A stretch of 64,000 bases of DNA, from assembly GCA_026075535.2 (NCBI GenBank), contig AP026540.1, positions 10,974,001 through 11,038,000 of the forward strand. Reading direction: 5' to 3'. The notes beneath the pieces are model-generated. The model did not search any database, was not told where the DNA came from, and was given only the letters and a program-made list of their open reading frames with translations. Below are positions 1 through 64,000 of this stretch, piece by piece (the stretch's first letter is position 1; every line of letters begins with the position of its first letter). The translations under genes were made by a program, and so were the position numbers. The DNA is from Tricholoma matsutake (Eukaryota; Basidiomycota; Agaricomycetes; Agaricales; Tricholomataceae).

Positions 1-1031
1 CATACCGAGAAACCACATCACACAACCTTAGGACTACCTCGAAAGCCCCTAAGATCCCTCTAAATGACCATCGAACATCCCCAATCAACTTCGAACAAAC
101 CGCGACCGCGATCGAACATCATCGACCATCGTCGAGCATTATCAATCGATATCGAGAGACTATGAACGACATTGGGCACCACATTTGTTATCTATATGGT
201 GTAATACCATGCGCCAGGAAGTATTCCAACTCGTGCTCAAACCTACTGATAGTAGGTCAGCCTCGTTCCAAGTCCCTATCACGTACAGAACCCGCTGGAC
301 AGATTATTGCGAGACTTAGCGTGGTTTATACACAAAGGACAGTCCCTTTTTAGTTCTATACACTTTATTACTCTTTCATCATATGATATATTTCTTTCTT
401 GTTTGGATTCCAGTCTCCTTTTTGGCCTCGTGCCTTAACTCATATCTTTTGCCTCATGTTCTACACATGTTTCTCATACCATTTTAGGAAGTTTCTTTAA
501 AAACATATAAAACTCTGTAGTATCTACTTGGAAAATACAAGAAATCATCTTCACCTATCATCTCGTATAAAGTTCTAAGAATCCAATCTATTCTCTAAAA
601 CAATATAAGCTTCTACAAGTTTTCTCGATCAACGAGGAACCTCTGCGACCATCGTCGTCCTCGATCTTCCTTTGATCCTCTTATCATTAGCACTAGTAAC
701 CATTCCAACACTTCATAGCCATTGGCTGTAACCTTTGTATACTATCGACCTATCGAAAGGTCCCCAGAATTCACACATCGACCATCGACAATAAACATTG
801 TTCCCCATCGATCTCATCAATCATCCTTGATATTGATCAATACTCGATCAGACTGCGCCAAACACCTTCGTCTCCTATAGCACTACCTTCACAACTAGTA
901 CCAACTAGTTGTCTTCCCATAGGTTGGACCACGAACATTCGGAACGTCTCGCACCCTTCCTCTGACTCATGCAAATATCATCGGTTGCCTCATCGGCTGT
1001 TTTGGTGGTTTTCCCAGGTTGAGTATCATCA
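1..1031 (+). repeat. LTR-like repeat, copy L1 (left end outside window)
   Basis: This stretch matches 24,780-25,781 almost base for base, in the same orientation, with small indels. Both copies end in GTTGAGTATCATCA and then diverge abruptly. The window starts inside the repeat, so its left end and TSD cannot be seen. A diverged inverted third copy lies at 8,666-10,071. No protein is encoded; short open frames inside it are not supported. It is probably a solo LTR of a retrotransposon whose interior is absent from the window. Confidence 0.7.
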
Positions 1032-2610
1032 CTGGCTATATTTGGCAACCTAAGTCTTATAGTTGCCATGTATGCAAGAAATACACAGTATTAGTATTCT
1101 TTCACCTGTGGCTTTTAAGCACCACCTACCACATCTTGCATCTTTCAGCTGTGCTATTGTTATCTACACCTGATCGTGTATTGATGCCTCCTGGACCACC
1201 CATACAGATGCCTGCTGCCAAAACAGTGCATAGCTGGAATGTGGATACACCTGTCACAGCTCCTGACCCTGTCACCATTGAACCATTATCTTCTCTCACA
1301 TCACTTTCTATTGCAATGCTGCCAGGTGACAACCTGGCTATAACAATGGAAGATGTTGAAGTGATGATTCCCGGCACAGTTGCCACTCCGACAGTTCAAG
1401 GTGGAGCAACTCGAGGAAAAGGTAGCTGAGGATGAGTCCATAAGGCTTCTGCAATGACTGAGCATGCCATGTGTGCAAGTGCCAATGCAAAGAAGTAGTG
1501 CCAGTGATGGACATACTAAGGTTAGATCTGCATTTAGTATATGACACATAGTACAAGTAGTATGCATTACATGGTACACTATGTCGGTCAGTAAATATAT
1601 CTTGCCTTATGTGCGGTTATAATGAACTGGTTTCCAATATAGTTATATGCCAAGTTGGCAGAATGGTAAGTAATGCTATCCCAAATTTTCAATTCTCTAT
1701 CACTAACTCTAAGACTGCATGTTCAATTCTCACTCATGTAATAAGTTAAAATTCTCATTGACAATTATAACCAGTGGTATAACATGGCATGTGGCTTATC
1801 AAGCTGCATTTCCTGTTCGATCAGCAGCTGTCACTTTCAAGGTCAGCCTGGTCTTAAAAGCCAGAGCTACCCAATAAGCTCTTATGATATCCCTTACAAG
1901 TGCCTTGATACGTGGTTGATAAGATCATTGTAAGCTGACTTATAAGGTAATAAGATCATTGTAAGCCAGCTCATAAGGTATCGCTTTGGTTAAAAGTTGT
2001 TGTCAGGCACACTACTGCTTATTGCCCTACAAGGCCTAATAAAGTCATATCACACCTTATGATCTTTTCTGGAAATTTCTGACACTGAATATGCATGGCA
2101 CCAAGTCAGTACCGAGGTGCTAAAGGAGATGTTGGATGACGCTATCATGCAGTGGGAAACAGGGAAGCTTTTTGTAGCCCATTATGAGGATGGACATCAG
2201 GAGCACACAATGGCGAAGCTATGGCTGCAGTGGGTTGCACAGGAGGCCATGTCCATCCATCTCACAGTGTGTAGCAGGACTGGTTCTCCTCGTAATTTGA
2301 ATTCTATAACTGAACATACATCTACGTAGTGTTAGGCAGTAGAGAAATGAAATTATATAGCAGTGCCCTGAACGTGACCATGTCCTCCTCCCACAGCGCT
2401 GTCCCTTGGTAACCACGTAATGTTGCTGCTATTGCAGCTAGTACCCACAAGCCACAGTCAACCCCATTAGTCTGCATCACATGTACCTGTCACAAATGAA
2501 TGAGTTTCATAGCCAGTAGATATCAGAAAGCAAGCACTTACCGTGAGAGGATGAGCTGACCAGCCCTCAGTGACAACAGGCAGGCAGTGTCCTCATTTAT
2601 TTGCAAGGAG
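1032..2610. other. Unassigned stretch between L1 and the hAT element
   Basis: I recognise no gene here. Short open frames (1,019-1,429 and 2,117-2,329, plus strand) have no recognisable motif. A roughly 32-bp direct repeat containing AAGATCATTGTAAGC occurs twice in tandem at about 1,920-1,982. A tRNA-like segment at 1,648-1,742 is listed separately. Confidence 0.4.
1648..1742 (+). repeat. tRNA-like (SINE-type) segment
   Basis: A box-A-like stretch (AGTTGGCAGAATGGTAAG) is followed about 60 nt later by a box-B-like stretch (TGTTCAATTCTC). No clean acceptor stem or cloverleaf can be drawn, so this is a tRNA-derived repeat rather than a working tRNA. It resembles the right-end tRNA-like segments of elements B and C. 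Confidence 0.4.
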
Positions 2611-3464
2611 AACTAGTGACATGTGGCTTGTGACCCATGGGTTGTGGGTACATGTGCAGGTACACTCAAAAGTACCTGTGGGTTACCTGTTCCATTGCCC
2701 AAAATCAGGATCTCAGGTGATATCTTTATAACATATATTGCACAACACTGTGCATAAATGTACATCATTTAAGGCAAAAATGGAATTTCTTCTTCTTCTT
2801 CTCCCTCTTCTTCTTCATTGTCCAAGCAGAAATGGAAGTTATTTATCATCATCTTCCTCTTCCTCTTCCTCTTCCTCTTCCTCCTCTTCCTTATCATCTG
2901 AACCACTCAGGAGTTGTTCCAATGCTTCCAGATCCTTCTGCAGGTCTTCAAGATCTTCATCAATAACATCTAGGTCCATCTCAGGTTCTCCCAGGCTACA
3001 TCCATATGCTTCTGAATCACCCACAGGCTCTGTCCTTGCTGCAAACTCAAATTCTGTAAGTTCATCTGTCCAGCGCATACCCTGAGTAAAGTTCAATGGA
3101 CGTCCTTTTTTGATTGAATACTTCAACATCTGTAGGGCTTCCATCAGTTTAGCTGAGATATGCCTTCTCTGAGGGGCCATTGTCTCCTTCCCAGATGAGA
3201 ATACTCTTTCACAGGGGACACTTGAAGCTTGAATAGGTATAATATCCATTGCAAGTCAGAATATGCTAGGGTACTGGTGTTCATGTTCCTGAATATAATT
3301 TAGCAAAGAAGCAAATTGCAGATAGAACATTTATTACCTGCCAAAATGCCAACATACCAGATCCAGAATTAGGATTGCTCAGATACTGATCTACCTCCTT
3401 TTCCAATGAAACTTTTGGCTGTGTTGATGTAACTCGATTTAGACCAAGAATATCCATTGCTGTT

Positions 3465-4500
3465 GGCTGGGAGGTGTGGTAGGGTAACGAAGTCTACCTT
3501 AACCCCCACTCTTTCCCATTTTTATTTTGCACGTTGCCATGTCGTTAACAGCTCTCCAAGTTATTCTTACTCTTTAGGTCATGTTTCTTGCTCACACCGC
3601 AACACATCATGGGAAGGACGGTACCGGTTTTTAATTAAACTCGTGTTTGTCATCCCTTGATCTATTTATAACACATCTTGGCAACAGTCCAGTACTTGAT
3701 CTGATACTTATTCCTTTTTTTGGCTAGTCAAAATCCAAACTCGATGGGCTGATCGACTGGACATGTAGGGTCAAGAGGTCTTGTTTGAGTGCTCTCCGCA
3801 CTTGCTGGGGGCACAAGTTGCATCGCGCAAATAGAGAGCCTCAAGGGACCAATCCCCGAGCAATTCCCAGCCTGTGAAACCCTGAGATAAGGACTCAACG
3901 ACACCACCTTGACATCATCCGCCATGTAAACACCGACCCTATCTTGAAGATTATCAATACTTTCCATACCCGACAATCTTGCTTCTTTGTTAGTTTATCT
4001 TTCTGGTTGTTTTGACCTGTCGGCGCAAGAGAACGTGCACAATATGGCTTTTCATCAACTGCACTATGATTTGTATATAGGTGTCTCCCCACCTTTTGAA
4101 TGGGACAAGTACTCTTTTGTCTCACTTTTCATGTTCCCCCATTAAGTTGGTTTCAAGTCCCTCGATGTCCCACAAGATCTCTGCACAACAAGGTGTAGAA
4201 TAAAGATAAGTCCTCAAGTTTTCAAGTTCCACGGCCCCTCAGGCCCTGTTTTATATTGCTACTTCTCATTTTCATGGTGAGGGAGTCATCCCTCCTCACT
4301 CCTTTGATTCTGAATGACGAGATCAACGTCCACGTGTTCTCGGTGTTTGCTCCATGTGACTTAGTTGACCAAGTTTCTCAATCGTTGATCGGGTCTATTA
4401 GAGTTGTTACAGGTCCAATACCACCCAATGAGCCCACAGCTCGTGTGTTCTGCTGATTGCCACTCCCCTCTTAGGACCAGTTTACCTAGTACTTTGCAAT
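3465..4500. mobile_element. Unresolved ~1-kb insertion inside transposase H
   Basis: The hAT coding exons stop near 4,520 and resume near 3,470. The sequence between them has no hAT similarity and no recognisable protein. Its right part, on the minus strand, begins with TGTAACAACTC at about 4,411, a typical LTR start. I could not pair it with a matching end or a TSD. It may be a solo LTR plus neighbouring sequence. Confidence 0.4.
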
Positions 4501-7164
4501 GAAGCTGACCTTGGTCAACGGAACCTCCAGCAGACCATTTCCCCTCCTACAGAGGATGAAGACTTGGCTGCTGGCTGGTTAGATGGTCTCCCATCAGCCT
4601 GATTGTTATCATATGGACAGAGCTATCAGAATTACAGTATTCAAGTTATTAGCTTGGAACAGGCTATCAGTGTGAAGCTTACAGCTTTCCAAAATATGTC
4701 TTTGGCTATGGCATACTTCTTTGGTTCATGATAGTAACTTAGTTTGTTTGCAGGATCAATCGCTATTCCAGATTATTTTTAGCTATTTCAAGCCAATGTA
4801 AACTTGAATAAGCTCACCCATTGCCACCACATATGCTGGTGTGTCAGCTAGACAGTCTTGATAATCTTCTAGCTTATCCAGACCAGGCTGAATGATATTG
4901 TTCCACAGTGGGTTATCTTTCTTGAGCAGTGTCCATCTGTTGATAAAGGCAGAGTATGCAGGAACTGAATAACATATTGTAGGTGTTGCTTCAACACCCA
5001 AAATATCCTGGAAAGCATGAGGAACCTAGGCCGTTTATGTTAGTATGCTTAACTGTTAGAAATTAGCTGCATAATTACTTGAAGTATTTGCTGATAATCT
5101 GATAACAACTCCCAATCATGCTCATCTAACTGGTATTTCCACAGTTCTTTAAATTCATTATCATGTGTGATGTCTTCAATTGCCTATAACAGTGTCACTG
5201 TGTTAGCCTAAAGTAAATTAACAGTATGCCAAACTTACTTCTTTCAACTTCAAGACCCGATTGATCATCAGTAATGTTGATGACCATCTTGTTGTCACAT
5301 CATGGAGGAGCTGATAGTCTTGTTCAAAATACTGCTGTACATAGGTTGAAAAATGCTGTTTTTTGATATTACTATTTCGTATCTGTTGATGTTGTGAATC
5401 AAAGTTGGCAAGAATGAATGAAAATATAGTTTACCGCATTTACAAGAGAATGTGCAGTTGCAATGCAATCCTTGGCATAGGAATAACTGGGATCATAATC
5501 AGAATAGCCATCAATAGTGTCATCAATATATGACAGATCTGTGATAGCTGCTAATGCTGCCTTGCATGCAAGATTTACAATGTGAGGGAAGCAGCTATAA
5601 AACAACATCAAAATTAGTTCCAAATACAGTGAATTATAAACCTACTGAATCCTTCGTTCATCCATATTAATATTGATTTTGCACTTTTGGAGGAGAGTTG
5701 ACAGGTATTTGAACATAGTGTCATTGTTGGACACATTGTCACAGGTAATCCATCCCATCTGAGATGCTATTAGAGTCTGTCATGGCCTAAACATATGAAT
5801 TATTCTACTTACCTTTTCTGTAATCTTTAAGCGGTCAGTGATAAACAGAAAACAATGTGCCAAATGTTTGCCTGTGTGATGTCCAGGAAGCTTGTGAAAT
5901 CTGACAAGATCTGATCGAAGTCGAAGCGTTTTTTTAGAGCCACTAGGCGCTTTCTCTGCTACAGCCTCAATCCAGTGTGCAGTTACAGCCATGAAAGATG
6001 TCTGGTTTGGATCAGTCCAGGCATCAGTAGTAAATGATATTTTTCGAACTGATTTCTATAAAAATTGAATTGAGTATGTATCTTAAAATTGGAAGAATTC
6101 ATTTACCGCCATTTCTTGTTCAAGCTTATTCATGTGCTCTTCATAAGCTTGTTCAATACGGGTGTGCATTGTAGAATGACCTGGAATGTCAGACTCCTGC
6201 AGCTCTTTACAAAGAAGCAGAAATATCTTTCTCAATCTTGGTGACTCCACAATATTGATAGACTGAAGTAATGTTAATATTACAACATGTTCAGGTTAGA
6301 CAGAATGAAACATACTTGATCATCACCAACAATGAATTCAAGAATAGCTTCTACAAATGCCTCCTTGGTATATTCTTGACATTCCCCCTCCAATGATGTA
6401 GGCTCTGGTTCAGCACAAAATTTATGAATGGCTGGCAAGGCTGCTTCAGCAGTAATCTTTATCAATCATCACAACCAGTAACCCATTCCTTGATGTGTTC
6501 ACTATATAAATGCTTTCTTAAATCTGATGTGCCTGTCGTTATGCCAAATGAAGCAATGGCATGTGAGGAGCTGGACTTGTGAGCATTTCTGAAATGCCAA
6601 TTACTCAGTATGCAATAGATTTATAATGTGAAAACTCACTGGCATAGTACACACTCATGCCATCCCTTGACCTTTGTGAAAAATGACCAGACATCTGTAG
6701 CACCACCTCTTGGGACTGAACAGCGCTGAAGTGGTTTGCTATGAGGTCCTGCACATGGGAGTTGTGCACGTGAACGTGAATGAACATTAGAGACTGATTG
6801 AGAGCCAGAAGATGACTGAGAGCTGGAGGATGACCAAGATGATGACTGAGAGCCAGAGCCTGACTCAAAACCTGCATGAAAGTCCAAATGTTGCAGTCCT
6901 TCTACCAACTCCTCTTCAACATCTGAATGATCAGATTCACCATCTGAAGTTCTCAACTGCGAAGGTAAATTCTGGGGAGCATGTCGATGGGTTGGAGAAG
7001 GTTCTGGTTCATGAGTAAAGTGAATCTGACTACCACGTTGTTTGTGTGGGGTAAATAAGAGTGAAGCAGCTTGCTTGTTATGAGAAGCCTCAATCTGATG
7101 AGCAGCAAAGATAGATACAGGAGCAACTGGAGTCTTGAGAATAGACTTTGCAGGTTGAACCTTC

Positions 7165-7400
7165 TGGCTAGTGGTCTTGGAGGGTTTTGGAGCCTTATCA
7201 GAGGACTTCACAGCCTTGTTGAAGGACTTCATAGCTGTGTTGGAGGACTTTGCAGCCTTGTCAGAGGACTTCATAGCCTTGTCGGAGGACTTCGTAGTCT
7301 TGTTGGAGGACTTCGCAGCTGTATCAGAGGACTTTGCAGCCTTGTCAGAGGGTTTCGCAGTCTTAGCCTTAATTGCCTTAGGTTTAGCAGGAGTCAACGG
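7165..7400 (-). repeat. In-frame tandem repeat in the transposase N-terminus
   Basis: About eight imperfect units of 27-30 nt (core GAGGACTTCGCAGCCTTGTC on the plus strand) encode a repeated Ser-Ser-Asp-Lys-Ala-Ala-Lys-type peptide. The unit edges are variable. The result is a basic, probably disordered N-terminal tail ahead of the BED finger. Confidence 0.7.
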
Positions 7401-8284
7401 TTGTAATGGATCCATCTAAATAAACCCTATTAGTTGTATGTATATCTGAGAACACTGAGAGTGAGACTTACCTGCTGTGAGTGCTTAGATGGTTGTCAAA
7501 GACATGGTTATAGAATAGAAGGTTCTATAAGAATTATCATTACTTCTATATCAAGCTATGACAAATTTACAAACCTGCTAGAGTGGGTACAGAAGAGCCT
7601 GTGCTTGGTAATACATCTGGAGTAACATCTATGCCATAAAAAAACTATAATCATCTCAAGAATCTAAAATTTGTGGATAACATATTTTGCAGAGCAACAT
7701 TAGATGATGACTTGGTTGCATTCCAGGTCTTTGTATGAGGCATAGCCATTTCTGATGTGCAGTCAGCTGTCAGCATATAAATGCACAGATTATTGAATAA
7801 CATACCCGGTTGTTTCAAAGATGCCTTTCGCAGAACTCAAGTATGAGATTCTACAGAATTTTCAGGACACTTGAATTGGAATTACTGTAAGAAAGAATTA
7901 TGGAGCATATACCAGAGGTGTCAGGAAGTACACCAGGAGCTAATTACATGAACCATAGTCAGAGAAGAAACATAATATAAATGCCTGCATATGGTCAACT
8001 GCAGCAACAGGCTGGTTGGCTTGCTCAGGCTGAGAAATATCTTCTGTATTTTTCAAAGGTTTTTTTCCAGGAGGCATGATAGGTGAGAGAGAGAATGAGG
8101 AAGATGGGAGGAGAAAAGAAACCAGAGTATGGACCTGCTTCTCTTATGTGACAGTTCATACGGGCTAAAAACAGAAGTATTGATAACACTAGCCTATTAA
8201 TACAGTGATATGATCTGAACTACATAAGTAAACGAGACTTCCATGGAGCCTGGTGGTTCTTGTCATACAGTGGGGATTGGGCGA

Positions 8285-8665
8285 TAAGAGTACACATTGA
8301 GTGATAGGATCAGAGGTAGGAGCAGAAGATCACATCCTCCACCCCAGATACCCCACCTCGCATCCCCACCACCATGCAATGAGAAGCCCCTGCTGCAGGT
8401 GCGGGTGCTGTTGTCACGGTTGTTGTTGTCCATGGTCAGTGTTCCTCCTGCAATCCACCCCTCAAGCAGTTGCTTGAGGGCATGGATTTGGGTGGCGTGT
8501 CATCTGTGGTCATCATTGAAAGCCACCCCCAGCCACCCTGGAAGCAGACGCTTGCAGCAGTGGGGTGGTGCTCCTCATGGTCATCATCCATGGTCAGTGT
8601 TCCTCCTGCAATCCACCCCTCAAGCAGTTGCTTGAGGGCATGGATTCAGGTGGTGTGTCATCCAT
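8285..8665 (-). repeat. hAT leader module with GAGCA-type hairpins (H, proximal part)
   Basis: Three imperfect palindromes sit at about 8,457-8,480, 8,536-8,568 and 8,614-8,638 (CTCAAGCAGTTGCTTGAGG type, within CCACCC/GGGTGG flanks). The segment repeats internally with a unit of roughly 150 bp. It continues at 10,076 after the LTR-like insertion. It lies 0.9 kb upstream of the transposase start on the same strand. Confidence 0.65.
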
Positions 8666-10071
8666 TGATGGTGCTCAACCCAGAAACCCAAACAAAACCC
8701 ACAAAATGGCTTCGGATGGTATAACATGAGTCAGAGGAAGGATGCAAGGCCCTCTAGATGTCACCTGTCAGATCGACCATCAAATAGTCATAAAAGGACT
8801 GCTTGTCGAAGCAGTTTGAAGCTAAAAGAATGTGTTTTGAGGACTTGCGATGATTTTCGAGACATTGTGATAATTTTCGAGATGTTGCAATGATTTTCGA
8901 GATGTTGCGATATTTTTTTGAAGAAGTTTCGAGGAATTTCGAGTGTGCAAATATGTTCAGATGCAAGATCGGGGGACTAGACAAGTAGTAGAAGCAAAGC
9001 AAAGGCAAATTGAGGGAAACGAGAGCGAAAATAGCGTGATGCGAGGAATTTCAAGGAAGTTCAAGGAAGTTTAGCATAAAACACCAAACTTCGGACTGAA
9101 TAAGACTAAACCAAACTCTCAAATCACTGTGATCTGGGAGGAAGACGACGACTTTCTTGTTTTTCTTTGTATCTAGTACATCTTTTTATATAAAATAAAG
9201 AAGTACCTAAAAAGGCTAGAGAACATGAGGCAAACATGTGGAAAACTCGAGGCAAAAGACAGTATAAGTATATCAGAATAATAAAGCGAGACTAGAAGGG
9301 GTGAATATAACACATGATGAAGAAATAATAAGAAAGAATAGCTAAAACTGGACTGTCCTTGTTATAAATTGAATAAAAGATCGGAAACTGCTTTGAGCGG
9401 ATTGTATGCATGCACATGCAGTCGAAATGTGTTCGATATACTCGATATAGTGTCCCATGTGTCCAGCATGCATCTGAAGATCGTTCAAATAGGAAATACT
9501 GTGTCTGACGATGTTTTTCGAGGTTCAATGTTTTTTGAAGATTTTCGAAGTTTCTTCGGACTTCGTTTGTGGCCCGATATCGGTGCAATATTGTTCGACA
9601 ATGGTAGGGAATACATCTGGCATGTGTGCGATGATTATTCGGATAGCAATATAGTGTCCGATGTTGATTTGCAATGTTCGATGATTTTTGAAGTCCATTG
9701 AGGTCCGAGGAAATATCGGACTTGTTCGAAGGCTGATATCGCTGCGATATTGCTCGAAACTGGTTCAAAACCCATCGACAATGTTTCAAGTGTATATCCT
9801 GAGCTGTACAAAGGTCGGGGGAATTGTATTATGGTGGCCAAAGGCATACAAAGAATTTCGAGGTGTTGCGAAGAGTTTTGAAGTGTTGCGAAGAATTTCG
9901 AAGCATTCTCATGACTTTGTAGAGGTTCGTAGAGGTTCGTAGAGCTTTGGAGAGCTTTGAAGAGATTTGTATGGGTTTGTAGAGCTTTGGAGAGGTCTGT
10001 AGAACTTTATAGAGCTTCGGCAACAATCATAGATGTGCTTTCCAAGCTTGAACGACAAGGTGGACCTATCA
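8666..10071 (-). repeat. LTR-like repeat, inverted copy L3
   Basis: The reverse complement aligns with L1 and L2, though diverged. It begins TGATAGGT and ends GTTGAGCACCATCA, matching L2's TGATAGGT...GTTGAGTATCATCA. It is flanked by CCAT on both sides (8,662-8,665 and 10,072-10,075), a 4-bp TSD. The hairpin-rich leader of element H continues on both sides, so the repeat inserted into H. It has AT-rich patches and no coding capacity. Confidence 0.7.
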
Positions 10072-10075
10072 CCAT

Positions 10076-10700
10076 GGTCGTCGTCGAAAGCTCCCCCCAC
10101 CCACCCTGCAAGCAGACACTTGCAGCAGCGTGGTGGTGGTGCTCCTCACAGTCGTCACAGTTGTCATTGTCCATGCTCAGCATTCCTCCCACAATCCACC
10201 CCTCAAGCAGTTGCTCAAGGAGCTGGATGTGGGTGATGTGTTGTCTGTAATCATAGTCGGCTAGCTGTTGTCAATGCATGTGCATGTGCATGTGTGTGAG
10301 TATTTGGTACATCATCAATTCATCCTTCCACAGCTGTCAGTGATGTCACCAGTTGGGGTGTCAATAGGTGCTTACCTAGCAGGCATCCCACTTCATGGAT
10401 CTCCCGGTACCCCTCAACCATCACCTGCACCCCTTTTCCATCTCCTGTCCATTCTGAAGGCCTGACATCCTGTTTGCACAGGGAAATGGGCATTTGTGGG
10501 TTGTGTAGTGTCAGCCCCCATCATTAGCAATAGTTTATACCCTAAAGAAAGAAGAAAAACACTTAGTTAGTATATAAATACATGAAACAAAACAAAACAA
10601 CCCATACCAGCAGTGCAAACAACAGTTGCTGCCATTCCCACCCATGTGCTGTCCAAGATCGTCATTTGGGGCTATTTCCAGCTCTTGCTAGTGCATGCAT
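10076..10700 (-). repeat. hAT leader module with intron (H, distal part)
   Basis: It contains two more GAGCA-type palindromes (10,101-10,126 and 10,196-10,220). There is a short minus-strand exon at about 10,370-10,545 ending at a GTAAGC donor, and it has the conserved PGDP peptide potential. An intron-like segment at about 10,545-10,607 follows. On the minus strand it has donor GTATGG, branch ACTAAC and acceptor TTTAG. The order matches elements A-D and G. Confidence 0.6.
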
Positions 10701-11248
10701 GGGCATGGGAGTGGTGGGAGCTGGGTTTGATGGAAGGGTGTGGTGGTGATGGTAGGAACAGGTAGTTGGTTCCACTGGTAACAAATGTGGTGACGGTAGT
10801 TACAGCTACAATATTGCAGGTTTCAAACCAAAACCAAGATAAAAGTTTGATGAAATACACGCATGGATGCCACAAACGTAGACAGTGTCGTCATTGACCT
10901 TTTGGAGGAGAGTCTTGTGCGATACCAGTGGAGTCGTTATGGAGATATGCAGAGATCTATCTAGTAGAGATAAGAATCTGCTGATCACGAAGATAAGAAA
11001 GTCAAAACATGCTTACTTGGTATTACAAGAGTTTCACATACCAGATAGTACTAGAAAACAAAGAAAAAGAGTGTAAGATAGAGTGGATGAAGTGCAGGAG
11101 AAGTGGCCAGACGCAATAGAAAGCATGAGTTGAAAGCCAGCTCATGCATGCTATTTTTGGATGGCTTAGCTGCTCTGAGCTGCTCTGAGCTGCCCAATCT
11201 GAGCACTGAGCCAGATATAGCAGGGAGCCAATTTACCAGTGTGGCTCA
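10701..11248. other. Unassigned stretch between H and element A
   Basis: A 17-codon-plus open frame starts with ATG at 10,862 on the plus strand but soon meets TAG. The repeated 11-mer GAGCTGCTCTG occurs at about 11,170-11,195. I recognise no gene. The right end is the TSD of element A. Confidence 0.35.
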
Positions 11249-11463
11249 GCTCAACGCTGTAATTTACCCTCCCCCACCTATTCCGATTGGAGTCCAGTTA
11301 TTATGGTTGGAGTCCAGTTGTTCTGGTTGGAGTCCAGTTATTCCAGTTATTCCAACCAGATTCTCGTTACTCCAGATGCTCAACTTAGAGTATATACCCC
11401 TAATGGATAGTCAAATTTCAAGTCTTAAGTTGTCAAAGTGCCTACAAAATATATTTGTGCAGA

Positions 11464-11550
11464 GTAAGGATTGAACTCAAGACATCTTGATTAGAGTGAT
11501 CACATGACAAACCCAACATGTGTGCTTAACCAGTTGAGCCACAGGAGAAT
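11464..11550 (-). repeat. tRNA-like segment, left end of A (outward-facing)
   Basis: On the minus strand, a box-A-like GTGGCTCAACTGGTTAAGCA is followed about 45 nt later by a box-B-like GAGTTCAATCC. The acceptor ends do not pair, so it is tRNA-derived rather than a functional tRNA. It would direct Pol III transcription outward, towards the left TIR. Confidence 0.65.
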
Positions 11551-11639
11551 TATCAGTTAGTAATATAAGGTTTATTCATGACACTCAAACTCACAACTCT
11601 AATTTTTTTCGAAGTAGTTAAGATCAAAAAATTTTAATT

Positions 11640-11912
11640 AACCACATCCCTCACATTGAATGCGAGGGAGTGGGGATGATTGTGATTACATACATAAACA
11701 AAAAATCCTCCTGAGCACAAGATGCGAGAGGGAGTTTTATTTATATACATAAAAAGCTAACCCCTCGCATTCGGCACAAGGGGGGAGGTAAAAACATGAA
11801 GAAAAAAATCCCTCCCCCATGCAAAATGGGGGAGGGGGGGCACAATACTAATAAATAATTAAAAGTACAAAAAAATCCCTCCCCACGCAAAGTGCGGGGG
11901 AGGGGATGCGAC
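11640..11912. repeat. Array of G/C-run hairpins (element A)
   Basis: Four successive short palindromes of the type CCCTCCCCCATGCAAAATGG paired with GGGGGAGG are separated by AT-rich linkers of about 40 bp. Each stem is a run of C/T paired with a run of G/A around a TGC-AAA loop. Equivalent arrays occur in B, C, D and element I. Confidence 0.75.
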
Positions 11913-11952
11913 CCCACTGTGCTAGGTGTGTTGTCTGTCATTCCACCCACAA

Positions 11953-12165
11953 TCCACCCCATGAGCAGTTTCTCGTGAGGCTGGGGGTGGGTGGCTTGTC
12001 ATTGTTGTCGTTCCACCTGCGATCCACCCCATGAGTGGTTGCTCGTGAGGCTGGGGGTGGGTGGTGTGTCATTGTTGTCTCCTGTCCCTGTGCCTGGGTG
12101 TCATTCCACCCACAATCCACCCCACGAGCAGTTGCTCATGAGGCTGGGGGTGGGTGGCTTGTCAT
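11953..12165. repeat. Three tandem GAGCA-type hairpins (element A)
   Basis: Units near 11,953, 12,023 and 12,113 each read CCACCCC-ATGAGCAGTTGCTC-(GTGAGGCTG)-GGGTGG. The inner palindrome GAGCA/TGCTC is nested inside an outer CCACCC/GGGTGG palindrome. Spacing is about 70-90 bp. Confidence 0.8.
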
Positions 12166-12447
12166 CGTTCATCACTGTCGTCCCCTGTTTGGATTTCTGT
12201 TTTTTCTTTTTTTTTGGGGAAGGGTTTGGGTGCATCAGTGCGACATGGCGTGAGTACAGAGGTTGGTGGGTGCTTACTAGGCAGGTACCCCCCTTCTGGG
12301 GTCTCCTGGCATCCCTCTGCACCCTCCTAGCCCATGTCGACAGCCTCACATCCCATTTGAATGGGGAGGAGGGGATTGGGTGGGCATGGGTGTGGGCATG
12401 GGTTGCACGTTTTTTGTTGTGGCAGGTCGTCCCCAGTAGTATACAAC

Positions 12448-12540
12448 CTAAAAAGCAATAAATTACAATTAGTTGATTGATAAAAAGAAAAAGAAAAAAG
12501 AAAAAAAACTTATCTATGGCCCAAACGATGTTGCCATTGT
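12448..12540 (-). other. Intron-like segment with GGCCCAAA palindrome (element A)
   Basis: On the minus strand, the palindrome GGCCCAAACAATGG...CATCGTTTGGGCC is followed by a pyrimidine-rich stretch. This has an AACTAAT branch-like site and a TTTTTAG acceptor, then GTTGTATACTA. The donor reads ATAAGT here rather than GTAAGT, so this copy may be unable to splice. Confidence 0.6.
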
Positions 12541-12824
12541 TTGGGCCCGCATTCCATCCAGTCAGCTCATTTGAAGGTGGTGGTGATGGTGGCAGTGGGC
12601 ATGGGAATGGTGGTGGCGGGTGTGCATGCAGTGGTGGTGGTAGAGTGGAGAGGAGGAGGAGGCGGCATTGACAACAGTGGTGGTGGTGGTTGTGAGCTGG
12701 CAGTCATGTGTCATGTGTCATGCATGTATGCATACTTATTATTTATTCCGTTAATGGCTGTGGTTAACTACACACCTTGGTTTGGTCATAAAGGTATTAA
12801 ATGTATGTAGAGGAATGATTACCT

Positions 12825-12890
12825 GGTAGCTCAGTGGTTAAGCATGCTGTGATATGCAGACCCAAGGTCGAGGGTTCAATTCTCATTGTA
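12825..12890 (+). repeat. tRNA-like segment, right end of A (outward-facing)
   Basis: Box A (GGTAGCTCAGTGGTTAAGCA) and box B (GGGTTCAATTCTC) are both well formed and about 35 nt apart, the best pair in the window. The ends do not form an acceptor stem. It faces outward, to the right. Confidence 0.7.
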
Positions 12891-13262
12891 TGTCAAACTT
12901 TTATTTGGGGAAGCACATGCATTCCAGTTATTCCAGTTAGTCCGGTTATTCCAGTTATTCCAGTTGTGATGAGTCTGGTCAGATTCCGGGGATTCCAGGT
13001 AAACTTTGCACTCCCCCCCATATTCCTATCAGAGTCCTAGGAGTCCGAGTTTTCTGATAGGAGTCCAATCGGAATCCGATAGGAGTCCTACTAGTCCGAT
13101 GGGAATCCGATCAGAATGTATCTTGATGACCATGTACTTTTATTTCCAAGAAATTCCTAGTAAATTCCGAGTAAAGTCCTATGCAATTCCAACAGGTAGT
13201 AGTCGGAATACCACACCATTTCGGCAGACTTAACTTGATGAAAGTGCTTACAAAATAAATGG

Positions 13263-13349
13263 ACAGAGCAGGAATTGAACTCTAGACCTTGGGATATACA
13301 TGACATGACTACCAAACAAGTGCTCAACCAATTGAGCCACAGGAGCATT
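13263..13349 (-). repeat. tRNA-like segment, left end of B (outward-facing)
   Basis: On the minus strand, box-A-like GTGGCTCAATTGGTTGAGCA and box-B-like GAGTTCAATTCC. It is nearly identical to 53,078-53,160 in element C and closely related to 32,732-32,815 in element D. Confidence 0.68.
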
Positions 13350-14364
13350 AATAAATATGTAATATAAAGTCCATTTAAAGCACTTAGGATTAGTTCACTT
13401 ATTTTTAACCTCTCTCACAAGAGCTCGAAAAAAAATTGTTGAGCCCTCGCATCTTCGTGAGGGAGTAGATAACTAATATAGATTTTTAAAAAACCCCCCA
13501 CGCAAACGTGAGGGGGAGAATTAATTATACTATTTAATTATACTATTTTAAATTCTACAAAAAAAACCCACCCCCCCGCAAAATGGGGGGGAGGGGGTGG
13601 TGGTGCGTCATGTTGGCTGTCTCATCAGCCCTGTCCCATCATTTCCCCTCCCTCTTGTCTCCATCGTGTCTCGCCTCCCTCACCTTGCCTCCCTCATCGT
13701 TCCACCCACCATCCACCCCATGAGCAGTTGCTCACGAGGCTGGTGGTGGGTGGTGTGTCATATGTTGATGGCGGCATTTGTCCATCGTCCCCTCCCTCCC
13801 TCCCCCTCCCCTTAAACACCCTACAAGCAGATGCTCGTAGGTGTGCGTGGGGTGGGTGTCGCCATCGTCTCCCCTTCTGGTCATCGTTTCCCTTTCCCCT
13901 TGTCGTTTCGTCACCCTTGTCATTCATCCCCCTTGTTGTCTGCACCCACAAACCACCTTATGGGCAGCTGCTCGTAGGCGTGTTGTTTGGTGCTGTCGTC
14001 GTCCCCCCATGCCATTCCTGTGTTCTCACACCCCATATACACCCCACAAACAGTCACTCACAGCAGTGATGGGGGGTGCTGGATGTCATTGGTGTTGTGG
14101 GGGGTCCATGCACTCACAATCCACCCTATGAGCAGCAGCTTGTAGGTGTGGGGTGGGTGCATTGTTGGTTCATCAGTGACATGGCATGAGGGGAGGGGTC
14201 GGGTGGTGCTTACCAGGCGGGTATTCCCCTTCTGGGGTCTCCTGGTGTTACTCCCCGTGCTCCTGACCATGATTGATACCCTCACATCCCGTTTTGACAG
14301 GGAGGAGGGGGGTTGCCAGGGGCGTCGTTGGGTGTGGGTTTGGCTTGTGTCAGTCCATCGTTAC

Positions 14365-14455
14365 TCATGTAGATTAGAACCTAGAAATAAAACAAATGAA
14401 TTAGTTAGTTTACAAAAGTAAAAAACGAATGAAAAAAAAACTTACTATGGCCCAA
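14365..14455 (-). other. Conserved intron with GGCCCAAA palindrome (element B)
   Basis: On the minus strand: donor GTAAGTTTTTTT, branch AACTAACTAATTC, acceptor TTTCTAG, then GTTCTAATC. Immediately upstream is a palindrome, GCCCAAACAACGCAATCGTCGTTTGGGCC type. The spliced exon then has an ATG (14,372 on the plus-strand map) opening a frame towards the PGDPRRG peptide. Confidence 0.7.
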
Positions 14456-14723
14456 ACGACGATTGCGTTGTTTGGGCATTGTTCAGCGTCGAAACCAGTC
14501 ATTTCCGGTCTTGGGGGCTCATCTAGAGATGGGGATGAAGTGGGAGTGGTGGGAGTTGCTGGGTTGAGGTGGTTGAGGTGGGGGGGATGGAGGTGGCGTG
14601 CTTGTCGTCATTGGTGGTGGTGGTGGGAGTTGATGAGCTGGCAGGTGTGATGACGCAGCTATGTGCTTTGTCATCACACCCGCGGGAATGGTATGTAGTG
14701 TAGTATGATCACTTACCTGTAAT

Positions 14724-14800
14724 GACTGTTTAGCCTAATGGTATTGTAGTCGGTTTATGCTTACATAATCTTCTGTAGTCAAGTGTTCAATTCTCATCTG
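14724..14800 (+). repeat. tRNA-like segment, right end of B (outward-facing)
   Basis: Box-A-like TTTAGCCTAATGGTATTG and box-B-like GTGTTCAATTCTC are about 45 nt apart. This is a different tRNA-like type from the left-end copy. The element C counterpart (54,405-54,490) keeps a better box B, GGGTTCAATTC. Confidence 0.6.
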
Positions 14801-15284
14801 TGCATTTAATTTTTCATACTATATTACTAAGCAAGGCTGCTTTCATTCCTATCGGAATCCTATGTTGTCTGATGTCTTAGCATAACTTTGGACTAGTCCT
14901 ATGTGATTTCTATGATCGGAAATTCCTAGGAAATTCCAATAGTCTGATCGGACTCTGATCGAACTACATCGGACTGGACTAGGACTAAATGTGCCATTTC
15001 ATGTCAATTTGGCTGGTGAAAATGACATCAGAATATGGTTGGATTCCGATCGGTGTCCGATCAGAATCATCGGAATCATCGGATTCCTATAGGAATATGG
15101 GGGGGAGTGTAAAGACCTCGATTCCAGGTGTAAATTGGATCCTTATTCTGACTGGAATTGTGCTGCATAGGGAAAACTACATACAAAAAAAATTCCACTG
15201 GATTCCAGAAATTCCAGAAATTCTGGCCAGACAAACCGGAATCCAACCGGAATAGGTGGGGGAGTGTAAAGTACTCGCTCAATG

Positions 15285-15515
15285 GCTTGTGGCTCTGAGC
15301 TGCACCATTGGCAACACTAGTCGTCTCTGTCAGAGGTGCCATGTTGCCCAAGGTAACAATCACTCCATACATTAAATTTGGTCAGGATGCAACAGCCTGA
15401 GATAGCAAGTCCTCGAAAATCCTCCAAGGTCCAATGGGTTCAGGTTTGCAGAGACAGAACTGCATGTACTCAGGCTCCGAAGTTCTCTTTGTGTACCACC
15501 CCAGGCGTTCGACTA
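15285..15515 (-). pseudogene. Coding remnant of unknown function between A and I
   Basis: On the minus strand an open frame begins with an ATG lying in the TSD of element I and runs about 46 codons (motifs VERLGWYTKR and GPWRIFEDLL) to a TGA at about 15,390. It then stays open to the edge of element A. It may be the start of a host gene into which both elements inserted. I recognise no family. Confidence 0.35.
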
Positions 15516-15691
15516 CCTCTGTCTAGGGAATAGCACAGGTGCGGGTAAACCTGCGGTGTTTAGGTCACGGGGTACACAGGTATGGGTACAGTGCCTGAAA
15601 TTCTGAACCTGCATCATACCGTACCCATCCACATGGTGTCATGGGTTTTCATGGGTAGTGCTAGGGACTAACGTGGATACATCTGGATACA

Positions 15692-16365
15692 TGTCAAGAA
15701 ATGTTCCTCACCCGATTGGAACCCACATCCATCTGACCCTTTCCCGCACGTCGAACATGACTTTTGCCTACACCTCCTGATTTTGTTCCTGGCCGCCTTG
15801 CACTGCCCACACTGCTGTGCACCAGGCTGCCTTTCCAAGGCTGCCGTCTCTATTGCAAATTTGACTATGGATTCCTGTGCGGCTCCCGCTAGATAATTTA
15901 TCTACGCAGTCAAGACACTGCCGCAGTCTTTGTTCCTGTTCCGCATTATTCTGGACTACAGTATTTAAGCTTAGTTAGTTTCACCTTGTATTCCTCAGTT
16001 TGTATATCAACATAGACTCAACTTTACCCTGCCAATCTAAAACCTCCTTCTACTCCAACCCCTGTCCTCTAAGAGTCTGAACTCCATTCGACTCAACCTC
16101 TAGTCTCCCTCTGAAGTTCTAGTCTCATCTGAACTTAACCTAAGTCCCTCCCGCATTTACCCGCACTCTCCCACTCCTACCTCTAAACCCTCAACTTGAA
16201 ATTAGGACACCAGACGAGGTGAAGGGCGCAGCTTCTTACAAGCTGAAGCCAAGTCCTTTCCGTTTCCCCTCCCGCAGAATCCACATCGACCCAACAATCT
16301 CCCGCTATCATCACCCGCAGTGTCCAGTCGGATTCCGAAGCGGCCTCTAGGATCAGTTCTTAACA
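15692..16365 (+). repeat. Solo LTR (674 bp) inside G
   Basis: It starts TGTCAAGAA and ends TTCTTAACA (TG...CA, imperfect inverted ends), with a 5-bp TSD ATACA on both sides (15,687-15,691 and 16,366-16,370). An inverted relative lies at 37,031-37,744. A 5-bp TSD fits a gypsy- or copia-type LTR. Confidence 0.9.
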
Positions 16366-16593
16366 ATACATCTGGATATGCAACTATGGATACAGATACA
16401 GTATGGATACAGATACAACTATATATGGATAAACTGCGGATATCCATACTTAAAAAATGAAATTGCTTTTGGGTGACTGACTTGGCTTCCTACTGTTCTT
16501 AGATTCACATATTCATAACTCTTCTTTACTAGTTCTGCAAAAGCTTTCAGGGTAATACCTATTGACAACATTTGTAATATAATCAAAAACATT

Positions 16594-19500
16594 TCAAAGT
16601 TCCTCTTCCAATTCAATCCCTATATTCTCCTCCTCACACTCCTCTCCCATTTCAGACTTGACTATCCCTACCATCTTGTCAAACCCAGCATACAGTGGTG
16701 ATTGGGCCCAAGATCCCACAGCCATTTGTGCTCTAAAGGTCTGTGAGTTCATGTTATGCTGTAGGTGACTGATCTGGAGATGTCCACTTGAAAATGCCCG
16801 TTCAGCATCAACTGAGGAAGCTAAAACCCATGTGAGGGCCTGAATACCTCATACAATAATGGACACTCACCTGGCACAGAGCAAAAGTCTGAGCCCATTT
16901 TTGCCAGGCATGGACGATGTGCACTCGCTTGATGCCAATATTGCATGTAACCACCAGCCTCTGCAATTGCATCAGATGCAAGAACTGGATCCGAAAGATA
17001 TGTTGTGATGTCATCAGAAGGTCCACGTGTTGATTTAGTAGCTGACTTCTTGACCCATTTATTCTTTGGCTAGCAAACAATTAGTAAGTAGCAATTTATA
17101 TGACAGTAGTAAAAATACTGCTAGAGCTGATTCTTCATGAGCATCAGATGACTCAGCTGGGGCATATGACTCCTTAAAGGGATTGACAACCAATTTTTTG
17201 ATGTCTCTGATTTTGAGCTGAAGTGCGACCATGATCTTTGAACCACTTTAACTTCCGGTCAGGACACATGACTAAAATAAAACAAAAAATAAGCAAAATT
17301 CTCAGCAGAAATTGGGTAACAGCCAACCAATTGCAATTTGATATAGCTCGCAATCAGCTGATAAGAGCAAGTATTTATGCATGAGAAGCAGTGCTGCCTG
17401 TGCTGCCACCCGGACAACATTGGGAAGGTCATCCATCATCTTCATCATCACGAACAGCCTGCAGAGAGTCTCCAATATCCTCCAAGATGGGCACTGCATC
17501 CACAATCAATGGTACTTCTGATGTTGAAAAAAGTTTAGTAGCATCTTCAAAAATCTGTAATCATGAGACTGTCAATTTTAATATGGGATAGATATCAGAA
17601 AATTAAAAACCTCCAAAATTAATGTAAGATCCTCAGCTAGTTTCCATTGTGAATCAGTCAACCAGTATGCCTGTAACTTGTTTGCTGCCACTCCAGTAAG
17701 AGACTGGACAATACTTTTGAAATGAATATGTGCTTTTAAGCAATCAAAGTCAGAGTTCCATCGTGTGGGAACACGTCGGGTCAACATTTTCATGCTGCCT
17801 TCCAGCTCAGTGTCCTCCTGAACAAGTCTATCAAACTTCTCATGCAGAGTAGAAGAATCATGGACCTGGTGAGCAAGTCCAGCAACCTATTGAGCAGTTA
17901 GCTATCATAAATTGAAGTTACTGAAGACTTACACATGGAAAAATTTGTAATGCCATCTGCTCTTCATCTTTCTCAATAACAACCCCTTGTTCTGCCATCA
18001 TCCAGATTGCTGTTCCATGAAGTGAACCAACAACCAAGTCATCATGCACACCATGGCCATCATCCTCCAACTCCATTGCAGCTGTATCAATTGCCTCCTC
18101 CTCAATTGCCAGATTTTCTTCACCCAGCAGCTCATCTTCACCTTCCTCAAGCACAACTTCTTCCTCAAAATGGACCACATCCAAAGGAATATTATGACCC
18201 TGAGCATATTGAGGTACTGCACCTGCTGCAACCTTGATGGCCTTTTTCTTCTTGGGCTGTTTGAAAAAAAAGGAAATGAATATCTGCAATTATAATATCA
18301 TATTAGCTAATCAGTAATATAAATAACAGAGTTTGTACCTTTGCAATTAAGTTGATAATATGGGCAAAGCATCGTCCATGAGATGGCATGCCACAAAATG
18401 AAGGTATCAGCCTTGCAAGATATTTTGCCAAACCATCACAATTGCTTGCATTATCCATGCATAATGCATGAAGCTACAATAATTGTTATATATAGTTGAC
18501 AAAGAAATAGCTCTTACTAGTTTGTCAAGCCCAAACCGTTCAAGACATTCTGCTACAATCTTTGCCAGATAATCTCCACTATGTTTAGATGTGGGTCTAC
18601 AAATAAATGAGTATTTTGGCAATAACACAGAAAAACCAATCTTGCTGAATGAAGTCCAAAATTGCTTTGTGGACCAATCCATTTTCATACCAGACAACTA
18701 CCAGACCAAGATATGAAGCCACAATTGGTGCTGTCCATCCATCAAGAACCAGATGAATGGTGCCATTCTGAGCCTATTTATGGATATAATTAAACAGTAA
18801 TATATAGAAAGTTGGAAAACAAGCCTGAAAATAATTCTGAACATGCTTTGACATCTCAAAGTACATGGCATTCACATCCCGGCTGACAGTCATAGGATGA
18901 GGGACTTTCATACCAGGCCGGAGCATTTGGACCTCTGTCTGATAATCTTCATCAAGTACTGAGTTAAATGGTCAGTGATTCTTTGCACAGCGAAGAGCAA
19001 TAAGTGCACGATGAGCCGCCTCAGAATATGGAGGACCAGATTTTGCAACCTGAGTGTTTGAGATCCCATGGCACTTATTACACTGAGCTACACCAAGCTG
19101 GAGATTGCTTGTTCCCCCAGATGTTTTGCTCCGTGCACAGGTATGGGAGTGAGTTGTTGGATACATTTTACAAGTAAATATGAAATTAAGATGGTGTGGG
19201 GAGCCATCCTCAGCACATTCACGGATCAGAGAAACATCATAGTGGTCATAAACCTCAGACCTCCACACTGCCCCTGAAGCAGCTAATAAAAATTGTAACA
19301 TAATCCCAAGGGACAGGGTATAAGGAAACTTACTAATAATATCCTCATCAGGTAAATCCCAAACCTCTAGATCAGTCTGTGCATGAATTCCAGGAGCCTC
19401 CCTCTGTTGGCAATGATGGACTGGAGATGCAACTACTGCAGGGTGGCTGTGAGATTCTGCATCTGAGTGCTCAGGAGTTGTCAATGGTGTGCAAGGAAGG

Positions 19501-19625
19501 GATCCAGGTGTCATTTCTCAGCTTCTTGAGGTTGTACCATGAGTCCCAGGGGTATTCCCATTGCTAACAGGTGTTGGTTGTCAGCTAGAACCTCGACCAC
19601 GTTGACTAGAACTCCTGGGTGGCAT
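16594..19625 (-). pseudogene. hAT-family transposase with BED-like finger (element G), decayed
   Basis: The ATG at 19,623-19,625 is the most upstream in-frame start. The N-terminus is Ser/Pro/Thr-rich. A BED-like finger follows at about 19,080-19,260 (F-x-C ... TSGGTSNL ... C-x2-C). Downstream motifs are LVLDGWTAPI (about 18,740), HSGDYLAKIV (about 18,575), VPTRWNSDFDCL (about 17,770), YLSDPV...YWHQ (about 17,000) and the dimerisation block SSVDAERAFSSG at about 16,810, ending in an acidic tail. Exons are separated by short introns of about 50 nt. At least three in-frame TGA codons interrupt it: two in the first 40 codons and one at about 18,976. All sit where CGA would restore an arginine. 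The family is clear; this copy is unlikely to be active. Confidence 0.85.
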
Positions 19626-19734
19626 GGGGGTAGGGAAGAAAGAATGTGTCATCAAATATCAGTGGAGTTTCAAAATAGCTATATATAGCTGTGCCTACAC
19701 ACCCACAGGCCACACCACACTTACCGCACCTTTA

Positions 19735-21135
19735 CCCATCTTTCACCAATAGCTCCTCATCTGAGAAGACCTGCAATTGCAGGCTCCCTTGATTACAGGA
19801 GCTAAGTGGAGTAGGCAGTGGGGTAGGGAATCCACCACCCCATGAGCAGTTGCTCGCAGGCATGGGTGTTGTCTCATAGGCAGGGGGGTAAGGGATCCAC
19901 CACGAGCAGTTGCTCGAGGGCATGGGTGTTGTCTCATAAGCAGTGGGGTAAGGAATCCACCACCCCACGAGCAGTTGCTTGAGGGCATGGGTGTCATCTC
20001 ATAGGCAGTGGGGTATGGGATCCACCACCCCATGAGCAGTGGCTCACGGCGGTGGGTGTTGTTCATGGGTGAGCATGGTAGATAGTATACATCCTAAAGA
20101 AAGAAAACATCGTTAGTGAATAAAACACACAAAAGAAAAAAATGTACCTGGGGCCCAAACGACACGTCATTCATGTCATTTGGCCCCCCTCTGTGCACTC
20201 GTTCCTCCTATTGTTGTTGTTCCATGCACCATGCACCCCACGAGCAACCACTCAGGAGGCTAGAGGCATGTGGTGTGCCATCCATCATGGGTGTGGCACA
20301 TTGTCTGTCACAGGTGTGGCATGTTGGTTGTGGGTGTGGCACATTGTCCGTTGTGGGTGTGGCACGTTGTCCATTGTGGGTGTGGTGTGTCATCTGTCGT
20401 GGGTGTGGTGCGTCATCCATTGTGGGTGTGGTGGTGGTGGCCTGCCACCTCTCTCCTCCCTCCCTGCCATCTCCCACTGGGTCCTAGGCATCAGCACCCA
20501 CAATCTACCCTGCGAGCAGTTGCTTGCAGGCGAGGGGCAGGTACTGGGCATGCCTGGGCCTGTAGGCATGTTGTGGGGGTCATAGTGCCTAGGTCAAGGG
20601 GGTTATGAGGGTGTTAGTGACGTGGTGTGCATCGAGGGGCTGGGAGGTGCTTACTGTATGGGTATCCCACCTCCTGGGTCTCCCAGTGCCCCTCGTTGCC
20701 CCTCGTTGCCCTTCTGACCCTAATCCACACCCTCGCATCCCATTTGATGGGGAGGAGGGGGTTTACGTGGGTGTCGTGGACATGTGTCATCTTGTGTCAT
20801 CCCAGTAGTCTAGGTCCTAGAAAATAACAAAGTGTAATCAGTTATTCATGATAATGGGAAACAAAGAAGAAAAAAACTTACTTAGGGCCCAAACAACAAC
20901 AATTGCATCGCTTGGGCCCATGTTGTAGCTCCGAAAGCTTGTTTGCAGGGTCTGGTGGTGATAGAGGGGAGTGAGTGGAGCTGGGAGCAGCGGTTAGAGG
21001 TGTGGGAGCGGTGGTGATAGGGTGGGAAGGTGGGAGGCAGTGGTGTCAATGGTGCTGGTGGTGGGGGATGGTATTGTCAAAGTGTGGTGGTGGTGGTGGT
21101 TGATGGCAGTGACAATGGTATTGTCCAGCAACATT
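19735..21135 (-). repeat. Hairpin/exon/intron leader of hAT element G
   Basis: It contains GAGCA-type palindromes near 19,841, 19,897, 19,960, 20,023, 20,235 and 20,505. Two intron-like segments lie on the minus strand: 20,093-20,148 (donor GTACAT, branch CACTAAC, acceptor TTTAG) and 20,818-20,883 (donor TAAGT, acceptor TTCTAG). Each has a GGGCCCAAA palindrome just upstream of its donor. A (GTGGGTGTGG)n stretch spans 20,280-20,440. The block lies between the right TIR and the transposase start, on the gene's strand, so it reads as a duplicated 5' leader. Confidence 0.75.
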
Positions 21136-21454
21136 AGGTTTACGGTTCTACCCATATACCCACGTTCTATCCGGATACCCGTACCGATCTATCTGTATCC
21201 GATCTGGATCTGTAATACGGTTATTATCTGGTTATGTAACCGGATAAGCCATATCTGTGTTAGTCCTTAGGTAGTGCCAAGTTGGGACCAGCTGGCCAGT
21301 AACTTATAATTTTACTTAGTTTATGCATGCCAATCTTCATTAGTTTACAATGCTTTCAATTTGATATCTAGAAACTGAGGCCATGGGAACGTGACAACAA
21401 CGGTGATTGAACTCAATCAACACTGTTACAACTCTCCAACACACTTGATAATGC

Positions 21455-22790
21455 TGCCCTCATGTAAACTATGTAATTTTTTGTTTCTTTCTCTTCAAAT
21501 AAACTAACAAAATGTTTTTTTCTTCTAGATTATCATGTTTTTAGCTTGACAATAGCCATGGAATGCCACCCTCCTCCCCATCCAAACAGGATGTGAGGAT
21601 CTCGTTTAGGCGTAGGAGACTGCAGAGGGGCAGGTACCCTATCTCCATCTCCACCAACACCCTGGGATGAAACCATGAACCCAACACCTGCCACCACTGC
21701 TGTGAGCAACTGCTCGCAGGATGGACCGGGTGCCACCTCATGAAGATGGAGGGCAATGATGATGGAGAGGATGACAACAACAGAAACAATGGGAAGAACA
21801 AAGGACCAGGAAAGACAATCTCCAACAGGGAGGATAAACGAGCACAACAATGACACAAGGATGAAGTGGAAACTGAACAGTGACCAGAGGATGACCAGGG
21901 CCTGACAAGCATGACCCAGAGCACAGAGCTATGGGGAGCAACTGCAAGGAGACCACAATGACGGTGAGGGGATGACAATGACCACCACCACCACCACCAC
22001 AGTGGACGATGACAGGGATGGAGACGGAGACTGAGAGGGAGAGGGAGACTGATGACAAGGATGGGGAGGATGAAAATGAGGACAACCACCAGGGTGAAGA
22101 GGGCAGGGTCAAGGGCAAGAACCAGCCCACCGCCCCATTGACCTGGCCAATGAAGGACAACCCAACAGCAAGGACAGGCAGGACAACACTGCTGAGGGGG
22201 ACCACACTGCTGCCACTGCCATGGCCCAACCACCACTGCAAGCAACAGCTTGTGGGGTTGAAATGGGGAGAAACGGGGAGGGGGAGAGGATGCTTGTTTG
22301 CTAAAATGGCGAGGACCGCAAGAATGACTAGGACAATGACTACCAGGCCAAGCCCAGTGCAAGGACCAGACAACAACAATGGGGAGGACAGGGACAACAG
22401 CGACAATGTGGAGGACAGGGATGACAACGACAACTCTTGAAGTGGGATGAACAACAAACGGCAGGGGGAAATGCAACCAGGACCAGGGCAGGGGCAAGAT
22501 GACAACAACAGGGAGGACAGGGATGACAACAATGACCATCGAAGCAGGACAAGCAGCGAACGGCAAGGAAAAATGAGCCAAGGTGAACAACCAGGAGCAG
22601 AGGTCAGGGTCCCACCACCACCACTGCTGCGAGGGGGGTGCTAATGGATGGGGCACCAGGGATAACAGGGACAGGGACAACAGGGCCGAGAGACAGGGCC
22701 CCTCCCTCATGCTTTTGTGGGGGAGGTTTTTTTTATTTCTACCATTAATTATTTTAGTGGCTCCTCCCTTGTGCAAGGAGGTTAGTTAGC
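21455..22790 (+). repeat. Inverted copy of the leader module in element I
   Basis: Here the plus strand carries the order found on the minus strand elsewhere: an intron with branch AACTAAC and acceptor TTCTAG ending at 21,529, an exon with the CCTCCTCCCC block and AGACTGCAGAGG segment, GAGCA hairpins (21,700 and 22,235), then G/C-run hairpins (22,700-22,785). The middle (21,750-22,650) is a long purine-biased stretch rich in GACAAC/GGACAG repeats, giving long but unsupported open frames on both strands. Confidence 0.65.
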
Positions 22791-23117
22791 TCAATAAATT
22801 TCCTCAATGCTTGTATTGCTCCCAGGCCTTATTCAATAATAACAAAATTAAGCTTAGGTATTGTATACAGATTGTAGTTAAGCTATACAAGGGTTATACA
22901 ATACAAATGCACTATGGTTAGCAACCTAGAACATCAAATAGAAGGCAAAAACAGAGTCAAAACCACGGTGTATATACATGGTGTTGCACCTGTGGTGTTT
23001 CATGACAGACCATGGTAAAAAGGTTGCGGTGTTAGAACGGGTGTGGTGTTGGCAGGTGTGGGTGTGGTGTGTGAAATTTTACCTGCAGTGTGACCTGTGC
23101 TACACCCTACCTCTGTC

Positions 23118-23510
23118 ATTCCATCTCGCCGATGTGTCATTTAATGCATGATAATAATTTACAGCCTGTCTAAATTAGCTAAGTTCTACGATAGATATGA
23201 TGCACTACTTCAAGCACAGGGTGGATAATCAATACAACATCAAGTCCCTACAAACCATCTACTTATACAGAACACACATCAAAAATCAGAGAGAAAAAAA
23301 AGGATCTAATCTATATACAAAGCCATTGTCACCATCCCTTGAGCTCCCTCAATCATTTCACAACCTCCTCCATATCCCCCCAATTCCACTCTCCACTCCA
23401 TCCTATATCCTTCCGCTGCCCACACTCCGGAGGATGCGGGGTAGTGCTTCTTGAAGAGAGGATGGGCAGTCACGTTCTGCAGAGGAGGAAAAGGAAGGTA
23501 CACCCACTGG
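23118..23510. other. Unassigned AT-rich stretch right of element I
   Basis: I see no gene, RNA or repeat boundary here. It could be upstream DNA of the coding remnant at 15,285-15,515, because removing element I would join the two. Confidence 0.3.
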
Positions 23511-24290
23511 CGTCTTCATATCCATATCATCTTCGCACCAGGAGCAGATGAATGTGCAGAGTACGAGGGGGTGCATTGGTGTAGGGAGGATGGATGTGCC
23601 AGTGGAGGTAAAGGCAGGATAGGGATGGGGATGAAGTAGGGGGTATAAGTGTATCAGGCATGGGGAGCCTCCAGAGATGGCAGCATAGGCTCGGCTTGTC
23701 TCTTGACTGCCAGAGAGGGGAACAAGGTACTTCACAGAGGAGGATGAGGATTGCAAGGGGCATAGGCATGGGAGAAGGGAAGAGGGAGTGAGGATGCACA
23801 TGGACATTGAACATTGTGTGTATGTATGTGTCTCCTGCATGATCAGCCCCTACTGTTGCAGCATGTGTTTGAGGCTGGCCCTCTCTCTGCTCCCATTGTC
23901 TTCATATCTGCATCGCCTTCGCATCAAGAGCAGATGAATAGGAAGAGTGCAAGGTGGTGTGTTGGTGTGGGACATGCCAGTAGAGGCTGGGGCAGGATGG
24001 GGATGGGGATGAGGCAAGGCATATATGAGTATCAGGCATGAGCGCACTACTTGTCTTCTGATCACCAGACAAGACAATGAGGTACTGCCGGCAGAGGAGG
24101 ATGAGGCGTGCGAGGGGCATTGGCGCTACAGAAGTAATGAGGGAGTGAGGAGGAACATAGATGTTGTACACTATGCATATGTTTCAACTGCAACGATTTG
24201 CCCCTACTGTTGCCATGTGTGCTTGATCCCTCCCCGCTCGATGTCCACACCCTCTCCTGACGACGAAAAACCCATCATAGTGCCTGCATG
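23511..24290. repeat. Diverged tandem duplication, two units of ~387 bp
   Basis: Unit 1 (from 23,511) and unit 2 (from 23,898) share the order TCTTCATATC, GAGCAGATGAAT, GGATGGGGATG, GTATCAGGCATG, GAGGAGGATGAG and CCCCTACTGTTG. They differ by many substitutions and small indels. No recognisable protein is encoded. The pattern could be a duplicated exon of an unknown gene. Confidence 0.6.
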
Positions 24291-24621
24291 CTGCTGGATG
24301 AATTGAGGGTGTAGAGCCATGTAAGCTGGGCCATGGCCATAGAGACGGAGGGATGACGCTCTGAGCTTGTGGAGAGAGGGGGTTGAGAGACGAATTATGT
24401 CACAGGAGGGTAGAATGTTGGTGAGAAGGGTGGCAAACCAGAAGGTGGAAGATAGGTTGGAGGGGATGGATAATGTTGTGGGATATAACAGAGCAGATTT
24501 TGAGAGGCGGGAATGGGAGGTGTTTGATCTGGACCCTACAGGTGCATTGAGTCTAAGATCTAAGGTATGACCATGGATGCTGTTAACAGGACATGGTATG
24601 CATAATCAATAATGGAAGAAA
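24291..24621. other. Unassigned stretch before L2
   Basis: A 67-codon plus-strand open frame (24,367-24,570) is Arg/Glu-rich but matches no family I know. It may continue the duplicated unit upstream. L2 inserted downstream of it. Confidence 0.25.
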
Positions 24622-24625
24622 ATGT

Positions 24626-25781
24626 TGATAGGTTGTCTCCTCAGCTCAAAGGCCAATTCACCACTTTAACCACATTCTAATCACATCGGCTAACTCCTAT
24701 GATGTCCCAGATGCAGCGCGACCCAGTCTATCAATCCGATATCATATCGACCACATTGAAACATCACCAGCGACATTGACCGTACCGAGAAACCACATCG
24801 CACAACCTTAGGACTACTTTGAAAGCCCCTAAGATCCCTCTAAATGACCATCGAACATCCCTGATCAACTTCAAACAGCCGCAACTGTGATCGAACATCG
24901 TCGACCATCGTCGAGCATTATCGATCAATATCGAGAGACTACCAGCGACATCAGGTGCCACATTTGTTATCTATATGGTGGAATACCATGCGCCAGGAAG
25001 TATTCCAACTCATGCTCAAACCTGCTGATAGTAGGTCAGCCTCGTTCCATGTCCCTATCACATACAGAACCCGCTGGATGGATTATTGGGAGACTTAGAG
25101 TGGTTTATACACAAAGGACAGTCCCTTTTTAGTTCTATACCCTTTATTACTCTTTCATCATATGATATATCTCTTTCTTGTTTGGATTCCAGTCTCCTTT
25201 TTGGCCTCATGCCTTAACTCATATATTTTGCCTCATGTTCTACACATGTTTCTCATACCATTTTAGGAAGTTTCTTTAAAATATATAAAACTCTGTAGTA
25301 TCTACTTGGAAATACAAGAAATCATCTTTACATATCGTCTCGTATAAAGTTCTAAGAATCAGATCTATCCTCTAAACAATCGAAGCTTCTACGAGTTTTC
25401 TCAATTGACGAGAAACCTCTGCGATCATCCTCGTCCTCGATCCTCTATTGACCCTGTCATCATTGGCACTAGTAACCATCCCGACACTTTGTAGCCATCA
25501 GCTATAGCCTTCATATACTATTGACCTATTGAAAGGTCCCCAGAATTCACACATTGACCATCGACAATAAACATTGTTCACCGTCGATCTCATCGATCGG
25601 ACCGTGCCAAACACCTTCATCTCCTATAGCACTACCTTCACAACTAGTACCAACTAGTTGTCTTCCCATAGGTTGGACCATGAACATTCGGAACGTCTCG
25701 CACCCTTCCTCTAACTCATGCAAATATCATCGGTTGCCTCATCGGCTGTCTTTGGTGGTTTTCCCAGGTTGAGTATCATCA
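24626..25781 (+). repeat. LTR-like repeat, copy L2 (1,156 bp)
   Basis: It begins TGATAGGT and ends GAGTATCATCA. It is flanked by ATGT (24,622-24,625) and ACGT (25,782-25,785), a 4-bp TSD with one CpG->TpG change. It is near-identical to L1 and is an inverted relative of L3. A TATA-like run (CATATGATATAT) lies in its middle. There is no coding region. Confidence 0.75.
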
Positions 25782-25785
25782 ACGT

Positions 25786-27017
25786 ACAACTCAGCTGGCA
25801 GCGGCGTATCTCAGGAGGAATGTCCTACAGTGTATTTGTAGAGTTACAGTGCCCAATAAGATTTTTGGGTCTTGAATATGCACATCAGTAATATAAATTA
25901 TTATAAACAGTGCCGAAGCACCTTGAATCCCTGATGAGGCTGGTGTGAGTATGTGGCTCTGGGAGATGATAGAGACAAAGTGTTTCGCAAAAGTAACAGA
26001 GAGTTGAACTTGAAAATCGAATGGGAGAATGCTGAAATTGTACTAGAGCACTACAATGTCGGGTGCTGGCTAAGCATATGATGGAGATCCTGAAATGACT
26101 AGTAATGTAGGTCATCACTGAATTTAAACTCTGACACTGCTCACTCTTGGGAGAAACCCATTTGTGAACTTCCCTACACACTTTCCCACTGTTCTACACA
26201 GCTGAAAAAATTTGCAGGTTCTGCTCAGTTTGAACTGACTTTGAACCTGAACCTTGAGGTTCTGCATGTCCAGTTCTCAGTTCAGTTCTCAGTTCTAACT
26301 GTCCTCCTCCTGTGGTTCAGTTCTGGTTCACAGTTCGGGCAAATACCTCACAGAACTGGACAGACTCGGATGACATTGATGTAATACTTCTCATTGCTAA
26401 CATATCACTCCACTATTGAAGCTCATTCCTCAAGGTTGGGTTGAAGGTAAGACTCAACAACCAATTAGCCAGCCATGTTTATATTTTATCTAGCTCACCA
26501 TTCAGTGCTTCTGCAACATTCACTAGATAAATTCAAACACTTGCTGTCAAAATACATGGCAATATATTCCACATCAATTGGAAGGAACTTGTAAGTGAAT
26601 CAGTCAACTTTCAACATATTTCAAGATCTGGCATTTATTCTGTACAAACATGAGTCACAGCCATGACTGCGACTTTGATGGTGATTGAAAGAGTGAACCA
26701 GTCAGTGACGAGGATACAAGAATGACAAACGCATTGTTGGGATAGAGGAACATATTCTGACATGATGAAAGCATTTCAAGGGACATGGTAGACATACACA
26801 CATGTAACAACAGTCTACTAATATTACTAGTTGCATCTTGTGTTTGCGCCATGCTTGGTGTTCAGAGAAACACTATTAGTCTGGTGACGCTTGCCCTAGG
26901 ATTCTAGGAAAGAGCAGCAGCAATGATTGAATTGTCACGTATGCTAGCTAATGTGTAAGTACATTTTCACAATTCGGCATGCATGGGATATTCGAGATGC
27001 TCTTCCTCTTCTCCCAT
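25786..27017. other. Unassigned stretch between L2 and GH92
   Basis: At 26,215-26,345 short GGTTC/CAGTTC motifs recur (CAGTTCTCAGTTCAGTTCTC type), resembling subterminal repeats of a hAT-type MITE. I found no TIR pair. Open frames at 25,885-26,181 and 26,655-26,852 (minus) are not supported by any motif. Confidence 0.3.
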
Positions 27018-30000
27018 TCACAACTCATCCATGCCCGGATTATTGGCCTGCTTCGAAAGGATATCATTAGAACAGATCAGATGGAGGAATAATGAAGAAG
27101 AATAGAGTAAACTTACCAGAAGCCCATTTCCCCAGTCCTCCACTTTCGCACTCATTTCAAACACAATCTCACCACCATTTGCAATGTCCTCGTGTCACAC
27201 AGTAGGTACATTTGTTTTCCTCCCATTGATCATCAATGACTTAATGAATGGCTTTGATGGCGCATCCTTCACGGTAATCCTGAGCATCTGCTTCTTCCCC
27301 CTGTCTGCTTTGCTCAGGTGGGGTTGTGGTGGAAGGTTGATTGTAACATTGTCAAAAAATGATCTTTTATGCAGAGAGAAAAATTCAAGTGACCAAGGGT
27401 TGAGTATGTGATTGAACATATGAGCCAACAATATATACTCCAGAAATGGGATTGACAGGGTAGAAACCCATAGCGCTGAAGATATACCAAGTGCTCATCT
27501 GGCCACAGTCTTCATTCTATTTGGATTGATCCTGTATCAGCATCCAAAGGTTGCAGGCAAAAGCCAGCCTCAAACAATATACTCACTCCAGACAACCCAG
27601 TAGGCGTGTTATTATAGTTTTCCTGTGGGATTTCACATACATGCTCCTGTGTCTTGTATGCAGCTCCAGCTAGTGCATATAGATATGGGATATGATGTGA
27701 CGGCTACAGAGAAATTAAGTTGCTGAGCACCTGAACAAAACAATAAAAGGCGAGGCGAAATACCTTGTTCGTATGATCATTATAACCTCCATTGAAATGG
27801 GCATCCAAACTCTTCACAAAGCTTGCATTCCCACCTCTCTTTTCGATTAGTCCCGGGATGTCATGAACAATGTTGAATAAGCCCATTTATCTCCTGATTT
27901 TATACATCAGAGATATCCTAGAGCAATTACCATTGAAGGTAAACATACCCTCAGTCCACCTGCGATCCTCTCCTGCCCAAGTCCCATCCTGGTTTCTTGC
28001 CTCCATAAACCCAGTGTTGGCATTGAATAACATAAACAGTGTACACATTGCGCATTTGAGGAGGAATGATGTGATGTTGAGCAGTTTTCCCAATGCAACA
28101 CCAAGCTTATAATTGTCATCTATGGCAGGATTTAGACTACAGCTGGCAGGATAAAACCATGTACTTACACATGTAATCTAATGTCCTAGAAGCACTCTCC
28201 GAGTGAATGTCATCCGCTACCCAGCCTTTATTTTCGATGCCATACACAGATGAGAGTCCCGCCTGGACTTCATAATCTACATTCTAAGATTTAAACATTT
28301 AGTGTATTGTATTTTGATAGAAAGGAAATAACACCTCTTCTTGGTCTGAATACCTGTAATGAAATGGGATTGGAATCAGTGCAAGAAAAAAATAGAGGTA
28401 GAGAAGATAATTATGAAACAGTTGCATCATCTTTTGGGGGTATGGTAGTGTCCTTCCATACTGCCTCCCAGCTGACCTCCCAATCAAACCCTTGAATGCC
28501 TTTGACAACCGCTTCAGCAATCAGCGAGTCTGCATGTGTCCCGACCTTGGAAAATGGAGAATCAATAACTACTGACTATCAAAGAAGAGAGGGAAGGTAC
28601 CATTATATTTGTCTCTGTAGAATTGAGGAGAATAAAAATGTGAAGTGTAACAGCACCAGTATTTACCAACAAACATAGGTAACCAGCCTCCCTGTAATCC
28701 GATGGCTTTAGATATAATGACAGAAAGAAATTTCAATTCAAGTTACCTCTTTGAAATCAGCCAACATACTCATCACCATTCTGGGTCATTCCGCCTGGAA
28801 AGTATCCTATTAGTTATTATTGAGACATGAAACATTATGAAATGCAGAAAATGACAATGATGTACCCAAATAGAATACCCAGTATATGACTCTCTGCCAT
28901 CGGCCTTGTGTATTTTGCCATCGTATCCAGAATAGTAGGATCCTTCTTCGTGTTGCTCTGAAGGATACTGATGAAGACAACTATTATGGAAAGACCATTA
29001 AAAGTGGACAGATTCTACTTCACCTGCAGGGCATGTGTGATCCCCATCCAGAAGATATCCTTCTGCACCTCCATAGTGCCTTCCAAAGCAAAACAGCCCA
29101 GTTTCTCTGCCCATGCAGAACACATTATCTGAGCTGTGCATTCAAGTGTTTGTGGTCTAGCAGTATGGGCACCTTGCATCTGTGAGGTTCCATGGTCGGG
29201 GATTTCAGCGTTGATGTTCTGTGTGGCTTGATCCACAGATATGAATGAAGTTCCAATGCAAATGGTCACAGTCACCTGTCCTGTTGTATCTGCTGAAAAA
29301 AGTGCATAACCAGAGAGTAATTTTCCGCTGCCATCAAGCATTTCAGGGTGAATAGTGGTGTTCTGTACCACCCCATACATTGGAAACTTAGGCTGTTTAA
29401 TGGGCCAATACATCGGATTGTAGTCAAAACGTGCGCAATAGTAACCCCGGAAATTCTTTATGTGAGGGAGGGTGGAGGTTGGCGTAATGATGGAGTCCTG
29501 CCACTTGTCGTTGGAGCCACAAATTTCTTGTATGTGGGTATGGGAGCTGGTATTGGAATGCGCATGGATCATAACGGTACCCTGTGGGAAGGAGATATTC
29601 ATAGGAGTGGATGTTAGAACAGAAGGTCGCGAGGATTCCAGGATGATATATGGGATATCTGTTTTGGGGTTTGAGAGAGAGAATGTGAAGCGGAGGTGGC
29701 CTACCCTCAAAGCTATGTGATGGCAATTACATGGTCAATTGTGGCTAAATCCCATCTTGGAAACAGGGTGAAACTTACTGGCAGATTGTTCAACTAATAC
29801 CTCACCATCCACCCCATCCTCAAGCATGATAGAGTAATATGAAGGTGTGATTACTTCTGTCTCCTTTTTCATTCTCATCCCTCTTTCTCAAAAGCCAGTG
29901 TTTACCTTCAGCACCTCACCATGACTTACACCTGGGACAACAACAACGGGGCCACTCTCACCCATCCAAATAGCAGGTTGCCTGGTCCCTTGGAAACCGT

Positions 30001-30327
30001 GGATTGTGTCACAGTCCAGTTATACGGCATAACTGAGACATAGTTTTGGTGCATCTGTGCTACCCAGCCAGTCATTGCAAACTGTGGTGCAGTGGATGGT
30101 ATCATCCCTCTGGAGCCATTTGGAGTATCCCCACCATTTCCTATAAGTCTGGAAACCAAGGAATTATAAACATGTACGCTGACTGTGGGAGCGACTTACA
30201 ACTTGATGTGATTGACTGCATCGCTTTTGGGATCAGAAAAGCCAGTAGATGCTACTATATTGGCAGAATTAAGCGCTAGCAATGAGAATATAAGCAACAT
30301 TTCCTGTAGAAATGCTTGGTATAACAT
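27018..30327 (-). pseudogene. GH92 alpha-1,2-mannosidase, decayed
   Basis: GH92 enzymes are calcium-dependent exo-mannosidases that trim alpha-1,2-linked mannose; fungal ones are usually secreted. The ATG at 30,327 opens a hydrophobic N-terminus (LLIFSLLALNSA) that fits a signal peptide. Recognisable blocks in order: GMIPSTAP..GMTGW-like at about 30,100; the beta-sandwich region at 29,015-29,710, ending with QVTVTICIGTSFIS and EKLGCFALEG; KGWVADDIHSESASRTLDY at about 28,205; TGFMEARNQDGTW at about 27,990; HFNGGYN at about 27,785; SHHIPYLYALAGAAY at about 27,690; and NEDCGQMSTWYIFSAMGFYP at about 27,480. The C-terminal sandwich ends at a TGA at 27,018-27,020. An in-frame TGA at 27,195-27,197 sits just before the conserved H-E-D-I block. 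Exons are split by short GT-AG introns. The family is confident; whether any product is made is doubtful. Confidence 0.85.
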
Positions 30328-31245
30328 GTTTTCGGAGAGGTTGTTGAACTACATTCTGCGGCCCAAACCTCCAGGTTACAAAGGCACGTGGCCACTTCTC
30401 TTGGTAAATTTCAAGTGCTCAAGCTCTTCGCCTTGACTTTACTTACTATCATGTTTTCGAATCTGAATTTCGACTAGTATACTGTATTGGCCATTCGACC
30501 AAGAACTCAGACAAATATCATTGGAAATAACTCACTGCTCATCAATCTGGTGCTGCTTGGGCTACTACTGGTCTTACTTGGGTCTTATCATGATGACAAT
30601 TTACAGTTTACAAATTGCAAATGCAACCCCAGTTCCCTGTGTGACATCTTGCGATACTTTGAGGATGTATCACATTCCTACCCCCAAATTGGTCAGGGCT
30701 TTGGTGCATTTGTTGATTCCTTTCTTCCAGGGACCTGATTTATAACACCAGCAGGCTCAGCTATTCACTGTGAGGCTATCTAATATACTCTTTGGTATCA
30801 CACACATGGTTCTTATGGGAATAGTAATTGAAGGAAAGTCGCAGATAGAGTTTCCAGACTAGTAGGAATTTGGAACAATGTTGACGTGTTGACGAGTTTG
30901 AGAAACAACATTCAATAAATATGTTTGTGTGAGGTTGTGGGCAGTGTAGTGCATCTGGGGATAGATGAATGGATCACAGAAGATCACGGATGTGTGCTAA
31001 ATCCAGGGTCCTGCCAAATTCAAGGAACAAGTTCAACAGTTTCCCACCAATGTTGGCTGATGTTGGTTGTGGTTGTGACTCGTCGTGAGGGGTCTTCTCT
31101 CAATCACCTATGTTGGGCATAACATGGCTCTTTTCTGGAGGGCAGCCTTGCTGGACTTGTGACCTGCAAATCTCTCCTTTCTAACTTGCTTTCTTGGTTT
31201 TCATTCGCTTCTGCAAGGTTCTAGTTACATCTAACTGTTCCTTGA
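30328..31245. other. Unassigned stretch upstream of GH92
   Basis: It presumably includes the GH92 promoter region. An 83-codon plus-strand frame at 30,487-30,738 has a hydrophobic start but no recognised motif. No repeat boundary is seen. Confidence 0.3.
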
Positions 31246-32731
31246 CATTATGGCAACCCAATGTTTACCTTTGTCCATTCCTGCACAACCCAATCGAAGT
31301 GCTTTTCCTTCTTCAATTCCATCTGCCCACCCGTCCACCAGCAGCATTTCCTACAACAACAACCCAAACCTCTCGGTTGCTTTGTCCCCCTCCCCTCTGT
31401 CAAACACCCCAAGTACTTCTTCTGGCATCCCAACTTTTAAGGTCTTCTTCCTTTCGGCCCAAATTAACATTTGACTCCTGTTTTCTTCATGGTACCTTCA
31501 AGTCCCCATGGACAGAGTCCTTTCGCCAATTTTAACTCTGTGTGAAGGTTCATGTCAATGAGCTGGGGCCAAAGGTTGTCTGAGTCGGCTCTGGAGATGC
31601 CTGTCATCTCGATTGACAGGAAGTCAAACACTTTGGAGGAGGTTGCTGTTTGGAAATCCGGCTCGTATTCAAACTTCGAGAATGATAACCAGCTGCTGAA
31701 CCTACCTCACTCTTCAAATTGATTTCATGACAATGATGATACAATTGTATTTTCAGGTAAATATCATCATATTCTCTGATTAAGGCCTGGTTAACTCCCG
31801 ATCTAGGTGTTGCACCTCAGTGTTGCAAGCACTTTCCCCAGGCCTTCCAATTTTGGCAGATCTCTCCACAATCATTAAAGCAGACATCTCAAGAATGTCC
31901 CAACACCTCCCTTCTTCATCAAGGTCCTCACCTTTGTTGTCTCCCGAGTCCTGCCCTGCCCTCCCCAATTATTTTGCTTCCTGCTGCCTGAAAAACCAAG
32001 TCTGAGAGGGGAAATGATAGAGAAATGGACAAGGGAGTGGAGGCAGACACTTCTGTATTCAATCTCTCTATGATGCACCTGACAAACCAGGCCTCAGATG
32101 CCTTGTTGGACAGAGACTCTAATGCTGCCTCAGAGTGGCTCAGCATGGATAAAGCGATGGTGACAATTTGAGACCCTTTGACTTACCCTCACCTCCACCT
32201 CGCAAATGTGGGTCCTCAGGCTTGGCAGCAGACCAGAGTTTCAACTTAGGTGTACTAGATCTGGATCTAGCAACCCTTCTCAGCCCCAATCGCCTCCCAA
32301 ATGGCAGTGCAAATGTAAAGCTCCATTCTATGGTTCCTCAGCCATCAAAAAATCACCACCCATAATTGATCTCTCACAACCTTCACCAGTATCAGCACAT
32401 TTTCCACCATCACCCTCAGGTTCAAGTGCTGGATTCACACCATCACCTTCATCTCTGATGTTCCCACCAGCCAGTGCATCATCCCCAAGCTCCCCTAAAT
32501 CTGTTTCTCGCTTGCAACCTCCCAAGCAGCAGTCTTCTCTACCACATCTCCATCCACCAGGATGGCATTCTCCCTCTCGGGCTGAACTTTACACTGCCCC
32601 ACATAGTCCTGGAGGAATCCAGTGGGACTCAGTACCCTAAAGTCATACCATAATGGAAAGTCAATTTACAAGTTTCAAGTGCTTTGGACTTCATGAATTT
32701 CACAAAGTACCTACAAAATAAACTTGTTCAA

Positions 32732-32815
32732 AGCAGGGATTGAACTCTAGAACTCATGATCAAGAATCACATGCCAAACCAAACAAGTGCTTAACCAGTT
32801 GAGCCACAGGAGAAT
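32732..32815 (-). repeat. tRNA-like segment, left end of D (outward-facing)
   Basis: On the minus strand, box-A-like GTGGCTCAACTGGTTAAGCA and box-B-like GAGTTCAATCCC are about 45 nt apart. It is closest to the left copy in element A. Confidence 0.67.
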
Positions 32816-34107
32816 TATTAGCTGCAATATAGAAGTGTATTTATACCCTCAAACTCAAACTTAGGTATTTCTCTCTCCAAGCTCACAATTAAGATCAAAT
32901 AAAATTTATTAACTACATCCCTCACATTGGACATGAGGGATACACCATTAATTACATAAGAAAAAACCTCCCCCACACAAGGTGCGAGGGGAGTCCTACA
33001 AATATATACATATAAAACTAATCTCCCCTCGTGTCAAACATGAGGGGAGCACTACAATTATAAAGAAAAAGAAAGAAAAACCCCTCACCCATGTAAAACA
33101 TGGGCGAGGGGGAAGGTATTACCATAAATAAAAAATGAAAAAAACCGCCCCACGCAAAATACGGGGGCAGCCTGGTGAGTTGTGCCTGTCATCCTGTCCC
33201 CATCATCCTGGGTGCTGGGCCTTCGTCGTCGCTGTCCTCATTGTTGCTGTCCTGGGCATCGTTTCCATGCTGCTCCTGGTCGTGCCCTTCCTGGTCGTCG
33301 TTGCCATCCTGGCCGTCTCCCGCTGTTGCGTTCCCTGGTGCTGGTGTCCTGTTGTCATTGCATGGTCATCTCCATCCTCACACCTGTTTGTTGTCCTGGC
33401 TTCACTGTCGCTGTCCTGGCGGTGTTGTGTTCCCTGGTGCTGGTGTCCTGTTGTTGTTGCATGGTCGTCTCTGTCCTCACACCTGTTTGTTGTCCTGGCT
33501 TTGCTGTCGCTGTCCTGGCGGTGTTGCATTCCCTGGTGCTGGTGTCCTGTTGTTGTTGCGTGGTCATGTCCATCCTCGCACCTCTCCTTCCACCCTGCAA
33601 GCAGTTGCTCGCAGCGGTGGTGCTGGGTGCTGGGTCATGCTTGTCATCCATTGTCCTCCCTGTCCCATCATTTTTGTGGTTGTCTGTTGTCCTCCCATCC
33701 TTGTCTTGCCACCCCGCTGCTCTTGTCATTTGCGGCTCCTCGGCTCCATCTCCATGGTCCTCATTGTTGCTCCCTGTTTCCACCCCGCGAGCAGCTGCTC
33801 ATGGCGGTGGAGGGTGCAGTGGTGGTGGTGGGTCGCATCATACAACGAGAAACTATAAAAATTCAAAAGAAAACTAATATTAATCAAAAAAGAATGAAAT
33901 GAACACAAAAAAGACTTACCTGGGCCCATTTCCTTACGGCCCAGCCTTCCCTCTCTGCGTCATCGTTCTCCATTTCTTCGTTCATCATTCGTCGTTCATC
34001 GTTCGTCGTTTTTCGTTTGTCATTTGTCATCTGTTGTCTGTCATCTGTTGCTCGCTCATCGTTCTTCATTTGTTGTTTGGTGTCGTCTTGTTGTCATGAT
34101 ATAGTTA

Positions 34108-34200
34108 GAACCTAAAGAAGGAAAGAAAATATTAGTTAGTTCAATAAAAAAAAGTAAAAAACATAACCTGGGCCCCAAACGATATCTGTCATCATTTGGG
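34108..34200 (-). other. Conserved intron with GGGCCCAAA palindrome (element D)
   Basis: On the minus strand: GGGCCCAAATGATGAC...GTCGTTTGGGGCCCAG-type palindrome, donor GTTATGT, branch AACTAACTAAT, acceptor TTTAG, then GTTCTAAC. The donor is weak, but the layout is the same as in B, C and G. Confidence 0.62.
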
Positions 34201-34435
34201 CCCGAGGTGGTTCAAATGCAGCCATTGGCGGCATTAGACGGGGTGGTGGTGGCCATAGGAGCAGTGGCAACAGGTGTTGACAGAGGGGAGGCAGTGGAAG
34301 GGAGGTGGCATCATTGTCGAGAGTGGTGATGATGGTGGATGATGAGCTGGCAATGTTGATATGCGGCTGTATGCTTTGTCATGCACAGCTGCCCCAATGG
34401 TAACTAGAGCAGTAAGTGGACATACCTCATAAGTC

Positions 34436-34510
34436 TATGTGGTGTAGTGGTTATATTGGCCATGCTAGAATGTTGTTGTCTCATGCCTAGGGTTCAATTC
34501 CAGCTCATGT
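34436..34510 (+). repeat. tRNA-like segment, right end of D (outward-facing)
   Basis: Box-A-like GTGGTGTAGTGGTTATATT and a good box B, GGGTTCAATTCC, lie about 45 nt apart. It faces right, towards the TIR. Confidence 0.66.
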
Positions 34511-35552
34511 CATTTATTTTATTACTTAGTAGTAGTAAGGACTCCTGGTTCAATCCTACTGGATTCCTGGTGAGTCCTGGTGAGTCCTGGTGAGTCCTGA
34601 TGAGTCCTGATGAGTCCTACAGAGTCCTGGTTACTCTTATAGAGTCCTACAGGATTCCTGGTCAGTCCCCCCAGATTCCTGAGAGTCCAAGTCCTGGGGA
34701 ATTTCTGGAATAGTACCAGAAAGAGCCTGATTTACCAGGAATATACCAGGACTGAACCAGGAATTCCACTAGAGGAAAAACAGCCAGGAATGCAACATTT
34801 GGTGAACAATGGCTGTGGCAGGGATAACCAGGATTCCTGGAGGATTACTGGAGGAATCCTGGTAGTCCTACCAGGAAGACCAGGATTCCTCCAGGAATAT
34901 GTGGGGCAGTGTAAAGAGCTCCTCTCGGGCATCCGTCACACCTGCTAACATTGCATCATTTGGGTCGCCAGCGGATGAAAGTGAGAGGACAACTATCAGC
35001 ATCAGTACCACTAGAAACTCCTCAGAATGAACCCAGACTCCAATGACAATGCCCTCACAAAGACATACTCCATTCCCGCCCTCCCCATTATCCCTCTTTA
35101 CAGCCCCATGCAGCTCAAGCTCTATGAATGCCAGCACATCAGTCCTTCCATATTCTGTTCCATTGATCTCCGCATGATGTAATGTTGTTGCCCTACAACC
35201 ACCGGTCTTTACTTGATTTCCACCAGTCATACCAAATTGTCCCCCTCTCCATACTATATGGTTGGGCGGTTGACGATTGAGGACTCCGAGTTCGAACAGT
35301 ACATATGTAGATGAACTAGTGCTAAAAATGCCACTGGATACTCATCTGTCACTGAATGTCAAAAAATCACATTCCGTCAGACTTGGAGGCTTGAAGGGGG
35401 AATCAGGACTGATCCACATGTATTGAATATGTATATTAGCACTCTGAAGACAACACAAAAACATAGCGATGAAAGCAGGCTGTAACAGTTGCGGGTAATG
35501 AAAGGATGACAAAAAAGACATATGCACAACCAATGTAGATATCAATCACTTA

Positions 35553-37883
35553 TCATCGATCCCCATCTGAACCATCCCTGTATGAAAGCAGCTGCTTCTC
35601 AAGTGATTTCTGAACATTAGTGTCCTCCCAGTGTTGGCATGCAAAATAAGATGCTATGATCATGAATGTTCCCCAAAAGGCTGAGAACATGGAGGCATCT
35701 GCTACAATAACCCTAGATAGTGGAAGCAATCCAATGAGGTGTTGACCTGTAATAAAAATAAATAAAACTTACAAATAATGAAGTTCAAGACGCTTTTCCT
35801 TTGCTGGTCATGGCAAACATATCGCTATAACCGCAGGGGTACGACATTCTACTGGGACAATGAAAAGAGATGGGTTTGCTTGCAATAGCAAGCTTGCTGA
35901 AGATGCTGACTCCACAAGCATTGAAAAGACTGATGCATTTTGCTGCAGGAGATGGGTGATGGGGGTATTGGGAGTGATGGTCACATTAAACAGAGCTGGA
36001 GAAGTTAAAATTGAGTTGTTCTTCCAGATGCCCATGTCCATGAGCATCACTGCCGATGCTACGCACAAGTAGTTAGGAATGGACTCTGCCAAGGTGACTG
36101 GAAGGCCTGTTAGGTTGTCTGTCAGAGGGTGTGGCTGTATCCAATTGAGTGAGTGGTTGGTGTAGGTAAGAACGATGTCCGTGATGAATAGAGGGACAGG
36201 ACCGCTAGTGCTGGTGCATGCTGTGGCTTGCACTGGAGTGATACTAACATTAATCTTACCAAATCCATTACAGGTGACAGCTCCTGCCTCAGCAATATTG
36301 ATCATGGTGGTTGGGGTGGTGGATTCAGCCAGCACGCCAATCAGGAGGTCGATCGCAAGGCTGTCAAGCACAACCCTGCCCAGAGAAGAGGTTGAGTTCT
36401 TAAAGCTCTTTGCATCCACCAGTGTGTGTGTGACATATGATAGCATAATATTGACAGTTGCATTACTCTCTCCGCTGCATGAAACTCCAGCCTTGTTTAA
36501 CAATCCAGGAGATCATTTGTGAGTTGTAGTTGTTTATCACTCTGTGAATCAGGACATACAATGCTCTCCACAGACATCTGTGTTGTATCCACCTTGACAC
36601 CATAACAGATCAAGCTACATGTTGCGCCCAGTGGCACATTCGCATACAAAAACTTGTCTGACTGGGCGATAAAATCGATATTATATTGGAATATTGAGAC
36701 ATTGGTGAAAATGGTGTCCCCGTAATTGAATGCATGCATGTCGCATGTGGATTTGTGCCCAAAATTCATTGGAGTCCTTTGTTATCCAAAATGAGAAACA
36801 TGCGCTGGTTAATAAAAGTGTGTGCTATATTCGCGCACCACCAATATTACTGTGAAGCGTTGAAGTTGCTGTAAAGCACCATTATGGTTTCATAGCCTAC
36901 GGCAATGACTTGATAATAATATATGATTATGAAGTGCGGGATGTAGAAATATGTGACTCACCATTGATCATGGTCAGCACTGCGGTGGAGAGGGTTAACG
37001 CAATGGAAGTGAAGTGGCACCATGGGTAGTTGTTAAGAACTGATCCTAGAAGGCACGTCAGAATCTGGTCGGACCCTGCAGATGTTGATAATGGAAAGTT
37101 GTCGGGTTGTAGCGGGTCCTGCAAAGGGGAACAGAAAGGACTCGGCTTCAGCTTATAAGAAGCTGCACCCTTCACCTCATCTGGTGTCCTAATTTCGAGA
37201 CGAAGGTTTGGAGGTAGGAGCGGGTAAGTGCGGGGAATGCAGGGAAGGAGTACAGAGGGACTTGGGTCAAGTTCAGATGAAACCAAAGCTTGGGAGGAAG
37301 AACTAGAGGTTGAGTCAAATGAAGTTCAGACTCTTAGAGGACAGAGGTAGGAGTAGAATGAGATTTAGATTGGCAAGTTAAAGACAGGCTTTGTCGAGTC
37401 TATGTCGATATATGAACTGAGGAATACAAGTCGAAACTAACTAAGCTTAAATACTAGAGTCCAGAATTGGAGCGGAACATGTTGGTAACTGCGGCAGTGT
37501 CTTGACTGCATAAATAAATTACTTCATGGGGCCCGCACAGGAATCCATAGTTGAATTTGCAAAAGAGACAGCAGCCTTGGTAAGGCAGCTGTGGGTGCTG
37601 TACAAGGCAGCCTGGTGCACAGTGGTGTGGGCAGTGCAAGGTGGCCAGGAACAAAATGGGAGGAGTTGGTGAATGTTGGATTCAAGCTGCAGAAAAGTGT
37701 CGGATGGATGCAGGTTCCAATCGGACGAGGAATGGTTCTTGACAGTAGTCCTGGATTTTCCCATTCAGTTCTCAGTAAGGCATGCAAGATATCAGCAATT
37801 GATAAATAGCAAAAATGCACTCTTGTGGCAGGGTAGCTTAACTTCATCATGGGTGTAACACCTGGAGTGTGCAATATCATCAA
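35553..37883 (-). pseudogene. Orphan membrane-protein gene, split by a solo LTR
   Basis: The upstream exon (to about 37,750) continues on the far side of a solo LTR with a hydrophobic segment (TSIALTLSTAVLTMI, about 36,990), read after removing the LTR and one TSD. The ectodomain exons at 36,497-36,769 and 35,808-36,503 are Asn/Thr/Ser-rich, with several N-x-S/T sites and scattered cysteines. A frameshift near 35,815 and a short intron precede a last exon with a probable membrane helix (SAFWGTFMIIASYFACQHW) and a charged tail ending at a TGA at 35,553-35,555. The pattern resembles large lineage-specific agaricomycete membrane proteins of unknown function. I cannot give a role. Confidence 0.6.
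37031..37744 (-). repeat. Solo LTR (714 bp) splitting the membrane-protein gene
   Basis: It starts TGTTAAGAAC and ends GTTCTTGACA, with a 5-bp TSD GTAGT (37,026-37,030 and 37,745-37,749). It is an inverted relative of 15,692-16,365. The open frames inside it are shared with that copy and are not host coding sequence. Confidence 0.9.
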
Positions 37884-38565
37884 ACATGTGGAAGTTTTAG
37901 TACTTCACCAGTAGGCTAGCACTTCGGAGTTTGAACCTGTTCATCAGCTAAGTATGGCCTGGGTTTCATAACCCATCTTCACTTCAGATGATATGAGCTT
38001 ATGACCTGTGCCTTTGGCATGGTCCATACTTCGCACATCCAATACCTCTGGCCCCTGGTCTCCAGCTCGTAGGGGGCTGTGCCCCCAAACCCCTGCTGCT
38101 GTACTTTACACAATGTTTAATCCTACTGTTTTGACTCAAATATTCAGTTGAAGGCTTCATGTTTAATCTGTAACACTTGGTTACTCAATCTTTAATCCAA
38201 CTATTTTTAACTCAATTCTTCAGTTGAATCAGGACCTTTGGCCCTGCCAGTGATTCAACTTTTGGGGATGTAAGGTCAATACTATCTAAATTATATTAAC
38301 ATTCTCCTTCTATTACATCTTTTTTAAACAACTCCTCCATTCAACACTTCCTTGTATATAATATTTGCTGTTCCCATACTCAATCCTACCATCCTACCAC
38401 AATTTGTTGATTTAGGACCACTGACAAAAATCAATGCAATGAACAGACCTGCATGACTGAAAGTAGAATATACAGCTGGCACCAGATTGTAGTGCTTTTT
38501 GATATCCCCTGATGTAATCTGGTTGTCTCCAAGATTGATTCATTTGTAGCTTGATAGCCTCCACT
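37884..38565. other. Unassigned stretch with one GC hairpin
   Basis: A perfect short hairpin, GGGGGC-TGT-GCCCCC, lies at about 38,074-38,088. The segment GAGCTTATGACCTGTGCC near 38,000 has a diverged direct match near 39,530. No gene was recognised. Confidence 0.35.
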
Positions 38566-39310
38566 TCCCCATTCCCCACCACCTCTTCCCCTCTCATTTC
38601 TACCCCTTAAAAACCTCTCTCCCCCATGTCTCTGCCCTCTGCCCTCTCTCCTAACTCTGCCCTCTCCTGCATCCTGCATCCTGCATCCCCCCCTCCCCCT
38701 TCTCACTCCCCTCTCCCCATTGCATCTTTCCCCACTGAGTCACCTCACCCTCTTCCCACTCACTTCCCCCCACTCACTCCCCACTACCCATTCCCCTCTT
38801 TACCTTCTCCCTATTACCCACTCCCTTCCCCCCACTCCCCACTCCCCTCACTTCCCCTTCCCCACCACCCACTCCTCCTTTTCCTTTCTCCCACTCCCCC
38901 ACTCCATCTACTCTCCCTCCTCCCCCTTCTCCACTCTCCCCACTCCCCCCTGCACTCCCATCAATCCCCTTTACCTTCTTTCCCCACTCCCCATTGCCTA
39001 CTTCTCCTACTCCCCACTCCACTTCCCACTCTGCCCACTCTCCACTTCCCCACTCCACTCCTTCCTTCCATCTGCTCTGCTCCCCCTCCACAGACTACAG
39101 TCCAAGTGCATCTGCTTTTTTCATTCACTACTTACTACTTTTATTCAATTTATTGTTGACATTGCTTCTCTCTCCCTCTCCCTTTCCCCCCTTCTGTCCC
39201 CCCTACTCCCCCCTTCCCTTTCTCCTCCCACCCTCTCCCCACTCACTCACCATTCATCACCTCACCTCCTCTCTCTCTCTCCCCCTCACTCTCCCCTCCT
39301 TTTCTGTCTG
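38566..39310. repeat. Polypyrimidine minisatellite tract
   Basis: The plus strand is almost entirely C and T for about 700 bp, built from irregular CCCCACTCCCCA/CTTCCCC units with one interruption at about 39,095-39,170. Long Pro/Ser/Leu open frames in all plus frames, and Gly/Glu frames in minus, are artefacts of this composition. Confidence 0.85.
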
Positions 39311-39811
39311 CGATGTTTGATTACATAATACACAGCCACTTTGTTCAGCAGGTAACAGTTACTTATAATGGGAGGTTGATTTGTAAGATTAGGTAATGCT
39401 GACAAAATTGGTCAGCCTTAGTCACGCTTGCATAAGTCTTTGTCAGGCATTACTCAGCAGCTGTCAGCTTATGCAATTTGGTCACACCCAGCCACATTCC
39501 CAGGCCCCGTCTGTTAATGTATAGACGAGCTTATAACCCATGCCATTGTCATGGCATTCATTCGCATTGCTGACTCAGCCTGACTCCAGCATGGGCAGCT
39601 CTTTTGTGTCATTTACTCAATCAGTTGGTTTTTTCATGTTATTTACTCAATCAAACATAAGGTTATCCTTGTACTGTATCTTAGTTTCCTTCCCCAAATA
39701 TACTAAGTTCCTTACATGTTCTGGTTCCCTTGAGTGTTGAATGCTTTGGCTTTTTTGCGGGAATGAGAAGAATTCATTACTTGACTGAAAACAAACAATA
39801 CAACAGACAAA
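39311..39811. other. Unassigned stretch, possible MITE remnant
   Basis: TTTGATTACATAATAC and the following 50 bp resemble 41,393-41,450, so a repeat family is likely. The ends are not resolved. No gene is seen. Confidence 0.3.
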
Positions 39812-40292
39812 TCAACTCTTTCCCTCACTCTCCCCTGTAACTTGAATGTCTTTCTTCAACTTCTTCTTAGCAGCAGTCAATGGATCCCATTTCAACCCCT
39901 CAAAATTCTTGAAATCTTGGTTTGACAGTAGTGAAGCTTGAGAGTAATGCTCTTCAGGGACTCAAGTGTTGTGAGCACATTGCAAGGGTTGTGTCATTAA
40001 ATGCTGTGTCCCACTCATGAAGAAGCATATAACATTGGGCTTGATTTGAAAGAAGGGTGTGCCTGGTCTCCACTGGTGCACTTGAAAACCCAAGTGCTTT
40101 TGTATAGGCCTCAATAGCTTTCACATATTCCTCAGATTTGAACTGTGTGTTTGCCTGTTCCTTGATACTTTCAATGTGTCTGATGTCTCCCCAGTTCTGT
40201 GCATTGTCTCTCATTCCCTGAGATTTATTATCAACAATGGTTGAGGTCATTTTGATGTCCATGTTCTCTGGGTCATTGAAGAGTACCTCCAT
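39812..40292 (-). pseudogene. TPR-domain protein fragment, decayed
   Basis: The ATG at 40,292 opens a frame with an N-terminal charged stretch and then a TPR-type helix pair: KEQANTQFKSEEYVKAIEAY followed by an NQAQCYMLLHEWDTAFND-type repeat at about 40,020-40,150. The frame stops at 39,954. A one-base shift opens a second frame containing LKWDPLTAAKKKLKKD, ending at TGA 39,812-39,814. TPRs mediate protein contacts, often with Hsp70/Hsp90. The partner here is unknown. No introns are visible in this stretch. Confidence 0.65.
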
Positions 40293-42364
40293 CTTGATAA
40301 GTATGGATTCCTTGGAAGGATTTGTGGTGATCTTGGTGTCAGACTGTCTGGTTATCTGGCTGTCTTACACACTCCCTCTATTTGTCCACTTATATACTTC
40401 TCCCTTCTCCCCTGATTTTATTTTCCACCACTATCTCAATCCTCCACTTCCTTCCCCTATTCATTCTCCCCTCCTAAATTTGCCCCTCCATTTGTTCACT
40501 TCTTATATTCCCCCCTGATTTTTATTTTCTACCACTATCTTAATCCTCCACTTCCTTCCCTTGTTCATCCCCCCATTTGCCCCTCTATTTGACTCTGCCT
40601 GCAATTTTTCTACCTATAATGACTGGCTTGCAACTACTGGTCTATCATGAACTTCCTACTCACATACTAATTTCAATCCTCCACTTTCACCTTGTTTTCA
40701 ACACCATCACCCACTCCCTTTTGTTCACTTCTTATACTTCTCCCCTCCCCCCAATTTTGATTTCCACCACTATCTCATAATATTAATCCTCCACTTCCTA
40801 CCCCTATTCAATCCCCTCCCCATTTTCCTCTGCCTGCAATTCCTCCACTCTGCAATTCCTCCACTTAAAATGAATATTTTAGCAATGTGCTCATCCTACA
40901 TATAATCAATCTACAAAACAGCCCCTGAAATGGCCTGAAACTACAGTCCTCAATGCCAGAAAGGGGGTGCAACTCAGGGTTTTCAGGCCCTGATTTTAAA
41001 ACAGCCTCCACTGATCAGAGGACCAGTGGCTGGCCTGTATTTCATCATCCTGAAAAACACATTAAATTGCACCTGAAGCAGAGATAGCCCCATCAATCTA
41101 GCACCCATCTACAAATGCCCAGCAGGGTTTTCAGAATTTGCAGGCCCAGATGAGGGCAGCAAGCAGGCAGGGATGGCTGAGGGTTTGTTTACAGAATACA
41201 TAGAACTTCAGCCCCCTACATAGAAATGTGCTGAAGCAAAACCTGACAGCTTTGCTGTCAAATACAGGGTTTGCAGAGCCTGCAGAGATATATCAGAGTT
41301 TACAGCCCCCCATATGACAGCTTTGCTGTCAAGCCCAGGGTTTGCAGGGCCTACAGGCCTAGATGAACAGTTTGTGCCCTGTTTGGTGCGAAGTTTTGAT
41401 TACATGATATTACATAACACCAAGCACAGTACTTAAAATGGGACCACTTCTTGGTCAGCAGCTATCAGCTTGAGCTTACCAATTCTGAGTCAGGCTTAGC
41501 ACATGCATCAAAATGACCTCATAGCTCTCAGCTTACCCAAATCACTCCTGTGCTCCACACTCCCACACCTCCTCCCATTCTCTATAGATCCCCATCTTTC
41601 CTGATATATTTAGATTATTACATGGCTCATCTACAGTATCTTTGCTCATATTTCACCTCCATTGTCCACTTTCCTCAGCATACATGTATGCCTGATATTC
41701 GAGGCTCTAGATGACAGCCTCCTCGGTGTGACCAAACACCCTTAGAACTTAGAATAAACACATCTACATTGGCATGGCTGCACAGATCGTAAATCATGTT
41801 CTACCATGTCTAGATTGCATGTACTCCTGTTGCGCTGTCATGTACACTTGTAGGTCTTGTTTTCAGCTCATAAAAATCTTGCATTGATGCCTCCAACCAG
41901 AAGACGTCCTTCTTGCCATTGACAATGTGAAACCTTCGTCAAATCATCTCTCGCCACTACACTCAACCCTTCGTCAACTGTTTGCCCCTCACTTCTGACC
42001 AATCCTCCTCTATGTCAACTGCTTTCTTCTCCTGCTGTAGGGTGCTCATCATTTGGTGAGTTGTTGGTGTCAGATTAGGGATCTTTATAGGCATGAGTGA
42101 AGTGCTGAAGAACACATCGGCAGGCACTTCGCATTAGTCAGAAATGGAGTAGGAGTGCAAACAGGAGTGGCAGAGTAGTCCCTCCAATTCAGGGGAGAGA
42201 CTGAAACAGGAGTAAGAGCAAGGACAACACAAGGATATTACACAGGTATAGGGAGCCTCAGGCTCAGTGGGAGCAGGAGGTGGGGGGAGAAGGCTTGAAG
42301 TGGAAGTGCCGAGACAGAGCAAGGCCTCACGTCAGACCTCTTCAAATGCTAAAGCGAAGGTGCG
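40293..42364. other. Unassigned stretch with polypyrimidine tracts and short repeats
   Basis: At 40,370-40,860 the plus strand is C/T-rich with repeats of CTATCTCAATCCTCCACTTC. At 40,915-41,360 motifs such as GACAGCTTTGCTGTCAA and CAGGGTTTGCAG recur. At 41,376-41,738 a possible MITE has TGTTTGGT near its left end and ACCAAACA near its right, without a convincing TSD. No gene was recognised. Confidence 0.35.
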
Positions 42365-42485
42365 TATAAGGGCAACCTAAGCCTCTAGCAAAGGGAAATC
42401 CGAAGTTAAAATTATACTACATAATACAGGCATTGGGGGCGCACCTAGCACATCCAGATGATGGCCATCCATGGTAGTCCCTGAG
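42365..42485 (-). repeat. Extra partial LTR copy at the 3' end of the gypsy element
   Basis: The first 85 bp repeat the left 85 bp of the adjacent full LTR. A unique 36-bp segment ending CCCTGAG follows. The TSD lies outside this piece, so it belonged to the element when it inserted. Confidence 0.8.
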
Positions 42486-42911
42486 TATAAGGGCAACCTA
42501 AGCCTCTAGCAAAGGGAAATCCGAAGTTAAAATTATGCTACATAATACAGGGATTGGGGGCGCACCTAGCAAAGGGAAATCCGAAGAGAAAACTCTAAGG
42601 ATCCCCTTGCTGATGCCCAGTATATGTGAAGACGACAAAAATCAAATATAACCTAAAAATAGAAAAAGGCGGAGATAGGCGGATCAAGGCCGCCGAATGA
42701 CATCATACCAAGGGGTATGTGTCGGAAGGGGTACTCCGCCTCTAAATATAAAAGTGTCAACATATACAAACATGATAACAAGGGAAAATTAGTAATAAAA
42801 TCCGGAAAAATCATAGAAAATGAAGAATAGAAGGAAATGAGGTGGGGAAAAATATGGGACGAACATAAAAAATAGGAAAAACACACAGGGCACCCCCCTA
42901 GTCCCCTTACA
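42486..42911 (-). repeat. 3' LTR of the gypsy element (426 bp)
   Basis: On the minus strand it starts TGTAAGGGGACT and ends CCCTTATA. A purine-rich tract (AGAGAGGGGGTGA) directly precedes it in element orientation and would serve as the polypurine primer site. Confidence 0.93.
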
Positions 42912-42922
42912 TCACCCCCTCT

Positions 42923-45900
42923 CTAAGATGCATCGCCCCGATGCATTCGAAATCGTATACGATCAAAGTCCGTGACTTGAATGTGACGCGGTGCAGCAGT
43001 GTGCCGTCGGTGGAATTCCTTGATTAACCGAGGGGCATTTACGTCAGACTCTTCGACCCATGAGTTCTCCTCATACCCATAACCCTTCCAATGTACCAAA
43101 TACTGGAGTTTTCCTCGACGCAAATGGCTGTCCAAGATTGACTTGACTTCATATTGGGGTTCTCCCTCGATCACTGTAGGTGGTGGTGGTGGGTGTGAAT
43201 GGCGTCCCGGGAACGGATCTGGGGGAGCTGGAAGCAATTTGATGACATGGAAGACAGGATGGAGTCTGGACATGGAGGCTGGGAGGCGTAGACGATAGGC
43301 ATGTGTTCCAACGCACTTGACAATGGGGAAAGGTCCCAAGAAGCGATGAGCGAGTTTCTTGGATGGACGTGTAGTGGAGATGTCACTGGAGTCAAGATAA
43401 ACTCGATCACCAACCTTGTACTGAGGGGTTGGGGAGTGGCGCTGGTTGTAAAATCGCGCCATGTCGTCCTTTGCCTTTGCTAAGGCTGCCCTTGCCTCCT
43501 CCAAGCTATCCCTCATGCGTTCTGTGAACTCATTCACTGTCTCGATGTGTGAGGGAGTTTGGCGAGGTTCAAATCCCATGCGTGGATGTCGTCCAGTGTC
43601 TAAGAGGAAAGGGGTCTGTTGAGTGGAAGCATGGACATGGTTGTTGTACCCGAACTCGGCCAAAGGAAGGAGATCATCCCAATCGTCCTGGCATTCATTG
43701 ACAAAGAGGCAGATGTACTGCTCCAGTTCCTGGTTGACTCGCTCTGTCTGGCCATCAGTTTGTGGGTGATAAGCAGTTGAAGCGAGGAGTTTGATCCCCA
43801 GGAGTCAGTACAGCTCACGAGTGAACTCTGCCATGAACTGAGGGCCACGATCCGAGAGGAAGGCACCAGGAAGTCCATGTAATTTCCACACGTGGTGGAG
43901 GTAGAGTCGAGCGGCACCTAGGGCACTGACAGTGGTGTGAGTGGGAATGAAGTGAGCGCGTTTTCCCACTGAGTCAACTGTGCACATCACTGCATCAAAC
44001 CCGTTTGACTCTGGCAATTCCACCACAAAGTCGATGCTGACGACATCCCAACGACTCTCTGGAACAGGAAGAGGGTGTAGCTCACCAATAGGCTTGCGAC
44101 GAGGGACCTTGGTGCGTAAGCAAAGGTCACAAGTGCGACAATACTGACCAATGAGCCGTGACATTTGTGGCCACCAATAGTTCCGTGAGGTGAGCTCCAA
44201 GGTCTTCCAGCGTCCGGGGTGGCCAGCAATCTGTGAGTCATGGTGTTGGGATATGATGCGCCGGCGAAGGTCAGGGTCATTGGGAACATAGATGCGATCC
44301 CTGAAATACAACAAGTCCTCCTTTTCAGCCCACTCTGCCGCACATAAGGAAAGGGTTGATCCCTTCCTCAGTTCTTTAACAGCTCGGGCGACAACATCCT
44401 CATGTAAACCGCTACGGTTTGCACGACGAATGTCACGTAGAATGTCCCGCTCCTCACCCTGGGGTACGATGCCCTCCAGTGCCCGAATGGTGAACAGGTC
44501 TGGCTGCAACAGCACAATGTTTTGGTTGTCACCACTGCCATCCCCATGGTCTGCACGTCGGGATAGGGCATCGGTCTTCCCCATGCTGCGACCCGGACGG
44601 TGGTGCAAGGAGAAGTCGAATCTAGATAGATACAGGGACCAACGAGCTTGACGACGGTTCAATTTCTTGGCCGTCATGAAGTACTCGAGGTTCTTGTGAT
44701 CCATCCAAATTTCCACCTTGTGTTGGGCACCCTCGAGGAAGTGTCGCCACTCCTCAAGCGCACGCATTATTGCCAACATCTCCTTGTCATGGATCTCGTA
44801 GTTTCTCTCTACAGCACTAAGGCTTTTGGAGTAGAATGCAACAGGATGCCACTTCTGGTCGTCCGGAGACTGCTGAGACAACACAGCACCCATCGCAAAG
44901 TCAGAATTGTCGGCTTCTACACGAAAAGGACGCGAATCATCAGCAAAGGTAAGGATCGGAGCGGAAGTGACCATCTCCTTAAGCTTTTCAAATGCCTCCT
45001 GTTGTGCATTATCCCACCTCCATGCCTCCTTTCCTGTCAAGTCGAACAGCGGTCGTGCATGATGTGAGAAATCCTTGATAAAACGCCGATAAAAATTGAT
45101 GAAGCCCAGGAAAGACTGCACCTCCTTCTTGTTCGTGGGCATCGGCCAAGCTGTGACCCCGTTTACCTTGATAGGATCCATCTCCACTTGACCCTCCGAG
45201 ATAATCAGGCCGAGGTACTCGATCTTGGTCCTTTCGAACTCGCATTTGTCCTGACGAAGGTAGAGTTTGTACCGTCGAAGTCGCTCTAGGACGAGGCGCG
45301 TGATGCGACGGTGCTCTTCAACCGTGCGAGTGAAGATGAGGATGTCGTCGAGATAGATGCAGACAACGCCTTCGAGGATGAGGTCATGGAAGATGTCGTT
45401 CATCATGGTCTGAAAGGTGGCAGGGCTATTAGTAAGGCCAAAGAACATGACAAGCGGTTCAAAAAGACCACGGTTGGTACAAAAGGCTGCCTTCCACTCA
45501 TCTCCCTCCTTTATCCTCACATTATTATAGCCCCAACGGACATCGAGCTTGGTGAAGTATCGGGCTCCACGGAGCTGGTTTACGAGTTCGGAGATGAGGG
45601 GTAGTGGGTAGCGATTTTTGACCGTGATATTGTTGAGTCTTCTGTAGTCTTGAACCGGTTGAAGTGAGCCATCCTTCTTCTTGACAAAGAAAAAGGGAGA
45701 GGCCATGGGTGACTTTGATGGTCGAATACGTCCAGAGGCCAGGTGCTCGTCGATGAACTGGTCAAGCTGCCGTTGTTCCTCCGGAGAGAGAGGATAGACC
45801 TTGCAGGATGAAGGGGTTGCGCCGGGGGTGAGTTCGATCGCGTGATCCCATGGCTTACGCGCAGGAAGAGAGTCGAATGACTCCTTGGAGAACACGTCTT

Positions 45901-46825
45901 CAAACTCATGGAGATGAGGGAGTAAGGAGTTAGTAGAGGATTTAGCAGCATTGTTTTTGTGGAAGGCCTCGGCAAGGCGTTGGGATATGTTTGATGTGGC
46001 ACACACCTCATGCGATGAGCAAATCGCAGTGTAGAAGATCCGATCACCCTCCTCCACTTCCTCTGGGTCCTCATCATCATCATCCGAGTCCGGCATTAGA
46101 TCAGGAACCCCTTCCAATTCCACTTCAGGTATAGGCAGGGGTCCAGCACGACACTTCTGAGTTCGTCGTATTGCCGCCTTCTGTCCACGACGTTCTTGCC
46201 TGGCTTCTGTGAAACACGTCCGACAGCGGGATGGACATCGGCTCATGGTAACCTCCCCGGTGCGCCAGTCGACCTCTAGGTTATGGTCTCGAAGCCATGG
46301 ATATCCCAAAATCGCCTTTTGCTTTCCTAATTGAGTGACAGCAAAAAGGGCACGCTCACTATGATCTTTGTAACGGAGAACCAGGTCTGCAACCTCTCAG
46401 ATGGCACCAGCTTCATTTGGGGATCCATCCACGTTATATACAGGTATCGGACGTGAGAGTGAGCGAGTATTTAGACGATGTTGTTGTACCAGATGGGAAT
46501 CGATGAAGAGACCAGTCGCACCAGAGTCCAGGAGCGCAGAGACACCGAGTATCTGTCCAGTGTCGGTCGTCTGCAGTTCGATGGCTAGGTTTAAGGAATG
46601 TGCAGAGGGAGTGGATGCCACAATATACTTGCGTGGTAGTTTACGCTCCCATGATTTAATTTTGGGACGTGGAGTAGAAGGAGAGATGGGGAGAGCAGGT
46701 ACGTCTTTAGCCAACTTCGAAGGGTCAGAGAGGGGAGCAGTCACAGAAATGGATTCATTCTCCAGGGATTCAACTGACAAGACTTCAAAGCGGTTATGGA
46801 CAGGCAGTGAGGGCATACGATTCAC
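42923..46825 (-). pseudogene. pol: Gypsy pol: protease-RT-RNase H-integrase-chromodomain
   Basis: One frame runs the whole length, broken by TGA at 46,397-46,399 and 43,805-43,807. The protease active site is LLDSGATGLFID (about 46,515). RT has FFVKKKDGSLQPVQDYRRLN and YLDD (about 45,350). RNase H follows (RVEADNSDFAMGAVLS, WMDHKNLEYF). Integrase has the H-H-C-C finger (CRTCDLC, about 44,135) and the DDE segments SIDFVVELP, LSDRGPQF and QTDGQTERVNQELE. A chromodomain (LQYLVHWKGYGYEENSW, about 43,075) near the end marks a chromovirus and would direct insertion to methylated-histone chromatin. Pol starts at the gag stop in the -1 frame, the usual frameshift layout. Both TGA codons sit where CGA would restore Arg. 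Confidence 0.93.
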
Positions 46826-47940
46826 TCGCTGCGAATAGGAAAATCCTGCTCCTCTACAACTTCCAGCTTAACCTCCTCTGCAACTTGATCCTTCGCTTCC
46901 TCAACATCTACAAGTGCCAACAAATCTTGCAGGAGTTCGTCTTGTCCCTCGGGGGTGAGCATGCGGATATCCTGACGATGGGGACATGCTCCAGCCCTGT
47001 GTCCAGGTTCCCCACAACGGTAGCAGAGATCCAACTTACATGCACGGCTGCAGGCTGCATCAACATCCATTGGTACTGGGATATTGACGGCTGGTGTGGG
47101 AGTTTGACGAGCAGGAATGGGGTTAGGGCGGGGGAGGCTTCGATTGAAGGTGTAGGGTGTATGAGTGGTAGTTGGAGCATGGAATGCAGCATTAAATGCC
47201 GCATTTGTGAGTCGGTTCTTGTCACAGAGTGAAGCAGCTTCATACCAAGCAAGGATATCATCGTCCGCTGGGCGCCCTTCCAACATCTGTGCAATCTGGT
47301 CCTGAATTTCTCGGTTGAGCCCCCGTCGGAACTTCACCACTACTGGTAACCCACTCCCATACCCTGCCATGTCCACCAAATCCTTGAACTCATCGATATA
47401 GTCGTCCACGGATCGACGTCCCTGGTGGTAAGTGGATGACTCAAGTTGTGTCACTGCTCGGTGGCGTTCATTGAGGGGGCAGAAGTGGCATACGAACTCA
47501 GCTCAAAAGTCACCCCAAGTGGAGAAAGGTAGAGAACTGAGTTCTTTAGTTTGACATAGGATACGGTCCACATAGAGATAGGCGCGTTCAGATTTCATGT
47601 ATGTGAAGGCCCAATAAATTTTTGCAGCCTCATCGACGAATTGATGCGACTGGAGACTAATGTATAACTCACAGGAATTAAGGAATGCATGTCCCTGCGC
47701 ACGTGCACCATTAAATTTGGTGGGGGGGGATGGTTTGATCTGGGCACGTTCCTTAGTGGACGCGTTTGGCAAAACGTCGTTGTTGGGTGCGCTTGGAGTC
47801 GTGAAGGGGGAACTATTAGTCGTAGGGTTAGCCTGGAGGGTCCTAACGAAGTTTTCAATCGTAGATTTAAGCGAGTCAATTTGTGCGCGCATTCCGGAAA
47901 CGTCGCTTTCAAGCGCGTCAAAGCGTTCTGATGCGTCCAT
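46822..47940 (-). pseudogene. gag: Gypsy gag with CCHC zinc knuckle
   Basis: The ATG at 47,940 opens a coiled-coil-like N-terminus (LESDVSGMRAQIDSLKSTIE), then a Pro-rich linker and the capsid region with RSVDDYIDEFKDLVDMAGY. Near the C-terminus is the knuckle C-YR-C-GEPG-H-RAGA-C (about 46,990-47,030), which binds RNA. A TGA at 47,503-47,505 interrupts the frame about 145 codons in, and the same frame continues to the stop at 46,822-46,824. Length (about 370 codons) is normal for fungal gypsy gag. Confidence 0.9.
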
Positions 47941-48106
47941 GTCGCTAGGGAGCGCGTTTGGCGAAAATGGCGGCGCGATAAAGGCGAGAGTATCTGGAAC
48001 GGTGTGTAGGGACTCTGTGGAGCTTTGGGAAGCGTCGTCCAGTCCGTACCTGCCTATTTTGGGCAGCGCGTTCGCGATTTTCGGGCCTTAGGGGAGAGTT
48101 TTCTAC

Positions 48107-48532
48107 TATAAGGGCAACCTAAGCCTCTAGCAAAGGGAAATCTGAAGTTAAAATTATACTACATAATACAGGCATTGGGGGCGCACCTAGCAAAGGGAAA
48201 TCCGAAGAGAAAACTCTAAGGATCCCCTTGCTGATGCCCAGTATATGTGAAGATGACAAAAATCAAATATAACCTAAAAATAGAAAAAGGCGGAGATAGG
48301 CGGATCAAGGCCGCCGAATGACATCATACCAAGGGGTATGTGTCGGAAGGGGTACTCCGCCTCTAAATATAAAAGTGTCAACATATACAAACATGATAGC
48401 AAGGGAAAATTAGTAATAAAATCCGGAAAAATCATAGAAAATGAAGAATAGAAGGAAATGAGGTGGGGAAAAATATGGGACGAACATAAAAAATAGGAAA
48501 AACACACAGGGCACCCCCTTAGTCCCCTTACA
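48107..48532 (-). repeat. 5' LTR of the gypsy element (426 bp)
   Basis: It matches 42,486-42,911 in length and nearly in sequence. The segment just inside it (GTAGAAAACTCTCCCC on the minus strand) shows no obvious tRNA primer-binding match, so self-priming or an unusual primer is possible. Confidence 0.93.
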
Positions 48533-48668
48533 GTGCGGGGTTGGCAGCCAACAACAATATCCAATTTGAACCTAACATGCTGTGGAAGAGGAATTGGAGT
48601 TCCAGAGGTTTGTGGAACCAGGTCATCCTGTCACAGCAAATGGGGTAAGCACAAATGGGGAAAAATGC

Positions 48669-49025
48669 TGGAAGGAAGCCGGAGCTTCCAACACTCGAGA
48701 CTCATGGGCACAGAAACATGTAAGGAACTTAGTATATTTTGAGGGGGGAAACTAAGATTCAGTACAAGTACTCGAGGTATAGACTATATACTACTGGAAT
48801 AACATGTGATAATGGGTGCGGATGTAGATAAGGTTTGCTGATGTAAGAGACACTCTTACACTTCCAACACTCAGGGACCAAGAAACTATAAGGAACTTAA
48901 TATATTTCGAGGGGGGAATCTAGAATACAGTACAAGTACTCGAAGTGTAGACTATATACTACTGGAATAACATGTGATAATGGTGGGGCATGTGATAACA
49001 GTGATGAGTAAGAGGCACTCTTACA
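48669..49025 (+). repeat. Two head-to-tail copies of a ~190-bp LTR-like repeat (R1, R2)
   Basis: R1 (48,669-48,860) starts TGGAAGGAAGCC and ends CACTCTTACA. R2 (48,861-49,025) lacks the first 18 bp and ends the same way. Both contain GTACAAGTACTCGA and ATACTACTGGAATAACATG. A third partial copy (R3) begins at 49,030 and an inverted copy (R4) lies at 50,286-50,467. Confidence 0.75.
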
Positions 49026-49029
49026 CTCT

Positions 49030-49121
49030 TGGAAGGAAGCCAGAGCTTCCAACACTCGAGACTCATGGGCACAGAAACATGTAAGGAACTTAGTATATTT
49101 CGAGGGGGGAAACTAAGATCT
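49030..49121 (+). repeat. Partial copy R3 of the ~190-bp repeat
   Basis: It has the same start, TGGAAGGAAGCC, as R1. It stops after GGGGGGAAACTAAGATC, where phosphatase-like sequence begins. Confidence 0.7.
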
Positions 49122-49169
49122 TCTGTTATATCCCTTCCAGCCCCTCCCACCGCCACTTCTCTCTTGTAC

Positions 49170-49400
49170 AGAAGAGAGGAAGAAGCTTCTCCTACCATTC
49201 CTTATCCTGATGGCCCCATTCAGGTCATTCCTGGCATTTGGCTAGGCTCAGAGGATGATGCCCATGACTGGAAATCCCTTGTCAAATGTGGTATCAGATC
49301 CATCCTCAACGTCGCAAAGGAAGTTGCTTCTCCTCTTGACTCTGCCATCATCTCTCAGCCACTCTGTGCCATCACTTCAGCTCCCAACTTTCAAAATCTC
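49170..49400 (+). pseudogene. Dual-specificity (MAPK) phosphatase gene fragment
   Basis: The frame encodes PIQVIPGIWLGSEDDAHDW and then GIRSILNVAKEV. This is the conserved N-terminal part of fungal MAPK-type dual-specificity phosphatases, which dephosphorylate Thr and Tyr in MAP kinases. The catalytic loop (H-C-x5-R) is absent: about 40 codons later the frame becomes Pro-rich repeat. It lies between inverted copies R3 and R4, so it is a captured or truncated gene piece. Confidence 0.65.
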
Positions 49401-49464
49401 GCAACTCTGTTTCTACTTATCATCGTCCCATTCTTGCAAGAATGCATCGTATACTTGACAGGGC

Positions 49465-50275
49465 CCCCCAGCCAGCCCCAACATCTACAACGACGACCCA
49501 GACCACCTCCAGCCAGCCCCAACATCTACAACGATGACCAAAACCACCTCCCACCACACCCTGTTCCCCCCTGCTTGCCCCCGTTATCCACCGTGAGCCC
49601 ACCAGACCTGCCATGTCATCAACGACAGCCATATCCCCTGCTCTGGCCCACTCTGGACCATGAGCTGCGGTCGGGAAATGACGGAGCACGCACCTAAACC
49701 CACGAGAGCACCCCCAGGACCTGCCCCATCCACTCAGCTTGCCCCAAATCCCCCGGAAAGGCACCGTTTTGCCAACCCCCATGTCTCGCACCCATGCCGT
49801 GTCACTGACGATACCGTCCACACCCATGGAAGCTCCCTGTTCACCCCCCATCCCCCTCTCACTGCCACTCACTGCCAATCTGCCCCAGCTCACCCTGGGT
49901 GCCATGTAAACACATTGTTTCACCACCCCCCACCATGTCACTGTCCATGTCCCTGTCCCCAGCACCACATCACCCATGCACCATCACCACTGTCCTTGTC
50001 AATGCCTGTCCTTGTCCTTGCCCGCCCTCGTGAACCCCTGCCATTGACATGTTTGTCAACGATTGTGACTCAGTGTTCTTTGGAGCACGTAAAGTCACCC
50101 TTGGGTCCACATCCTCGTCAATACCTGTCATCATCAATGCCCAGCCTGCCTTCATCAATGTGAACCCGCCGTCATCCTTGTCAATTACCTACCCTTGTCA
50201 ACACTGATCCTTGTCCTCGTCAACACCACTCCCAGTGACCTCGCTACCCCCCCCCCCCCAGTCATTTTTTTGGAG
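49465..50275. repeat. C-rich tandem repeats beside the phosphatase fragment
   Basis: Two units of about 37 bp (CCAGCCAGCCCCAACATCTA core) lie at 49,471-49,550. From about 49,930 to 50,240 the motifs CCTTGTCAA, CCTGTC and CATCATCAATG recur irregularly. A run of 13 C ends at about 50,264. No protein is supported. Confidence 0.6.
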
Positions 50276-50285
50276 TATGAGAGAG

Positions 50286-50467
50286 TGTAAGAGTGCCTCT
50301 TACATCATCACTGTTATCACATGCCCCACCATTATCACATGTTATTCCAGTAGTATATAGTCTACACTTCGAGTACTTGTACTGTATTCTAGATTCCCCC
50401 CTTGAAATATATTAAGTTCCTTATAGTTTCTTGGTCCCTGAGTGTTGGAAGCTTCGGCTTCCTTCCA
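50286..50467 (-). repeat. Inverted copy R4 of the ~190-bp repeat
   Basis: It starts TGTAAGAGTGCC and ends CTTCCTTCCA, the reverse complement of R1/R2. No matching TSD was found. Confidence 0.75.
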
Positions 50468-52791
50468 AATGCATCGGAAACACATGAAAACATTGTAGTA
50501 GAGATTTAGAACAAAACAGAGAGTTCTCATATGAGACAAAAACTGAGGATGCCATTGTTGAGAATTGACATGCTCAGAAAATGAACGATGTGATTGTATC
50601 TGATAAGGATCAGAACACATGATTAAAGAGATGGAAAAGGTCAACAGATGGAAAGATCAAGTCTGGTAGGACACAATAGGAGAATATGTGCATTGGCATG
50701 AATGAGATGACACAGGATTTGTTGATCCATGTCAACCAACATAAGAAATGGACTGTATTGCCCTGTAAACTTGTAAACTTGTAAACTTAAGTACTTATCA
50801 TAAAAATCACACTTGTGGGCATGATAGTCTTGAGGGATCTTGAGTTGTCGTGAAGGAGCCTTACAGAAACTGAGAAATTGGGGGAAAGAAGAGATCCTCC
50901 ATTCGACAGGTGGGAGGTCACCTAAATACAAAACTGAAGATAAAGAATTTGTTTGCATATGATCACGTGTGTACTCTTGCACTGTCAAAACCACCAGGGA
51001 TGCAAAAAGAAGTAAAAATATGTAGAAAAGGGATGACTCAGGAATCAGGTACAAAATTGGATCAAAGAATGATGTCAAATGGTAAATGGATGTCGGTCTG
51101 GTGTCATTGAGTCCACCTCTCGGAACATCAGCTGCCAGGAATTGCTCAGGAAAGGGACTAGCACTGGGATGCTCTATTGACAAGATGTTGCCTGGGCCCC
51201 AAACAAGTGCAGAGCATCCCAAAATGTAGCCTCCCAACCCTACTCATCTGGCAGATCAGTCCTTCGAGCCAAATCCTGCTAGCCATGGAAGTGGGAATAG
51301 GTCGAGATGTCATAGCTTGCATAAAAATAAGAAGAAAGCATAAAATTTAAGGAAACTCAACCATAAGAACCAAAAACCAATAAGAGTCCTTCGAGATGGG
51401 AACAGCTTGTTGTAAAGCCCATGAAGGCTTGCTGACTAATGGCAATGATGCATGTGTTGAACACGTCGAGTGGTTTCGGGCCAAGAGGTATTTCCTAGAG
51501 ATCCAAGATAGCAAAAGAAAGGTATAAGTAAGAAAATCAGGTAAGAAAAAGAGAAGAACAGAAATTGCACAAGGTAAAGAGGCTACGTCATGATGCTGGT
51601 TGTCGAGAGAGTTGAGAGAAATGGTTCAGAAGGGGAAAGTCGATGGGTGAGTCTATCTTTCCTTCCATAATGCTTCCTGTCAATGTCATTATTCTCTGGG
51701 TCTGGTGCTTTCCAGACAGCCACCTCAATCCTAACAGCTGCATACCCTTTGGCTGCTCCCAGTATGCAAGGTAAAGAGCCTGAGACGGTGATAACAGGGT
51801 GCAGTACAATGAGAAGTTTCATGGTGGCCGAGGATCCCGATGGTTTGGGGGGGCATACAGGGTGGAACAGGAGGATTATGGTAAAGATTGCAGAATTGAG
51901 GAATGGTGGGTGTTTCAATTTATGGATTCATTTTTTGTGCTTGTTTTGTGTGTTTCCATGTTTGTTTCTTCATTATATTTTGTGGTTCTTCTTTTTGTCA
52001 TTGGTTTTCATGGGGTTTGTTCCCCATGTTGCCATCGGCTACCATACCTTCTTGTGGTTTTTGTCAGTTTTCACATTTTTCTCTTCCTTTTCATTTTTTC
52101 AACTACCCTCACAAAATCTGAACATACACTGATATGCCCATTACCTACAGCCAGATCACCATTTTTCAGACAATATTGAGATGAAGCAGCATTCTGAAGT
52201 TGCACTCAGCGCCAAGCACCAGTACTGATAGTAACATGAACATTGTCAGAAACTAATGCCCAGGTCACATGGGGACATTGTCTTCACTTTCCTTGTCATC
52301 ATTACATGCGTAGAGGGCTGAAGAACGCGATGGTCTAGCGGTGGGCACTAGGGTGGGTCTCCCGAGTCAGTGGAGAGATCATTTTGACTCCAGGCCCCAA
52401 GGTTATCCAATCTCCAACCTGAATTCTCTGTTTATCAATGCTGATGCTATTCTCAGGTTCTGCGGCTGTGTCTGGATAATCTCCTTGCTCATACCCACAT
52501 CGTCTACTTCCTAGACCTCTTTATAACAGCTACTGCGTCTAGGTCCTCCCAGAATGGATGGATTTCAGCATTGACCCTCTTGACCTGAACACCAACATGA
52601 ACCTCAACCCTGACCCCAACAATCCTCGAGTTCAACTCATAGGACTAATCCGCAAGAAGTATAAGAAAGGGGAGGAAGGATAGCACATGGTACCACAAGG
52701 GATTGGGGTGTGGGTTTACTGCAGATGAGGATACACCTTGCACAAGCATAGTGGCGGCCGGGAACAAGAGAATTATACTTGCCTGTTTGGG
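50468..52791. other. Unassigned stretch with a possible decayed membrane-protein gene
   Basis: The minus strand has the two longest open frames here: 50,641-51,237 (198 codons, hydrophobic centre IPESSLFYIFLLLFASLVVL) and 51,583-51,918 (111 codons). I recognise no family and cannot join them by good splice sites. The tRNA-like segment at 52,329-52,400 is listed separately. Confidence 0.3.
52329..52400 (+). repeat. Possible tRNA-like segment
   Basis: GATGGTCTAGCGGTGGGCAC resembles box A, and ATTTTGACTCCAGG, about 45 nt later, weakly resembles box B. It does not fold as a full tRNA by eye. Confidence 0.35.
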
Positions 52792-53077
52792 GAATGGTTG
52801 TAAACTTTGCACTCCCCCCCATATTCCTATTGGAGTCCTAGGAGTCCAAGTTTTCCAATAAGAGTCCAATCGGAATCTGATAGGAGTCCTACTAGTCCAA
52901 CACTAGTTCTAGGAGTCTGATAGGAATCCGATCAGAATGTATCTTGATGACCATGTACTTTTATTTCCAAGAAATTCCTAGTAAATTCCAAGTAAAGTCC
53001 TATGCAATTCCAACAGGTAGTATTTGGAATACTCGGAAGACTTAACTTGGTGAAAGTGCTTACAAAATAAATGGGCA

Positions 53078-53160
53078 GAGCAGGAATTGAACCCCAGACC
53101 TTGGGATATAAGTGACATGACTACCAAACAAGTGCTCAACCAGTTGAGCCACAGGAGCAT
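53078..53160 (-). repeat. tRNA-like segment, left end of C (outward-facing)
   Basis: On the minus strand, box-A-like GTGGCTCAACTGGTTGAGCA and box-B-like GGTTCAATTCC (better than in B). It is nearly identical to 13,263-13,349. Confidence 0.7.
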
Positions 53161-54404
53161 TAATAAATATGTAATATAAAGTCCATTTAAAGCACTTAGG
53201 ATTAGTTCACTTATTTTTAACCTCTCTCACAAGAGCTTGAAAAAAAATTGTTGAGCCCTCGTGTCTTCGCGAGGGAGTAGATAACTAATATAGATTTTTT
53301 TTAAACCCCCCATGCAAATGCGGGGGGAGAATTAATTATACTATTTAATTATACTATTTTAAATTCTACAAAAAAAAACCACCCCCCCTGCAAGATGGGG
53401 GGGAGGGGGTGGTGGTGTGTTGTGTCGGCTGTCTCGTCAGCCCTGTCCCGTTGTTTCCCCTCCCTCTCGTCTCCGTCATGTCTCACCTCTCTCACCTCCC
53501 CTCCCCCATGGCTTCCCTCCCCTCCCTCATCTCCCCTTCCTCATCTTCTGGTTGTCGTCTCCCTTTCCCCTTGTTGTTTTGTCCCCCCCCCTCGTCACCC
53601 TCATAGTTCATCCCCCTCGTCATCTGCACCCATGAACCACCCTACAGGCAGCTGCTCATAGGTGTGTTGTTTGGTGCCATCGTCATCCCTCCACGCCGTT
53701 CCCATGCTCTTGCACCCCATATACACCCCACGAGCAGTCACTCACGGCAGTGATGGGGGGTGCTGGATGTCATCGGTGTCGTGGGGGGTCCATGCACTCA
53801 TGATCCACCCTACAAGCAGCAGCTCATAGGCATGGGGTGGGTGCATTGTCGGTTTGTCAGTGACATGGCACGAGGGGAGGGGTTGAGTGGTGCTTACCAG
53901 GCAGGTATTCCCCTTCTGGGGTCTCCTGGTGTTGCTCCCCTCGCTCCTGACCACGATCAATACCCTCACATCCCGTTTTGATGGGGAGGAGGGGGGTTGA
54001 CAGGGGCATCGTTGGGTGTGGGTTTGGCTTGCGTCAGTCCATCGTTACTCATGTAGATTAGAACCTAGAAACAAAACAAATGAATTACTTAGTTTACAAA
54101 AGTAAAAAATGAATGAAAAAAAAAACTTACTATGGGCCCAAATGATGATTGCGTCATTTGGGCGTTGTTTGGTGTTGAAACCAGTCGTTTCTGGTCTTGG
54201 GGGCTTGTCTAGAGATGGGGGTAAAGTGGGAGTGGTGGGAGTTGCTGGGTTGAGGTGGTTGAGGTGGGGGGGATGGAGGTGGCATGCTTGTCATTGTTGG
54301 TGGTGGTGGTGGGAGTGATGAACTGGCAGGTGTGATGATGCGGCTATGTGCTTTGTCATCACACCCACGGGAATGGTATGTAGTGTAGTATGATCACTTA
54401 CCTG

Positions 54405-54490
54405 TAATGACTGTTTAGCCTAATGGTATTGTTGTCAGTTTAGGCTTACCTAATCTTCTGTAATGTCAAGGGTTCAATTCTGGTGTGTGT
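54405..54490 (+). repeat. tRNA-like segment, right end of C (outward-facing)
   Basis: Box-A-like TTTAGCCTAATGGTATTG and box B GGGTTCAATTCTGG are about 45 nt apart. It is the twin of the right segment of B. Confidence 0.65.
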
Positions 54491-54994
54491 GTTGACTTTT
54501 TCATACTATATTACTAAGCAAGGCTGCTTTCATTCCTATTGGAATCCTATGTTGTCTGATGTCTTAGCATAACTTTGGAATAGTCCTATGTGATTCCTAT
54601 GACCAGAAATTCCTAGGAAATTCCTAGGAAATTCCGATAGTCCGATTGGACTCACATCGGACTGGACTAGGACTAAACCTGCTATTTTATGTCAATTTGG
54701 CTGGTGAAAATGACATTGGAATATGGTTGGAATCATCGGAATATCAGATTCCTATAGGAATAGGGGGGGGAGTGTAAAGACCTCGAATGGTTAGTTTCAT
54801 TTTTTGGTTTTTGTCATCATTTTCTGTGTTTGGTTCTTGCTATGTTGTATCTCAGTTGTTCCTGGGTGTTCAACGTCTTCTCCTTCCATCTAGCTTCATC
54901 TTCCCCTGTTTCTTTCTTTTGTTACCTTTTCCTTCATGACCACTCAATCATCCGCTGACTCTGGGGCATATACAGCTTCACAGACAACTTAAAA

Positions 54995-55932
54995 GTGAGG
55001 CAACGTAGCTGTACTACTTGGCACCAAGCAGTATCTGAAGGGCCAGGTGTCAGGTTAGTTACCTTTTGGTCTGCATCTTCCCTACTCCAATCCCTATCAC
55101 ATCACAAAAACATACTCACCCCAACCCACTTACAGATCTTTGGGCTCACTACACTCGAGGAACTTCTACCAAAACTCCAGCTCGTATGACTAGGGTCCAA
55201 AAGTCCGGTCCACTCCAGTCTTTTTTCCTTTTTGGGATGGACTGTGGACTGGACTGGTTCTATAAAAGGAAATGTCCTAAAAAAACCGGACTGGACTGGT
55301 GCAGACTGGTCTACATCAGTCTGATATTGGACTGGTTCGAACTAGTTCAAGTCAGTTCAGACTGCTCTGGACTGGGTTTTCTTGCATCACACACTACCTA
55401 AACACACCCTAAACACACCCATGCATACCCCTCAGACCCAATACAAACACAAACAAGAGCCAACACACTAATATTAGCAACACAATCATTGAAAATACTT
55501 CAAACATGAGCAAAAATTGACTTTGAAGCCTCATTATGGAGTGTATTACATGGTCATTGGTGTGTGGGAATGTGGCTGTGCTAGGACCGGTCTGAACCAG
55601 TCCTCAGACTGCAGTCTGGACTGGTATTGACATGAAGAACTGCAGACTGGACCTGGACTGGACTGACGATGGTCCAGTCCAGTTCATCAGTCCTTTGCAG
55701 TCCAAAGGACTGGACTTTGAAACTCTATGTACGACTCCAAGATGACAGCCATGTCTTGATGGCCATCGAGTTCATCAAGCTTCCCAAGAGTACCACATTT
55801 TCTGGAGGATTCACTCAAAAGTTTCCCTTCACTCCATCCTCAGCCATGTACTTACACCCCTTCCCTGCTCAGGCTAGTTCTGCCACACCTCTAACTGACA
55901 AATGCCTCTTCTTTGCCAGTGAGGGGGAGTAG
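54995..55932 (+). pseudogene. Open reading frame of unknown function split by MITE J
   Basis: The frame 54,995-55,189 (ending ...LLPKLQLV) resumes at 55,736 (LQDDSHVLMAIEFIKLP) and runs to TAG at 55,930-55,932. Removing J and one TSD makes it continuous except that the left TSD copy reads TGA where the right copy reads CGA. No domain is recognised and the true start is uncertain. Confidence 0.4.
55191..55727. mobile_element. hAT-type MITE J (537 bp)
   Basis: The ends are TAGGGTCCAAAAGTCC and, reverse-complemented, TAGAGTTTCAAAGTCC. They are flanked by CGTATGAC (55,183-55,190) and TGTACGAC (55,728-55,735), an 8-bp TSD with one CpG transition in each copy. Subterminal GACTGGACTGGT/AGTCCAGTCC repeats fill both ends. 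There is no coding capacity. Confidence 0.85.
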
Positions 55933-57252
55933 GAGGATGTCGTTGGCTGCTGCTACTACGCATTGAGACCTGAGACCGCTGAGTGTTGAGATTTCATGTT
56001 TGGTCTGGGTTGTTGTCATCATCCAAGTCTCTTGTTCAAGTTATGCCTCCAGCCACTGCCCTTTCCCTGCAACATAAGAAGCATAGCTCATGCAAAGTGT
56101 GGCAAACCTGCTGGATCAGCTGCTAATGCACCATTGCCATTTTGTGAGGCAGGAATTGTGGTTGGTGGTTCAGGTTGGAATGAGGGTACTGGTGTGGGTT
56201 GGGTGCAGGCCTATATTGGCATTATGCATGGTCATGATCAGACAAAAGGGCTGGGTGCATCTATGCCTTTGATGACATGAAACCTTTGTAGATACATGGA
56301 TCCAATGCAAAATGGCCCCCAAACAACCTTTCCAAATAAATCAACCAATGGATTGAGTCAGTCAAGGCTCATGCATTAGACTTTAATTTTCTGGACTCGT
56401 CCAATTATTGATCCACCATAGTGTGGAGTCCAAGTCCACAATCTCGATGCATTGAACTTGGGTTGTGTGCTCTATTAATCCATGCACAAGTGACACTAGG
56501 CACACCACACATGTGGCTATCCTGCCCATAGATGTTCGCAACCATTCTGCATTTGAAAGGGGCCATTAAGAACCAAGCTGTACCACAGCAGCACCGCGAT
56601 AGGTTCCGCTAATGAATTTCACCTATATCATGATACCATGCTCAGCAAGAACCCCTTCTCCATCTCAGACTGATTGCTCATGTGCTTGCTAGGCCAGCCA
56701 CTTATTCTAGATGAGTGTATGAGTGTCTTGAACCCGGTGAACCAGACAGTGGTGTTGGAGACTGTTGCAGTGACCAGGCATGTGTGATCGGGCATAGGGT
56801 GATGCATAAATTGCCGTTGATGAGGATGTGTGTTGAGATTTTTGCTTAGCATGTTCAGTCATGTACTTGGAGGGTTAAGTCAGGTGTATAGTCCTGGAAT
56901 ACAATTGTTCTGGGCAAGATTTTGGTGTAGCAACAAGCATTTGAAACTGAAAGTGAGACAACATATTCCACATTTCATCACACTTTCACTCACTGAGTCA
57001 GCATATGTTAACTTCAAGCTTGGTAGACTCAACTTCACAGAGGTTATGGATTCGCTGTGTGACACCAGACTCAGAAGAGAATGTATTGACCTTCCAATTT
57101 AACTTACAGAAGCTGTCCCATCTCGAATTTTAAACATGGTGCTGTTCCTGAATTTCAGCCCTTTTCATTGTTTATTAACATCCTCAAGCCTTTTTGAATC
57201 CCTCCATATTATGAAATTCCACACATGACTGCCAAAAAAATGTTCTGCATGG
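55933..57252. other. Unassigned stretch
   Basis: Open frames at 55,996-56,280 and 56,830-57,102 (plus) show no motif I know. No repeat ends or RNA genes were seen. It may be decayed coding sequence upstream of the orphan pseudogene. Confidence 0.3.
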
Positions 57253-58063
57253 ATGTCCAATGATCTAGACCTCCATAATGTCAAGGTCTTCGATACTGAC
57301 ATTGCCACCTTTGGGATCAATGAACTACCCCACCCAACACAGTTTTCCAAGCCATCCTCTCCACTTTTCTCGCTGTCTTCTGAGAACCTCACTGATGCCT
57401 TCTCTTTGCTTGATAAGGCTGACTGACTTTTCTTCAGTCATCTACACAATGCCATGTGGCCCCACTCTACTCCACTGTACAACAACGCAAACTCCTCCTT
57501 CATCATCAACTTCACTTATCACATTCTCAACATGCTAGGCTTCACTGGTGAAGAAGGTGACTGCATCATCTGGTGGCATCAGGATATGCCCCTGTTCATG
57601 TGTGGGCAGAACAGACACACTATTGCAGACATGTGGATTTCCCACCTGACCTCAGAGACAGTGCTGCTTTAGTGAAAGAAGACTGCAGGCAGGGCAGTCA
57701 CCAGTATCACTACACCCCCAGGCAAAATGGTGGATCAGCAGGAGGATCCAGAGGCTCTGCTCATTGGGCAAGCCATTGCTGTGTTCCAGATTCATAACAG
57801 GGTGCTCCACCTTATGTGTCTGCCACCGATGAAGACAAAGGTTATCCCTGCCATCGTGATGAATGGCACTATGCCCATGTTGTATAAGTTTGAAATCACA
57901 GCTGGACTGGTGGAAGCCCAGCCATGGCAGCTATATTCATGTATGAAGTCCTGCTAGTTGCCCAACAGAGCTCATGCATCAGAGCTGTCAATTGACCAGG
58001 TGGGCAACTGCCCATCAGTCAAGGTCTTACCAAAGCAAATGATCAATTATAAAATAATTGATC

Positions 58064-58149
58064 AGAGCAAGGATTGAACACTCAACCTCCGGACTTTTGG
58101 TCACATGACACATGTAAATATGTGCTCTAACCACCTGAGCCATCAGGCA
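58064..58149 (-). repeat. tRNA-like segment, left arm of K (outward-facing)
   Basis: On the minus strand, box-A-like GATGGCTCAGGTGGTTAGAGC and box-B-like GAGTGTTCAATCCTTG. Confidence 0.65.
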
Positions 58150-58520
58150 GTTGATACCCTTACACTTTTTTGTCATTATATTAGGTATTCCTCCTAGGTC
58201 ACTTTTAATAAGTTATTATTCCAGGCACTGTTTGCACTATCTTTATATGCCCTAGACCAGAAAATTAAGCTGGTTTTGATACTCAAATTCTTGTTTGTCT
58301 GTGTTTTTGAAGTTTATTTTGAATATTTACATCAAAATAATTAGAAAACAATTGAAGAATGCTGACTAATGAGATATTTGAGTTGAAAAATCAAAACGAG
58401 CTTAATTTTCTGGTCTAGGGCATATAAAAATAGTGCAAACAGTGCCTGGAATAATAACTTATTGAATTAACAAAAGTGACCTAGGGGGAATACCTAATAT
58501 AATGTGTGAGGGTATCAACT

Positions 58521-58608
58521 GCCTGATGGCTCAGGTGGTTAGAGCACATATTTACATGTGTCATGTGACCAAAAGTCCGGAGGTTGAGTGTTCAATCCTT
58601 GCTCTGAT
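58521..58608 (+). repeat. tRNA-like segment, right arm of K (outward-facing)
   Basis: This is the mirror copy of 58,064-58,149, with identical box-A and box-B-like stretches. Confidence 0.65.
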
Positions 58609-58931
58609 CAATTATTTTATAATTGATCATTTGCTTTGGTAAGACCTTGACAGATGGGCAGTTGCCTACCTGGTCAATTAGCAGCTCTGATGGATGAGCT
58701 CTGTTGGGCAACTAGCAGCAAGTGATGTATGAGGTTGGCTACTACAGGTGGGAAGCCATACAGACATCGCAGTATTTGCCAAAAGTGAGGAAGGTACAAA
58801 GATTAAGGCCGCCGGAAAGGTTGAGGTAGGAGGGAATGAGTGCAGTGGATCAGAGGGAAGTTTTGCTGGTTTGCTTGGAGGCTTTCAAGGAAGTGGTGTG
58901 GATGGAATCGAGTTTTTATCCTAGGATCTAG

Positions 58932-60256
58932 TTTGCTGTATACCAGTGCGATAACACAGGAAGTCAGCTTGTATGGACAGTTTTCATGCTGATATCATGT
59001 ACATAGATCCTTTCCTCGCGTCGAGTCATGGATTATAATTATAGCATTAGGCACATCGACATTATAGAATGCACATTGATCTTCTTCTGCAGGTTGCATT
59101 GAAAATTGGTGATCAGCTGTGAAGATATCCTTGAGAGAAGACTCAGCAATGAGATCTGTGGAAAGTGTGGTCAATATCAATTATCAATGTGAGCACAAAG
59201 AGTTACTTCTTTGTCACCATCCATTCTCAAACAAATGTCCTTCCAAAACCACACCATGCTCTCCTCTCATGAAATCTCATGCACATAAATAATTCCATCA
59301 CCAAATTTATCATCAACCTGCAGGTAATATTATTGGTGCTGGCTGGAAAGGTAGTCAGATGCTTGTAAAGGGCTCAAGGAATTGGAAAGAAGATCTGGAT
59401 ATGCTCCCATCATTGATATGTTTGCCTTTGCGCATGTCGGTTGTCAAGCATGCCATATTTAGGGCACTGGCAAGAAGCATCATATACAAGGTGGAGGAAG
59501 CTGTGGCAGTCTGAGAAGTGGAATACAATGAAGACACACACCTGTGGGTCAGTCCCGTAGCCATTCTGTTTATTGTGCCCATGGGTTTGAGAGTGCCAGC
59601 TGGAGGTGTTCTATGAGGGGTATATAAAGCTGGGCATGTTATATTAACGGTGATTGGAAATGAAAAATGCACAGTAGATGCACCTGGGGGCAGTCTAGTC
59701 AAGAGTCCGTCTGCTTCGGACTTTTCAGAGGTGCAAGTCTTCGGGCATGCTGATTCAGGATAGACACAACTAGATTCGGATATACATTTATGATGTGAGT
59801 AATCTAGGAAGAGAAATTATAATTGAGCTGAAGACATGAAGGAGTAGAGGTCTGGAACTTATCAACATTAGACGTGGAGGGTCCTCGGGGAACATTGTTG
59901 TCCTTGATGGCAAGAAAGAGGCTGTGCAGCTTGTAGCACATTACACATGGATGAGAGTAGACCATAGTCTGAGTAAGTAGCAGTTGGATTGGAATAGACT
60001 GTTTCTAAAAAATGGAAAGTGGAGGTAGATGAATGAGGCATGAGCGTAGTGTACCGATGTTTTGCATAGTAGAATTTTGACATGTGCAGGTCATGTGATG
60101 GTGCTTCAGTCCTTTCTCAACTTCCCTGGCAGCTTTGCCATTCCAAGGGATTTTCAAGCACAGTTTGGTGCATAAAATGTTTTGCACTGAATTCCCTTAA
60201 AATGACCAATTTTCCATGAATGATTTCTACCTTGGTGCTAATTTGGGTTTTGAAGG
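58932..60256. other. Unassigned stretch, possible decayed secreted-protein gene on minus strand
   Basis: Minus-strand frames at 59,355-59,702 (115 codons) and 59,868-60,083 are Ser/Thr-rich and could be exons of one gene. I recognise no domain, and the junction is not convincing. Confidence 0.3.
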
Positions 60257-60370
60257 GAATAGCACGGGTGCGGGTAAACCTGTGGTGTTTAGGTCATGGG
60301 GTACACAGGTACGGGTACAGTGCCTGAAATTCTGAACCTGCATCATACCATACCCCTCCACATGGTGTTG
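60257..60370 (+). repeat. Left-end fragment of the element I family
   Basis: GGGAATAGCACGGGTGCGGG and the following 100 bp match 15,526-15,640 closely. No right end or TSD was found, so it is a truncated copy. Confidence 0.65.
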
Positions 60371-60379
60371 CGGCACATA

Positions 60380-60905
60380 GGTAAGCTACATTGTATCAAA
60401 TGATATGACCTATTGAATGCATACATTGTATCGAATGATATGGGTTCGATGGACACTGTCGAACTCACTATATAAAGTCACTAAGACTCACTATACTATA
60501 TTAACCAATGACTACATTGTACACTGATTATTATACCTTACAATAGACATGCATTAGGAATGTAATACAGACATTAGTAACATTTGAAATGCAATGGGCA
60601 CAGACACAGCCACAGACATGGGGACGGCCACAGCATTGCCATCGGGCATGGACATGGGAATGGGCAATATTAACCTATGAATACTATTGACTGTATACAT
60701 TGTATTATCTGTTTCAATGGACACCATCAAACTCACTATATATTTGTACATACTCAATTAATTAACCAATGACTACATTACTACTTTACTTGCTGTACCG
60801 TCAGATAGTACAGACATTAGTAATGTTTGAAATGCAATTGCAGGGAAGGGGAAGGGGACAGGGATGGGGATGGGAGCGGGGACAGGAATGGGGAAGCGGC
60901 ACTGA
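60380..60905. repeat. Direct duplication upstream of the minus gene, period ~280 bp
   Basis: The series CATTGTAT, CAAACTCACTATATA, TTAACCAATGACTACATT and ACAGACATTAGTAA occurs at 60,410-60,600 and again at 60,690-60,840. Each copy is followed by a purine-rich GGGACGG/GGGATGGGGATG tract. Confidence 0.6.
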
Positions 60906-61030
60906 CATCAGAGCTTGACAGGACCACAAAAACAATGATATTACTACAATGATGTGCATTAAGAACAGAATACAGACAAAAGCTACATAGATGTATATAT
61001 AATGAGTAAGGTATTAATTATCCTTCCACA

Positions 61031-61720
61031 TCACTGAAAATTGGCAGGGGGATCGGCCATAGCGTCTGAGTGGGATGATGGCATAATTTCTGAGAACCTC
61101 CTTTCGAATGATTTCAACTTATTTTCAACCCTTTCCTTCAAAATGGCATATGTTTACAATGTTATATCTTGTTGTTCGAGCTTCTCCACCTCGGCCATGT
61201 ACAGACAATGACTGGCATCCTTGTACAATGTCCCAAGCTGGTCTTGAAGGGCCTTCACTTCAGCATGGCAGCTCAACAACTCCCTGTCTGTCAAGTCCTG
61301 CAACAGGATGAACTAATGTAGAAACACAAATGAGGATGACACTTACTGGATTGGCAGGTAGGGTGAGCTGGTTGCGGGCCACCAGGTAGTATGGCGGTGC
61401 GGTCATGTTGCCAGACTGCAAATTGATCATAATGTCAGTTGGGATAGACAAGACACAGGAGTGGATAGAGAAATGGGAGCGGCCAGGATATGGGAGCGGC
61501 CAGGACATGGCAGCAGCCCTTAACTTCAACCTGATTTGAAATAAACAAAGCTTACCCCTCCATTACAGACATCAAGTTCCAACTTCTGGCAATAGGCATT
61601 CATCGCCTGATGAGTGGTGGGAATCATAAAGTGGGGCACTAAATAGTGGTGCCCATCGTTGGCTCGGATAGGGATGTAGCCGTCTAGAACATTGCCTTGC
61701 ATTTGCTGCTGGTCGCTCAT
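61031..61720 (-). pseudogene. Small coiled-coil protein of a divergent pair, decayed
   Basis: The ATG at 61,720 starts exon 1 (GYIPIRANDGHHYLVPHFMI, to about 61,565). After an intron, exon 2 has APPYYLVARNQLTLPANP (about 61,340-61,420). After a second intron, exon 3 encodes DLTDRELLSCHAEVKALQDQ, a heptad-like helix, then a Glu/Lys/Arg-rich tail ending at TGA 61,031-61,033. An in-frame TAA at 61,154-61,156 breaks exon 3. I recall this type as recurring in agaricomycete genomes, but I know of no function. It points away from the plus-strand gene that starts 184 bp away. Confidence 0.5.
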
Positions 61721-62336
61721 TGTGGATGGATCAATGTAACAGAGGTTATAATGTGCATCTAATCTAGTGATCAGATATTGATGTTATTTGTTTGGCCTTG
61801 ATGAACACACGTGATGGTTGATTTTCATCATTCCAACTTTCGTTGACTTTCAAACCCCATCACACCCATCCCTGTTCCTGTCCCTGCCCCGACTCATCTC
61901 AACATGAATGTTACAGCTCAACAAGTCCTCGGCCACATCAGCCAGATCGAGCAGGCTGTTTGAAATGGCCTTCAAACACGAAACATCAAGGCCATCATGA
62001 GGGAACAAAAATGGGCACTTGTAAGTAAAATACTATCAGGACAACAGTGGGACTAATATACTGTAGAACACATTATTTTTATGGCAAAGACAGGATCTCA
62101 GGGAGGATTTGAAAGCGGCATTCAGTGCCAAGTCTTTCTTGTGGGGTTTTTTGGTAGCATGGGAAAGTTCTGATAGAACGGGAGATGAGATTTTTATGGA
62201 AGGTCAGCTGCACGCAATGAAGAAAATTGACAAGAAAGGTGGGATTGCAGGAACCTCAGGGGTTTTGGCATTGGGAGTGGGAGATGGAGTGGCCGCTGGT
62301 CCTTCAAGATCAGGAGTGGGAGTGGCAGGTGGGGGT

Positions 62337-62472
62337 GTGGGAACGGGAACGGAAGCAGGACGAGGCAGGGGAATGGGAGCGGGAACCGGGATGGGAACAG
62401 GAACAGGAACAGGAATGGGAACAGGAATGGGAACAGGAATGGGACCAGGAATGGGAATGGGAATGGGAGCTC
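62337..62472 (+). repeat. GGGAAC/GGGATG hexamer minisatellite in coding sequence
   Basis: Tandem variants of AGGAATGGGAAC encode alternating Gly, Thr and Met. Related purine hexamers appear in the upstream tracts at 60,600-60,665 and 60,840-60,895. Confidence 0.75.
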
Positions 62473-63464
62473 AAGGGGAGAGCAGGCAAAGGAAACCACA
62501 GGTGCCAGCGGAGCCATCGGGATCCAGGTCACGCCAGCCAGAAGATCAATGCCCAGATGCATGCCCATCAGCACCACCCACCCCAACCACTCCAGCAAGA
62601 CCAAGTGGGAGTGGCAGGATCAGGCGACTTCAGAGCAGCAGTGGGAGCTCTGGTGAGGATTTAGAAAATGATGGGGAATCAGAGGGGACAGAAAATGATG
62701 GGGAATCAGAGGGGACAGAAAGTGATGGAGATGAATTGTTGGAGCAAAAGGAGCAAAGGGAACAATGGCAACAACCGGCACGTGGGGCAGTAAGGCCCAC
62801 TCCCTGCATACGATGCTTCCAGCTTCAGCAACAATGTCACAAACAGGTCAATGGGAAGGGTGCATGTTTCAAATGTGGGAAGGGCAAAGTCAAGTGCAAA
62901 AAAATGAAAGATGGTCATGGAGGGGACAAGCCAGAGAAAGGAAAGGGTGCAGCCAGAAGAAAGGTGAAGAAGGCTGGATCCTCATGGAGGTTCACGAGGG
63001 AAGAAAAAGGAAAATTGAAGGGTAAGTACTACGTATAACCATACAAATAACCACTGAACATTGACCACAGCAACATATTCCTCCGACGTTGAGATGGTTG
63101 ACGTTGTGCTCGCCCTCTCCCTCACCCTCTCCTGCTCCCATTACTGCTGGGGAGCTCCATGACTTCAACAACCATATACAAGAACTGGAGCATCATCTGT
63201 ACAATCAGGGTGATTGGCTCCATCAGAACTTCCCCAGAGCAATGGCCAACATACGGAGAATATGGCCAGCTTGAGCAGGAGGATGGATGAGATGGAAGCG
63301 TACATGGGGTTCTGCCCACAACCCCTTGTGTTGTACAATGGGGCAGGTGAGCTGTTTGGGAGGATCACTGGCACAGGGCTGCTGCCGCTGATGCTGGTAG
63401 TGAGGAAGATAGACATGAGGGGGCTTGGCCTGAGGAAGACGGAGGCGAGGTTGCTCCCGCCCCC

Positions 63465-63662
63465 GTTCCTGCACTTCCACCTGCTGCCCCACCTGCCACT
63501 CCTGCACTGCCACCTGCCACTCCTGCCCCCATTCCCACACTTCCACCTGCTGCACCCCCACCTGCCACTCCCGCACCCCCACCTGCAGTTCCTGCACCCA
63601 CACCCGCACCTGCTCTGTCCCCACTCCTGTCCCCATCCCCATCCCTGTCCCCATCCCTGCCA
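63465..63662 (+). repeat. CCTGCC/CCACCTGC tandem repeat in coding sequence
   Basis: Irregular units of CACCTGCCACTCCTGC encode a Pro/Ala/Thr-rich tract. Shadow frames on the minus strand are Gly-rich artefacts. Confidence 0.75.
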
Positions 63663-64000
63663 TGCCGCAAGATTCTCAGGAATCAGTTCAACGTATGACC
63701 TCTGGATGCACCCCTTCCTCCCCTCCTTCAACCCCCCTCAATCCCCAATGCTGACCCTGTGGAACTGGTAATGGTACCCACCAGCAATGTGTTTGTACCA
63801 CCCACCCCTCCTTCACTGCTGGCATCACATTCCCCTCCTCCTCCACAATTATGCCGGTCCCCTCGCCATTTGTCACCCACCCAGCTTTTGAGAAGTACCA
63901 CCCCTCAGTCAAACCGAAAGAAGAGAGCGGGAACATCCAAGGACAGAGAGGAGGTCAAACGAGGCAGAAAAAAGTAATGGTTGGACCATTTTATTTTACA

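What the first reader, a model, noticed from the sequence alone, without database searches (positions are those of the whole stretch)
11257..54784. Non-coding TIR element family bounded by two outward-facing tRNA-like segments
Elements A (11,257-15,276), B (12,999-15,119), D (32,582-34,921) and C (52,800-54,784) have the same plan: TIR core CTTTACACTCCCC, an 8-bp TSD, a minus-strand tRNA-like segment near the left end and a plus-strand one near the right end. In all four cases both promoters point outward. The left and right tRNA-like sequences are of different types, so this is not a simple inverted duplication. Boxes A and B are kept best where other sequence has drifted, suggesting selection for Pol III transcription or for tRNA-gene-like chromatin. 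I know of no described hAT-like element with this bookended layout.
Basis: partly seen in the sequence, partly recalled or inferred. Interest (0 to 1): 0.88.

Follow-up and report, generated by a model that had tools for sequence, protein, structure and literature searches.

The report
Mushroom transposons with tRNA-like bookends
A family of over a thousand non-coding 2-kb jumping elements in the matsutake mushroom carries a tRNA-gene-like promoter near each end, both pointing outward and nearly always with its own stop signal, and keeps them while much of the other sequence changes, which suggests that the elements need them to move.

Summary
The window lies in the Tricholoma matsutake telomere-to-telomere assembly. 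All four elements have the stated TIR and 8-bp TSD (A's is 7/8); B is nested in A. The TIR pattern occurs 3,261 times against 31 for the reversed control, the left unit 1,599 against 0. Of 28 TSD-checked elements, 20 have a strict outward A box + B box + T4 unit on the left, 17 on the right, 15 on both, none inward or internal (shuffles 0.47, 0.30, 0). Of 27 consecutive exact TIR ends (mostly right ends), 22 carry a homologous outward unit, 0 an inward one. Left A box and right B box are conserved across subfamilies far above background, the other two boxes moderately. T4 follows 43 of 45 units. The tRNA acceptor stem is at chance: promoters, not tRNAs, are kept. Subfamilies II and IV are 82% identical over 230 bp beside the right end, then lose similarity until the TIR, yet both carry an outward unit there, of different type. 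Mechanism is inferred: Pol III factors at both ends probably aid mobilisation. A methylation-shield version, tested through CpG decay, was not supported. No autonomous partner was found, so hAT membership is unproven.

The parts
11257..15276 (+). Element A (subfamily IV), ends CTGTAATTTACCC / GAGTACTTTACAC, TSD GCTCAACG/GCTCAATG; interrupted by element B
11468..11541 (-). A left tRNA-like unit, outward (A box TGGCTCAACTGG, B box AGTTCAATCC; T4 beyond it at 11446-11449, minus strand)
   Evidence: for coordinates; missed by the strict scan
12827..12883 (+). A right tRNA-like unit, outward (TAGCTCAGTGG ... GGTTCAATTCT; T4 at 12899-12902)
12999..15119 (+). Element B (subfamily III), nested in A, TSD GATTCCAG
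13271..13339 (-). B left tRNA-like unit, outward (TGGCTCAATTGG ... AGTTCAATTCC)
14731..14794 (+). B right tRNA-like unit, outward (TAGCCTAATGG ... TGTTCAATTCT, T5 at 14810-14814); weak B box, missed by both scans
   Evidence: by eye; the same boxes at ends 1120581 and 1210395
32582..34921 (+). Element D (subfamily V), TSD CTCTCGGG
32736..32806 (-). D left tRNA-like unit, outward (TGGCTCAACTGG ... AGTTCAATCCC, T4 beyond it)
34440..34501 (+). D right tRNA-like unit, outward (TGGTGTAGTGG ... GGTTCAATTCC, T4 at 34517-34520)
52800..54784 (+). Element C (subfamily III), TSD GAATGGTT
53083..53151 (-). C left tRNA-like unit, outward (TGGCTCAACTGG ... GGTTCAATTCC, T4 beyond it)
54416..54481 (+). C right tRNA-like unit, outward (TAGCCTAATGG ... 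GGTTCAATTCT, T5 at 54497-54501)

Best explanation
These are non-coding TIR transposons with 8-bp TSDs, presumably mobilised in trans by a transposase that I could not identify. Shown: near each end (left mostly 180-300 bp, right 100-420 bp from the element end) lies a tRNA-derived unit with the sequence features of a Pol III type-2 promoter (A box, B box, T4 terminator, no tRNA acceptor stem) that points outward and stops before the TIR; the boxes are kept while much other sequence drifts; and the right unit differs between subfamilies that are 82% identical over the adjoining 230 bp. Inferred: selection on a transposon acts through its mobilisation, so the units act in cis for it. The likeliest way is that TFIIIC/TFIIIB and Pol III keep the two end regions accessible, and perhaps clustered, when transposase assembles the two ends. 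Transcription itself, factor binding and any effect on transposition are not shown.
For: Layout: strict units outward at left 20 of 28, right 17 of 28, both 15 of 28, inward or internal 0; 30 shuffles give per 28 elements 0.47, 0.30, 0, about 0.4-0.5 inward at each end and 1.8 internal. Consecutive exact TIR ends: 22 of 27 with a homologous outward unit, 0 of 27 inward, unchanged with same-locus units left out. Genome: left unit 1,599 (control 0), one right type 355 (control 0), TIR pattern 3,261 (control 31). Of 55 consecutive left units on C1, 33 have a TIR of the pattern within 800 bp on the outward side, 30 of these at 183-297 bp. Pol III grammar: T4 within 45 nt after the B box in 24 of 25 left and 19 of 20 right units (background 0.21); T4 inside the unit in 2 of 25 and 1 of 20 (background 0.31 for 68 nt). 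Conservation: and with CpG columns removed. No tRNA fold: acceptor stem 2.24 of 7 pairs left and 3.40 right, null 2.78 and 2.85. Module exchange: II against IV.
Against: No transcription, ChIP or transposition data. CpG decay is not lower around the units, which argues against durably open or unmethylated ends after insertion. In 3 of 28 left and 8 of 28 right ends the relaxed regex finds no unit; some are weaker B boxes (subfamilies III, IV), others deletions or decay (L025, L035, L038; by eye). Of 27 ends 3 have no outward unit by either scan (1411842, 1786068, 1856725). Of 55 left units 13 have neither a near TIR nor a partner end in the list, and 1 also has a TIR on its inward side. A 21-nt stretch inside the left unit is as conserved as the boxes (0.86), so that unit may have a role beyond the boxes or a younger common origin. 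The boxes' conservation was judged in windows that I placed after seeing the sequences, on related subfamilies, four of them single copies.
Confidence: 0.42

Rival explanations
1. The units are chromatin boundaries (like tDNA insulators or B2 SINE boundaries) that shield the element from heterochromatin and DNA methylation.
For: Boundary roles are reported for TFIIIC sites and B2 SINEs (PMC6950938 and PMC8136502, seen only in the search listing). Placement just inside both ends would fit.
Against: CpG decay at ancestral CpGs is 18/41 = 0.44 in left unit zones, 81/135 = 0.60 in right unit zones and 327/628 = 0.52 in the interior, over 23 copies of subfamilies I-IV. The left value is slightly lower, the right one higher.
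Confidence: 0.17
2. The units make functional small RNAs, for example a left-end RNA of about 100 nt, that help the transposase or act against host silencing.
For: A 21-nt stretch between the left boxes is 0.86 identical across seven subfamilies; the whole stretch between the left boxes is 0.75 without CpG columns.
Against: Between the right boxes identity is 0.37 or, without CpG columns, 0.47 and equal to background, and the right unit differs in type between subfamilies. Predicted folds are not better than shuffles for 3 of 4 units folded (z 0.56, 0.35, 1.49; D's left unit -2.12). The stretch upstream of the left A box, with a TATA-like look, is not unusually conserved (112 of 591 windows as good).
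Confidence: 0.15
3. Relics: tRNA genes or SINE heads captured long ago near both ends and kept by common descent without a function.
For: tRNA-derived sequence is repeated in this genome: 14 of 20 fetched tRNA hits are tRNA-Ile(TAT) with shared flanks, two of them read in context and lying in different repeats.
Against: 0 inward or internal units in 28 elements and 0 inward in 27 ends; boxes outlive flanking sequence; terminators kept; unit type differs while place and direction stay.
Confidence: 0.16
4. The elements are SINEs or a SINE-like composite moved by reverse transcription.
For: tRNA-derived promoters.
Against: Elements are bounded by TIRs with 8-bp TSDs at the TIR (22 of 28 at 8/8, 6 at 7/8), 24 of 28 are 1.7-2.4 kb, and T4 lies before the ends in 43 of 45 units, so a Pol III transcript would not span the element.
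Confidence: 0.02

Closest known systems
Non-autonomous hAT elements (MITE-like)
   Same: 8-bp TSD, TIRs, non-coding as far as seen, high copy number, subterminal short repeats
   Different: Outward tRNA-like Pol III units at both ends and a hairpin-rich body; one end always begins GAG or AAG instead of the hAT-like CAG (hAT end recalled); no hAT partner with this TIR found
Zisupton/Dileera (KDZ) transposons of basidiomycetes
   Same: 8-bp TSD (PMC12730594, passages); KDZ domains are abundant in this genome (165 matches, 150 of 831 candidates scored)
   Different: No KDZ-like frame noticed by eye inside the elements in ORF listings of 180 aa or more (two KDZ-like frames seen there lie outside elements, in L027 and L033); of 8 KDZ loci with about 1.5 kb flanks one has a single TIR match with 2 mismatches, the rest none
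tRNA-derived SINEs, including fungal ones (PMC5063351, search listing only)
   Same: A box, B box, decayed tRNA fold
   Different: Two units per element, facing apart, in a TIR element with DNA-transposon TSDs; a transcript ending at the T4 cannot cover the element
Dada superfamily (PMC3706591, search listing with start of abstract; name Dada recalled)
   Same: A link between DNA transposons and small-RNA genes
   Different: Those insert into small-RNA genes; here the tRNA-like units are inside the element
megB1 of basidiomycetes (described in PMC10627285, passages)
   Same: Non-coding repeat known from this genus
   Different: megB1 is there called a dimeric Alu-like element, listed among retrotransposons

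Membership tests
hAT superfamily (non-autonomous member) | 8-bp target site duplication | tested here: met
   28 of 131 TIR pairs tested have a TSD of at least 7/8 (22 at 8/8)
hAT superfamily (non-autonomous member) | TIR ends of hAT type (CAG-like start at both ends; recalled, from no call) | tested here: inconclusive
   After orienting by the GAG/AAG end: left end CAG in 17 of 28, CTG in 7, GTA or CAA in 4; right end GAG in 27, AAG in 1
hAT superfamily (non-autonomous member) | Autonomous hAT element with the same TIR | tested here: inconclusive
   151 hAT-dimer matches (150 of 449 candidates scored), but TIR places are listed only for C1 up to 5.6 Mb; the 3 listed hAT matches there lie in no facing TIR pair under 15 kb.
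KDZ (Zisupton/Dileera) | 8-bp TSD | tested here: met
   TSD rule from PMC12730594
KDZ (Zisupton/Dileera) | KDZ transposase in a partner with this TIR | tested here: inconclusive
   8 KDZ loci, about 1.5 kb flanks: no good TIR; 13 listed KDZ matches on C1 below 5.6 Mb lie in no facing TIR pair under 15 kb
tRNA-derived SINE | No TIR; reverse-transcribed Pol III transcript spanning the element | tested here: not met
   TIR + 8-bp TSD; T4 before the ends in 43 of 45 units
tRNA gene | Cloverleaf with acceptor stem | tested here: not met
   Acceptor pairs at chance in 25 left and 20 right units; ARAGORN 0 in the window; Rfam below cut-off
Pol III type-2 transcription unit | A box, B box, T4 terminator, no internal T4 (sequence features) | tested here: met
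Pol III type-2 transcription unit | Transcription by Pol III / TFIIIC binding | not testable with these tools
   No RNA or ChIP data held

The most novel reading that the evidence does not exclude
A DNA transposon lineage that uses the host's Pol III machinery as a cis-acting part of transposition: TFIIIC/Pol III units at both ends, exchangeable between tRNA types, open or pair the two ends, and their divergent outward transcription may underwind the hairpin-rich body between them (136 perfect short hairpins in 28 elements against a mean of 9.65 in 20 shuffles).
Probability: 0.25. Interest if true: 0.88.

Novelty: new variant of a known kind. Interest (0 to 1): 0.72.

Why it matters
Pol III promoters are a hallmark of SINEs, whose RNA is the mobile form. 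Paired, outward, self-terminating Pol III-type units kept at both ends of a DNA transposon imply a use of Pol III factors that has nothing to do with copying the element into RNA. With over a thousand copies in one finished genome and boxes that can be mutated singly, it makes the question of how chromatin and host transcription factors affect transposon-end assembly directly testable. It may also explain part of the 'small RNA' repeat class of this genome.

Tried and rejected
Simple inverted duplication or long TIR containing one tRNA: rejected, left and right units match only at TIR, subterminal repeats and, briefly, at the boxes. True tRNA genes: rejected. CpG-poor boxes as the cause of their conservation: mostly rejected; without CpG columns left A stays at 2 of 544 windows, left B at 33 of 545 and right B at 9 of 489, while right A weakens to 42 of 487. 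Methylation shield: not supported. Link to the amplified tRNA-Ile(TAT) copies: two such loci were fetched and read; in one the tRNA lies in another TIR element (L077 281-3273) and points inward, the other lies in different sequence (L078), so not the same plan. Autonomous partner: no transposase noticed by eye in the ORFs of two long copies (L030, 4.4 kb, appears to contain a nested subfamily IV element). The 3 hAT and 13 KDZ matches listed on C1 below 5.6 Mb lie in no facing TIR pair under 15 kb among 138 listed TIR places; the rest of the genome was not covered, apart from a look by eye at 40 copies of D's left end. The degenerate hAT in the window (about 2842-7415, minus) gave no convincing TIR/TSD. 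A Pfam scan of it failed because the stretches contain stops and was not repeated. Literature: 10 searches; none of the rows shown, by title and start of abstract, describes a TIR transposon with paired outward Pol III units; the library lacks most subscription papers and only part of the larger hit lists was shown. PMC12730594 was seen as outline and passages; PMC10627285, PMC10211490 and PMC6980582 as passages.

Limits: loci L001-L048 all come from chromosome 1; 24 of the 28 elements are from there and 4 from the window. The loci were mostly chosen as pairs or neighbours of exact TIRs. The 27 ends are consecutive but need the exact 13-letter core, which favours right ends (19 of the 22 units found are of right type), and 14 of the 27 ends belong to the 28 elements. 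Box patterns and zones were set after I had read the family's sequences. The subfamilies V, VI, VII and VIII are single copies, and V-VII are related; the VII right end includes part of the nested IV element. The end at 1715224 was not TSD-checked as an element. In one search only 3 of 20 host tRNA controls matched the control regex. L010 and L011 look like inverted copies of one locus (not tested; not among the 28).

Full report
Where it is. The window is G000:C3:10974001-11038000 of a 161,040,721-base, 13-contig genome. The total and the lengths of contigs 12 and 13 (9,912,917 and 9,869,253) equal those of the Tricholoma matsutake telomere-to-telomere assembly (PMC10211490, passages). That paper reports 71.6% repeats, with 25.4% of the genome unclassified.

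The four elements. All four reported elements stand as described. TSDs are 8/8 for B, C and D and 7/8 for A. B lies inside A; without B, element A is 1,891 bp. The element ends lie 5 bp outside the TIR core. I noticed no transposase-like frame in them in the window's ORF list of 200 aa or more, nor in two long copies elsewhere.

The family. CTTTACACTCCCC occurs 1,028 + 1,038 times in the genome against 6 + 6 for the reversed control. The degenerate pattern CTTTRCASTSCCC (eight sequences) occurs 1,642 + 1,619 times against 20 + 11. Among fetched loci and the window, 131 facing TIR pairs were tested and 28 have a TSD of at least 7/8, 22 of them 8/8. By chance fewer than one of 131 would be expected (my estimate from equal base frequencies). 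Whole-element comparison gives groups I (5 copies), II (10), III (4, with B and C), IV (5, with A), the related singles V (D), VI (L023) and VII (L030), and VIII (L038); 24 of 28 are 1.7-2.4 kb (grouping by me).

The bookends. A scan for a Pol III A box (up to 2 mismatches), a B box (up to 1) and a T4 run within 60 nt, over both strands of all 28 elements, found left outward units in 20, right outward units in 17, both in 15, and none pointing inward within 700 bp of an end or lying in the middle. Thirty dinucleotide shuffles gave per 28 elements 0.47, 0.30, 0, inward hits of 0.37 and 0.50, and 1.77 middle hits. A family-specific regex raised this to 25 left and 20 right. As a less selected sample I took the first 27 consecutive exact TIR copies of chromosome 1: 22 have an outward unit similar to the library and 0 an inward one, and the same 22 and 0 when units from the same locus are left out of the library. 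Of the 22, 19 are of right type. Two more (1168226, 1715224) have outward A/B/T4 units of other types with one mismatch in all; three have no outward unit by either scan. With the generic scan of up to 2 mismatches in all, 22 of 27 show an outward hit and 3 of 27 an inward one. Genome-wide, the left unit pattern occurs 813 + 786 times against 0 + 0 and the TGGTGTA-type right unit 179 + 176 against 0 + 0. Of 55 consecutive left units, 33 have a TIR of the pattern within 800 bp on the outward side (30 of them at 183-297 bp), 9 have only the partner end on the correct side and 13 neither; 1 of the 33 also has a TIR on the inward side, where two TIRs lie about 0.75 kb apart. The left TIR variant of subfamily IV is not in that pattern.

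Pol III grammar and selection. T4 follows the B box within 45 nt in 24 of 25 left units (at 16-18 nt) and 19 of 20 right units; background for 45 nt is 0.21. T4 inside the unit occurs in 2 of 25 and 1 of 20; background for 68 nt is 0.31. So each such unit would end before the TIR. Across seven subfamily sequences (VIII left out) mean column identity on the left is 0.49, A box 0.94, a 21-nt stretch between the boxes 0.86, B box 0.84; on the right it is 0.46, A box 0.71, 38 columns between the boxes 0.37, B box 0.80. Windows elsewhere as good: 2 of 617, 33 of 618, 29 of 590 and 7 of 590 for left A, left B, right A and right B. With VIII included they are 4 of 628, 28 of 629, 56 of 619 and 3 of 619. 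The aligned T-run columns are not special (left 71 of 617, right 210 of 591), since the runs sit at slightly different places. Removing CpG columns, which decay fast here, leaves left A, left B and right B in place and weakens right A to 42 of 487; the stretch between the right boxes is then 0.47, equal to background. The tRNA acceptor stem is not kept: 2.24 of 7 pairs (left) and 3.40 (right) against 2.78 and 2.85 at random positions, while D and T stems, which overlap the boxes, stay above random. The natural reading is selection on promoter boxes, clearest for left A and right B.

Unit exchange. Subfamilies II and IV are 82% identical over 233 aligned bases of the right part of the body; then blastn similarity (E up to 1e-3) stops and resumes only at the TIR. 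Yet both have an outward A/B unit in the non-similar stretch, TGGTGTAATGG-type in II and TAGCTCAGTGG-type in IV. Subfamilies I and III also show no similarity to II over the unit. The left-type end at 1715224 has a TGGTGGAGTGG-type unit where others have TGGCTYAA-type. Place and direction are kept while the sequence differs. I count this as the strongest sign of function, though deep divergence of one ancestral unit cannot be excluded, least of all for types I and III.

Mechanism. A transposon copy is under selection only through its own mobilisation, so kept boxes point to a cis role there (inference). I favour factor-bound, accessible ends, possibly paired by TFIIIC clustering. A direct prediction of the related shield model, less CpG decay at the units, failed: 0.44 left unit zone, 0.60 right unit zone, 0.52 interior, over 23 copies of subfamilies I-IV. 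The elements are packed with short perfect hairpins, 136 in 28 elements against a mean of 9.65 and a maximum of 16 in 20 shuffles, at 2.4 per kb inside and 1.9 per kb in the outer 420 bp. Whether divergent outward transcription would stress such a body is speculation, given as the novel case.

Relation to known kinds. TIR, 8-bp TSD and lack of coding place the elements among non-autonomous DNA transposons. hAT and KDZ/Zisupton both give 8-bp TSDs (PMC12730594, passages), and both kinds of transposase domain are present in this genome. I therefore do not file them as hAT. The units look like SINE promoters, but the elements are not SINEs. None of the rows shown in my ten literature searches described an element with this plan; that is a limited library.

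Noticed in passing
window about 2842-7415 (minus): Degenerate hAT transposase pieces (C-terminal dimerisation motif and others by eye) broken by many stops; Pfam hAT dimer match at 3118-3315.
   Followed up: partly
window 42923-47502 (minus): Ty3/Gypsy-like retrotransposon with long open frames (863 aa and others) that look like reverse transcriptase, integrase and a chromodomain; by eye.
   Followed up: no
window 8464, 8542, 8622, 10205, 19844-20514, 21704: The GAGCAGYTGCTC-type hairpin found in the elements' bodies also occurs in window sequence outside the four elements, so the hairpin module may be shared with other repeats.
   Followed up: no
L059-L061, L063-L067, L069, L070, L073-L076; L077 2499-2572; L078 about 2555-2628: 14 of 20 fetched tRNA hits are tRNA-Ile(TAT) with shared flanks; the two contexts read differ from each other. 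T. bakamatsutake is reported to have 275 such genes (PMC10627285, passage).
   Followed up: partly
L077 281-3273: Another TIR element (CATGCGGGTACTGGCA, 15 of 16 matched, 5-bp direct repeat ATTAT) carrying a tRNA-Ile(TAT) gene that points inward.
   Followed up: no
G000:C1:1640495, 2391312, 3727808, 3845642, 4938879, 5067529: A 58-59-nt variant of the GTGGTGTAGTGGTTA unit with no listed TIR within 3 kb; perhaps another repeat family with tRNA-like sequence.
   Followed up: no
23 copies of subfamilies I-IV: About half of ancestral CpG sites have decayed to TG/CA/TA in copies, 0.44-0.60 by zone; fits the CpG hypermutation reported for this species (PMC6980582, passage).
   Followed up: yes
genome annotation, PMC10211490 Table 2 (passage): 'Small RNA' repeats: 2,342 copies, 1,936,958 bp, about 830 bp each, too long for tRNAs; copies of this family may have been put in that class because of their tRNA-like units (inference).
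   Followed up: no
L030 1613-6030: What looks like a subfamily IV element nested in a subfamily VII element, a second case like B in A.
   Followed up: partly
right ends, some tens of bp upstream of the right unit: A conserved imperfect hairpin GCGGCTATATGCTTTGTCATACACAGCC (1 of 602 windows as well conserved with all 8 subfamilies, 20 of 573 without VIII); role unknown, not seen in subfamily IV (by eye).
   Followed up: partly
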